DNA from: Utricularia gibba
Taxonomy: Eukaryota; Streptophyta; Magnoliopsida; Lamiales; Lentibulariaceae
Assembly (NCBI GenBank): GCA_002189035.1
Contig: CM007992.1
Span: 2,976,001-3,040,000, forward strand
Reading direction: 5' to 3'
DNA: 64,000 nucleotides
In this document: in pieces, positions 1 through 64,000 of the stretch
How positions within the stretch are numbered: the first letter of the stretch is position 1
Layout: every line of letters starts with the position of its first letter
Notes under the pieces: generated by a model
What the model was told of the DNA's origin: nothing
The model's database searches: none
The model's input: only the letters and a program-made list of their open reading frames with translations
Position numbers and translations under genes: made by a program

Positions 1-1003
1 ATAAATATATCTTATTTAACAAAAAAAATTCCGAAATTAAAAAATACATATGCCAAAAAATAATATATGGGCATGAGTTATGATTAACTTATGCCCTTAA
101 CAATATCATATAGTTGTGGGTTAGTCATAACCTACACCTATATGATAAGTGAAATAAGGATATAGTTTATAACTAATCCTCATCCTTAATGAGTATGCAG
201 GAACATGATCTTCTTCATTGTCCTGAATAATATCATATAAGTGTGGACTATGATTAACTCTTACTTTTTTAATAATGGGTGAAGTTTGACGGTGTCACCT
301 TAAGTTATAGTCGTTATAAAGAATTTAACTCTCAAATTTTAAAATTACATCATAAACTTTTCAACTTATATGTTTTGTTAATAATTTGTGTCTTAACTTA
401 TGAAATTTCATATTTAACTCTTTATGTTTGAATCTTTTTTGAACAGTTTTGACAATTGTTTGGATCTTTTTTTATATATTTAACCTCTTTTTTAACTTAT
501 CATTTTTAGTTATTCTATGCATATTTAATCTCTCATGTTTGATTCAATTTTTAAAAATTTTGAAAATTGTTTGGATTTTCGTTAAACGGTTTTTTTTTTT
601 TGTTATTTTTCAGATTTTGATATGACTAAAATAAGATATTCTTTATTGCATGAGGAATCTAGTGAACATGATGATATAAATTTGGAAATGAATGTTACTT
701 AGACTAGGTGGATTTTAAAACTTAGACCTCTAATTCTTATGTGTGGCAAATAATGGTAGAAAGTAAATATGATAGAGTAATTTATAATATTCACTTAGAA
801 TCATTTATAAAAGTGGCCATGCTACCACTCTCTTTTTAACAATTCACAGTGATCATTTTTTTTCACACTTCATCAAGAATTGGTTAAATTTGTAATATGA
901 CTTCACTTAAATAAGAGGCAAAAGAAGGTTCTGTATAACAGTCTAAAGTTATATTCATTTAAAAAAGACAAGTAAATTTTGTGGCCATGGTCGTGGATGA
1001 AGT
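1..1003. other. AT-rich intergenic region with hairpins
   Basis: No coding exon was recognised. The first 260 bases hold short inverted and tandem-like motifs (see the hairpin entry); the rest is T-rich, low-complexity DNA. The last part lies downstream of the minus-strand EPFL gene and probably includes its 3' untranslated region. Confidence 0.6.
69..145. repeat. Two adjacent imperfect hairpins
   Basis: Bases 69-96 can fold with a 12-bp arm (GGGCATGAGTTA against TAACTTATGCCC) round a 4-base loop. Bases 106-145 fold with an 18-bp arm (TCATATAGTTGTGGGTTA, two mismatches) round another 4-base loop. Related pieces (ATATCATATAAGTGTGGACTA, ATGATTAACT) recur near 225-265. This looks like the end of a foldback or tandem repeat whose remainder lies outside the window. 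Confidence 0.5.
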
Positions 1004-1549
1004 CTATGGGGTGTACAGAGTGGGGCCACACTTGCACTTCCACCCCTCGGGCTCGTAATTGGTGTACTCCAAATTCCAGCCGCCGTTGGAGTCGGCGGGG
1101 ACTTGGACGGCCTCGCACGGCTGGCACCGGCGGCACTTGTGCTCGCACCTCGGCGGCCTCGACCCCATCCTCTGCTCCTCCTGGAAGCATCGCCCATCAG
1201 AACGAACGGAGGAGGAGCTGAGTTACATACATACATGCAAAAAGCTTGTGGAATACCTTTGCTGAGAGCTGAGTTACATGCAGGGTCTGTGAGTGGCGTA
1301 CTTCCTCTACACAGCACAGAGATCAAAAGAAGAGGAATAAGACGATGATGAATAAGACAGCAGCAGCAGCAGCATTAGCAGAAGCAGCAGGAGGAGGAGA
1401 ATACCATTCTGAGTTAGGGTTGCAGAAGGAGGGGCGCCCCCGTTTGTAGTTTTAGCAGAAAGGGGTCTAGTGGAGGCGGCAGGAGCGCTGAGTAGCAGCA
1501 TTAAGTAGAAGCCAAGAAACAAGACAAAAGGAACCCGAGAGAATCTCAT
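1004..1549 (-). CDS. EPFL: EPIDERMAL PATTERNING FACTOR-like secreted peptide
   Basis: Three exons on the minus strand: 1549-1405, 1306-1257 and 1180-1004, joined in phases 1 and 0, encode about 123 aa. Residues 1-25 are a hydrophobic signal peptide, followed by a variable linker and a C-terminal cysteine-rich domain that begins GSRPPRCEHKC and ends YTP. Six cysteines fall at about residues 77, 81, 84, 87, 114 and 116. Family knowledge: EPF/EPFL peptides are cleaved and secreted, and bind ERECTA-family/TMM receptors to pattern stomata, leaf margins, ovules and inflorescences. The YEPEGWKCKCGP tail and the ending resemble the EPFL1-3 branch more than EPFL4-6 or EPFL9; the exact orthologue is uncertain. 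Intron 1 carries a CAG/CTG-rich microsatellite. The start at 1549 was chosen because it opens directly on the signal peptide. The 50-base middle exon is the only solution I found that keeps all phases open. Confidence 0.9.
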
Positions 1550-2008
1550 GATGAAATGGGAGGAGCTAGAGAAAGTTCTTGTCTTTGCCAAACAATGGAA
1601 GGAAGCAAGGGGCGCTCTCTTCTCCGGGATTATATGGGGTTCAAGCGGAAGTGGATTTCGAGACGAATTTAGTGAAAAAGGGTATAGGGAGCAGGGTTTG
1701 ACTACTAGGGACTTGTTCTTCTGTTCCCAAATGCACAAACAGGGTTAGAGAGTGGCTGGGCTGTGTTCAAAACGCGGATGCGGAAGGAGGGGTATTTATG
1801 GGGTTGGTCTGGGAGCATAGACTGCAGTGCCTGATGGTTACTTTTCGGTCAGAAATCGCAAATAAAGAGCCTGCAGCAGACAACAACATTTTCCTTTGAC
1901 TGCAGCGAAGAAGGCGTTTCGTTCGCCCCAATCCACCGCATATGGCTTTCTTTGTAAGCCAAATTGCAGTTACCATTATATTTTAAAAAAGATAGCTTGA
2001 AACGCGTA
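1550..2008. other. EPFL promoter and 5' flank
   Basis: This stretch lies between the divergent EPFL gene (-) and the tRNA (+). No coding exon is supported. It should hold the EPFL promoter and 5' leader and the upstream flank of the tRNA. Part of it is less AT-rich than the deeper intergenic DNA. Confidence 0.5.
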
Positions 2009-2025
2009 GCTGGAGTAGCTCAGTT

Positions 2026-2058
<33 letters not shown>

Positions 2059-2082
2059 AAGGTTCAAGCCCTTCCTCTAGCG
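2009..2082 (+). tRNA. trnN-GUU: tRNA-Asn (GUU anticodon)
   Basis: A full cloverleaf can be drawn. The acceptor stem is GCTGGAG against CTCTAGC with one G-T pair, and the discriminator base is G. The D arm contains TAGCTCAGTTGGTTAGAGC. The anticodon stem TGTGG/CCACA encloses loop CTGTTAA with anticodon GTT at 2043-2045. The T arm is GAAGG-TTCAAGC-CCTTC. No intron is present and no CCA is encoded, as expected for a nuclear tRNA. A T4 tract at 2087-2090 fits a Pol III terminator. Internal A and B boxes (TAGCTCAGTTGG and GGTTCAAGCCC) are intact. Confidence 0.96.
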
Positions 2083-2629
2083 TTTCTTTTCCTCTACAAT
2101 TTTTTTAATTCACGCTAAATATTAATTAATAATTCCTAATTACAAACTCTTGCGCCACGTAGGTGAAAATATTAACGAAGCTCCCACGCAACAATCATAA
2201 AATTAGAAAAGAACCCCAGATTTAGGACACAATTACATAGCGCACCCGCCATCATCAACTTTGTCACCCTCTGGGTTCCGTTGATAACCATGCGAAAAAA
2301 AAAATAAAGAAGAAGAAGAAGCGTCCCGCATTCTGCCAAAATTCATGGCTTTTCCATGGCCCCCATGACAGCTCCTTCCCCGCTTGGATTTACACACACA
2401 ACAATTACGAGCACATTCATGTGCTTCGTTTTGACAGACAAACTCCGACTCAAACTCCTTCTCCATTACTTCACTTCACAAAAGCTTCCTTTGCTGACGG
2501 TGTCGCCGGTGCATGAACGACTCGTGGACACGTCCACCCCTTTTCTTTTTTGTTTAGTTTTGCTTATTCTTTTCCCTGTTGCCTATAAAGCTCTCCTCCC
2601 CTCCTTGATGTACGTTGAGGGAAACGGGA
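2083..2629. other. Intergenic; MYB26-like promoter
   Basis: No exon was recognised. A TATAAAG element at 2584-2590 sits 40 bases before the MYB start codon and is the likely core promoter, implying a very short 5' leader. A GAA-rich tract lies near 2308-2320. Confidence 0.5.
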
Positions 2630-3824
2630 ATGGCGTCGCATCATACCTGCTGCGACCGGCAGAAGGTCAACCGGGGGCTGTGGTCGCCGGAGGAGGACCA
2701 GAAGCTCATCAGCTACGTCACCACGTACGGCCATGGATGCTGGAGCTCCGTTCCTAGGCTTGCTGGTAGTTTTCTTATTTAATCTGGATTAGGGTCTTTG
2801 ATTACATGGTGAATACTGGAGGGATTGTGCTGGCGCCCAGGTCTGCAGAGATGCGGGAAGAGCTGTAGATTGCGATGGATCAATTACCTGCGGCCCGATG
2901 TGAAGAGGGGGAATTTCACTCCCCAGGAAGCTGCTCTCATCATTGAGCTCCACCGGATTCTAGGTAACAGGTAAAGCGAAGATGGCGGAATTGGAAGCAC
3001 GAGTATTGTTCTTTTCAAATACAGTGGAATTCAAACGCCGGCTTCTGTTTTGCAGATGGTCGCAGATAGCTAAGTATCTGCCTGGGAGAACAGACAACGA
3101 AGTGAAGAACTTCTGGAACTCGAGCATAAAGAAGAAGTTGATAGCCCACGCCAGACATCTCCGGCCTTCTGATCTTTACTTCGCAGCCAGATTGCACCAC
3201 AGCCCAGAAAACAGCAGCAATCTGATGATCCCGAATCCTGAAAACGAGCATCCTGTCATCCCATCTGAACCAGCAATGGCTTCTTTTTACTGTTCCATAG
3301 ACTCACCATTTGATCAAATGATGAATCCCGTTACGAAGGATTCATCATGGGCTTCGCCGTACGACCAACCCACAGGGCAAGATCAAGATGAAAGCTCCCC
3401 ATGTTGGGATTTGAGAACCATCGAAGTTACGACGTTGACAGGGAGGTGCTGGAAGCGCTGCTGCCGGAGCTAGACACCGGAAACTCGTCCTCCTGCAGTG
3501 GCTTTCCGGCCCCGATGTGGGGCGGCTGTGATGAATACACAGGAGGGTATTTTCCTGGCTGTGAAGAGATGCATCCGTACCACATCGACAACATTACATC
3601 TCTAATGGCGACCTTCGCGCAGCCGGATCCTCCACCGGAGTGCCCGCCCTCTTCGGACTCGCATTTATGATGTGTTGACAGCAAATTCCAACATCAATGA
3701 CTCCATGGCGGAACTGCGGCTGCGCTTCGAAACCTCAGAGGAGATGCTGAACATTTGTGGCTGGGAGCAAATGACTTCTGAATTTGAAAACTTGGATCTA
3801 CACAAATTTCCTCCATCCATGTGA
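2630..3824 (+). CDS. MYB26: R2R3-MYB transcription factor, MYB26-like (two apparent frameshifts)
   Basis: Exons 2630-2765, 2841-2970 and 3056-3824 give about 344 aa if two single-base shifts are allowed. The R2 and R3 repeats are complete and carry the tryptophan pattern. The run [13 protein letters not shown], the stretch [18 protein letters not shown] and the end [15 protein letters not shown] match the MYB26 (MALE STERILE 35) branch better than MYB61/86 or MYB103. Intron positions and phases (1 and 2) are those usual for R2R3-MYBs. Family knowledge: MYB26 is a nuclear activator of secondary-wall thickening in the anther endothecium, needed for dehiscence. Oddity: after about codon 204 the coding signal moves to another frame at the CCCC run 3397-3400 and returns to the first frame near 3643-3649. 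The middle segment ([16 protein letters not shown] and onward) and the last segment ([20 protein letters not shown]) both look like genuine protein. As written, the sequence stops at 3471-3473. A TATA element lies at 2584. Confidence 0.85.
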
Positions 3825-4432
3825 AATTCATAAGTATGGTTATGTATTTTGAATATGGGATTCAGATTATGTAGAACATAATCAATTTTGAAATTATTTG
3901 AATAGAATCAATTTTAAATTATAAAACTGTTTTATAATATAATATAAAATTATATTATAAAATTTAATGAAATAAATTATATATAGTAAAATTTAAATAT
4001 ATTAATTTATTTATATAATTCAATTTTTTATATTTATTTAAATAAAAATAAAAAGTAAAAAAATGATTTTTTACTTAATTTTTTGTTTAATTACTAAAAT
4101 ATAAATTTAATAATTTATGAAGTTAATCATATAATTTAATTTTTTAATTTTACTATAAAATGGATAAAAAATTAGAATTTTTAAAAATTCTGTTAAAAAT
4201 GCACGTGAGGGGGTATTTTGGTCATTATAGTCGGGGTGTAAATCAACCCTATTTTCGCCACGTGTCCTGGAATTCCTCTCGACCGTTACTGGATTTTCTA
4301 TTTTTAGTGGAGGAAACACCACGAACAAAGCCTTAATTCAATCAAACAACATGAATACTTTTGTCCTTTTACCATTCCCGTCGGACCCGCAAATACCATT
4401 TAATAATATTATTAAAATAATACATCACAACT
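3825..4432. other. Intergenic, AT-rich, with a dispersed repeat
   Basis: Contains the probable MYB26-like 3' UTR, one copy of a dispersed AT-rich repeat (3878-4035) and the LBD promoter. A GC-richer patch at 4200-4350 has no supportable coding content. Confidence 0.5.
3878..4035 (+). repeat. Dispersed AT-rich repeat, family B, copy 1
   Basis: Shares the ordered motifs AATAGAATCAATTTTAAATT, AAACTGTTTTATA and TATAAAATTATATTATAAAA with copies at 30722-30905 (same strand) and 20940-21110 (opposite strand). No coding capacity. Probably a non-autonomous or relic element. Boundaries are approximate. Confidence 0.55.
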
Positions 4433-5338
4433 ATGAACCAGCCCCCCCAGTTTTCTGCCCAATACCAACAATTACATCCGCCGGAACCCTAAACCGCCCA
4501 AATCCGCCGCTGCACCTCAGCCGTCCCGCAGCCACGGATCAACCACGCAAGCCTGTGCTGCGTGTAAGTATCAACGGCGGAAGTGCGCCTCCGATTGCAT
4601 TCTCGCGCCTTATTTTCCCCACGACAGCCACCGCCAATTCCTCAACGCACACCGTCTATTCGGCGTTAGCAACATTGTTAAAATCGTCCGGCACCTGGAC
4701 CCGGCGGCGAAGGACCAAGCGATGCGGTCGATTATCTACCAATCGGATGCACGCGCCGCGGATCCTGTCGGTGGATGTTACCGGATTATTCGTGACCTAG
4801 AGAACAGGATCGCGATGGCGAAAGCAGAGCACGAGATTGTCCTTCACCACCTCGCGCTTTTCCGGGCTGCGGCCACCGCGACGCCGCTACAGACCGGAGA
4901 TTGCTACGCGGCGGTGGAAGACGTCAACTCGTGGCCGCTGGAAACCGTGCAAACGAATGCGGAATCGGTATCGTCTTCGTTTCCTTGCCAACAAGAGACG
5001 AAGAATTCACCTGTCGAGGATTGCAACAATGCAGATTTGATCCAGCCTATTCTGGATCAACTGGATTGCGATGGAGATATTGGGAACGAAGATGTTTCCC
5101 TCAAATTCGATTTCGACGGAAATCTCATCTCCAGGTACGAACCGATCCAATTACACCGTGGATTCCAACTACGTTTACTCATCTCGTCTCTGCAACCGAT
5201 AGCTTGAGTTTTTGCCACAGTGTGGAGGAGACAGAGGGCTTCAAGGAAGAAGACGATGACTGTTTCGGTTACGTTGACGATCACGAAGATCTCAAAGCAG
5301 CAGCCACTTTCTTCAGCCTCACGAACTGCGACATTTGA
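4433..5338 (+). CDS. LOB-domain transcription factor, LBD22/27 type (start region frameshifted)
   Basis: The LOB domain is clear in frame from about 4550. It has the zinc-binding block CAACKYQRRKCASDC, then YFPHD, the GAS-like block FLNAHRLFGVSNIVKIV, and a coiled-coil-like end (YRIIRDLENRIAMAKAEHEI). The QFLNAHRLFGVSN wording is typical of the LBD22/27 branch (LBD27 is SIDECAR POLLEN in Arabidopsis). Coding continues to 5134, a GTACGA donor leads to an 86-base intron, and exon 2 (5221-5338) ends FFSLTNCDI. Family knowledge: plant-specific nuclear DNA-binding regulators. Oddity: the LOB frame contains no ATG after its last upstream stop (4434-4436). The only sensible start, ATG at 4433, is one base out of phase, separated by a run of seven Cs at 4442-4448. 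With one C fewer the protein would be about 272 aa. Confidence 0.87.
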
Positions 5339-6409
5339 TACACCAGAAAACGACGAGAGGTTTTCAATAAACCCCAAAGAACCAAACCCTACATTCCTTG
5401 TATTGGGCTTTTCCACCCTTGAATGTTGCAATGGGCTCACCTTCAGCCCATCACAACAAGGCCTTAAGCAGCCCAACCAAAGGAGGCCTCAATCCAAAAG
5501 ATAAATAAATTAAGCCCGCCTTTGGAAAACCAAAATTCTCTTCCTAAAAAGTCGATTCTTGTTTCAAGTATCATTTTTTATTTTTCAATTATCTATTTTC
5601 TATCAGGTGAAAATCACTCCAATTTTATGAGAGAGTGTATTATACTAAAATGTTTTTTTATAAACAATGACAGCCCTTTTATGTAATTATAATATTTTTA
5701 TACTATAAATTATCTATAAAAACATAGTTTCTTTTAATTTATAGATTTGTAAATTTTGATTTTTAATAAATGAAAGTGAGTATCTCATTTATGTATAAAA
5801 ACCAATTATCATTTTATTGTACTTCAAACATGAATTAATTATAAAATAATAGACAAATATTTTCAAAAGTAGGTTAAAACAATAGATATAAGAATTTTTG
5901 ATAGTATGAAGGGATGAATTAGAAATTTAAACATGTGTCAGATATTGTGTGAGAAAAATGTATATTAATAATATTAATTTTTTAATTTAATGTGTGTGAG
6001 AGAGCGTATGAGGATGATTATTTTTCTAAATAATCTAATCTGAAGGTGAATTTTCGAAATATGAGATCCTCCTCCATTGCCTGGTTTATTGCAAAAAAAG
6101 AAAAAAAAAATTGCCAGATGTGTTGATGATGATGGGAGGCAAAAGCTCGACACCATGGAAGCTTTTGTTGTTGGGAGCTTAAAAGAAAAGGATTTTAGTA
6201 TTTTTGCTCGATTTAAATACAAAAAGAAAAAAGGATGAGGTTTGGAGGTCATGTCACTCAGACCACTGTTTTGTTGGGTAGTCCCATTTTTTTCTCGAGC
6301 GGTTTGTTTTGTAGGCCGCAGATGAGCTTCATTTGTCTCCACAACCAACGCGCCTTGGAACGATGGGATCCAAATACAAAGAATGAGAATCCATCCAAGT
6401 TTTAAGCAT

Positions 6410-6641
6410 TCTTTTGAAAAATTTTTGAAACATATTTTTACTTTTCAAAAATATTTTTGAAAAATATAAATAAAAATAAAAGTAATCAATTTCTTATTTT
6501 TTAAAAAATAACTTTTATAGTTATAATTTTAAAAATGTTTTTTTTATAAAATTACTTTTACAATTAAAAATGTTCTAAAACAAAACTATTTTTAATTCTA
6601 AAAAGTAAAAATATATTTTAAAAATTTTACAAAACACTACT
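6410..6641. repeat. Foldback MITE-like element, family A, copy 1
   Basis: The two ends are inverted copies of each other: TCTTTTGAAAAATTTTTGAAA and CATATTTTTACTTTT on the left, and their complement (GTGTTTTGTAAAATTTTTAAAA, TATATTTTTACTTTT) on the right. The interior is AT-rich and non-coding. Related elements sit at 35450-35619 and 35819-36055. Limits are approximate and no target-site duplication was fixed. Confidence 0.55.
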
Positions 6642-8478
6642 TTAATCTTTACTTTGTTTTGAAGAAGAAGTGAATGGGTAATTTGGTGAAAAGTTTTTAC
6701 CTTGATGTGGGTGCAATAATGTTAATCTATGTATGTAATGTAATTGGCATTGATGTTAGTGCAATAATGGGATTCCCGTGTCTGGATGTTGAATTGCGCT
6801 GCAATAAAAGTGTATGGTGTGGCAGGGCCAGGCCAGGCCAGGACAAGTGCAACACACAGCAGCAGCATTCATTCATCAAGATCTGCACCAAGAACACGCA
6901 CCTACTTACACACATTCACTACCTTCACCAATCACTTCCCAATGGACCGGGCCAGGAATAGGATTACCTTCTCCTACATGACACATCATTAATTTGTGGG
7001 TTATGTTGTAAGGTATGATTTAAATATCTTGAAAAATATAGCACGAATATATGAAGAATTGAATTTCTTTATCCTGCTATATTTTATTTTTCTAGTTATG
7101 GGGTATGTTAGCATGTCGCATGCATCAAATTATTTATAACATTCTGTATCACACATTTAATTAAAAGAAATACGGCCATTTTGGGTGTTGTGGCATGTTA
7201 GTTGTGTCATTCATCAAATTTGCTCCTTATTGAACACAGCTTAATTATTGGGTTGGTTTGAAAAGTGTATGTTCTAATGCTTCATCAAGTAGAGTTTTTG
7301 TGGATCAAAAGTTCATTAGGTTATGAGACACATTCCACCTTCTAGAATGGTTGTGATTTTGTTGTTTGGGGAGACGTCGATTTATTTTTGATCAAGCTAT
7401 TAAACTCAAGTTTAAATATAAGCTTTCCCCACATCATTATTATAATAACTCTATTTAATCTAAACTCCAAACATCACTTCACCTTTCAAAATTTATATAT
7501 TGAAGGATGGATGTCAAAGAATGATCATTCATGCTTGTATGTGCCAAAATGAGTTTTATTTTACTCTTTGTGTGTGAGAGACAAATACATATATTAGGAA
7601 GAAATAAAGAAGTACGCATATGTAATAAATATGTATGAAAGTAGTTGAAATCTACAAAATTCGATTGGATCGATCTTTCTTATAAATAAAAGATTGTTAG
7701 AAAAAAAAAGGATTGAAATTTATATATACCAATTGTAATTCTTATTATCTTCTTTTTAGTGAAATCCATTTTTCCGATAACCTTGTTCACTTTTGTGATT
7801 TATTTGTTTAGATAGTTTTCATGTAAAAATTTTATCTTCTCTTATTTCTCTTATCTACATAACAACCCCCTAAAACCTGAAAATCACAAATTGGATATGA
7901 ACAAACCGGTCTATCACCTCAAAATCGGTCTTCTTCAATAACCTCATTTTCAACCATAACAAATATAAATCTTTTAACTTAATATGTGTGAGAAAATATA
8001 CGAATGATCATTTTTATAAATAATATTGAAATGAAATGCCATCTCCCTCCTTGAGAGGACAGGCTTGTTTGCAAAACACAGAATGGAGGAGGAAGGGAGG
8101 AGGCGAGGCCGGCAGCTGTGCATCATTTCCGATGGCGATGTTACTCCCTATTGCGATCGGGATTGGGATGCTGACCGTCCATGACTCTGTCGCATGCTAC
8201 ACCCCCAAATTACCAAAAACCCCCCAACATTTCTTTTATTTTCTTACAACTCCTCTGGCGGGTCACCTGTCCCTCTCTGCCTCCCCCATCATTCACACCC
8301 CTTTTCCCCCCACCATATGCCATCCCTTGCTTGCTTTAACCCACAAATTCATGTGATTAAAAGAAAGATTGCTTCCTGAACTACCCCTGTTTCGGGTTTC
8401 TCTGAATCGGGTCGGGTTGGTAAGGACATCCTCCATTAATGATTCCTTGCTCGAAGTCACGAGCATTGTCTCTTTCTC

Positions 8479-8486
8479 TATATATG
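8479..8486 (+). promoter_or_regulatory. TATA box of the NHL gene
   Basis: TATATATG lies 107 bases before the ATG at 8593, in a pyrimidine-rich setting (TCTCTTTCTC). The spacing is consistent with a transcription start near 8510 and a leader of about 80 bases. Confidence 0.6.
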
Positions 8487-8592
8487 TACACCTGTCACTA
8501 AGGCTTCCCAGCACAGAGATCCATGCATTGAAGGGGGAGAATAAACAAAATCCAGAGCTGCAACACCGAGATCTGAGCTCCCGCACCAAAAG

Positions 8593-9396
8593 ATGACCGA
8601 CAAAGTGCATCCATCTGCGAAGCCACAACCAGCCGCCGCCCCAGCAGCAACAGCAGCTGGGGGAGCAGGGGCCAGGGATGCTAATCTCAATCTCAAGCTT
8701 CCGCCGAATAAAGCCCAGGGTTACAACAACGCCAGGCGTCCGGCTTACCGCCCACAGCCTCCGCCGCGGCGGAGCTACCGCAGGGGATGCTGGTGCAGGT
8801 GCTGCTTATGGACGACAGCGGTGATTCTACTGATCGCCGTCGTGGCGGCCGTTGCCGGCGGCGTGTTTTATCTCATCTACCATCCCCACCGCCCTTCCTT
8901 CTCCGTCAAATCTGTGAATCTCTCCAAATTCAACCTCACCGACACCACCCTCAACACCAGTTTCAACATCTCCGTCGCCGCACACAATCCTAATTCCATC
9001 ATCACCTTCAGTTACGACCAAACTACGGTCCAGCTGTTCGCCGGAACCGTGGGGGTCGGCGACGGATCCTTCCCAAGCTTCACTCAGGGCACGAAGAATT
9101 CCACCACTCTGAGAGCAGTCATCGCGACCCCCAAGAACACATACCTAGACGAGGGAGATGACGCATCCGCACTGAAATCCTTCCTCCGGAAAGGGAAACT
9201 GCCGATCAAGATCCAGATGGACACCAAAATCAGAGCCAAAATTGGGAAATTCGAGATGGGGAAGCTCGGCGTTAGGGTTCTGTGCGAGGGAATCAAAATC
9301 GCTGTTCATTCCGGCAATACGGCGTCGTCCGCACCCAGTGTTAACGTCGAGTGCAAGCTGGATCCACGAGTGAAGATCCTGCGGTGGACAATTTAA
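8593..9396 (+). CDS. NDR1/HIN1-like (NHL) LEA2-domain membrane protein
   Basis: Single-exon gene of 267 aa. Residues 1-65 are a proline-, alanine- and arginine-rich cytosolic tail with the basic and cysteine-rich patch RRGCWCRCC. Residues about 72-96 form one hydrophobic segment (TTAVILLIAVVAAVAGGVFYL). Residues about 100-267 are a LEA2/WHY-type beta-sandwich domain with NFNISVAAHNPN-like wording (here FNISVAAHNPNS) and several N-glycosylation sequons (NLT, NIS, NST). Length and order match the NHL family (NDR1, NHL3, YLS9). Family knowledge: these proteins sit in the plasma membrane with the LEA2 domain outside, and many are induced by pathogens or senescence; the biochemical role is not settled. 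It stands alone, with a TATA box at 8479 and a TTA microsatellite just after the stop. Which NHL subgroup it belongs to is uncertain. Confidence 0.93.
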   Translation: MTDKVHPSAKPQPAAAPAATAAGGAGARDANLNLKLPPNKAQGYNNARRPAYRPQPPPRRSYRRGCWCRCCLWTTAVILLIAVVAAVAGGVFYLIYHPHRPSFSVKSVNLSKFNLTDTTLNTSFNISVAAHNPNSIITFSYDQTTVQLFAGTVGVGDGSFPSFTQGTKNSTTLRAVIATPKNTYLDEGDDASALKSFLRKGKLPIKIQMDTKIRAKIGKFEMGKLGVRVLCEGIKIAVHSGNTASSAPSVNVECKLDPRVKILRWTI

Positions 9397-10892
9397 GTGA
9401 GATTATTATTATTATTATTATTATTATTATTTATTCCTCAAAAAGAAAAAAAACACATTATTCATTTACATATTTCTATTTTCCCATAATTTAACATATC
9501 CCTTTACTCCCCCGCCCCCCCGCCAGCTGTCGCCCCCGGTCGGCATATACTTTCTTTTTTTATAAAAGCCGTCACGTGATGACCTGGAATTTAATTTCTT
9601 CATTTTTTAAATTTAATAATCTTATGAAATTCCATTTTATATTATGATTTTATAATGACAGAAAATGTACATGTAGCGCCATTAATGAAAGTTGATGCTG
9701 GATCTTTAATAATTGGCGTGGGCCCACCCCCCCTCCCACTGTCTCCGTCGCCCCCATTTCTGAATTGGTTTTTCAAATAATATCATGAATATAAATTTGG
9801 TGGGTGGGGGAATAAATACCTTTTCGGAATTAAAACTTGCATTTTTTTTCATTTTTTTTAATACGTGGGACAGGACAGGAATGTGATTTGTATTTATTCA
9901 GGGGTGTTCAGATAATTTCGAAAACTTTTATTTCGAATATGAATATATAAAATTGACATCCACAATTTGTGAAAAGAAAAGAGTTAGACAAGGTCAAAGT
10001 CGTATTTACTGAGTAAATTCATTGAGTTATTTTTTCATTAATTAGTTTTCTTTCAATTGGATTTCTGGTGCATCCAGCCATTCAGAAATTATACTTATAT
10101 TATCAAATATAATTAATTTTCAATATGTTCTTATTTATGAAAATTAAAAATTGGAATTCTATATCATGTTTTTTATATTTTTAATTTTGAAAATAAAATA
10201 AATAATATTTTATAAAAATATTACTTGTAAAACTTTTTTACCATAGTATAAGACATCCTAAATAGAACCAAATAAATATTATTTAAAGGAAGCTAGTATG
10301 TGGGCCCAATGGTAGGGTATGAATTTGGGTTGTGGTGTAATGCGATCCTGCGGGGCCCATGAAGACATTTCATCATATGTTACGCTGTCGTTTTGGGCGA
10401 GAGCAATTCCCTTCATGACTGTTGTTCTGCAAACCCTATGACTGTTTCTTATCTCACTGCTAAAGGTAAAGTTTTTATTTAAAATCGTCAGCGCTCCCTC
10501 TCCGTGGATTGCAATTCGTACAATTTTTTGTCTGGTGGTTACTTCTTGTCTCATGATGTATTTTCGGACGACGGCGCTTTTCTGGTGGTTGGCTGAGTTC
10601 GTCCGGGGGAATGATTTTCTTCAGAAGAATGAAGTAGTTTTTTTTTATGTTTTTCTTTTTGGATTATGGCTTGTGCTGTATGCTTCAATGTTTTCAGTTT
10701 GCATGGGTTCTTTTTGACGAGGGCGATGCACGCAATTTGCTGTATTTGTAGATATGCTGTGTCTGAGTTGAATGAATGTATTGGGTGGTGATTTTTAAGT
10801 TTTTGATATCGTCTGTGCGATTCTCGCTTGTTTTTCTACTTAGGGATCAATGCGTGAGATGTGTCAGTTGTTTCATTTCAGCTGTGGGTTAA
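9397..10892. other. Intergenic; FLX-like promoter and 5' UTR
   Basis: Begins with the NHL 3' UTR and a TTA microsatellite, then AT-rich DNA. From about 10,300 the composition rises and resembles a transcribed leader. A TTTCATTTCAG at 10870-10880, immediately before the FLX-like ATG, looks like the acceptor of a 5' UTR intron whose donor I could not fix. Confidence 0.5.
9402..9431. repeat. ATT trinucleotide microsatellite
   Basis: About ten perfect ATT units directly after the NHL stop codon, within its expected 3' UTR. Confidence 0.9.
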
Positions 10893-12029
10893 ATGGCTGG
10901 AAGGAATCGTTTTCATCGTGAAGTGTATGATTTCCGTCGTGGTTATCCCCCTGATATCTCTGTTGTTGGCGCTCCATCGGCTCGGCCTCATCCTCCTCAT
11001 CATGCTTTACTAGAGGAAGAACTTGAAATTCGACATGTTGAACTGTGCAGACTTCTGGGAGAAAATCGAAGATTAGTAGAGGATAGAATTGCTTTAGATA
11101 GAGAGTTAGGAGCTGCCGGAGAAGAATTACGCCGCATGAATCATGCAATTGCTGAAATGCGTGCAGAGCAAGAAGCCCAATCTAGGGAGCTTTTTGAAAG
11201 GTGCCGGAAGATGGAGGTTGATTTAGGTGCAGCTGAACCTCTGAAAAGTGAGGTTGCACAGCTGCGAGCTGAGGTGCAGAGATTGAACGCCATTAAGCAG
11301 GATTTGTATGGAAAGTTGCAAACCATGACACCTGAACTTGAAAAACTGAGGATTGAGAATAATCAGTTGCCTGTATTGAGGTCTGAGATAGACGGGCTTC
11401 ACCAGGAGCTATTGCGTGCTAGGTTGGTTAACTCTATTTTTTTAGACATGTATGTTTTGTTCAAATTTAGTTTATAACTCCTGATTAGCTGTATCATCTC
11501 TTTTTAGCTTCCGCTGCTTACCTTTTTCATACTCACAGAAGTGCCATTGACTATGAAAAGAATGCAAATATTCATCTGATGGAGCAACGGCAGGCATTGG
11601 AGAATAACATGGTTGCCATGGCGCATGAATTAGAAAAGCTTCGTGCTGACCATGCAAATTCTGGTGGAAGATCTTGGAGTCAAGGTCTGCATATGTTAAT
11701 GATTGTATTCTAGATGGACTTTGAGCTGTGCACGCCATCTATACTTATTTAGGAGAAAAAACATCTCTTAATGGTTTTTGGTTGGTAAGGTGGAAGTCAA
11801 GCGTTGGCATATGGCAATACCACTTCTAACTTTCCCAGCTCACATGCAAGTGGATATGGGATTCGCCAGGTAAGTTTTTAGTGTTTAAATTTCTACTATA
11901 TATATATTTTTTTCCTATAGTTGATGAATTATTAATTTTCTTCAGGTGGAAGTAGACAAAGCGTCTTTTTACAGCACAGGCTCTGCATCCTGGGGAAACT
12001 ATGAAAATGTATGGTTGGGACGCCGTTGA
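10893..12029 (+). CDS. FLX-like coiled-coil protein (FLOWERING LOCUS C EXPRESSOR-like)
   Basis: Four exons (10893-11422, 11539-11684, 11790-11869, 11946-12029) in phases 2, 1 and 0 give 279 aa. The N-terminus (MAGRNRFHREVYDFRRGYPP) is short and basic. Residues about 38-215 are a long charged coiled coil (LLEEELEIRHVELCRLL, ENRRLVEDRIALDRELG, MEQRQALENNMVAMAHELEK). The C-terminus is Gly/Ser/Tyr-rich (HASGYGIRQ, SWGNYENVW). Family knowledge: FLX forms part of the FRIGIDA transcription complex that raises FLC expression; FLX-like paralogues (FLL) share this architecture, but most lack a clear role. I infer a nuclear adaptor role only by family. Donors and acceptors are all GT-AG. The ATG lies 12 bases after a likely 5' UTR intron acceptor. 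Confidence 0.9.
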
Positions 12030-15000
12030 GATGTTGGCAGAAATGTGATAAATCCAGCTGCCCTCACTGATATCATCCTTTAAGTTCACCGTGGTACATC
12101 CAATGGTATAGTTGTGCACTACTCGCTGAATTGAAGCCCCTGTTTTTTTATTTCCTTTAATTTCATGGTATTAAAGCTGTTGAACAATTCAATTGTACCT
12201 CTTATGCCTTTTCCAATATTTATCTCTCTCCCATGTGAAGTGAACTATTTTTCATTTCACTGTGACGGATTGAATTGCATTTCAAGCTGCTTGGTCAGGT
12301 TTCGTGGTAGCTTTGTCACCTAAAGAGTTAAAGATTAGGTTTTAGTTGTTCAGATCTTGTGGCAGGACTAGTATATAGATGCTGCTGATACAAGAAGTGC
12401 ATGCGGGTATGAGGACTGTATTGTGCCTATTTTCTGAGTGAAGATTTTTGAAATTATATGTTTGAACGACAATCAGGTAAAATAATAAAGTTTCTCAGTG
12501 GACTCCTAGAATCCTTTTTCTAGGGTAAACTATCAATTTCCACCGAAGAGCTTTACCTTGAGTATCACGCAGATGAGAGCCCACAGTGTGTCTCCTGATT
12601 TATAGTATCTGCTAAAGACCAGCTACCACTTCTTTAATGTGTTTGTCGTATGAGTCTTTGTGTGGTCGTTGATTCAGAGCAGCATCATGACTCCAGCTTG
12701 ATGATCTCTATTCATCATCTCACATGCCCGTTGATTTAAATTTGCTTTGAATGTGTTCATAGATACGATGTTTTCAGAGCTTTCCCTCTTAGATTATGAA
12801 ATGGATGTTGAATGGGCATTTTGGTTGGTTTCGCATTGACATCTATGGGTCAGTTGGTATTGGTAACCTCTGCCTTGTCATTTTTCTTCTCCTTTTTGTA
12901 CTTACCTTTTAGAAAATATGTTTCTATAGTCTATCTTTTTAAGCATCTTCTCTTGGTTTATGTTTGATAGCAGTAAATTGTCCCAGTTTTCCGTATTGGT
13001 TGGCAGCGATGAAAAAATTTCCTCTGGGGTTACAAGGCTTCTTCCTAAGTTGGACCTTAGTTAAATGCTAATGCTGGGTTAAGAACAAAAATGCAATTTT
13101 TTGAAATTGTTTGTTCTGCATGGAACTCATTCTCTGATTTCAAAGCTGGATTGTTTAAGGCTTTTGATGCTAGATAACATGCAGACAGGGGTTTGCATTT
13201 GGATTTAAGAAGTTGAAAAATTAATTTCTCTGCGTGCTTTAACATTGCAAGATCAGTGTTACAAAAGTTTCCTCATCAATCAGATGCTAGCTTAGTTAGA
13301 ATTTGTGGCCATCTGAATAGAAAGGATGTACGATCCAAATCTTTGTTCTAATTCAACAATTGATCGGTTGGTGTTACAAAAGTTTAGGGAGGGGCATTTT
13401 CAAGTTTCCTTTCCTTCGTTTCCTGAATACCGTTAGTTGATGCATCTACTATTCATTTGCGGTTCCATAGTGCTTTAGCATGATTCTATAACTCAAGGAA
13501 TGATGATCAAGAGCTGCTGCCTGAAAATGCCTAACCTCCTTTTAGGCAAGTTCCTTTTTGGGCGCTGTGTTTCTTGGCTGCATCACTTTCAGTCTATTCG
13601 TTTTGGCCAGGGCATTCAAATATTGACTATAGCTACGTTCCTTATGAATTGATTTATATTCTTCGTGCTATTGTCCATTTGGTTGTTTCGTACTACCCTG
13701 GGTGCTTTCCATTGATTTTGCGAAACTTGATGCACTGGACAAGTTACTTTCTCATGACCGCCTGACATATTCCAAATGATTAATGTCTGTCTTGTTTTTA
13801 ATCTTGCGAGAGATCAAAAGATTGTATTTCGTAGGTGAAAAGTGAAGGCAAGTTCCTAGAGCAGTATCTTTTCCTTTAAATATCTTTAATAGCACCAGCA
13901 TGTGAACTAGTAGGGGTATTTTCTGTAGAAAGACCCTAGATGGATGTTTTATTCTGGATCCATGGGTAGCAGTTGTTAGAGAATGTTGTGAAGAAGACCC
14001 AAACATTCAGGCAGACCAAATATTCTTACCTAGCATGTTGACCATGTGCTTCCTCTCGACTGCAGCAGCAAAGTTTCATTGGGTATCTTTCAGTGAACAT
14101 GGCTTGTATATTTCTATCCGATTTTGGTTTATCTGTTCCTTTAGGGTCTTAGGTAAGTTATTTAAGGATTGTGTAATGAGCTTCACTAGCTTGAAGAATC
14201 AGAAGACATCGACTGTGAGTGCACAATTGACTGTATGCTCATTAACTGAGGTTCTGTACCGTGATCTTGTACTTGCGCATGTGTAGATTGTTGGTGATTA
14301 TCACTGCGTTCTAGGTATTGAGTTAATCTACATCACATCGATCCCTGGTCATATTGTTTTGGACGTATCCTGCTTTTAGTTTTATTTGTCAAATATTAGG
14401 ATCGTTACCTTCTCTTCAGCCATCTTCCTACTTAGTTATTACCTATAGTATTTTTAATACATCTTGGGGAGTAATGCACGACAAGGGACTTTATAGCAAG
14501 GTCTTTGAAACGTAGTTTGCATTCTGTTGTTGATTGCATCATCTCATCCACCATTGCCTGTAAAAAGGGTGTTGCATAGAATTGCAGCTGGGTCGTGTTA
14601 TATTTCACCTATATTACTATGTTTATGTTTGTCTTGCTAATTATTGTTCGATGATATATCTCATCCACCATTGAACGTTGGGTTATGCCTGAGACCTATT
14701 TTCTGTGGTTTGGGTGCAGATCATTTAATATGAGCGGCTTCACTCCCCACATGTGAGATAAATCCTTCAGGTAAGGTAATTCCTCCCTAATTCTAAAGGC
14801 ATCCCCGGGAGTGCATAGTTTTTGTTTTTGATGGCTTTCTTTTCTTTTCTTTTCTTCAGCTTGGATCTCATTATATGTTCGAAATGTGTATCCACTATAT
14901 TATTTCTTGATGTTCCAATCTTCCATGCCTGAATCCTCATCCCGAACTTGTGGAAGAGCTTGCGAGGTCCAAGTTTATACTTTCTAGTCGTCTTTTTCAG

Positions 15001-15227
15001 GTGAATTGTCATCTAATGGGCTTGATACCAATCATATGTGACCTGCTGACCAGCTTTTCACTGGGGTGCAGGTGAATTATCTGATCTCTCAAGTTGATCC
15101 TCATATATACCTAATTTTGATAGAAATTTTGCAGCAAACAAGTACACATGATGCAAGCTACTTCTCCGAGTCCACCGTCCAACGCATTACAGACTCTTGG
15201 TCTCTCCCATTAATGCTGGCATTGCCC
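12030..15227. other. Gene-free stretch between convergent genes, not AT-rich
   Basis: 3.2 kb between the FLX-like stop and the kinase stop. No coding exon can be supported on either strand, yet the composition is clearly less AT-rich than other gene-free parts. Intron-like splice signals occur (for example CTTCAGGTAAGG near 14770, TTTTTCAGGTGA near 14996, GTGCAGGTGA near 15069). It may hold long or spliced 3' UTRs or a non-coding transcript. Confidence 0.45.
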
Positions 15228-18195
15228 TCAGTTCTTGCTCCCAGCATCCAAACCAGTTCCGCCCACTTGACCGAAAGCCATGCGATCACCTTCGAGAATC
15301 CGAAGCACCTGAAGATGATGACACATCAGACTAAACACTCTTCTTAACAAGTGCAGCAGCACTTGAAGCAGCATAGGATTCTCACCTGCGACATCCGCGG
15401 CCGCGCCAAAGGATCCCGACTCAAGCTCAAAGATGCAGCATGCATCATGGAGAGAACCTCCTGCTCACAGAAAGCGGTCCCTAGAAATGGATCTATCATC
15501 TCTTTGAAAGCTCGAGCTTCAAGTAATGGTCGTGCCTGCAACACCCTCATTAATCAATCTCTCAAGAGCCGTGTACAACTCTTGCTGTGTTAGTAACAGA
15601 TGATAGCTGCTTACCCACTCTGTAAGACACTGTTGGCCCTTCGGCCTGTTGAAATCAACAGCTTTCAATCCTGTCACAAGCTCCACTAAAACAACTCCAA
15701 ACGAGTACACATCGGCCTTTTCAGTTATCTGGCCACTTTGAGCATACTCTGGAGCTAGGTACCTTTTGGAAGAAGAACATCATGTTATATATGCACCATC
15801 AGCAATAAGAATGAAGAGAATTGGATCATGTTATATACCCAAATGTTCCAATCACCCTTGTGTCCACTCCAGCTTCACCATCGGGTTGCCATCGGGCCAG
15901 GCCAAAATCTCCAACCTTTGCAACAAGGAGTGATGATTGAGGCAAGGAGCAGACAATCAAATAAATGTGACAGTTTGATGCCTCGTACCAATGGTTCAAA
16001 ATCATGGGTGATGAGGATATTGTTGGGCCGCATGTCACGATGCACAATGCAACCAACCCTGCATTCTTCATGAAGATATCGCAGTCCTCGTGCAGCCCCG
16101 ACAGCAATTTTTTGTCGTGCAGACCAGGAGAGTGTGCCTTGATTGCGCCCTGTTGCATGCTGTAAGAATAAGTGATCTATGTGCACAAGAATCGTGTTGT
16201 TGGGTGGGGAGAGGCATTACCGTAGAGATGGGAGTCTAGAGATCCGTTGCATACATATTCATAGACCAGCAATCTCCTGCCATCCTCGATGCAGAAGCCA
16301 ATCAGCATAACGACGTTACGGTGCTGAGCACAGCTCAGGACTTCGACTTCTGAGCAGAATTCTTGATCACCCTGGGAACTGGCCAACTTGTGCTGCTTCA
16401 CAGCGATTGCCTGACCATCCGGGAGAACTCCCCGATGGACTGAGCCGAACCCGCCTTCGGCCAAGAAACTAGACTGTGAAAAGCCACCGGTGGCAAGCTC
16501 CAGTTCAGCGAAGGTGAACCACCTTGGAGGCTTTCCAAAGACAGGTGCTTTATGTTGACATACAGAGCACAGGGGAGGGGATCCGAGGGGTGAAGCTCTT
16601 GAGACAGAAATCACATCTCTCAGTCTTCCGCTGAATTCAAGATTTGACTGGCGGTTAGGAGATTGAAAGCCATATTCGTCATCAAGTATACAGAGTTTTT
16701 CCAGCAGGGCTCTGGCGCTAGAGCTGTGAATATTACTGCTGGAACGAGCTGAGCCTTCACCAATATGATCTAGTGATTGGCATCTTGACATAACCATTTC
16801 AGCTCTCCATGGTTGAAATCGTAAACTTGAGGAAGAAGAAAGACTTTCATCAGTACCGGAACAATATTCTCCAATATCTTCATGCCTTGCAGATAAGGCT
16901 TCATCTTTCTTTATGCCGTTACGCAAACCATTCCTGGTGAATGGTGAAGTTCTAAGATCAGAACTTGACACAGATGAGGTTCCAGCTTCCGTTGCAGTAA
17001 ATGCATCAGGACTACAAGATGGGGTAACCGATGGCCCTTGAGTTGGATTCTTACAGTCTTTGCCTTCTTCAAGTTTTCTTGACAACTGCTTATTTTCAGA
17101 ACTCAAAGCCTCTGATTCCTTTTTGGGTGATCCAACTAGATGCAGCCGAAGAACTTTTGCTTGGGAGCGCTTCATGACAACAATATTACACTGAAGCTCT
17201 TCCATGCATCGTTTTTCCTCGAGCCTGAGGTGCCTGAACTTACATTTCAATAATAAGGAGGTGCTCCTTCCAGACAAAAAAAAATACAGGTTAGAGAAAC
17301 ATGAGGAGGATGTAAACCTGTCCAGAACAACCCAGTTAGCATGATTTTTCTTGGCCTCAGTCGCAACCGCTCCACAATGTGCTCCAGAAACGATTTTGAT
17401 CTTCACATTTATCTGAAAATTTAGAAAGAGCGAGCATTATATCCACCATCAGACACCTTTATGATAAGGAAGTTCGGCATCGCACTCCTCAAGCAAAACA
17501 CTTACTTTATTAGGATCATATACATCGTGAAGCTGGAGAATCATTTGGGAACATGAATCAGTCAGATCATTTTTCTGCTCTGCACTTGAACCAGATGAAG
17601 ACTTCCTGGTGCTACTTGCACAGTCTCCAGCGAATCTTGGGAAACCCCAAAGTCTTCTACCTGAATTCCCAGCAAAACAAACCAAATAATGAATATGGAG
17701 CTACATGGTAACATCATTCTAAAATCTGGAATGAGCAAGTGCAAGCATTAGCATGGTTTGGGTTGACAGTGTAGCCTTGACTGTTATGCAAGCAGCGTCT
17801 TAGGAAAAGGACAAATTTAAATGAAAATCAAGATTTAAAATCTACTTTAAACCCTGAGGAGACGAGGTATCTCAAGCCAAATACTAGTTTGAGTAATTAC
17901 TTGCACTGCAACAAGAATTTCAAATAAATTCAACCGCAAAGGTAGAGCTGAAAACCAGGTTACCGACAAAAGATTGGGCAGCATAAGAAACACCCACTAA
18001 ACGATTTTTACCTGAGGTTTGAGAAGAATCAACAACAAGAAGGGTAATGCAGTCTCCGGGCTGAACAACATGGGAAAGAGCCCAAACTAGAGCACTTTTG
18101 GGAATCTCTTTAGAAGCCTTAACGGCAACCACAACCTTCTCAGCCGCATCAGAATCCTTCTCCCTTTTCCCAGCTTTCTTCAATACTCTACTCAT
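15228..18195 (-). CDS. USP-domain receptor-like cytoplasmic kinase (PERK-like, 'inactive kinase SELMODRAFT_444075-like')
   Basis: Nine exons on the minus strand (18195-18012, 17660-17506, 17412-17318, 17233-16221, 16149-15989, 15915-15839, 15762-15615, 15535-15386, 15308-15228) give 687 aa with consistent phases. Residues about 18-150 resemble a universal-stress-protein fold ([41 protein letters not shown]). A Ser-rich linker follows, then a zinc-like [18 protein letters not shown] motif and a kinase domain from about residue 385. The kinase has glycine loop [11 protein letters not shown], lysine in AIAVKQHK, catalytic loop [15 protein letters not shown] and [20 protein letters not shown]. 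The catalytic loop has Arg where most kinases have Lys, but HRD and DFG are intact, so 'inactive' should not be assumed. No membrane segment. The predicted C-terminal tail after VLRILEGD is only 18 residues, shorter than in Arabidopsis relatives. It converges with the FLX-like gene. Confidence 0.92.
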
Positions 18196-21100
18196 TTCCA
18201 CAGCTGGAGTAGTCCTCACTGCTGCGCCAAATGCTCTAAAAATGAGACTTCTGACTTAAAATAGATAACTTCACTCGAGCACTACGTCAATATCTGCCTA
18301 CAACAAGAAATAAACGGTGCATTATTAGGCCTTTCAGCCCCCACCTCCAAGAATTTCTCCAAAGTGAAGCTGTTGGACAGATGAAGAACGCATGGTGAAA
18401 ATACATCTTTTAACCGAGTATTGGCATGCTTCAGAGGTAAATAAAGTCTCTTACACATTTTTTTTCCGTCCTTTCTTCCGATCAAGAAACTAAAATACTT
18501 GTGGGTTTGCGCTTAGTGAGGTAAATGTTCGTCCAGCCAGGTCCCTAGAATGATGCCCTGACAGCCATATGAAAGGGATGTTCAAAACAAGTATTTTTTT
18601 TTCAAGAATAAGGCTTAAATGTTGGGCACATGATATGTCTGAAGGAATACATACAATCATACAGATAATACAGCACACGCATACATTTTCACCCTGCGCA
18701 AGAAGCAACCTGCCAGGAAAGTCCCAGATTTTGAAAAAAAAAAAAGAAGAGAAAAGAAAAGAAAAGGGATGCTGTTCTACATTTGAAATCTAGGATACAA
18801 CGAGATGGAACACTGTAGATTTTCCATTCCAAAACATAAAGCATCTCTCTTTCCACCAGTAAGAGAAGAGAAGATAAGAGAAAAAAAAACCTGTGAACCT
18901 TGACTCGTACAAAACAGCAAATCTGAAAAAGACACCGGAGGAGTTGGGGTAGGGTTTAATGTAATTTATATATCTACCGAGTACCGACACGGCGCTCACT
19001 CTTTTGGACAAAGAACTAGCTTAGAATCCCGTCGATTCCCACGACACCCAAAAACAGGATACGCCGGAACTATGATTAGCAATTTGCTGGGAAGCTTGTC
19101 ATAGCACCCGCACCATTTCACGCTTCACTTTTACCCCACCATCAACACAGAAACAGCAAGGGAAAGAGACGTCCCAGGCCAGAGTCAATTGTTTCACGAG
19201 GGCGCTAAAATGTGAGAGACTGTGCGTGAAAGAGAGAGTGGTTAATTTTGTTGAACTTTCAAGTTAAAAAGAAGGCATCCAACCCCACCAACCCCCCAAT
19301 TTCCATGTGATGAACGCAATAACTACAGCACAATAACAACAGCAGACACCCAGATCAAGAAATTAATCGAGCATTAACTAGTGATGGCTTCTTCATCTTC
19401 AAGTGAGAAAAAAGCCTGCCTCGCTCATTACTCCTGGGTGGGCCGCCGATGAGGAACTTGAGCATTCCAACTCCGCTTAACCTTCACAACAACCCCCAAA
19501 CCCCATTGCGCAAGTTTGAAGAAGAAGAAGAAGAAGAAGAGACGAGATCTAGAAAAGCTGTCGAGTACAGAGCAGGGCGGGCGGGCAGGCAGAGAGAGTG
19601 GCGATGATCAAGATGTAAATGGGGACGGGCAAGAGCTTTATTACATACAAACTTGGTGGGGCCCACAATTCAAATTTGTCTCTAAACCTGATTACTATTT
19701 TGAAATACTATTATTTTTACACGCCCAACTTTCCGTTATATTCGGTTCATTTACTTGTCTAATTATGGGACTCTGTGTTTTAATCCTAAACTCCAAAATT
19801 GTAGTGCCGAGTTTCCTTTTTTTAGTCATAACATACCTAATCTACCCCTTAATTTAAAAACGTGATTTTTTTTTGTTTAAAATAGATTTATAATTTTTAG
19901 TAATATTTTTTTAACCTGATTTAGAAAATTCGTCCCTATTATTTTTTATGTTACGTAAAGATAAAAAAAATACAAATACGATATCTATTTTTTTTTTCAT
20001 ACAGATAACCATTTTAATAATTTATTTTTATTTTTGAAAATATATTAAAGAAGTAGTCATTCCTTATGAATGTGCGATAAAAATTGTGGGGATGGCTTGA
20101 TTTTGAAAGCATGAAAATTAGAGTTACTATGCACATACCATGGGAAGACAGATGGAACCTAAATACTGCTTTAATTAATTGTGTATATAGAATGAAATAT
20201 GTTTATGTTTAATGAATTGTACATAAGATAAATATGTTTTAAAAGTTTCATCCAATTATGTATTTATTATTACAAAAGTATAAGGTAAAAATGTAAAATG
20301 AATAACAAATTATATAAATCCTGTTAGTATTAGCAAACATATGATTTTTTATATACTTATTAGCATTTTTTCACATCATATTAACTACCAAGCTCATTAA
20401 TGATTTATTATTATTATTTTTAAATGTAATTTACATTATGGTTTTGTTAAAAAAAGGCTTATAATTTCTGGTACATTTTTTACTGTTTTTTAGACGGTAA
20501 AATAGTTTCCACGTGGCCTGTTGACTAGAGGTCCCGAGGGTCCAGAACTGCCCGCGGGCAGCTGGGTCATCATCATTTATGTCTGTTGACAACAAAATTC
20601 AAGGATATCTTTTTATATGAAAACCAATTTCCCAAGAGCTAATATTTCATAAAACACAACATGCATAGATTTTTGCTAATTGGAATCCAAATTATTGAAA
20701 AAATAAATATTATTTTGTAATTTGGAAGATTTTATTTCGATCTACAAACATTAAAAACGTTAATATTTTGTTACAAACTCGACTTTAAAACTATGTTTTC
20801 AGATGAAAATTAAAAATCAGATTGGTATGGGATCAACTCAGTTCAAAATCTAGTTTTCATGGGTCGATTATGTGATTAAATAAGAGATTAATTAAAAAAT
20901 TATACTATTCAATTTTATCTATTCTAAAAAGCAATACATGTATATAATAACATTAAATTATATAATAATTTAATATATTAAACTTTACAATATATATTTT
21001 ATTATTAAATTTTATAATATAATTTTATATCATCACATAAAACAACTTTAAAATTTTAAATTGATTCTATTAACATAATTTTAAAACTGATTTTATTCTA

Positions 21101-21895
21101 ATGTTGATAAGAAGGGGGCACTGCAGTGCACTTGTTACTGTGCCTACTCCTCCTCTAATTGATTGTAACCGCCACCAAGTCACCTTGTAGCACATTAAAT
21201 AATGGATACCGTATCTAAAAAATTATTATTATCAATTATTACTATTATTGATGTTGGGAATAATTAAGTCCATTGAATAAAGCATAGTGAAAATTATTCG
21301 AGAGTATATTTTTTAATTTAATGCATGCTTTTTTTTATTCAGAAGGAATAAATAGAAGGTGGGGCCACGTGCGTGAAAATGATTGCTGCATGCCCGGCCC
21401 CACCTCTCTTTTTTAAAATAATATTTATCAGCGTGATGAATTAAATGCCTAGGCCTACTTACCCGAACCAAAATTTTCAAAATCCGGACTGGAGGGCGCA
21501 CGTTCTGAAAACCTTGCTGCTACTGTAGCTGCAGGTAAAGACAAGTGTTGGATCGTGTCCTGAAGGGCGCGGCCCCTTGGTTAACTTGCGTGCAATGGTT
21601 TGTGTCTCCCTGGGGACAACTCTTATCATGCATCGTCTGTACAGGGAGGAATATGCTGCTTCGATTCATGGCTCACGTGGCGTAGACCCCATTCCCACGA
21701 GGGGTCGTGTATCGCCATTACGGTGTGGATTGGATTCAAATGAAGTTGAATCCATGTGTCGGATTCAGTTCCAACTCTGCAACTCCAACCAACCCATGAT
21801 TGTGTTGTAATCAGTTTGATTGAAAGTTGGGATTAGGAAAAGCTGGTTTAAAGACAAGCTGGTTTTCGATGGGGGGATCTAACATCAGCGATGTG
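18196..21895. other. Kinase promoter/5' UTR, then AT-rich intergenic DNA
   Basis: 18,196-19,600 is moderately GC-rich and probably carries the kinase leader and promoter, with possible 5' UTR introns and a GAA microsatellite at 19517-19540. From 19,650 to 21,500 the DNA is AT-rich, contains one copy of repeat family B and has no recognisable exon. 21,500-21,895 is the 3' flank of the phosphatase gene. Confidence 0.5.
20940..21110 (-). repeat. Dispersed AT-rich repeat, family B, copy 2
   Basis: The reverse complement carries the same ordered motifs as 3878-4035: AATAGAATCAATTTAAAATT, GTTGTTTTATG, and ATATAAAATTATATTATAAA followed by ATTTAATAA. Boundaries are approximate. Confidence 0.55.
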
Positions 21896-22954
21896 TTAGT
21901 GGGGAACCTTGAGAACAGGAAGAGGAGTATCGTGTGCGGCGGGGATGACTGGGAAATCCTCTAACTTGCAGTCAATGGTTGGGGAAACTGTGTTGGAGAT
22001 GAGGTTCAGCAGGACCTGTTCAAGCTGGGCTCCGTCGCTCCATTCATGAATTGAAGCTTGGATGTGGCTCCTGTTTTGGGAGATCAGATCCCAGACGGGA
22101 AAATGTTTCCTCGGCAACATGAAATCATCTTCTGTCAGTTTCAGGGTTGGGCAGAAGTCCCCTGTTCCATCTCCGAGATATATGATCTTTTTCTTGTTCC
22201 CTTCTTTCGCGAGTGATGCTTGAATCCTCTCTATGATCAACCCCTTTTCACCAAAACAGCATCAGTATACTTATTTAAGTTTAAGTGCTCTGTAACGAAT
22301 GCTTTATGAAACTGTGCATGTACCTTGCACATGTTGGGAGGGCAGCGGGGCAGCCATGGGGAGAAGTGGTGAAATCGATGTAGGGGGAGATTCTAACTCT
22401 TCCTTCCTCATCAACATAGCCAGGATTTGTGTTGATTTCTGAGAACAAATCCCTGATCCCGAGATGTTCAAGGAGGGTTTCAATGAAGAAGAGATTCGCG
22501 TCGCTCACTACTCTCAAATCACATCTGAACATCACAAACACCATCACCATTGCCAATAATTACAAATCATGAAGTAAGGAAGACAAGAAGAAACAGCTTT
22601 TTTAGTTAGTTACCCTAGAGAATGGGCTTTCTTGATTGCGGGAACAATTCTGGGATGAATGGGAGTTCTTTCCAACACTCGTTTGATATCATCCACACTT
22701 TTCCCGTTCAAATGCAACTCCCTCATCATTCTATCCTGTAAACATCACGAAAAGTTACAAAGAAGAAGATTCGACCTTGAAACTCTGCAGAAACAGAACA
22801 AAATCGAGAGCTTTACCATCAATGTGTTCCAAGGCATGGTGGGTCGCAACTGATCGAACAAATCGGTGAAACCCAGTTCATTAATGACCCAGTTATCACT
22901 ATCAACATTGATAATCGTCTTGTCAAAATCGAAAACCACCACAATACCAGCCAT
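21896..22954 (-). CDS. PHOSPHO-type HAD phosphatase (PPsPase1/PS2-like), one apparent frameshift
   Basis: Four exons on the minus strand: 22954-22817, 22735-22614, 22524-22324, 22243-21896; about 269 aa. HAD motif I is VFDFDKTII near residue 8 with both aspartates; CDLRVVSDAN provides motif II; IYLGDGTGDFCPTLKL provides motif III/IV. The N-terminus MAGIVVVFDFDKTI, the segment PWNTLMDRMM and overall order match the plant phosphate-starvation-induced phosphatases (inorganic pyrophosphatase 1/2, thiamine-phosphate phosphatase-like). Family knowledge: Mg-dependent cytosolic hydrolases acting on pyrophosphate, phosphocholine/ethanolamine or ThMP; the substrate cannot be told here. Oddity: exon 3 is 201 bases where phase demands 202. 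A base is missing close to the G4 run 22347-22350 (C4 on the coding strand), after which a CPPNMCKG-like motif should be read. As written, the frame stops at the start of exon 4. A TATA box lies upstream. Confidence 0.87.
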
Positions 22955-23022
22955 TTGCAGAGACCTCCACTTCTCAGAAAAACCAAGTATTGCGCTTGAA
23001 TTCCCAATGTGGGGGGTAGTCC

Positions 23023-23029
23023 TTATATA
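23023..23029 (-). promoter_or_regulatory. TATA box of the HAD phosphatase gene
   Basis: On the minus strand this reads TATATAA (within CTATATAAGG), about 70 bases before the ATG at 22954. The position and sequence fit a strong plant core promoter. Confidence 0.65.
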
Positions 23030-24293
23030 GAAACAATGGGGGTTGCGGGAATTCGAATACGCCAAGTTCATGCCTGGAATATTACCCTTGGGATGGAGAC
23101 TGGAGATGCGCTATGGCGATTCGAAGGGGAAATCCACCTTTTTCCCATGACGGATGATCCCCACCGTCGGTACACGATCCAACGGTAAATACCCGTCTTC
23201 CCTTTTTCTGGGAAATCCTGCAAAAAGCGAATATTCTTATTTATGGAAAATCTATGGAATAAAGGAATCACCGCATGTCACAAATGAAAACGGTTACTTT
23301 TATAATTTACTCCCGTAATCTTCGGACATTTTTAAATTGCATTGAAATAATTAATTTTCACTATTTAACGTATGTTTAATACTTAATTTTTTTTACCTTA
23401 AATCCCGCATTGTTTTAATATCAAATATAAATTATTTTTAAAAATTAAGTATATTTTATCTCTAATATTTTTTATTTTTTAAAATAAACTGGTTACTCAT
23501 ATTTAGTTAATTTGAAATAAGATTTATCTTTATATAATTTTTAAAGCATGCATTATAAATTATATCTTTTTGCAGTTACACTAACAAATATTCAATTTGC
23601 ATGAAGGTCTTGTCATTCCTCTAATTTCAAATAACTCATAATGCAACATATAAGATGATCTTACATCTTTTTTTATTAATTTCATTAACATTTTTCATGT
23701 ATTAATTTGTAGTCATTCTCAATTTTCTTATTGATTCCATTGAAAACACAATTTATCACCATACAATCCTCTCAAATTAAATTATATGCATTTGACACAA
23801 GCATGACAAATTAAATTATATGCATCTTATGCACTCTTCACACATAGCAAATGCAAGTATTTATCAATGATTCAATTTCTCTATACTAAATAATATATTA
23901 TTAAATGTTCATCATATCGAGATTAATTTTGCTTGGACACCCATCTCTTTTACTCATCTAATATATCTATTCTCAATGTATTTCCATACAATGCACTAAT
24001 TTTTATTACTGATAACTTTTCACATTATATCAACATCAATTTTAGTCCATCCTCTTTTGAACTCATAGCAATTCTTTGTAAGTGTTTATTGAGTGTCTAA
24101 AGTTTTATTGTGGTACAACCTATCTCTTTAATTATGGTCATTTGTAAATCATTAGAAACATTTTCATTAGTAATCACTCTTCAATCCATTTATCATAATA
24201 AAGTTTGATTTTCTCTTCATTCCTAATCTTTAATTGCATGTGTGATGCAAGAGATAATTGGAGATCACTCTAGTTCTTGTTAGGTATGAAAGT

Positions 24294-24790
24294 TGGGCCG
24301 ATCCTACTGACCCGACCCTAATTCAAAGGGTTTTCGCCAAATTTTGAATTAGGATTGGACTAAAGCTTGATTATTTATAATCATGATTAATATGGTCATA
24401 GTTCGATTATGTAGTGAGTTGGGCTGCCCCTAACCAGCCCAAAGGCCTACCATAAATAAATAAAGCATTTTATAAAATTATTAAATATTAATACACATAT
24501 TAGTTTTATTTAAATAATTTATACAAACTAGTTTAAAATTATCATATTACTTATCAATTCATATTATTTATCCAAGAAATGTCATGGTATATGTAAAATG
24601 AATTAATTATAATTATAATATATAAAACCTTATTTTCGAATTAGGCACTAGACCCATCGGGCTTTTGGGACCCTAAACCCAATCAGTCCTACGGGTCTCG
24701 TGCTTCGGGCCAAGAAGCGCAACAAATTTTCGGGTCTCCAACATATAAGCCCAAACCCGATATTTTCTAGGTCCGGCCCGGATCGGCCCA
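24294..24790. repeat. Segment bounded by an 11-bp inverted repeat, possible MITE
   Basis: TGGGCCGATCC at 24294-24304 recurs as its exact complement at 24780-24790. Both arms are set in GACCCG/GGCCCGG-rich DNA and close to a short TGAAA (left) or TTTCAT (right) run. The interior is AT-rich and non-coding. It ends about 170 bases before the CRNKL1 start codon, so it may contribute promoter sequence. No target-site duplication was identified. Confidence 0.4.
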
Positions 24791-24962
24791 CGAGGTTGAG
24801 TTTAAATTTTCATCCTCATCTACTGAACTTTTTCTTCTTTCTTGCCCTAGTTTCTTACATTCTTGCCTTCCTTCTCAACTGATTCATTCGCATTGGCGTC
24901 TTGGGGAGTTCAAGGTGCTTTGATAATCAGGTTGGAAATACTAGGAGGAAGATCTGTCGGCC

Positions 24963-27897
24963 ATGGCGACTAACAGAGACGGAGACCCCAACTTAGGGTA
25001 TCTAACGAAGAGGGAAACCGAAGTGAAGCTTCCACGCGCTACACGGGTTAAGAACAAGACCCCTGCTCCGATACAGATCACTGCGGAGCAGATTCTGCGC
25101 GAAGCTCGTGAACGTCAAGAATCTGAAATACGGCCACCCAAGCAGAAGATAACTGATGTCAACGAGCTCGGGGATTACCGCCTTCGGAAACGTAAGGAGT
25201 ATGAGGATTTGATTCGCAGAGTGCGGTGGAATAAGAGCGTGTGGGTTAAATATGCTAAATGGGAAGAAACTCAGAAAGATTATAAACGGGCGAGGTCTGT
25301 GTGGGAGCGTGCCCTGGAAGTTGATTACAGAGATCATACTTTGTGGTTGAAGTATGCTGATTTTGAAATGAAGAATGGGTTCCCTAATTATGCGAGAAAT
25401 GTGTGGGATCGAGCCACACAGCTTTTGCCGAGGGTGGATCAGTTGTGGTATAAGTATATACATATGGAGGAGATGCTGGGGAATGTGGCTGGTGCGAGAC
25501 AGATATTTGAGAGATGGATGAAGTGGGCTCCTGATCAGCAGGGATGGCTGTCTTACATAAAATTTGAATTGAGATATAATGAAGTCGAGAGGGCAAGGGA
25601 TATTTTTGAGCGGTTTGTAGATTTCCATCCAAGAGTAAGTGCTTGGATAAAGTATGCTAAGTTTGAGATGAAAAGTGGAGAAATCTCTAGGGCCCGGAAT
25701 TGTTATGAGAGAGCCGTGAACAAACTTGGAGATGATGAGGAAGCTGAAGACTTATTTTTTGCATTTGCTGACTTCGAAGAGAAGTGCAAGGAAACAGAGA
25801 GGGCACGGTGTATATACAAGTATGCGTTGGATCATATTCCGAAAGGGAGAGCTGAGGAGCTTTACAAGAAGTTTGTTGCTTTTGAGAAGCAGTATGGTGA
25901 TAGAGAAGGAATTGAGGATGCCATAGTTGGAAAGAAGAGATTTCAGTATGAGGACAATGTGAAGAAAAACCCTCTTAACTATGATTCGTGGTTTGATTAT
26001 ATCCGGTTGGAGGAAAGTTGTGGGGATAGAGAAAAGATTGAGGATGTTTATGAGAGATCTATAGCAAATATACCACCTGCTGCTGAGAAACGATATTGGC
26101 AGCGATACATTTATTTGTGGTAATGTGAAAGACTTTTTTCCCCAGTTTTCCATTTTGAAGATTTTATTTCGAGTTTGCATATTGATTTTTTTAGTAATCA
26201 TCAGGATTAATTATGCATTGTATGAGGAGCTTGACGCACAAGACATAGATCGAACCAGAGATGTCTACAGGCAACATATTTCTCTGACTCTACTATCTTG
26301 TATTTTGAGCTTGTCTGTATCGTGTAACAATCATGCTATCTTACCTCTCTTATTGAGTCATTTTACTTCATTTTCTTAGCGTCATGGCTTGGATATGACC
26401 CTCTACTTATTTTATATTTTCTATATTTAATCGTATAACTAACACACTTTGTTTTAATCAACAGCTTGTGTCTAAAAACAATTCCTCATGAAAAGTTTTC
26501 CTTCGCAAAAATATGGTTGATGGCAGCTCAGTTTGAGATACGTCAGTTAGATCTTGATCGAGCTCGACGAATTTTAGGTATGGCTATTGGCAAGGCCCCC
26601 AAAGATAAGGTATTGGCTACAGTATTCCTCTCATATATCTTGTTAGCGTCAGATTCCTTTTTTTTTCTCCAAATGAACTTGACTAAACTGTGGTTTTTAC
26701 AGATTTTCAAGAAGTACATCGAGATAGAGCTTCAACTTGGAAATATAGATCGATGCCGGAAGTTGTACGAGAAGTACTTAGAGTGGGCGCCAGAGAACTG
26801 TTATGCATGGAGCAAGTATGCTGAGTTGGAGAGGTCATTGGCAGAATCTGAAAGAGCTAGGGCTATTTTTGAGCTTGCAATTGATCAGCCTGCACTGGAC
26901 ATGCCAGAGTTGCTATGGAAGGTGCATTCTTGGAATAGCTTTTTTTCTAGTTAATTTTTGTATGCCGGTACCTACACTATGCCGGGTCAAGTGATGTGAC
27001 TCTGATAATGAGGTTTCCTGTTGTTTATCTGTGAAATGGACAATTTTGTGCCATGGAAGTGAAGTGCTGGTGATATTTTTAATACAATTAGCATGCTTGG
27101 AAACGTGTATTCTTCTTTCCAGTTTTGTTTATGTTAGCAACTTCATGCTTTTTTTTTTTCACGTACACTGTTCATTTCCACTAATCTGTGTAAACTCTCA
27201 TGGCAGGCGTATATTGACTTTGAAATATCTGAGTCAGAGTATGATAGAACTAGAGAGCTCTATGAAAGACTTCTAAACAGAACGAAGCATTTGAAGGTGT
27301 GGATCAGCTATGCCAAATTCGAGGCATCTTCAGTCGAAGAATTTCCAGAGTCAGACCTCTCTGAAGATGCTACCAACTCAAAGAGAGGTTGTCTTGAACG
27401 TGCAAGAGGTGAGACTAAACCTACCCTCATTATGTATACGCTATGCGTGTGTGTTGGTATTTTCCCCATCTTATCACTTAGTCATCTGCTTTGCATCAGC
27501 TGTGTTTGAAAGATCCCTCAGCCACTTCAGAAACTCCGCCCCAGAACTGAAAGAAGAACGAGCCATGCTGTTGGAAGAGTGGCTCAGCATGGAAAGCAGT
27601 TTCGGGGAGCTCGGTAACATCGAGTCCGTCCGTGCTAAGTTGCCGAAGAAACTGAAAAAGAGAAAGCAGATAGAAACTGAGGATGGTCCAGCAGGGTACG
27701 CATTTCGGTTGCATTCTATTCTTTGTGTAGCGTAGCCCATTTCTCTTGGAAATCGGTGCTGATGCAATGAAACTCTGCGCAGGTACGAGGAATACATCGA
27801 CTACGTCTTCCCAGAAGAAGCTCAAACCACAAATCTCAAGATCCTGGAAGCTGCTTACAAATGGAAGAAGCAGAAATCGGTTTCTGGTGATGAGTAG
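24963..27897 (+). CDS. CRNKL1: Crooked neck-like protein 1 (Clf1/SYF3), spliceosomal HAT-repeat factor
   Basis: Seven exons (24963-26119, 26205-26270, 26465-26609, 26703-26921, 27207-27408, 27500-27695, 27783-27897) give 699 aa, close to the family's usual size. The N-terminus has the hallmark [20 protein letters not shown] and [17 protein letters not shown]. It is followed by at least a dozen half-a-TPR (HAT) repeats with W..Y..FE / RAR..ERAL wording from about residue 75 to 600, then a charged tail ([11 protein letters not shown]). Family knowledge: a scaffold of the Prp19-associated/NineTeen complex in the nuclear spliceosome, needed for catalytic activation. Intron 2 (26271-26464) appears to use a GC donor (TACAG|GCAACA); all others are GT-AG. 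With the GC donor the peptide spacing between DVY and CLK equals that of relatives. The start is the first ATG and matches the family N-terminus. Confidence 0.95.
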
Positions 27898-28719
27898 CAG
27901 CCTGTCTTTGCTAGTTTGGAATGAAACAGTCTTCATTTTTTTTCCCTGATGAGTAGCAAGCACTGCGCTTCTGTACCATACTTCCAAATGTTAATATAGG
28001 GAGTTTCAGCACATGGAAAAATATATAAATTAATATTGTTTATGGTTTGCCGTTTTTATTTCATGTAATAACATGTACTATTCTTCATGTGCAATGTCTT
28101 GATTCAATCCAATGAGGCATTCATTAGTTGGAAGAACCGCACGTGTGCCTGACAATCTCCGAAAGCTTGTTTGCCTACAAGTAGGCAGCTATCTTGACGG
28201 GATATTCAGATATATGGCATCTTCTAACTAATGTATCAGAAATTTGGTCATCTTGATGGGTTATTTAGAAATAAGATCATCATCTCATTATTGTATGAGG
28301 AATCTGACCATCTTGACGAGGTATTTAGAATTATGGCCATCCTCTCACTAGCGTATGAGAAATCTGATCAGGCGTATATAGAAATATGATCATCTTCTCG
28401 CTATTTTGTAAGAATCTGGCCATCTTGACCGACCATAAAGAGTAGCAGGTTGATTGACAGGGTAAGTGACACTTCCTGGTTGACAGGATTTTGGTACTCC
28501 TATTGCTTGGTTATTGATGGAAGAACATTTAGCTTCTTCATTGGTTTTGTTGACACAAAAATATACTACAATCGCTTTCTGCAATGCTAACAACTTGTCA
28601 TTCATCACTTGAAAGTGGCGAGAGAAATGTCGATGAAACGTAAAGATTTTGTATCAGACTGTAGATCTGTTCATTAGTTTATCAGAAACTATTGAAAAGA
28701 AAGCAACTTGGAACTTGGA
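27898..28719. other. Intergenic between convergent CRNKL1 and GT14 genes
   Basis: Contains both 3' UTRs and a degenerate 60-bp tandem array (28194-28424). No exon was recognised. Confidence 0.55.
28194..28424. repeat. Degenerate 60-bp tandem repeat, four units
   Basis: Units at 28194-28252, 28253-28312, 28313-28369 and 28370-28424 (59, 60, 57 and 55 bases). Each follows the pattern TTGACGGGNTATTTAGAAAT, then ATGNTCATC, TCTCACTA, GTATGAGAAATCTG and GCCATC. Units are diverged from each other, so the array is old. It is not CRISPR-like because there are no unique spacers. Confidence 0.8.
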
Positions 28720-29979
28720 TCAGAACCCCAAAAGTTTGGAAGAGTTCTCTAACAAATGATCCAAGGCACTGGGAGCAATCTTCCTTGCAAACAAGAAGCA
28801 GACAGTGGCGAGCTGATCATTGTATTTGCAGGGCTTACCATAAAACAGTTTCTCAAAGAAACCTTGTGTTAGATCAGTCTTGCTGAATGTAGCTGGATGA
28901 GCTCCACCTCTTGACCAATCTGCCCACGTAAGGCTCCTGTTAGCAAGAAGATGAGGTGATTCCATGGACAACATCGTCTGGAAGTAATGCTCGTCGACAT
29001 AGCACGCGGGTCGACAGAACTGCTCAAACAGGGGGTAATATTTCTTGTCTTGAACGATTCTAACAGCAAGATGTCTGTTAACTTCGAACCACTGTGACCC
29101 TTTACGCCAATCTGTGAGATTGACTGTAGGCGACATGTTGGTGTTGTATCGTCCTCTTCCATAGGGTCCCTGTTCGTCGAATGAACCCATGAAGCTGTGC
29201 CTGGACTTTGAAATGTACCTGTATACGAAATCGAAGCTCACTATTGGAATGCAGGCTTCTGAGAGGAGGATGAACCATTCATTGGATATATCAAGTAGTG
29301 CATTTGCAAGAAGTCTTCTTTCTGCATCACACATACTCATCATCCCCCATTCAGCAACCTGAATAAAACACAGAAAGGGATACACAGATCACAAACCGCT
29401 GCCTTTTCATACTATGAATCTATGATTACAGTGCATCCATTTGCTTTACCTGACTTGGGATTTGCCTGTCATAGAAGACTGATGAAGGGGGAACTTCGGC
29501 TGATAAGAAGGTGATGTGTGAACATAGATAGAGTAATACTTGGTGTTTCCTTTGAAGAATCTCTCCCAGAGAGGAGCCAAGGGCAGAGGTCCTCTTGTTA
29601 AGAACATGAATGCAATCTTGGGAGTCCTCTTGAAAGGGTAATGCTGAATCATTGGAACAAATGAAGCTCGCCAAAGAAGCTCAGTGTCATTCATATCGTG
29701 CTGAAGCTTATAAGGAGATCTAATCCAACTTGCTAAAGTCCCAAGATCTTCAACGCATGGTTGAAGTCTTAGAATCACAGGGAACTCATTCGTGACTTTA
29801 ATCAAACGGCTGGTGTACACGTACACGAAAGAAAACACTACTCCCATCCCCAACAAAAACATAAGAACCTTGAGAGTTCTTAACGGAAAATGCCTCCCTG
29901 ATTTGGCTATGGCTCTGAAACCAGGCACCCCTTTGCCTTCTTCTAGTGAACCAAAGCTCCCTGTTCTCGACTGCAGCAT
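28720..29979 (-). CDS. GT14 core-2/I-branching-type glycosyltransferase, BC10-like (one apparent frameshift)
   Basis: Two exons on the minus strand, 29979-29450 and 29358-28720; about 389 aa after one shift. A short cytosolic tail is followed by one transmembrane segment at residues about 37-56 ([20 protein letters not shown]), giving type II Golgi topology. The lumenal domain has [67 protein letters not shown] and [13 protein letters not shown], the standard blocks of plant DUF266/GT14 proteins. Family knowledge: rice BRITTLE CULM10 is a Golgi member affecting cell-wall cellulose and arabinogalactan proteins; the donor and acceptor of this gene are not known. Oddity: exon 1 ends out of phase by one base. 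The expected [15 protein letters not shown] is broken at the G5 run 29487-29491 (five Cs on the coding strand where six would keep frame); as written it stops at 29447, inside the intron. Confidence 0.88.
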
Positions 29980-31421
29980 CTTTCACTGCAATGTGAAAAG
30001 GTACATTTCTCAATAAAAGGCAATGCCTTCGCAGCCCACACATGCACCCCACTTCCATAAAGCATAAACACGATGAAAAACGACCTGAATCTCAGGCTGA
30101 TCAATGAACAAACTCATCAACAGAATTAAACCCAATTGACATTCGATGGTTCCGTACCTAAAAAAGCACCCTGGAACATGAAACTTCAACGCGAAGGCGG
30201 AATCCCAGGATCACGGAGCTAATTTGATACAGAGTAAAACGGATAGGGAGCATTAACAACGAAGACAGAAGTTTTTCCCCGGAACCATTTTCACCGCCCT
30301 GAAATTGCTGTTCCGATGGTTCAAACCACTGAACGGCGCAATCTCTGTTTGCATTCGCTGCCGCTGCGAATTCCCCTGAATGGCGTTTTCTTCATGCAGA
30401 TAGGAAATTAAGAAAAAAAAAAAGAAAAAGAAAAAAGAACAGAATCCTATTGTACGGGAAAAAGTTCGCACCATAATTGTGACCATAAAGCCATCATTTT
30501 CGGCATCCCGACGCCAATTACATTGACTTCAGCATTTCATTTTCTCTAAATTATTATATTTCAATAATGTTTTAAAAATATAATTAAAAATTATTGAATT
30601 TGATGCAACTTACTATAAAATGATTGAATCCAAACTCATTATTCAATCAAAAAAACGAGTCCAACACGATTTTAAAACACAAACATCAAAATATTTGCAA
30701 AATCTACAACATCACCCTGTTATATAATCAATTTTGATATTAAATAGAATTAATTTTGAGATTGTAAAACTATTCTATATGATAATATAAAATTATATTA
30801 TATAACTTAATATAATAAATTATGTATTACAAAATTTAATAAATTAGATTATTATAAAATTTAATATGATGATATAAATATATTTTTAAAATATAAAAAT
30901 AAATATTACAATTTTTATAATTAATGTCTTATTTAATCAATAAAAATTGATATTCAAAAAAATTAATAATTTTAAAAATCAATCATAAAATCTAAATTTT
31001 AATTTTATCACAAAACGATTACATATTAAATACTTTTAATATTAATCATAATTAATTCAAAAAATGATATAAACAAAACATATCTTTTGAAATTACATAC
31101 AAAATAACTTAAATAAATGCATGTATCAAAATGGATCAACATGTCATTGTCATGGACCTTATTCCATCTCACATAGACAGAAGTTCCTTGTTTTTGTTAT
31201 TTTACTTTTGTGTGCGTGTGTGAGTTTCTTTTTGGGGGTATATTTTAAAATCATTCTAAAAAAATATGAAGCTCCATTTAACAGAACTTTTATAACGTAG
31301 CCAACCATGAGCCATTTCCAGTTCAATTCAGGACCATAACCAGGAATGGCTGGTGCATTTGCCACCTTTTGTTTCTCAAAACCTTGCTGTGAGAAGTAAA
31401 AACTGTGTTGATGGAGATGAG
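29980..31421. other. GT14 5' flank and AT-rich intergenic DNA
   Basis: 29,980-30,500 probably contains the GT14 leader and promoter. 30,520-31,150 is AT-rich and carries repeat family B copy 3. The final 250 bases are the 3' flank of the RNA methyltransferase gene. No further exons were seen. Confidence 0.5.
30722..30905 (+). repeat. Dispersed AT-rich repeat, family B, copy 3
   Basis: Carries AATAGAATTAATTTTGAGAT, GTAAAACTATTCTATATGAT and AATATAAAATTATATTATA in the same order and orientation as 3878-4035. Non-coding, limits approximate. Confidence 0.55.
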
Positions 31422-34327
31422 TTACCGCAGCTCCAGTAGGCAAACGCACTCAATATGAGGAGTGTGAGGGAACATGTCCACCGGTTGAATGCTTTTCAGC
31501 TGATAGCATCCTCTTAAATTCTGCTCAGGCTGCAAGAATGGCATCCCATGTCAAGGAGGTGAACACATCTCGTGTTGGGAAAAAACAAGCAACTTACCAC
31601 ATCGTGACAGAGGTAATCGAGGTCGCGAGCGCATGTTGCGGGGTTGCAGGATATGTAGATGATGCGCTGCGCCTTGAGTTTCAGGAGGAACTTGATGAGC
31701 TTGAGGTGCATGCCGGGGCGATTGGGATCTGCAGTTTAAGTAGAAGAGGGATCAGGTACATGGTTTCCGAGAAGGGGTGTGGATGGAAAACAGAACCTGT
31801 GATCACGAGATCTGGTTTTGGAAAATATTCACCGAAGTTGTCCCCAATTTTGTTAAGATCTCCCTTGACAAATGTGGCGTTGGTTATACCATTCAGATCT
31901 GCATTCCGGCGAGCATCTGATATGGCTTGATCAACAATCTCAAATCCATACACATGTTTCACCCTTCGGTTAGAAAAAGGAAGGTGAGGCCTGAACTACT
32001 AGATAGAGGTTGTTTGAACTTTGAACCCCAAAAAAAGTTTACCTTTTCGCCAGTGTTAAACCAATTGTTCCTGTACCGCAGAAAAGGTCCAGCACGATTT
32101 CTGATCCATCTCCTCTTAGACCAGCGGAGTCCTCAATTAGCTTATACAGAACCTCGGCCTGAATGATTCAAGAACAGCAGACATTTTCATCAACGGCATC
32201 TGCAATATACTCACACTGACATCATATGAAGCAGAAAAGGTTTTCCCTTTTTTCATGTTTCCAATTCATACCTGGTGTGTGTTGGTTTGGAAGAAAGAGT
32301 TTGCTGATATTTGGAATTTCAGTCCTCTAAGACTTTCTGTGATAGTTGATTTACCATAAAGGGTGTATTCCTCTTCTCCAACAGATGTGCTACTTAACGA
32401 TGTATTTACATTGTTCATGATGCTTACCTATTCAGCATAAGTGACATGAGTTATGAAATTAGTACAAAAAAAAAAAGATCCACAAAATCAAGAAGCTGTA
32501 CCCCATAAGCTTAGCAGCATTAATAGGCATCTAAAAAAATCAAATACGCATTCCGTTCAGATATGAATTTAGCATCAAGAGTTCCAAACTCAAATCCCTG
32601 TTGGAACGAACATTCACTAGGAGCAGCCTTCAAAGAACCTCAGTATTTACATTAATGATTCATTTAGGCGAAAACCAACTTTAAGTTCCTCATGCATTGA
32701 AGTTTTACTGGATATGAACCAGTCAACCACCTCACCACATATGGAAGATCAGAGATTTTTTCCACCAGGGGCTTTAGCAGTTCTGGCTTGTACGAAGAAG
32801 TGATAAAATTAACCATGAGCTCGGGTTGACCATTTTCAGAATTCCTGGGAAAATATTACATGTGACATGAAAATCTCTACTGATTGGCCAAATGAATCAT
32901 GTCTCTAACAAAACATGTTCTTTGTACTAAACAGCAAAAGTTGATACCTTCCAGTTCTAAGCATTAAATGCTTCAGAAAACCTTGATGCGAATGCACATT
33001 GTAGGGAGAAAGATTGAACTCCCGGTCCCTCCAGCAGTTTTGAATAACTGCAAGGACCTATAAAATCAACGATTCCAAGAAGAATGTCATGGATGAGATA
33101 CTGCTCAGGTAAATCATTAGGAATGAACTTCATTTGAAATAATCTATCAGATGAAGACTCACTATGACTGAGAACCAATTTACCTTATTGGCTGGATCAC
33201 TTTGCAGTAAGCACACATCAACATTCAGAACCTTGTCAAAAAACCCTGGAGCATGCAGTCCCAAAGCATATTCAGCATCTTGACCATCAACTGTTTGTAG
33301 TGATTCCAAAGGTAGCCATTTTTTGTTGCTGAAGGAAAACTCCATCTGCATGTTTTCATCTAGACATTAACCTTTTGCGATCACAGACAGCAACCCAATC
33401 AATCAGACAAGAATGAAAAATAAAATGGCGCGTGTAACTCTTAGAGAACCTTATTTCTGTAATGGAATTGGAGGTCACAAGGAACAATGCGCTTCATGAC
33501 CACGTCCTTCTCAGAAAACCTCCCAACGTGAGCAATAAGTTCATATACCTGCTGTTCCTTAAGCTTAACTTGAGTCCCATACAATAGGTTCTGAGTCTTA
33601 CAGCCTCCACAAATCTGTGCATACCCACATGGCGCTTCCACACTATCCCAATGTGGACTTAAAATCTTCAATTTCTTCACCTATAAATCATTGTACAACT
33701 ACATAAGATTTTCTCATCATTAGATTTCTCTTAATTCTGCACAAGTCACGAAAGGATAAAAAAAGAACCGTGTTAACAAGACGCATGAATGAATTCACTT
33801 GTCATTCGACCACAATCTCCAATTAAAGGAATCCACAGATTTCAATCAATCTAGAATACAAAGAAAACCTATCAACGGCATTGCAGCAATTGTAAGCTGC
33901 AATATGCAGAAACGTGGAACAAAAACAAAAGATAAAATTCAGAATAAAAAAAACGAACCTCAGCGTAGTTATCCTTCTTCCTAGTAACGCGGCCAACGAA
34001 CCTTTCCCCCGGCAACGCGCCATCGCACATGACTACGAAGCCAGAGTCAGCAACCTTACACACGCCCTTTCCTTTAAAAGCTAAGCTTTCGCACACAAGC
34101 TCCAGCGTCTGCCCTCGTTTCGGGTAATAATAAGAATTGCTCTTCTCTTTATTGCTACTCGTTCGAACCTCTGCTTCCGCGGCTCTAGCAGTGGGTTCTT
34201 CCGGTACGCAGTGTTGAACTGCCGAAGTGGAGTACAGCACTGAGATTGGACGGGCTGTGCCTCGGATATCCCACAGCCATGAACGAGCATGGATACGGCT
34301 GAAGCTTACTGCCGGAGCCGCCGTCAT
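31422..34327 (-). CDS. TrmA/RlmD-family RNA (uracil-C5)-methyltransferase
   Basis: Ten exons on the minus strand (34327-33959, 33680-33450, 33345-33184, 33057-32948, 32844-32736, 32427-32272, 32158-32043, 31963-31797, 31728-31598, 31529-31422) give 552 aa, all GT-AG with matching phases. Order: a Ser/Arg/Ala-rich, acid-poor N-terminus that could be an organelle transit peptide; a TRAM-like domain (GQTLELVCESLAFKGKGVCK); a 4Fe-4S cysteine set (CGYAQICGGCKTQ); the SAM site LDLFCGTGTIGLTLA; the catalytic cysteine in YISCNPATCARDLDYL; and the general-base Glu in HIECVCLLEL. Family knowledge: these enzymes put a methyl group from SAM on C5 of uridine in rRNA or tRNA (as RlmD, RlmC, TrmA). All catalytic residues are present. 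Target RNA and compartment are inference; a plastid or mitochondrial role is plausible. Confidence 0.94.
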
Positions 34328-34448
34328 CCGAGGATTGGAACAAACTCTACAGCATCATTACAGCACCCAATCTAGGGGTGCCAAACCCAGCTACGAACAA
34401 TCAAATATCTCCCGCGGCTTGCAGGTTCAGTGGATATGGTGAGTGCAA

Positions 34449-34468
34449 TGGGCCTCGATCAATGGGCC
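34449..34468 (-). promoter_or_regulatory. Pair of site II (TGGGCC) elements, methyltransferase promoter
   Basis: TGGGCC at 34449-34454 and 34463-34468, about 120-140 bases upstream of the ATG. Paired TGGGCY elements are a known TCP-binding arrangement in plant promoters of ribosome-related and organelle-protein genes. Confidence 0.5.
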
Positions 34469-35449
34469 GTGGCACACGCCATACGAATACCAAGCTGCTG
34501 CAGATATGCTCTTCGCTCTTCAAGCTGACTCCATCATAAGGTATGAAGAATTTGCTTTCTTCTACCTCACAAAACAATCTGCATTTCCATTCCCAGAAGT
34601 TGAACCCTAGCACTACAAATCCAAAGTTCCATTTCATACATTTCAGTAGAATATATATATTGTATTTTATGAAAAAAAATGATCTTTCAACTTCCCATTT
34701 GTTTTCAAAGTAACATAAAATATACAAAACTAGGGTTGTAATCATCATAACAAACCACCCTAAAAATATGTATAATTTTACTTCTTAAGAAATACTTTTT
34801 TAGCAACAATTTTAATATAATAGAAATTGAAAGCATGCAACTTATTAAAAATAAGAATCATTTTTAAATTTCTATTCTTTTTTAAGAAAAAATCATTCAT
34901 ATTTGATAATAAACCACTTGTAAAACGTATTTGTATAAATATAAGATGTCATATTTCGATATCTCATATGGCATGATACAATTGTACCATTTTCAATATC
35001 ATATTAATATAATTTCGTTCTTTCCATTATATCGAAAAATGAGAAACGACTACTCTAAATAAGAAAAGAACTACATACTTCTACTCCTATCATATTTGAA
35101 GCATCTAATAAGGGATTTTTAGATATTGAATTTATATCGGAAAATGATGAACATGAAGTCCATAATGCCGGAACCATATACATATTACTAATAAATATGG
35201 TGTATTGTGTTATGAGAAGGTGCAACTAGACCTAAGCATTTGGTAATTACAAACAGTTACCTAATTGATTATTAATTATTGAAATTGTAAACGTTTTATA
35301 CTATGGTATATTGAATTAAATTTTATTGGTTCAGTTTGGTAATCACCAAACTACATTCATTAAATAACATTATGTTTGTCAACTTAAGAGCTTATTGATA
35401 AAATAAAACTAGTAACCAAGAGACAAATGAATAATTTAGACAATTAAAT

Positions 35450-35619
35450 GGTTTTTTGAAAAAATTTTAAAATCTATTTTTTTTAGAAATAAAAATAGTT
35501 TTATTTTAGAATATTTTTAATTATAAAAGTAATTTTATCAAAAACACTTTTAAAATCATACTATAAAAGTTATTTTTTAAAAAATAAAAACAGATTTCAA
35601 AAATTTTTCAGAATACTAC
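35450..35619. repeat. Foldback MITE-like element, family A, copy 2
   Basis: Left arm TTTTTTGAAAAAATTTTAAA then ATCTATTTTTTTTAGAA; the right arm is its inverted counterpart (complement reads TATTCTGAAAAATTTTTGAA, ATCTGTTTTTATTTTTT). Interior AT-rich. Limits approximate. Confidence 0.55.
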
Positions 35620-35818
35620 TTTTGTATTGTAAGGAAACTAAATTGTTTTTTAGTTTTAGTTTTTGATTTCATATGTAACTATCTTATGTTCACTTTCTTT
35701 TTTATTCTCTATCTCCTTGGGATGAAGAATACTAACTATCTTCCTTTTGTTTTATTGTGTAATAACTGCTTACAACTAAACCTTTTGTTTTTAGGTTGGA
35801 AGAATTTTCATTCAATGA

Positions 35819-36055
35819 TATCCTTTTGAACATTTTTTTAAATCTATTTCTTCTTTTTAAAAAATAAAAATAATTTTATTCTAAAATAATTTTAATTATA
35901 AAAATAATTTTACAAAAAATATTTTTGAAATTATATTATAAAAATTTATTTTTGTAAAAATAATAAGTACATTAATTTTACTTATTATTTTTATTCTAAT
36001 AAAATAATTCTAAAAAAATAAAAACAATTTTCAAAAAATTTCCAAAACGCTGTAT
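35819..36055. repeat. Foldback MITE-like element, family A, copy 3
   Basis: Left arm CCTTTTGAACATTTTTTTAA then ATCTATTTCTTCTTTTT; the right arm complement reads GCGTTTTGGAAATTTTTTGA then AAATTGTTTTTATTTTTTT. Lies 200 bases from copy 2. Confidence 0.55.
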
Positions 36056-39000
36056 ATATTTTACACACAATCTTCATTTTCAATCTTGATTCATTTGAAG
36101 TTATGCATATCTCCATGGGTACGGATTGCATCTCTCTACAACGTCTCATTCAACAAAGTTCATAAGTTGAAAACCTTTATTTTTAGGCTTTGATGAGAAG
36201 CAAAATGTCTAACAATGGTAATAGTAAACATATTAAAATTAGTCTTACCAGTTTGATCACTTCTATTCAGATCTCAAAGGTAAAAATAACAAATATGATT
36301 TTTTTTTTTGTAGTCGAAGAGATAACTCATTATTGTAAGAGTGCACATAGATCGATTAGTCTACTTTAAATTTGTTTTTACACTTGGTTATAAGCTGAAT
36401 GGGCATCATGAAGAGACAAACCTAGACAAGATAGGGAGATCACAAAGATGGTTATAATACACATAAAAGTTTGGTAAGTAGAGGGGATGGTTGAGATATA
36501 ACTGAATGATGAAGGTGAGGAGCCACTTGACAAGCTCCCTTAGGGAAGATGATTCACCTACAGTTAAGTATGAGCATAGAAAGGGGCTAACAAAATAGCT
36601 TTATAGGCTTGAATCATTTAGAGAATGACAAGGTTGTCACCCTAGCATTTCTTTCAAAGGGATAACAACCACCTTTATTTAAATTCTTGACATTAACTGT
36701 CCTAAGAAAAAAAGAGATATGGCATTTAGCTGAAATGGAAAAAAAATTACATCACTTTTTTGATTTGGGTATAATAACATAAGGAAAATGGAGGGGGGAA
36801 GGAATTCTAAGTGATTTTTTTAGAGAACAAGTGCAAGAAAGAAGAGAGAACAATCAAGAAGAACTTCCATTTGAATTCTAAGGTTTCTTCATATTGGTTT
36901 GTATCAAGAATTTGTTAATTCCCTTCATTTTAATGAAAACCCATTTCTTGATGTGAGAATACTCTCAATTTTCATTATTTTTCAGAGTACCACATTGTTG
37001 TCTCATTGTTTAATTCTTTCCAACTCTTTGGCACTCATAATGTTATAAACATTTTCTAAAAAACAAAAGAAAATTCCCTAAACTTTTAACATCTACAATT
37101 TGGAAATGAAAATATACCCCTTGGTGTGGGGAGCGATATGAATATCCAAAACATGACACAATCACTAATGTTTTTGATTCGTGTATAAAAATATATACAA
37201 GGTAACATTGATGGTTATAAATGTGTCACAAATTGACATACCCCATATGAAAAATTCACTTGGTTGCCAATAAAAATAAATATATTTAATTATCGGTACT
37301 ATCTTCCTTTGCATTCCCATCCGTATCCTTCTATACTTTGAATATATCAATAAATGACTATCCACTTCCATTCATGTAGCAGCCCCAAGATTTCGCCACG
37401 GTGTTGGCTTCCAGAAATGCACAGACGCATTGCGCCACATGCACATTTATGACACACGTATATTTTTTCCATCCCAGATCAAAAAACCAGAAAAAAAAAA
37501 AAAAAACAGACAGGGAGTTGAGTAGGATATAAAAGAAGAAGATGGTGTCCTATCGAAGTAAATGTGATCACATGGCTAGATGGGTTATCCTCCTTTCTCC
37601 ATCTCCCAACCAACCACTCATTGTCTTCTTCAAGACTTATCACTCAAGAAGCTTCATTGAACCAGTCGGACCCCCACCGCCCCCTTTCCCAACACCAACT
37701 GTTGCTGTCGAGCTCAATTCCTTTAGATGCTCGTAGCTTCCCTCCCGTCTAATCACGCTTAACTTCGGAGTTAACGAACACCCTATTTGCGGGTTCGTCG
37801 TTGCCAACCAAAGCAAACATGTCACGGTGATGTGGTCTTTTGTACATGAATTGACGATGCTGGTTGTGATTCATGTGTTGATCCCATTGGGATGGCGCGC
37901 ACGCAGTTGTCAAGAGTTTTGTAGAGTCGGGTCACGGGGACAATGTTTTTAAACCAGTAGCTTAGCCCCAATGGCTTTTGCTCCTCATGGGGACCGATCT
38001 TGGAACATGTACTCTTTTCATTTTAAACATTTATTATTCCATTGTTAAAACTTTTGTTTTAGAGTTTGTATAAATGAAAGATTTTATACTTAGAATTGAA
38101 TGTTGAATGATTCAACCAAATCGAATAATAGAATTATCGAATAGTGTATAATTTAATAACTTTCATGATTACAGATGAAATATATTATTACGATATATTT
38201 TTCAACTGTATGATATCATTCATTTTAAATATTTAATCTTTATGGTTTTTCATTTTTTTGTTTTTTGGGAAAAAGTTATATCCTACAAGATTAACGTGAT
38301 TCATTTATTTAAACATATTTTAGTTCTCATTCGTAACTAATATGAGATATTGTTATTAAACTTCATACCTTATATGCATCAATATATTTGATAATTTATA
38401 CTAGTGTAGAATCATTAGTTTATATATCATTAATTTTAATAATTATATAAAGTAAATGTTAGTTTAATTTTATACTCAAAGCTAAGCGTGAATGTTTTTT
38501 TAAAAAAATAATTATTCACAGAAAAATTAGTAATTAAATTTATATAAAAATATTATCAAAATATCAATACTAATTATAACATTTTTAAGTATAAATGACT
38601 GTTGATTGAAATTTATTTTGAGTAGGGAGGGTAGTAGCTTCATTTAAATTAAAAATAAATTTATATTTCAATATAATTAATGTATTAAATAATAAAATTC
38701 TTGAAATATTTAATGCATGATATTAAATATCATAACATGTTTTATTTAATGCGAAATAATGTTACATATTCTACCAAACATGTTATTTATTATTATTTTC
38801 TCCTTGATGTTGATGTGACAACAAAAATTATCGTTATTAATACCCACATGATACCCTAGTAATTTCTATTTAAATTATATAACAATTTTTCAATTTGGAT
38901 TTACTAAGATGAAATGTGTTCTCCTTTGAACATATGAGGTGGATAAAAAATGTCATGATTCAAGTCAATTTGTTCGTTTCGATCATTCAATTCTTATGAT

Positions 39001-39464
39001 TTTATATTTTATATTTTTAAGAAAAAAATCTAGTACAAGATTAATAAAATTACTCTATTATGATCACAATAAATATATGATTTACTCATCAACCGAGTCA
39101 AAAATATTGACATATCATGATCAAGTTTTCTGGTTCACCCTAATTCATTATCATACAAAATAATTATGAAGGGAGTTGTTCACAAATTATATTTTAAAAT
39201 AATCAATGAGGGGTATTTATTTCCTTGTATTTTAATTTTTTAATGCGAAAATAATTGGACGTGGGGATTAATTAATTATCAGGTATATGAGAAAATGGGG
39301 GGGAGTTGATGTCGCTGAGCTACTTTTGATCGCAGCTCATTTAATGGACGCCGATCCCAACCCTCCATCCCCCTTCTTTATGGCATGCGCCTCCCCTTGA
39401 TTTTTATGCATAAATGCTCCATTGTTGTCAGCCGGGGGATATTCGTCCTTACGCGGAAGCAGAA

Positions 39465-40833
39465 ATGGGATACTCCGGTGCACTCGCAGCGCTTACCGTC
39501 GCCGTTTTGCTCCTGTGCGGCGGCGTCAGCTCTCAGCCATTGGTTCCGGCGATCATCATCTTCGGTGATTCCGCAGTGGACACCGGGAATAATAACTATC
39601 TTGCTACCATTTTCAAAGCCGATTACCCGCCTTACGGACGTGACTACCCTAACAAGAAGGCTACTGGGAGATTCAGCAACGGGAAGCTCGTCACTGACCT
39701 CACAGGTTGGATGGATCTTGAGATTATCTATCACTATCGATGAATGGGCTGACTGATTTATTGTTCTTTTTTCCTATGGCAGCTGAGACACTAGGATTTA
39801 CCACCTTTCCGCAGCCGTATCTCAGCCCGCAGGCCACCGGAAAAAACCTGCTCGTCGGAGCTAACTTTGCCTCGGCGGGATCCGGCTACGACGATAAAAC
39901 CGCACTCGCCACGGTAATGGGCAAGGGGGAAAATGGAACTGTTTATTAGCTCCTCCTCTGTTATGGTGTTCTTGCATGTATTCATTGCTTTTGCTGCAGA
40001 ATGTGCTGACTGTGGATCAACAATTGGAGTACTTCAAGGAGTACAAGGGGAAGTTGGCGAAGGTCGCCGGCGGCAACAGATCGGCGACGATAATTAGAGA
40101 TGCTCTGTATATCGTGTCCTTCGGGAGCAGTGATTTCGTTCAGAACTATTACCTGAATCCTATACTGAATAAGTTCGTTACTTCTGATCAGTACGCATCG
40201 TACCTCGTCAGCATTTTCTCCACCTTCATCCAGGTAAGCAGTCATCCCTGAACTCGTTTTGGGTCCCCAAAGGATCCTATTTTACTGTAATTGTTGCAGA
40301 ACCTATACGGTGAGGGAGCAAGGCGCATCGGGGTGAACTCGCTGCCGCCGATCGGCTGCGTCCCGATCGCACGGACCATATTCGGCCACAGCGAGCCTGG
40401 CTGCGTTTCTCGCTTCAACAACGACGCGCAACTCTTCAACAAAAAACTCAAGGCCGCCGCCACACAGCTCACCGGCAAGCTTCCCGGTCTCAGGCTCGCT
40501 ATTTTCGACATCTATCAACCTTTCCTCAACCTCATCACCAAGCCCCAGGACAGCGGTACCCTTCCATTCCTCTAAAATCAACCAATTGGACAGAAACCCA
40601 TCCCCATTGTGGCCTAAATTTCAAACCGTCCCCCAGGTTTCGCGGAGGCTTCCAGGGGGTGCTGCGGGACTGGAACGATCGAGACGACGGTGCTCCTCTG
40701 CAACCCTAAATCAATCGGGACTTGCTCCAATGCGACGTCGTATGTGTTCTGGGACAGCGTGCATCCGACTCAGGCTGCCTACACAGTTCTCTCTAACGCC
40801 TTGATCGGACAGGGCATCGGCCTCATCCTCTGA
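39465..40833 (+). CDS. GDSL esterase/lipase, secreted
   Basis: Five exons (39465-39705, 39783-39913, 40000-40233, 40300-40555, 40637-40833) in phases 1, 0, 0 and 1 give 352 aa, normal for the family. A signal peptide covers residues 1-24 ([17 protein letters not shown]). Block I is [17 protein letters not shown] with the nucleophile Ser; [13 protein letters not shown] gives block II (Gly); [14 protein letters not shown] is block III (the usual GxND is GSSD here); the C-terminal [10 protein letters not shown] holds the Asp-His pair. [14 protein letters not shown] is also typical. Family knowledge: extracellular serine hydrolases on acyl esters such as lipids, cutin and acetylated sugars. Oddity: block III reads S-S-D where active members usually have Asn in GxND, which could weaken the oxyanion hole. 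An in-frame ATG at 39414 exists, but 39465 opens right at the signal peptide. Confidence 0.93.
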
Positions 40834-41896
40834 TCCTGTCCGCAAAGATCTGTCCTTTGTCGGAGTGGAGTGTCGTTGGTATCGCTTTTTGTTTCTCAAG
40901 TCTCCCACTTATGTGCATAGCCTGCCTGCCTGCCTGCTCATGAGGCCATTGTCTTGCAATTTGTACATACAGATTACAGGCATTGGCATACTGTCAATTT
41001 TACAATATGGCTTTATGTGCTATAAATAAATTATCATATTTCTAAATTATCAGAATATTATATAAATAATTATCCTGTAAATGTTGAAATTAAAGATTTG
41101 ATGGTTGGATGAACACACTAAAACCCAAGTATAGTATGATCTATCAAATTGATCTTTGATCCGATTAATACGATTATAGATAGTGATTGGATTAAAATAA
41201 CTTAGACTAATATAAAACTCATTCTTGGCCATCCAAAACATGTCGTGAGACAAATGATTTGATATTATGTTGAAATTTAAGATTTGATAAATTGCACAAG
41301 TACACATGAAATTAAAGTATACAATAAACGTGAATTATATTAGAAAATATTAAATACAATCAATTATTAATGATTTTTAATTTTTTATATACTTACATAT
41401 TTCATATTTAAATCCCGATATGAGATTATTTGTTCTAATAATAAAATTAGAAGTCTGATTATGATATATTATATTGGTTACAAACTAAAAAGTAAATGTG
41501 TTTAAATAAAAAGTTTTTCAAATTTTGTAATAGGGTTTTTTTTTGGTGAAAAAGTAAAATTGCATGTGTAATACTCAAAATGAACAATATTATCCAAATT
41601 CACAATAAGTGGTGACATTATCTTGGTGCAATTATGTATTAATTTTGAAACTTTAAAATTAAGAATGAAATTTTGAAAAAGGGAAAAGGAGGATTCAAGA
41701 GGCGCCATAATTAGCAGCACTCCTTCCGGCGTGTTTTGCACCCACTCGTTCTACTCGACGGCCGGAAAAATCGGGAGGCAGTGGCGATGGTGGTGCCACC
41801 CGTCCATCTACATAAGGGTTCACTATTTATTCATCATTTCCTCGTTTCAGGGCAGAAATTTGCTTCCAAAAACCGATCACCGCAAAAGGTTCTAGG
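40834..41896. other. Intergenic; profilin promoter
   Basis: GDSL 3' UTR, then AT-rich DNA with a short direct repeat (TGTTGAAATT..AGATTTGAT near 41078 and 41271), then the profilin leader. No exon was recognised. Confidence 0.5.
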
Positions 41897-42845
41897 ATGT
41901 CTTGGCAGAATTACGTCGACGATCACCTGATGTGCGACGTCGAGGGGGTGCATCTCACTGCCGCCGCGATCATCGGAGTCGACGGCAGTCTCTGGGCCCA
42001 GAGCGCCACATTTCCCCAGGTGAGCAACCCAAAAGTCACATCCTGGGATTTCTTTTATTTCAGCTGATTAACCTAGCGGCGTGGATCCTTTGGCTGTCGA
42101 TGGTGTTTCCTCATTGTTCGGGGTTTTGATCCCACAGGCTTTGATTCAAATGCTTCTTTTAGATTTGCAATCGTGGATTGACGATATAGCATTTAGCAAT
42201 TACATTGTGTTGGATTGTGGGTGTCAATATACATGTGAATCATTGACAAGGTAAGGTATAGGCCAAGAAAGCGTGGGATTCGTAGCTCTGCTATGAAGAC
42301 TTGCCGTTTAGTTTACATTCTTATTGTAGGATTTTTACCTACTAGAGGTTGGATTTTGAGGGAAGTATGCTTATGGGTGTGGTATATTCCTGATCTTCCA
42401 TTGCAGTTCAAAGCAGAGGAGATTTCTAACATCGTTAGGGATTTCGATGAGCCAGGATTCCTTGCTCCCACTGGACTCTTCCTTGGAGGGGCCAAATACA
42501 TGGTAATCCAGGGAGAACCTGGAGCTGTGATTCGTGGGAAAAAGGTACATTTCTTTATGACCAAACTCGCACCTAGTTTTGCAGAGCAGTAACAGAGCTA
42601 TGCTTCATATTTTCCTCAATGCTCCGTTGTAATTCATCTGTTGAAGCCCACATCCTCATAACACACAAACAATTGTTTTAACTTTGTGCACTGATCTGCC
42701 GGCTTTTCAGGGCTCCGGTGGAGTCACTGTGAAGAAAACCGCACAAGCACTGATCTTTGGAGTTTACGAGGAGCCGATGACTCCTGGGCAATGCAACCTG
42801 GTGGTGGAGAAGTTGGGGGATTACCTCATCGATCAGGGACTTTAG
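41897..42845 (+). CDS. PRF: Profilin
   Basis: Three exons (41897-42019, 42407-42544, 42711-42845), all phase 0, give exactly 131 aa, the standard plant profilin length and gene structure. The N-terminus [17 protein letters not shown] and C-terminus [15 protein letters not shown] are hallmark. [20 protein letters not shown] and [20 protein letters not shown] cover the actin- and phosphoinositide-binding core. Family knowledge: a small cytosolic protein that binds monomeric actin, poly-proline and PIP2 and controls filament growth; pollen members are cross-reactive allergens. Whether this is the vegetative or pollen type cannot be settled. No irregularity seen. Confidence 0.98.
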
Positions 42846-44986
42846 CTATATGGATCATGCGCCTGATATTGCTCTTACTTCCAAGACAATAATGCCCCAT
42901 CTTTTCTCTTGATCAATAAAGAACAAAATGGTTTTCTTGCTGATTATAAAGGAGCCTCGGATCGGTATATGTGAATTGTCACTTGTACCCCCCTCACACT
43001 TGACGTTGAAAGATGGGTGTTTTGGGGATTTCACCTTTCGTAGACAGACGTTCAGTGGGCTGGGCCTTTCTGCTATTGGGCTTAAGACATCAGTCCAATA
43101 CTTGAACTATATAAATAATGGACAACGAGGCTGTTCCTCTATAGTAACATATTGCAAGTTGGATCGCATGAAGAACATGACGAGCGGCATCAGCGATACG
43201 TTTGCGAATTTGAGACGCTACTCCCGCGCTCTGATGCCGCCCGATGCGTTATTGCTCGGAGGCCTTTCTTCCGATCTTCGCCTTTCTTTCACCCCCTCTG
43301 TTTCTTTCCGATCGTAGTAATGAGTGGCTGAGGTTGCGATGCGTGGTGCGAATTCGATTCCAAATGCACCTCCATCGAAACAGTCCCCGCGGAATCAGAT
43401 TCATTGTGAGATAGGCGGTTGTGATGATTCCTTTTTTGTCATTGAATCTGCTCAACAATCATCATCTCCCCACATTTCCTGTGCCCTTCCGTAGTTGGAA
43501 ATCACGCCTCCTCAAAACCCTAATTTTTAGTGGGCCCGGTAGTGGTCACGCCAATACTATTATTTCCACTCTAATACATTTTCGGCCCATTCAAACACCA
43601 ACTACTAACCAACTTTTGAAAAAACTATTTTAAAATCGATTTTGGTATAATTTTAGAAATTTGATAAAATGGTAATTGATATATGTTTAGTTTTATTTTT
43701 TTAAATTGTTATTATAGAATAAATTTATTTTGGAAATATAAAAAATAATTTTCATAAATAATATATATATTTATTAATCATTATATATATTTTTTTAAAA
43801 TTTATTTTTATAGAAAAATATTATATAATTTTTAAATTATGTTTATGTTATTAATTTAATTTGAATATATTTATATTAAAATTAAAATATAAAAATTAAA
43901 ATAACTACATTATTTATAATATTATTTACTATAATTATTTATTAAAAAATATATTTGTAACTTTCTTCTTAGAATTATTTATTAAAAATCAATTTTATTA
44001 AATAAATTTCCATCTTATATTTCTAATATAATCGAAGCGATTTTTTAAAAAAGTAATTATTGTAAAATAAAATTTGTTATATGTTTTAAATACAGAAACA
44101 ATTATATCAAAATATAATTGAATCTATGTACTTCCAAACATTTCTGTAAAAAAGATCAATTTTTTGGATTTCAAGTGGAGTAAATATTTCTTTTTTTAAA
44201 AAAAATATCATTAATACGCAATATAATAATTGAGAAAGCATACTACTCCAATGCCCCAACGCCCATCCAAAGATACCGGAATTTTAATTAATGATAAAAT
44301 AAGAAAAAAAAAATGATGAAGATAGTGGTGTGACGATAAATAAAAAAATATATTTTTATTTCCTTAAAGACGGTTCCCCGGTTTGCGGCCGTGCCTCAAC
44401 ATCGGCGGCGCCCATGGTGTAGGCGGTCGGCAGGAATTCCGGTTAGGTTAATTACAATTTAAAACGTAATTTTTATTTATAAATTATATTAATAAATATT
44501 TAGAATTATTTCTGAAATGAATTTAAAAAAGAAAGTCGGTGAGATAATTTAAATTATCGTGATATTTTTGCAGCGGATAAATGCAAAATAAAAGGATAAA
44601 ATTGCCAGCACGCAATCTTTATCGAATCCCACGGTGTGGATAAGACCAAAAAGCGTCCGGATTTATCTAAAACTCTTTTTTAAAAAATATTATTTATTCC
44701 TGTTTTTATTTGATTGGGAGCGGACAAAGACACCCCCACCCGCACGGCGCCACGTGGCGTTCAACCGCTCGCACACGACCCTGTCGAGCTTATCCAATCG
44801 CGAGGAGCTGTGTTGGCAACCGCTTTTCTTCCGCGTCACAACACTTTCTCTTGAATGGGCAAGAGAAGGAAGGCCCACCCGCCGGTCAAAATTCACATTA
44901 CAAAACTGCACCCACCCTCGGCTTTCGTCCCCCTCGTTCATTTCGTTTATTTTTCGTGTAGTTGCAGAGAGCGTACGGAGATTCCA
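42846..44986. other. Intergenic between profilin and OXS3-like gene
   Basis: Profilin 3' UTR first. At 43,160-43,400 a GC-richer patch contains short open frames (for example ATG at 43168 to the stop at 43317) with no recognised homology. 43,620-44,340 is AT-rich. From about 44,700 the DNA is the OXS3-like promoter and leader. Confidence 0.5.
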
Positions 44987-45601
44987 ATGGAGGAAGAAGC
45001 TCGTTTTGTGATTCGGGACTCGTGGTTCCGGCATTCTTCCCCGGGTGACGATAAATGCACCACCTCTTCTTCCATCGGCGAGGATTCGTCGGTGGATTCG
45101 AAGGGCAGTTCTTCGGAAACGGAGACCAACGACGACGCGTCCTCGTCGGTGACCCCCTCATCCTCAGCCGGAGCTCTTGAGGACCTCTCCGATATCATGA
45201 ATCAGCTGCCCATCAAGTAAGGGGCTGTCTTTGTTTCCTCTTCAAATCAACGCACCGTCGTAGGTGTTTTTTTTATGGGTCTGATTTTTTTGTGGGTGAT
45301 TTGCAGAAGAGGGCTGTCGAAGTTCTACCAGGGAAAATCGGAGTCGTTTGTGTCGCTCTCCAGTTCTCTCAGCATCGAGGATCTGGCGAAGAAAACTGTA
45401 GCGGCCGCCGGTCCGTACCGGAGGAGGGTTCTCAAGGTTTCGAAGAGCTGCGGGAACGGCTTCAGCTACAAGCCCTACACTCTTCCCAAAGCTGCGATAG
45501 CCAAGAGAACGACGACCACCAACAACTGCTGCTTGTCTACGGCAGCCAAACGGCGCAGTTTTAGTACCGGTAAATCAGGTTTCCCTCATCTCGAATGCTG
45601 A
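44987..45601 (+). CDS. OXIDATIVE STRESS 3 (OXS3)-like protein
   Basis: Two exons, 44987-45216 and 45307-45601 (phase 2), give 174 aa. The N-terminal half is acidic and Ser-rich (SSIGEDSSVDSKGSSSETET). The signature that spans the intron is LPIKRGLSKFYQGKSESFVS followed by SIEDLAKK, the conserved core of OXS3 and its paralogues. The C-terminal half is basic and Ser/Lys-rich. Family knowledge: OXS3 proteins are nuclear, raise tolerance to heavy-metal and oxidative stress, and resemble N-acetyltransferase-like chromatin factors only weakly; no enzyme activity is established. Start choice: the ATG at 44987 gives the family's acidic start. The C-terminal end could differ if a further intron exists, but the frame is open to 45601. 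Confidence 0.87.
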
Positions 45602-47696
45602 TGACTGGAACCCCCAGAAACCTACCTATCTGAACCCCTTTTGTATCGGGAGGCTCCTTCGCCGCCGCTCCCCCACGAGTTACAGCGCCTGAGGTGAATT
45701 TTAGTCACCGGAGCAAGAATCTGCGTGTGATGCCGGCTGAGATTTTCTTTGTACATTTTCTAGTTATCTAACAAAAAGAAAATTTAATGACACCATTAGA
45801 TCATCGTTCGCGGTCCGAATATCAGGGGCCCACTTTTTTTAAAGAAAAATATTAATTATAAAATGTGAAATGCGCTTTATTTCCATGAATTCCGAGACGG
45901 ACAAAACAATATATCATTTTGATTTTTAAATAATATATTTAATTAAAAAATTATTTAATACAATAATTTGAAGAAGAATATTTGTGATAATATTTATCAT
46001 CAAAACTCATTTGTATGGTAATTTAAATTAAATTTCCAATAAATAATACCTTTTAAATTTAAAACTATATATCAAATAAAATATTTTTTACTGTTTTGTA
46101 AAATTCCTACAATTATTCACTACTAAACCATACAATTATTCCTTTATTTTTATATTAGGTATTCATTTTTTATTTCAAAGAAAAAACTCTTTTTTTTTTC
46201 AACCTAGATTTTTTTTTCCGATGGTTGGTCTATTAGACAAACTATTATCATGACCATCTTACTTTCATTGCATCCTTAGACAATTCATTAATGATCAAGA
46301 TTACATGTAGATATAATCTTGATTTGAATGAAATAATATATGAAATCATGTGCCATCTTTATGTTGATACTATTAGATTTTGATTGAAGTACCTCATGAT
46401 GTCTAACTATATTTTGTGTAAATCTTTTACTTTGATAGTCCATTAATATTATAAATTTTGTTGATTGTTGTTTACAAGGAGGAACATACTTTTTATGAGT
46501 AATAAAAATTTGGTATTTTGCTAATATATATCTACAAGTAGTGGTAGAATGCAAATTTGTGATTATTTTGGAAAGAAAAGATAACAAGATGGAAACTTTT
46601 TCAATATAATCAACTAGTCAAATTGATTAGTCAATATTTGAAATTTCATCATTTGGGCCAGTTTGATTATATACATATATATTCACCAAATGTCATAATT
46701 TACTTATGTTTGGTACAATATTACTTACTTTGAATATCTATATTTCATGATTTTATATTATTCTTTTTCAAGAAAATGCTTTATATAAGATTAAAATGAT
46801 ATTTTTATTTAAAATGCATCACCTCCACCATTCATAACTAATATAAAAGATGCGCCCAATGTGATCGGTTCGGAATGAGCTTTTTGAGAATTCTATTATG
46901 ATATGGTGAATTAGTACTTATAAGATAGTTTGTTCAAAATTGATCTTGTTGAGATATAAAATAATAATATTCATCACAACCTAACTCCTCATGAGTGTAG
47001 ATATATAGCACAATCTAAATCGAATCAATATCCCATCCATTTAGTATTGGAGCTTGTTTATATCAAGAAGACATTAAAACATTACCAAATTCAAATTCTT
47101 ACCAAAAAAGTAGAATTAAGATTACGGAAATAATATATGATGAAGATCTATAATATGCCTTTCCAAATCAATAAAATTTTTATATCCATAATCCAATGTT
47201 TTCCAACGTGAAAAATAAATATTATTTTCGGCTAAGATACGGATTTCAATAAATTAATGGATACGATATATTTTTATTTCCAAACAAAATATTAATATTT
47301 TTATTTACCTGCTACAACAAGGTAAGGGATGGGTTGGACGTTGGCGGCCCAAAAACAACAAATCAACCCAAATCTGGAGAAATTCTTTCAAAAATATTTC
47401 CCCGCGGTTTCAAGGTTCCTTCAATTCAATCGGTACAGGAATCGGGATGTCAGTTTTTGCCCTACCCGATCCCAGTACGTCTGCGATAACTGTTCTCTCC
47501 TGTTGGAAAGCTTTGATCTTTTTTAGTCGCGTGTATTAGTCGCCGATTTATGCCAGTCGCTCCATTTGTATGTCTGAATTGCCATGGGTTTTATTTTTTC
47601 GTTAGGTTCGTGGTGGATTTTTCTGAGAGGGTTTTGTTTTTGAACTGAGAAGCTAGGATCAAATTTTTTGGGATTCCGCGACAGTGGGTGTGGGTA
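45602..47696. other. Intergenic AT-rich region; poly(A) polymerase promoter
   Basis: 45,780-47,300 is AT-rich without supportable exons or clear repeats. 47,320-47,696 is GC-richer and probably holds the promoter and leader of the poly(A) polymerase gene. Confidence 0.5.
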
Positions 47697-50898
<3,202 letters not shown>

Positions 50899-51428
50899 AG
50901 ATTCTCAGGCGTTTTGATTGTACATAATCTGATATAGAGACATTAAAGCCGGCAGCCTGGGGTAAATACTGACTCATGGCTTCATTTCCTTTTGTTTCTT
51001 GTTTTTCCAGATCACAGCTGTCTTTTTGTCCCAAGATCGAAAGAAAAAAAAAATCAAGCCGGTGGAAAGTGGAAATACGGTAGTTTAACAGTTCCATGTA
51101 TATTGTTATACACATAAACAATAGTCTTTTGGGATTCGCATGTTGAAAACTGCAAAATAATGAAATCCCTTCCATTTTTTCTGCATTTGTTTTGTCTCAT
51201 CGCTTTTGTTTGGTGCAAGGAATATAAAATGAGAATGAAAACGGGTTAAAGATACTTGTCAGTCATTACAGATGATGATCTTGAGCAAACATGTCTTGCC
51301 CAGCCCAGGACAGGGAAACGAGAATTTAAAAGCTCTAGCTTGAGTCAGACAGTATTCAAGAGACTCTTCTTGCCCCCATCTTGAAAGGAAACATACACTG
51401 CACGAGTTGAGATTTGTATCTTTTCTAA
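50899..51428. other. Short intergenic gap between convergent genes
   Basis: Holds the 3' UTRs of the poly(A) polymerase (+) and Aux/IAA (-) genes. No exon seen. Confidence 0.6.
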
Positions 51429-52507
51429 TCAACCTTGTTGATCAGCTGATTCACTTGATAAAGGAGGCAGCTCTGAGGTCTTGAGCAGGCGTAATCGCTT
51501 CACAGTTGAGATGAACATGCTGCCACAGGAATCCAAAACCATGTTATTAACTTATGTCACAGTTGTTGGAAACGAGAGTGAAAGAAGCTTACTCCCATGG
51601 CACATCACCAACCAGCATCCGGTCGGATTCACTGTCCTCATACACCAACGTGTATTTGCAGTCAGATGATTCGTTTCCAGCTGTATACATACACTCACCA
51701 CATGTTAGCCATCTCCTCCGTGTAAGACAGGAAGCAGCAAATGAAGTTATGTAACCTGGAAGAAGGCCTGTGAAGAGACTATCAACTGCAGATGTCAATT
51801 TTTCATAGCTGTTGTAAGCTTCAAGGTCAATTTTCCTCCCTATGGGAACTCCTTCCATGTTGATCTTCACAAACATGCTTCTGTGGGAGTTTTCAGCCGC
51901 TGAAGATGGAGCTGAGTCAGAGGTCAACTTCGAACAACCCCTATTTGAAGCATGTTTTCTGAATGCACGAACTGGGGGCCAGCCCACAACTTGACCAGTA
52001 GCTGCCCTGTTTCACAAAGGGTCCCACACTCAATAGACAAAGAGGATTTCCATTCCATGGATGCTAACAACAAGAAACCAAAATTCAGACAGGCAAAAAA
52101 ATGCATTGATTTCGAAGATGTGAGCATTCATGTACCACCAGAAATTGGTAAAGCAGTGAAGGATCAAAAAAATGGCACCTTTTATTAGAGCTGCTGTTGT
52201 TGTGGAGAGGTGGTTTTGCAGATGCTGAACCCACCCTTTTCTCTGTTCCTAGAGACGGCTCCTGAATATGAAGGTGAAGAAGAGAAGATTTCTTCTTGCT
52301 TGATAAATAGCAACCAGTAGAGTTTTTTTGCCGGGTTTCATATCTGTTTCTTGTTTCTCCTGCACCTCCAGGTGGACCAAGGCTTAGATCAAGACTTCCA
52401 TCTTCTGCAACTGATTCTTCTCCTTCCTTCACAACCCCCCAATCTCCATTTCTGGGTATCAAATCCAGCAGCTGAGGATACCCCACATCATTTCTTGAAT
52501 ACTCCAT
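51429..52507 (-). CDS. Aux/IAA transcriptional repressor, IAA18/IAA26 type
   Basis: Four exons on the minus strand (52507-52179, 52006-51756, 51680-51593, 51519-51429) in phases 2, 1 and 2 give 252 aa. Domain I is LDLSLGPP at residues 39-46 (LxLxL, TOPLESS binding). Domain II, the auxin degron, is QVVGWPPVRAF near residues 115-125. The PB1 domain (III/IV) has VKINMEGVPIGRKIDLEAYN with the basic face, and YEDSESDRMLVGDVPW plus FISTVKRLRLLK with the acidic face. The opening MEYSRNDVGYPQLLDLIP recalls the IAA18/26 clade. Family knowledge: nuclear, short-lived repressors that bind ARFs and are ubiquitinated by SCF-TIR1/AFB in the presence of auxin. All interaction motifs are intact, so it should be auxin-degradable. 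Reading starts at 52507, because nothing like family sequence lies upstream. Confidence 0.95.
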
Positions 52508-52928
52508 TTCTGCTGCTGGTTGAGAACACAGTAAGTTCAAAAAACAGAGAAAAAGTAAATGGTTTCAAGGAAGCCTTACCAGGAGACAAATATTTATCGT
52601 CTCCCAAAAGCCCACAACTCGATCAAATCAAAGACAAGGCCTTTTTACTAGTTTTAGGTTTGAGATAGGGAGCCAGACCTTTGGAGACGATGGAAAAAAG
52701 AGGGAAACTATTCATTATAACTTGCGGATTGCAATCTTGCTTTTATGGTGCGTAGTGATTGTCTTGTCGACTCCACATCTCTCCCCTCCCTCCCTCCCAC
52801 TAGTACACACACAAGGAACAGAAGCGAACAGAGAACTCTGCTTTCGGTTTCCTAAAATACAAATGAGAACCGCAGCTTGCAACCAAACTTCTTTTCCACT
52901 AAAGCTGACTGCGAAAAAGACAAGGGAA

Positions 52929-52936
52929 TATTTATA
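52929..52936 (-). promoter_or_regulatory. TATA box of the Aux/IAA gene
   Basis: Minus strand reads TATAAATA, about 420 bases upstream of the ATG, which implies a long leader of the kind common in Aux/IAA genes. Plausible, not proven. Confidence 0.4.
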
Positions 52937-54977
52937 AACACGCCCCTCGAAACATTGTCCATTTGCGCAAGCCAAGCCCTGTCCTGTCATCAGTAGACAG
53001 ACAGACAGATGCCGAGTCTCAATACCTGCTCCAACCTCAAACCTTATTGCACAGCGTGATCCCTGGGAATGGTCCGGTCCAGTCCCCTAGCGCGTAATTT
53101 GGTCATCGTTCGGACATGTAATGGCGGCAAGTTTTTGCGGCCAGGCTGAAAAGTAGGAATGGGGGGCGTTAGGTAGAGGGGAGGTTGGCCTCTGATCAAG
53201 GTCAAGCACCCACGCTTCAAACTTCAGACATGGGCGTGCTTGTGCCTGCCTGCCTGGTTCTGTTTCCTACTTTCAGGCATGGGGCATGCGTGAGAACGGT
53301 AGACATGAAATCAACTGCTCCATGTATCAAAACTTGGGCATTCCAGAACAATTTCCAAACACATTAAATTCTCTTTTTCGCAGATTTGCAGAAAATTATT
53401 GCACCAGGAACCACACGAATGGGTGGTGGTTGGTGACTAGTGACCACCCACCCTCCAAATCTGCTATCTCTCTTCTAAACTTCATCACCAGATTCTCTCT
53501 CTTTTCTGCGAAAACGCCTACCCTCACCCCTCTCATTCCAACCAGACTCTGAGCTTCAATTTTTGAACTGTTTTGTTTTTTCTGTCGAAGTCGTCCACAT
53601 GCTTCAACAGGGAACTGGGAAGAGGAGAGGAGTGGCGACGCCGTTGACAACACAAACAGGAAAATAACTGGAAGCGCATGTGCTGCGTTAAAGATGGCTG
53701 AATATTCGAAGCCGCAATCTTTGAAATGCCTTCGTTTTTTCCAAGTGGTGTTGCTTTAAACAGAACCAAGACAAAATGCTCATTTTGGCAAATGCTCCTT
53801 TTTAAAAGGATATATTCCTTTTTCCCCCCAAGCCAATCGGAAACCCTCATCATTCAATCTTTTATATTTTGCCAAAATTCGACTTATTCCAAAAAAAAAA
53901 TTTGAATAAAAAACCTTAATATTTAATATGTCGAAAAAATTAAACCTTATTTTTTAACTTAAATCGCATATTTCATCTCCATTTATAAAATTAATTTTCA
54001 TAAATTCGCGTATCACGCATAATTAATTCTCAAAATTTTATATTTTAGGTATTTTTAATCTACCATTATTTAACCACAGTTAGTTAATAACTAATTTTAT
54101 TATATTTTTAAATAGTTAGAGATTACCATTGCCAATTTTTTTTCTAACATTAGGGATTATTTATCCCAAACTAATTATGTAAACAATAAGTATTAAATTG
54201 TTAGAATCTAATTTTCTAAATAGAGTTTACCATGATTTTTAAATATTAAATATTAAATATGTTAAATTATTAAATAATGAGAATAACATAAAAATAGTGA
54301 ATATTATTTTTATAATTTTCATAAACGGTGGACCAGTTGAAAGTCCATAATTTTTCAAAATTTGATTGAAATAATTGAAATATATATAATTATATTATAT
54401 TTAATTGCTTAAATTTGAAATTATAGCGTAGTCATAATTCTAAATGAAATATAAATTCCATCCTATGGTAATAGTAGAGTCAATTAGAAAACAAAGCATC
54501 CAAATTAATCATTTTTAATGGTTAAATTTAGACTCGGTTTGGTTCTCATTATTTTTCGAGAATTGATTGTAATAAAATAGAAATTAAGTTTATGTTACTT
54601 TTTTATTTTTAATAAACACTTTTAAATTTATATTCTCTTTTCAAATAAATTCATTTGTATTTGATGATAAATTTAATTATGATATATTTTTTAAAAGTAA
54701 AAGATATTCCAAGATAATAATTAAGATTGACCATTTTTTATAAAAATGATGAACTCGTGTGATTCATTCCACCGAAATGACGTCATGCAATATGTCACCG
54801 GTGGGGTCACTTCTCAAGATAGGGTTCCGCAAGTTGGCGCACTGGATTTGACACTCAGACACGCCATCCGCCATCGCTCAGTCTGTGCCAACCCATACGT
54901 TGGGGCCCCACGTTACAAATTAATTATATTTTATAATTATCTTTATATTGTATTTTTTAAACGACCTGTTATTGTGG

Positions 54978-55024
54978 TGGGCCCATCTGCAGAGTATGGG
55001 CCTGCGATGGCCCGGAATGGCCCA
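54978..55024 (+). promoter_or_regulatory. Cluster of site II (TGGGCC) elements, SWC5 promoter
   Basis: TGGGCCCA at 54978-54985, TGGGCC at 54997-55002 and GGCCCA at 55019-55024. Three copies in under 50 bases, 330-370 bases before the SWC5 ATG; TCP-type sites are usual in constitutive plant genes. Confidence 0.55.
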
Positions 55025-55350
55025 TCTCTGCAGGCCTCTAATAAGAAGACCATCACCCTCCTGCTGTCTGAGCTATGGAGGGTTCTCCCGAAGGACTGGA
55101 CTGGGCTGGTTCGCAGTTCAGCTAAAGGAAAAAACATGGGAAATCTTGACTACGTTTGTGCCAGAGGGAGAGCTACCTCTTTTGCAGGCCCGAGGGTAGA
55201 TGGCTCAACGATCTGGGCCTTGCTTGGGGTTGGAGACGGCGTGGTTCCTATTGGCGAGCGGAGGGGAGAAAGGGGACTGGAAGGGCAAACTGAGGTTCTT
55301 CCCAGAAAATCGAAGCTGTTGTGTTTAGGGAACGTTTTTGGTGACTCTTA

Positions 55351-56632
55351 ATGCCGGAAGCCGATTCCTCTTCTTCTGTTGACATGGGTAGGTTTTGATT
55401 TGTATACGCGTTCTATTTCATTAGCTGTTCGGAGACTTCCGATTTTGCTTCCCGTCCGAGTCTTGTTGCTTTGTATGCTTGGCCGTCGATGTACTTTACG
55501 ACGTTTCGCTTCACGTTCTTGGGGAGATGGAGATCATTTTTTTATAATATTATTTCAGGGAATGCCGAAGAGATGAACGGATGTAGTGCTCAGCCTGATG
55601 AATCAGGTCTCAAACTCTTCTAATCCTTGTAATGAAGTACTAGGTGGAGATTTTGTTGTAAAAACTCACTATCAGTGTTCGTTAAATGTGCGTTTTCTCT
55701 CGTTTTTTTCTGGGTACCAGACAGAAAAGCACGTGTGGATGTTCTGTGGCAGCAGATGAATAAGGGAGTTTCTGCAAACACTCTGAAATCCGTTTTAAGG
55801 AACAAGAACACAATGGCTAAGCCTCCAGAAAAACATCTGGGGCCAAAGTCATCTGGGGTATGAGAATGTATCTTCAAAGTTTCAGCGTAGCTGATTTTGT
55901 ATCCATCTTTGAATCTAAGTTTTGATTGTGAGTAACACTTCCCTTTAGGGATGGATGGGCTACCTTGGCCTCGGACCAAAGAAGGCACCATCACTTGGAG
56001 AAGATGCGGTTCAGAAACAGCCCAACGTACCCAAAAGTGCCGGGACTGAAGATGTCAAAAAAATGGCTGCTGCAGCTCTTGCAGCTGTTAAAGAAGCAGC
56101 TGTAATGTCTGCCATCGGTAGAGGGAAAGTTGAGGTGGGATTTGCTTATGCACATTTACATCACTACAAGTTTTGAGTTTTCTGATGTGCATCTGGCGTT
56201 ACAGATGAAAAGATAATGAATGCCGACACTGTTACAATGTCATCATCACTTGGCTCTACTTTGCAGGTCACTGAGGTTCGAGACTTCGCTGGTGAGGACA
56301 TTGAAGTGAAAAAACTCGTGGACGCAAAGGAGGCAGCAGAGAAAGGCAGAGCCGTGGCTGCTGGTGCATCTGCAGTGGATGCAGTTCTGGAGCAGATAAA
56401 AAAGAAACCCAAACTAAGTGTGCTAGACAAGACGAGGAAAGACTGGGGTGAGTACAAGGAAGAAAACAAGGGCGTGGAAGAAGAACTCGATGCCTACAAG
56501 AAAAGCTCCAACCAGTATCTGGATAAAGTTTCCTTCTTGCAACGAGCCGATTACCGGGAATTCGAGCGCGAACGAGACGTGAGGCTTGCGCAGCAGGCGA
56601 AGCGAAAAACCGATATGCGAGAGGACTTCTGA
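55351..56632 (+). CDS. SWC5: SWR1-complex subunit SWC5 (BCNT/CFDP1 family)
   Basis: Five exons (55351-55387, 55559-55606, 55721-55857, 55949-56134, 56267-56632) in phases 1, 1, 0 and 0 give 257 aa. The N-terminus is acidic (MPEADSSSSVDM, NAEEMNGCSAQPDES). RVDVLWQQMNKGVS and GWMGYLGLGPKK follow. The C-terminal BCNT domain runs over the last 80 residues: AVDAVLEQIKKKPKLSVLDK, TRKDWGEYKEENKGVEEELD, KKSSNQYLDKVSFLQRADYR and EFERERD. Family knowledge: SWC5 binds H2A-H2B through its acidic N-terminus and is needed by SWR1 to place H2A.Z in nucleosomes. The second exon is only 48 bases with phase 1 at both sides, so skipping it would delete 16 acidic residues without a frameshift. The promoter has a site II cluster. 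Confidence 0.94.
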
Positions 56633-57229
56633 GCATCCGCCGGAGCTGGCGACGGGGGCACACTACCACTGCAACTGCTGCTGTCTCATCCTCCCTCCCA
56701 AGACCACAGTATATCGGGTCGGGTTGTATGCGTCTATTTTATATGCCATCATTAGTTGGGTCGGGTTAACCTAAAACCGGTTCAGATGTGCATTGGGCTG
56801 ATGGGCCGCGTCCAGCCCATAAACATCACCCACTGTCTATGCATATTAATCATTTGTTAGGTAATGCATAAAAAATTATGCTATGCTAAATAATGTATTT
56901 GATAATCATTAATATTTAATATTATGAATGATATGCTTATGTAATTTTTTTATTTATGATGATATAAACATATCTAATTTAGTTCTTTTTTTAAAAAAAA
57001 TACAATGTTATATCTTTATTTCAATAAAGGTTTGATTTTAACTATTCATTTGCATACTTTAATAATATTATATATATAACTAATAATAAAATTATACCAT
57101 GATAAATAAATTTTATTTAAATAATATTATCTATAAACACACATTCATATTTTTTTAAATTACTCATAGATATTAATCTAACTTATATTTCATAACAAAT
57201 AAATTAAAATATACTATAAAATAAATCGT

Positions 57230-57965
57230 CTAATTGCAAAGAAAATAACGAAGAGAATAAAAATAACTTTTTAGAAACTCTTATTTCTTATTCATCCAAC
57301 TTCGATAATATATCAACATTAATATAGATTTAAACTTATTTAAATAGAGAAACTATTGTTGTAACCATCATTACGATAACTACTTTCTAAATTATTCAAA
57401 CAACTCCAAGATGGTTTTAGGTTTTGTTCTGAATACTCCTCCTCAAGTTTGAATTATCTTTTATTTTAAATATATTTTTTAGCACAAAAAAGATTTTACA
57501 AGATAGAGAATTTGTGAAAATATTGCAGCACAATAAAGATACGATGAATCGGGTGAGCGTATATGTAAATCTCAAATATACAAAAAATATAAATCGTAAT
57601 ATAAAAGATTAAATTCAATCAATTATTTATAATATATATTTTTTATATTCTTGACTATTTTATTTTTATTTTACGATATGAAATTATATATTTTAACAGT
57701 GATGGACTTCGTTTGTGGCACAAGCTTAAATTGCTCTGATATCATTTTCTTGGGAGACAAATGAGCATTGAAGAGAAAAAACAAAAATTATCTCCAACTC
57801 TGATTTCTCATTCGATCAACTCAATTCATTCAACTTGAAGAATACATCAACATTAATATAAATGTAAACTTATCCAAACACGAAAACTACTTTTGGAACT
57901 ATCTTTAGAATAAATACTTTCTTAATTATTCAACTAACCTCAAGATGCCTTCAAGTCTTGCTTTC
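57230..57965. repeat. Pair of diverged direct repeats, about 530 bp apart
   Basis: Both segments share ACATCAACATTAATATA, GTAAACTTAT-like, TTTCTTAATTATTCAA/TTTCTAAATTATTCAA and CTCCAAGATG/CCTCAAGATG motifs in the same order. Between them lies GCTCTGATATCATT, a string commonly met beside degraded plant retroelements. Possibly remains of long terminal repeats. Confidence 0.4.
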
Positions 57966-59314
57966 AACAAAATGCAACCACTACAAAAGATATTGTTACA
58001 AGATTTATATTGTCCACTCGACACACTCATCATGTGAATAGTTCTCAAATTGAAAATATCCTTTCCTAGTAACCAGTTTGCTACTTGATATCGACTAGCA
58101 AAAGTCGAAAACGCCCTTCCCCTTTTTGTACGGACAAGTGGCTTTTGCATCCAAGAGATAAGCATGCAACGCTTTATTTCCTCGAGAGGAACAATGATGG
58201 GGGAACCAGGGCACAAAAGTAATATTATTTTAGTGAGAATTTCAGAGAAAAAAATTAAATAAAAGTAATAAAACACCCAATTTCAATTTCAAATCACCCT
58301 TTATTTTACATCTACGAAAAGACCCTCATCCATTGTCAATCTGACATCGTTTTATTGATGTAACGCGCATTTCATCAAAAAGTTTCAATAAAAAAGACTA
58401 TGTATTTAGAGATTAATTAAGTATCGATATCCCAAATTCATTATGAATAATAAAAAAGATGAAGAATTACTCTAATTTTATAAATATAAAACCACAAAAT
58501 TTAGTTATACGAAACATATAATATTATATAATAAAAATGTGAATCATAACATGTAACGACTCATATATGACTTACACGATATTATATACTTCGAATATTC
58601 AATTTTCATGATTTTACGTTTTCTTCATATTTGACCAATGTTTTCAAAAGGTCACCCTTATCTCAATTTAATCTAAGTCAAATATGTTTTTAGTGTTATT
58701 ATCAAGAATACTTGAATGTGTTAGAAAAAATTTTTTATATAAAATTTATATAATCATTCTACTCAATCTAATATCCTATCTTATCTATAATTGATATGAG
58801 ATTCATCAAGTACTTCTGCCATTCCATGGGGCAGAACATCATATAACATGTTAATGTCAAATCCAAGTAAAGGGGAACTCCCACATCGCAAAAAAGTGAA
58901 TATCACACTTCACAACGGTTAGTCGGGGACATTCATAAAGCAAGATATGCAATTTTGAAAAGTTGGAGGACTGGAAAGAAACACCTTCAGTTCTATGGAA
59001 CCTTTGCTCGTTTCCCAAAGAGAATTCTCCCAATTCGGAGGTGCCACGTGTTGAACCTTTGTGGCTAAGGAAACGATACCACTAGAAAACTGGAAACGTG
59101 GCCCCATCTCGTGTACTTTATGACAAGGCAGAGAAACCTGATACGCTTTTCATCTTACTTGTCACCAATTATTGTCACAAACAGAACCCGGAAATTACAG
59201 TTTTGGTCCCTCAAATTGTGCCTGATCTTGGTTTCAGTCCTCGTATTTGCATTTTTTTCGTTTCCGGCGACACTTTTGGCACCATGGATAAATGCTGTCC
59301 TATCCCCATTCTTC

Positions 59315-59322
59315 TATATATA
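59315..59322 (+). promoter_or_regulatory. TATA box of the DUF761 gene
   Basis: TATATATA, 93 bases before the ATG at 59408, giving a leader of about 60 bases. Confidence 0.6.
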
Positions 59323-59407
59323 CATACAATCACAGATGCGGAGGCTTAAAACGTGAAAACCAGATCCGCCATAGATATTTTTCTTGGTTCTCTGTCTAGA
59401 GCAGGAG

Positions 59408-59863
59408 ATGGAGGAAAGGTTCCCAAAGAAGTTATGGAAAATGATTCAGCTCGTGTGCTTCATGTTAAGGAAGGGGATTTCTAAGCCAAGGGTTCTATCA
59501 GATCTCGGCCTCATGATAAAGCGGAGAGTCGCCGGAAAGCAAGGCGATCTTAGGCTTATGTTCGACTCCGGCGACCCGGTTAACAGCCACGCCACCAGCT
59601 GCAGCAGCACCCCAAGTTTCGATATTCCCTCTTTCCACCTTCTTAACAGCAGGAACCCTGCACGCGGCGATTTCCTGGCGGCCGCGATTGAGATTGTTAC
59701 TCGCAGCGCATCGGCGTCGCCGGCGCTCCCGGTAGTAAACACGACGGGCTCGCCGTTAACGGAGATTGGGATGGAGGAGGATTCCGGTGTTGATGAGGCT
59801 GCGGAGGAGTTTATACTGAGATTCTACAAGGGATTGATGCAGCAAAATGATACGGCTTCTTGA
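59408..59863 (+). CDS. DUF761 (cotton fibre protein-like) small protein
   Basis: Single-exon gene of 151 aa starting MEERFPKKLWKMIQLVCFML. The N-terminal 45 residues are basic and partly hydrophobic; the middle is Ser/Pro/Asn-rich and probably disordered. The C-terminus has the DUF761 signature: DEAAEEFILRFYKGLMQQN. Family knowledge: plant-specific, often stress- or fibre-expressed proteins of unknown biochemical role; the C-terminal motif is sometimes found after a DUF4408 segment, which I do not see here. A TATA box lies close upstream. The start was taken at the first ATG after the TATA box, the only one that gives the usual N-terminus. Confidence 0.85.
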   Translation: MEERFPKKLWKMIQLVCFMLRKGISKPRVLSDLGLMIKRRVAGKQGDLRLMFDSGDPVNSHATSCSSTPSFDIPSFHLLNSRNPARGDFLAAAIEIVTRSASASPALPVVNTTGSPLTEIGMEEDSGVDEAAEEFILRFYKGLMQQNDTAS

Positions 59864-62800
59864 GATACTTTGCTCTTTGGCTTTTATCGTTTTTTACTGT
59901 CTAATTACTGCGTTTTGCTAACAGTGACCCGGTTGAAGAAACTACGCAGTTCGGGTTTTTTTACCGCTGGTAAAAAACGTGTTCTTTGTTTCTTTTCCCC
60001 ATGGAATTTCAAATTGGGCCACAATGTATGGCTCAATTCTATTTCGGCCCACGGCCCACTAAATCAATGGACACGGATGCGATGCGTGTCTCGGGCAGAA
60101 AACGTTCCATACAACTGAAAAGACAGTTTTAACCTTTTCAGGATATCTATGTGATCGACTCTTGCTCTCATAATAAACATATTATTTTTCTATATGAAAG
60201 AAAAATAATACAATTACGAAAAATTTATAATACATAGATTATTTGTTTTACGTAAGTTTTGGAACCATTGCATCTCTTCCCTTTTTAAAGTAGTCAGTTA
60301 TTAACTATGGTTATAATCAAACGTTACAATTTGGATCATGGACTTCAAGTTGAATTTCTTCTTCTTACTTATGTTTAAGCAAAATTGAGAACAATTCATC
60401 ATATTTCAATACTTTCCAATGATTTAATGATTCTAGAACTTTTGGGATATATTGGTCTTTTGGCTTCTTCATAAGGCTCATCTTATTTAGAAGATAGCAA
60501 AATTATATGAGATACAACCACATGGTGATTGTCTCAATCATTTGTCCTTTGGAAATAAGTATTATATATTGATGAGCTTTCTTTCAAGTAATCTCTGAGT
60601 ACATATTATTTGATGTTGATATGATTGCTACATCCAAAGTGAATAAGAATTTTTGTCATTAAGATAAATGATTTATAATCCATCATAAGAGGCACAAAAT
60701 TTCTAACTTTAAATTTTCATAGGGAAATTGCATGATTTGAGTCAATACATTCCATCATACTTTCTTGTTATCTCTGCCCACACTTTTCCACCTCTAATCT
60801 ATAATGGCAAAAAACATTATGAGGCATGGGTAGACAAAATGGAGATTTTCTAGATAATTTTGGTGGAATTTTTTTACAGTAAAGAAAGTTACAAAGAACT
60901 CCTCAAACTTGTCAAATGTAAAGAAATTAGTCCAATATTTAGCAGATGCAATAACAAGAAGATGAAAAAAAAGGAGCTTTTTAAATATTCTCAATTGGTG
61001 TTACAAGAGAAGCATACAATATGGTGATAGAATGTAAATCACCAAACATAATATGGAATGCATTACCCATTTCTAATTCCCTCATTGCATTTAAAAAAAA
61101 ACAAAAAGTAGATAAACATGTATTGGCATGTAGTTGATAGTCTCAACTATATGCCATGTCACAGCATTTCCAAATTATATAACAAGATTATAATATGAGT
61201 GAGGTGGGGATCACATAATGCTTGGTTTGAGAGTAGTTTTTTTTTAACTTAAGCTGTCATCTCACAATTGTCACTATGAAAAGGAAACAAAACTTGTAGC
61301 TTTCTTCTTAAAGCATAAAGGCTAGTATGGCAGATGGGATAGTAATAAATAGGATTAGAGTTATGTTTTGTACATTGAAAATAAAAATAATACAAAAATG
61401 ATTTTTATATATAAATCGATATATACATTTACCATTTTATTAATTTACATTTTTAACCTTTAAATTATTTAACATATTTAATATATTTCTTCCCATATCT
61501 AAAATGGACTTTATTATACCAACAATAAAAAAAAATTAACAAAATACACAAAGGAGATAATCAAAACAACATAAAAAGATTAAAATCAACATTTTACTTT
61601 TTTTAGATGCATAAAATAATTCATAGGGTTCACATACACGAGCCACGAGGATAGAAGTACAAAGTAATGCTGAGAAAATAAGAATTTAAAATTTTCTTAA
61701 GAAAATAATAATATTAAATAAGATTATAAATAAAAGTTCAAAATTGTTCAAAGTAATCATTTAAAACCTGAATATTCACAAACCCATGAATATGGTGGGT
61801 TCGAACACACCAACTTGGAAAATAACAGGTTTGTTTTAAAAGAAGATTTAAATAAATTATGGCTACCAAACGTATAATATATATTTACTATCCAAATAAA
61901 ACTAATGTATCATGCCCTACCAAACTAGCCCTAAGAGTGCAATTGTATCCCATGAACTTGTGAGTTTTATTGTAAAAGAAAAAAAATATTGTAAAATTCA
62001 TACACATATTGCATAGGCAACCATTGCAATTTTAACCATAGGTTTGCCATTCAATTTCCTCTTTTTACCAAAAATGGTTGAGAAAATTGGCATATTTTAA
62101 CACTTTGTTTATGTATTTAAATTTAAAAAGCAAATAAATACAAATTACAACAAGCTGAAGGCAGGTGATGACATCTCCATTGACATGTCGCAACATGGAA
62201 CATGCCCATAAACACACACAGCCCATGCCAAAAATTGAAAGCACAAAATAAACTAATCATTTTGGCCACCTGTGAGCTGTCCTCCGCCACCGCATCATGG
62301 GGCCTACCAAAAATAATCAATATTTAAATTACCTCACATAAATAAAATATAATTAATATTCAGTTTTCCCTAATGAAAAAAAAAACCACGTGTCCCCGTG
62401 GACCTTGAGACAGTGATTCGTGAATGTCCATCCGTTTCGTTTCACGGGTAAAGAAATTTACCACAAAGTCCAACCACGGGGTGCCACGTTTTCCCATGTG
62501 AAATGACAATACTGCCCTCGCATTATAACCGGCTGCATACTTGGGTGGTCGTGTTACAGAGCAGCGGCCACAAATGGAGGTGGATCGATTCTCAAGGAGG
62601 CGGCCTGTTGGTAAATAGGAGTGGGGGTGAGGGTAAAATGGGAAGAGTGGAATATGAAGGAAAAAAAAGCAACCTTTCCACAGTGAGAAGTAAGCTATGT
62701 TTTAAAATTCAAACAGTGGAATGGATAATATTATGGTGGAGTGTTTCCGGAACTGCCCCTGCTTTCACTCCTGAAAAAGCCACCTCCACCTCACCTTCAA

Positions 62801-62930
62801 TACAGATGGATAGATACACACACTCCTCCTCTCTCCCCAGTAGGAAATTCTCTTTGTGGTTGCTGGGATAGGTGTTTTTTTTCTTCTCTCCTCTTGGTGT
62901 GGGAGTGTGAGGAAAAAGGTGTGTGTTTTG
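59864..62930. other. Intergenic; GATA factor promoter
   Basis: 59,870-60,120 is the DUF761 3' flank with GGCCCA motifs. 60,120-62,330 is AT-rich with no exon or clear repeat. 62,380-62,930 is GC-richer and contains the GATA gene's promoter and leader; pyrimidine-rich tracts precede the ATG. Confidence 0.5.
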
Positions 62931-63982
62931 ATGGAGTATTTCGTTTCCGATTACTCTGAGTTTTCATCGGGTGACAATAAGAACAACAATGCGGGTACCC
63001 ATTTCACTATGGATGATCTGCTTGATTTTTCCAAGGAAGAAGAGACGATTACCGACGCGGATGCGTTTCTGGTGAATTCTGGTGATTTTTCCACTCTTAA
63101 TCCTGTTGAGAGTTGCAATTCGTCGGTTTCCGGTGGCCCTGAGCCTCCGCATTGCGACGGGAAAATCGCTTGCCAGAGCTCTGTCACCGATTCCTCATCC
63201 CAATTTCCTGGGAACGACCTCTGCGTTCCGGTAATTTTTTTGTTTTTTGAATTTTTTTGGGGTTGTTGAGTTTGGGTTTGATTGTTTAAAATGTGTAAAA
63301 TTAGTACGAGGATTTAGCGGAGCTGGAATGGCTGTCGAATTTCGTGGAAGAATCCTTCTCAAACGAGGACCTTGGCTGTTTAATTCCGGCGACGGCGAGC
63401 GACACGTCATCCTCCATCACCGGCATTCCGGTGCCAGTGCAGGCATCGACGCCGATGCCGGCCACGTTTCCGTCGGAAGTGTCGGTGCCAGGGAAAGCCC
63501 GTAGCAAGCGGCCACGCGCGACGCCCTGCGACTGGTCCTCACGCGTACTCCATGTGGCGGCGGCGAAGAAACATGACTCCGGTGGCAACGGCGCACCGGA
63601 AACACCCCACACCGCCCGAAAATGCCTCCACTGCGCGTCGGAGAAGACTCCCCAGTGGAGAACGGGGCCAATGGGCCCGAAAACCCTGTGCAACGCGTGC
63701 GGCGTGCGCTACAAATCAGGGCGACTGGTGCCGGAGTATCGCCCCGCGGCCAGCCCCACATTCGTCTCCAACAAGCACTCCAACTCCCACCGGAAGGTGC
63801 TGGAGCTCCGGCGCCAGAAGGAGCAGCAACGGCAACAAGCAATGGGTCGTGTCTCCATATTCAACGGTTGCGATGATTTCATGATTCATCACCACTCTCA
63901 ACGCCCAGGATTCAAGGCACATGATGTAGGCCACTTTGACGAACCCGCTCCATACCCAATCGGCGGCGCCGCGCTCTTCTAA
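62931..63982 (+). CDS. Class A GATA-type zinc-finger transcription factor
   Basis: Two exons, 62931-63230 and 63305-63982 (phase 0), give 325 aa. The N-terminal third is acidic ([20 protein letters not shown]) and includes [16 protein letters not shown], a motif shared by GATA1-12 class members. A basic patch [11 protein letters not shown] precedes the single zinc finger C-x2-C-x18-C-x2-C at residues 207, 210, 229 and 232 ([20 protein letters not shown]), followed by [21 protein letters not shown], diagnostic of class A. The tail has [12 protein letters not shown]. Family knowledge: nuclear factor binding WGATAR, linked to light and cell-differentiation responses; closest to the GATA9/12 or GATA5/6 groups, not resolved. 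Start chosen at 62931 (MEYFVSDYS); it is complete within the window, ending 18 bases before the edge. Confidence 0.95.
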
Positions 63983-64000
63983 ACTCACCGGCGCAGCCTC

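Follow-up and report, generated by a model that had tools for sequence, protein, structure and literature searches.

According to PMC12007338, indel errors in many genes have been reported for assemblies made from PacBio reads only. The genome of Utricularia gibba has been assembled from such reads with HGAP, at 88x and with a contig N50 of 3.4 Mb (PMC5793159), and we infer that this is the assembly examined here, which comprises 516 contigs and 100.09 Mb. The window, that is, the whole stretch of 64,000 nucleotides that was analysed, is C4:2976001-3040000. An earlier note on this window had described five one-base frameshifts at C/G runs in four conserved genes, namely a MYB26-like gene, an LBD22/27-like gene, an HAD phosphatase and a GT14 gene, and had proposed that they are uncorrected homopolymer errors. 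Every one of the runs is present at the coordinates given for it, and four of the five breaks (MYB, LBD, HAD and GT14) are true in the sequence as written, whereas the fifth, at 3643-3649 in the MYB gene, turns out to be a natural stop.

The breaks are best explained as consensus errors of the long-read assembly and not as gene death, a reading to which we assign a probability of roughly 0.93, because the same slips occur assembly-wide in genes that are under selection. The cause proposed by the note is thus supported by the genome-wide one-base losses, by the C/G runs, by the constraint downstream of the breaks, and by contigs that duplicate one another. The consensus would drop, and rarely add, one base in or beside short C or G runs, and the affected genes would probably be intact in the plant. 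We infer that the same process lies behind each of the four sites in the window. The four breaks are not a biological feature.

Frame breaks in the window and in its homeologous block

All five proposed sites were translated in three frames and then compared with their homeologs. A search of the assembly gives a homeologous block at C413:1280001-1350000, in which the gene order is reversed and the MYB, LBD, HAD and GT14 genes are all represented; its copies of HAD, GT14 and MYB are intact. For MYB, HAD and GT14 the same search shows no redundant contig that covers the window. The block also contains part of the crooked-neck (CLF-like) gene found at 24945-27897 of the window, of which a DNA match recovers the C-terminal part only, and the window copy seems to be the full-length one.

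The HAD phosphatase (PF06888) is broken in exon 3, on the reverse strand at 22347-22350, where a C4 run (G4 on the forward strand) stands in place of a C5 run in the homeolog, whose frame is open. Pfam domain matches run on past this break on both sides. The GT14 gene (PF02485, Branch) is broken in exon 1, also on the reverse strand, at 29487-29491, where comparison with the homeolog finds the C5 run (G5 on the forward strand) to be one base short, and the Branch domain continues in exon 2. Both sites are thus as the note had described them.

In the MYB26-like gene, one base is missing from exon 3 on the forward strand within 3397-3412, the frames on either side of the gap matching the homeolog. 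The one-base change claimed for this site therefore holds, but it is not localised to the C4 run, since C4 at 3397-3400, G3 at 3406-3408 and T3 at 3410-3412 are all compatible with it. The second frameshift claimed for this gene, at 3643-3649, is excluded by the matching in-frame end of the homeolog together with the missing downstream stretch. At 3643-3671 on the forward strand the window copy reaches its natural C-terminus, DSHL followed by a stop, the homeolog ends in the identical frame with EFPPPSDWQM and a stop, and a sequence comparison finds in the homeolog no counterpart of the open stretch that lies 3' of the window stop.

The frames that continue after the breaks contain no nonsense codon in HAD, GT14 or MYB. 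Nor does Ka/Ks against the homeolog rise towards 1 after the lesion, as it would under relaxed constraint: it is 0.15 in HAD exon 4 (0.07-0.15 across all exons of that gene), 0.08 in GT14 exon 2, which is 3' of the break, and 0.08 downstream of the MYB break as compared to 0.29 upstream of it, where the downstream MYB value has a Ks close to saturation and the pairwise values in the window genes in general are compatible with a very recent lesion.

The alternative to be considered here is a real and very recent loss of function, in which one copy of each gene is being lost after whole-genome duplication, beginning with slippage at C/G runs. Homeologous blocks do exist, HAD, GT14 and MYB each have a second, intact copy, and true decay is found nearby, in the nonsense codon and the lost zinc-finger cysteine of the LBD homeolog and in a CLF homeolog of which the C-terminal part alone is found by DNA match. 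However, this scenario needs many conserved genes to have been broken too lately for any nonsense codon to have appeared, and we consider it highly improbable.

The least certain of the four breaks is that of the LBD22/27-like gene, as it involves an extra C and has a dead homeolog. The one-base change that the note had claimed for the C7 run at 4442-4448, on the forward strand, is upheld, on weaker evidence than at the other sites: the run has one base too many for the start codon, at 4433, to be in frame with the LOB domain. With one C removed, the leader to NNYIRR has 17 residues, equal to that of the homeolog, although the homeolog itself lacks a base at this position. The homeologous gene (C413, ca 1347000-1348500) has a Tyr changed to TAA in the zinc-finger block, the first Cys changed to Trp, and several indels, and going by these lesions it is a true pseudogene, so that constraint on the LBD gene is not measurable from the pair.

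One could accordingly ask whether the C7 insertion alone is a real mutation, the other three breaks being errors. It is the sole insertion and lies in the longest run, and since its homeolog is already a pseudogene, a loss would fit the history of the plant. We nevertheless find this unlikely, considering that the LOB domain of the window copy is unbroken (PF03195, E 7.2e-36), that no further lesions are seen in this copy, and that breaks in this assembly fall most often at long C runs.

The note had further stated that the other 14 genes read cleanly, and this stands for the window genes and exons that can be aligned to the homeologous block, namely NHL, an RLK exon, poly(A) polymerase exons, Aux/IAA, DUF and GATA, in which no window break is found. 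The block itself has lost single bases in the NHL gene and in the VGWPPVR motif of Aux/IAA, at which the window copies are intact, and the breaks therefore strike either copy. As to candidates that were rejected, a poly(A) polymerase break near 47930 falls, as judged by eye, in an intron ahead of the acceptor, and the breaks that the aligner gives where GATA exon 1 ends and within one poly(A) polymerase exon come from read-through into introns. A further candidate break given by the aligner lies in the homeolog, close to where GATA exon 2 ends.

Conserved families across the assembly

In the genome-wide survey of conserved families, a break was counted where neighbouring matches lie in different frames and are too close to each other for an intron. 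There are 15 such breaks in GRAS genes, 7 in HSP70, 4 in KCS and 3 in HSP90, which makes 29 for the four families, a count in which one HSP70 locus is entered twice (on two contigs) and some of the GRAS cases may be real pseudogenes. The shift is a one-base loss in 25 of them. Using lengths that were estimated and not computed, this corresponds to about one break per 4 kb over ca 110 kb of domain coding sequence, to be compared with four in ca 20 kb in the window. The window is not special, the same breaks being present across the whole assembly, irrespective of gene function or copy. That HSP70 and HSP90 genes are also broken speaks against a real loss of function.

The same is true of the nine GRAS genes that have a good intact relative. 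They carry 14 frameshifts and no nonsense codons, and their downstream Ka/Ks is 0.07-0.20, as compared to 0.24-0.32 in three diverged intact pairs, that is, constraint is no weaker than in the intact pairs. Two of these pairs show one aligner break each, which is located outside or at the edge of the unbroken reading frame.

We now consider where the breaks are located. The 14 GRAS sites were pooled with those of the window and its homeologs, and among the 20 localised sites obtained in this way 13 are at C/G runs of at least four, where positions drawn at random from these genes would give 1.4. The excess is inflated by the four window sites, which the earlier note had picked partly for their C/G runs. 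The GRAS sites alone, not selected in this manner, give 8 of 14, and the breaks thus exceed chance at C/G runs. These statistics leave out L051, L059, L060, L063 and L066, for which the references are weak or introns are possible, and L058, which is on a duplicate contig. The MYB and NHL sites, the first L053 site, L056 and L062 are not cleanly within a long run, a point that weighs against the error reading. No excess of A/T runs is seen among the 20 localised sites, and since natural slippage should strike A/T runs as well, this is another argument against real loss.

The Gly-Gly-Pro-Pro motif, whose coding sequence is made up of runs of G and of C, is broken in several different GRAS paralogs. 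In two DELLA-like GRAS genes, at C375:1927315 (L054) and C142:1758954 (L055), it is the same C5/C6 run in this motif that is frameshifted.

Loci assembled twice

In natural alleles and paralogs, substitutions generally outnumber indels. The opposite is found at two loci that are present twice in the assembly. Between the end of C414 and C422 (L048, L058) there are no substitutions and 12 indels over 2.0 kb, and between C316 and C412:853787 (L039, L040) there are 1 substitution and 10 indels over 4.1 kb, with the base being lost from C316 every time. Over the 6.1 kb of the two loci, this makes 22 indels and a single substitution. Such an indel-dominated difference is unlike natural divergence, and that the duplicate contigs of one locus differ nearly by indels alone argues against real loss. 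It should be noted that this comparison involves a contig end and small contigs, in which the coverage may be low and none of which lies over the window; the kind of error applies to the interior of large contigs as well, but its rate need not.

Some small contigs of the assembly are redundant, duplicating stretches of large contigs from which they differ almost only by indels. A third pair, C241 and C304, shows few indels and some substitutions, and was dropped as a duplicate-assembly test because it lies in a tandem HSP70 array. The array is at C304:2235549-2244778, the substitutions in the overlapping C241 are clustered at one end, and the overlap may be a misassembly.

The duplicate contigs also bear on another option, in which the breaks are present in the DNA and the frames are rejoined at C/G runs, either in the RNA, through transcriptional slippage, or on the ribosome, through programmed frameshifting, the genes being functional. 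This would agree with the constraint that the genes appear to be under in spite of their breaks. However, the breaks differ both between homeologs and between the duplicate contigs of one locus, which means that the slip sites are not conserved. No slip site conserved between gene copies was found for HAD, GT14 or MYB, and because these homeologs are open without a shift the option is disfavoured, to the point that we regard its likelihood as negligible.

Relation to known systems

Returning to consensus errors as the preferred reading, gene-loss and pseudogene counts made from this assembly need checking if, as seems to be the case, it is the reference genome of Utricularia gibba. About one quarter of the surveyed GRAS genes seem to be broken solely through one-base slips.

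Compared to fractionation pseudogenes, the likeness is that the affected genes have a homeolog, and the LBD homeolog in the paired block is indeed a true pseudogene; the difference is that the window genes have neither nonsense codons nor relaxed constraint. With respect to the indel errors of long-read-only assemblies described by Watson and Warr (as cited in PMC12007338), two differences can be pointed out. The excess is here confined to C/G runs, and coding sequence carries one break in roughly 4-5 kb, a high rate that is above what we would expect for a well-polished 88x assembly and that counts against the error reading. The present breaks resemble those errors in that they are one-base indels, mostly losses, that they are associated with homopolymers, and that they are scattered over conserved genes which are intact in other respects.
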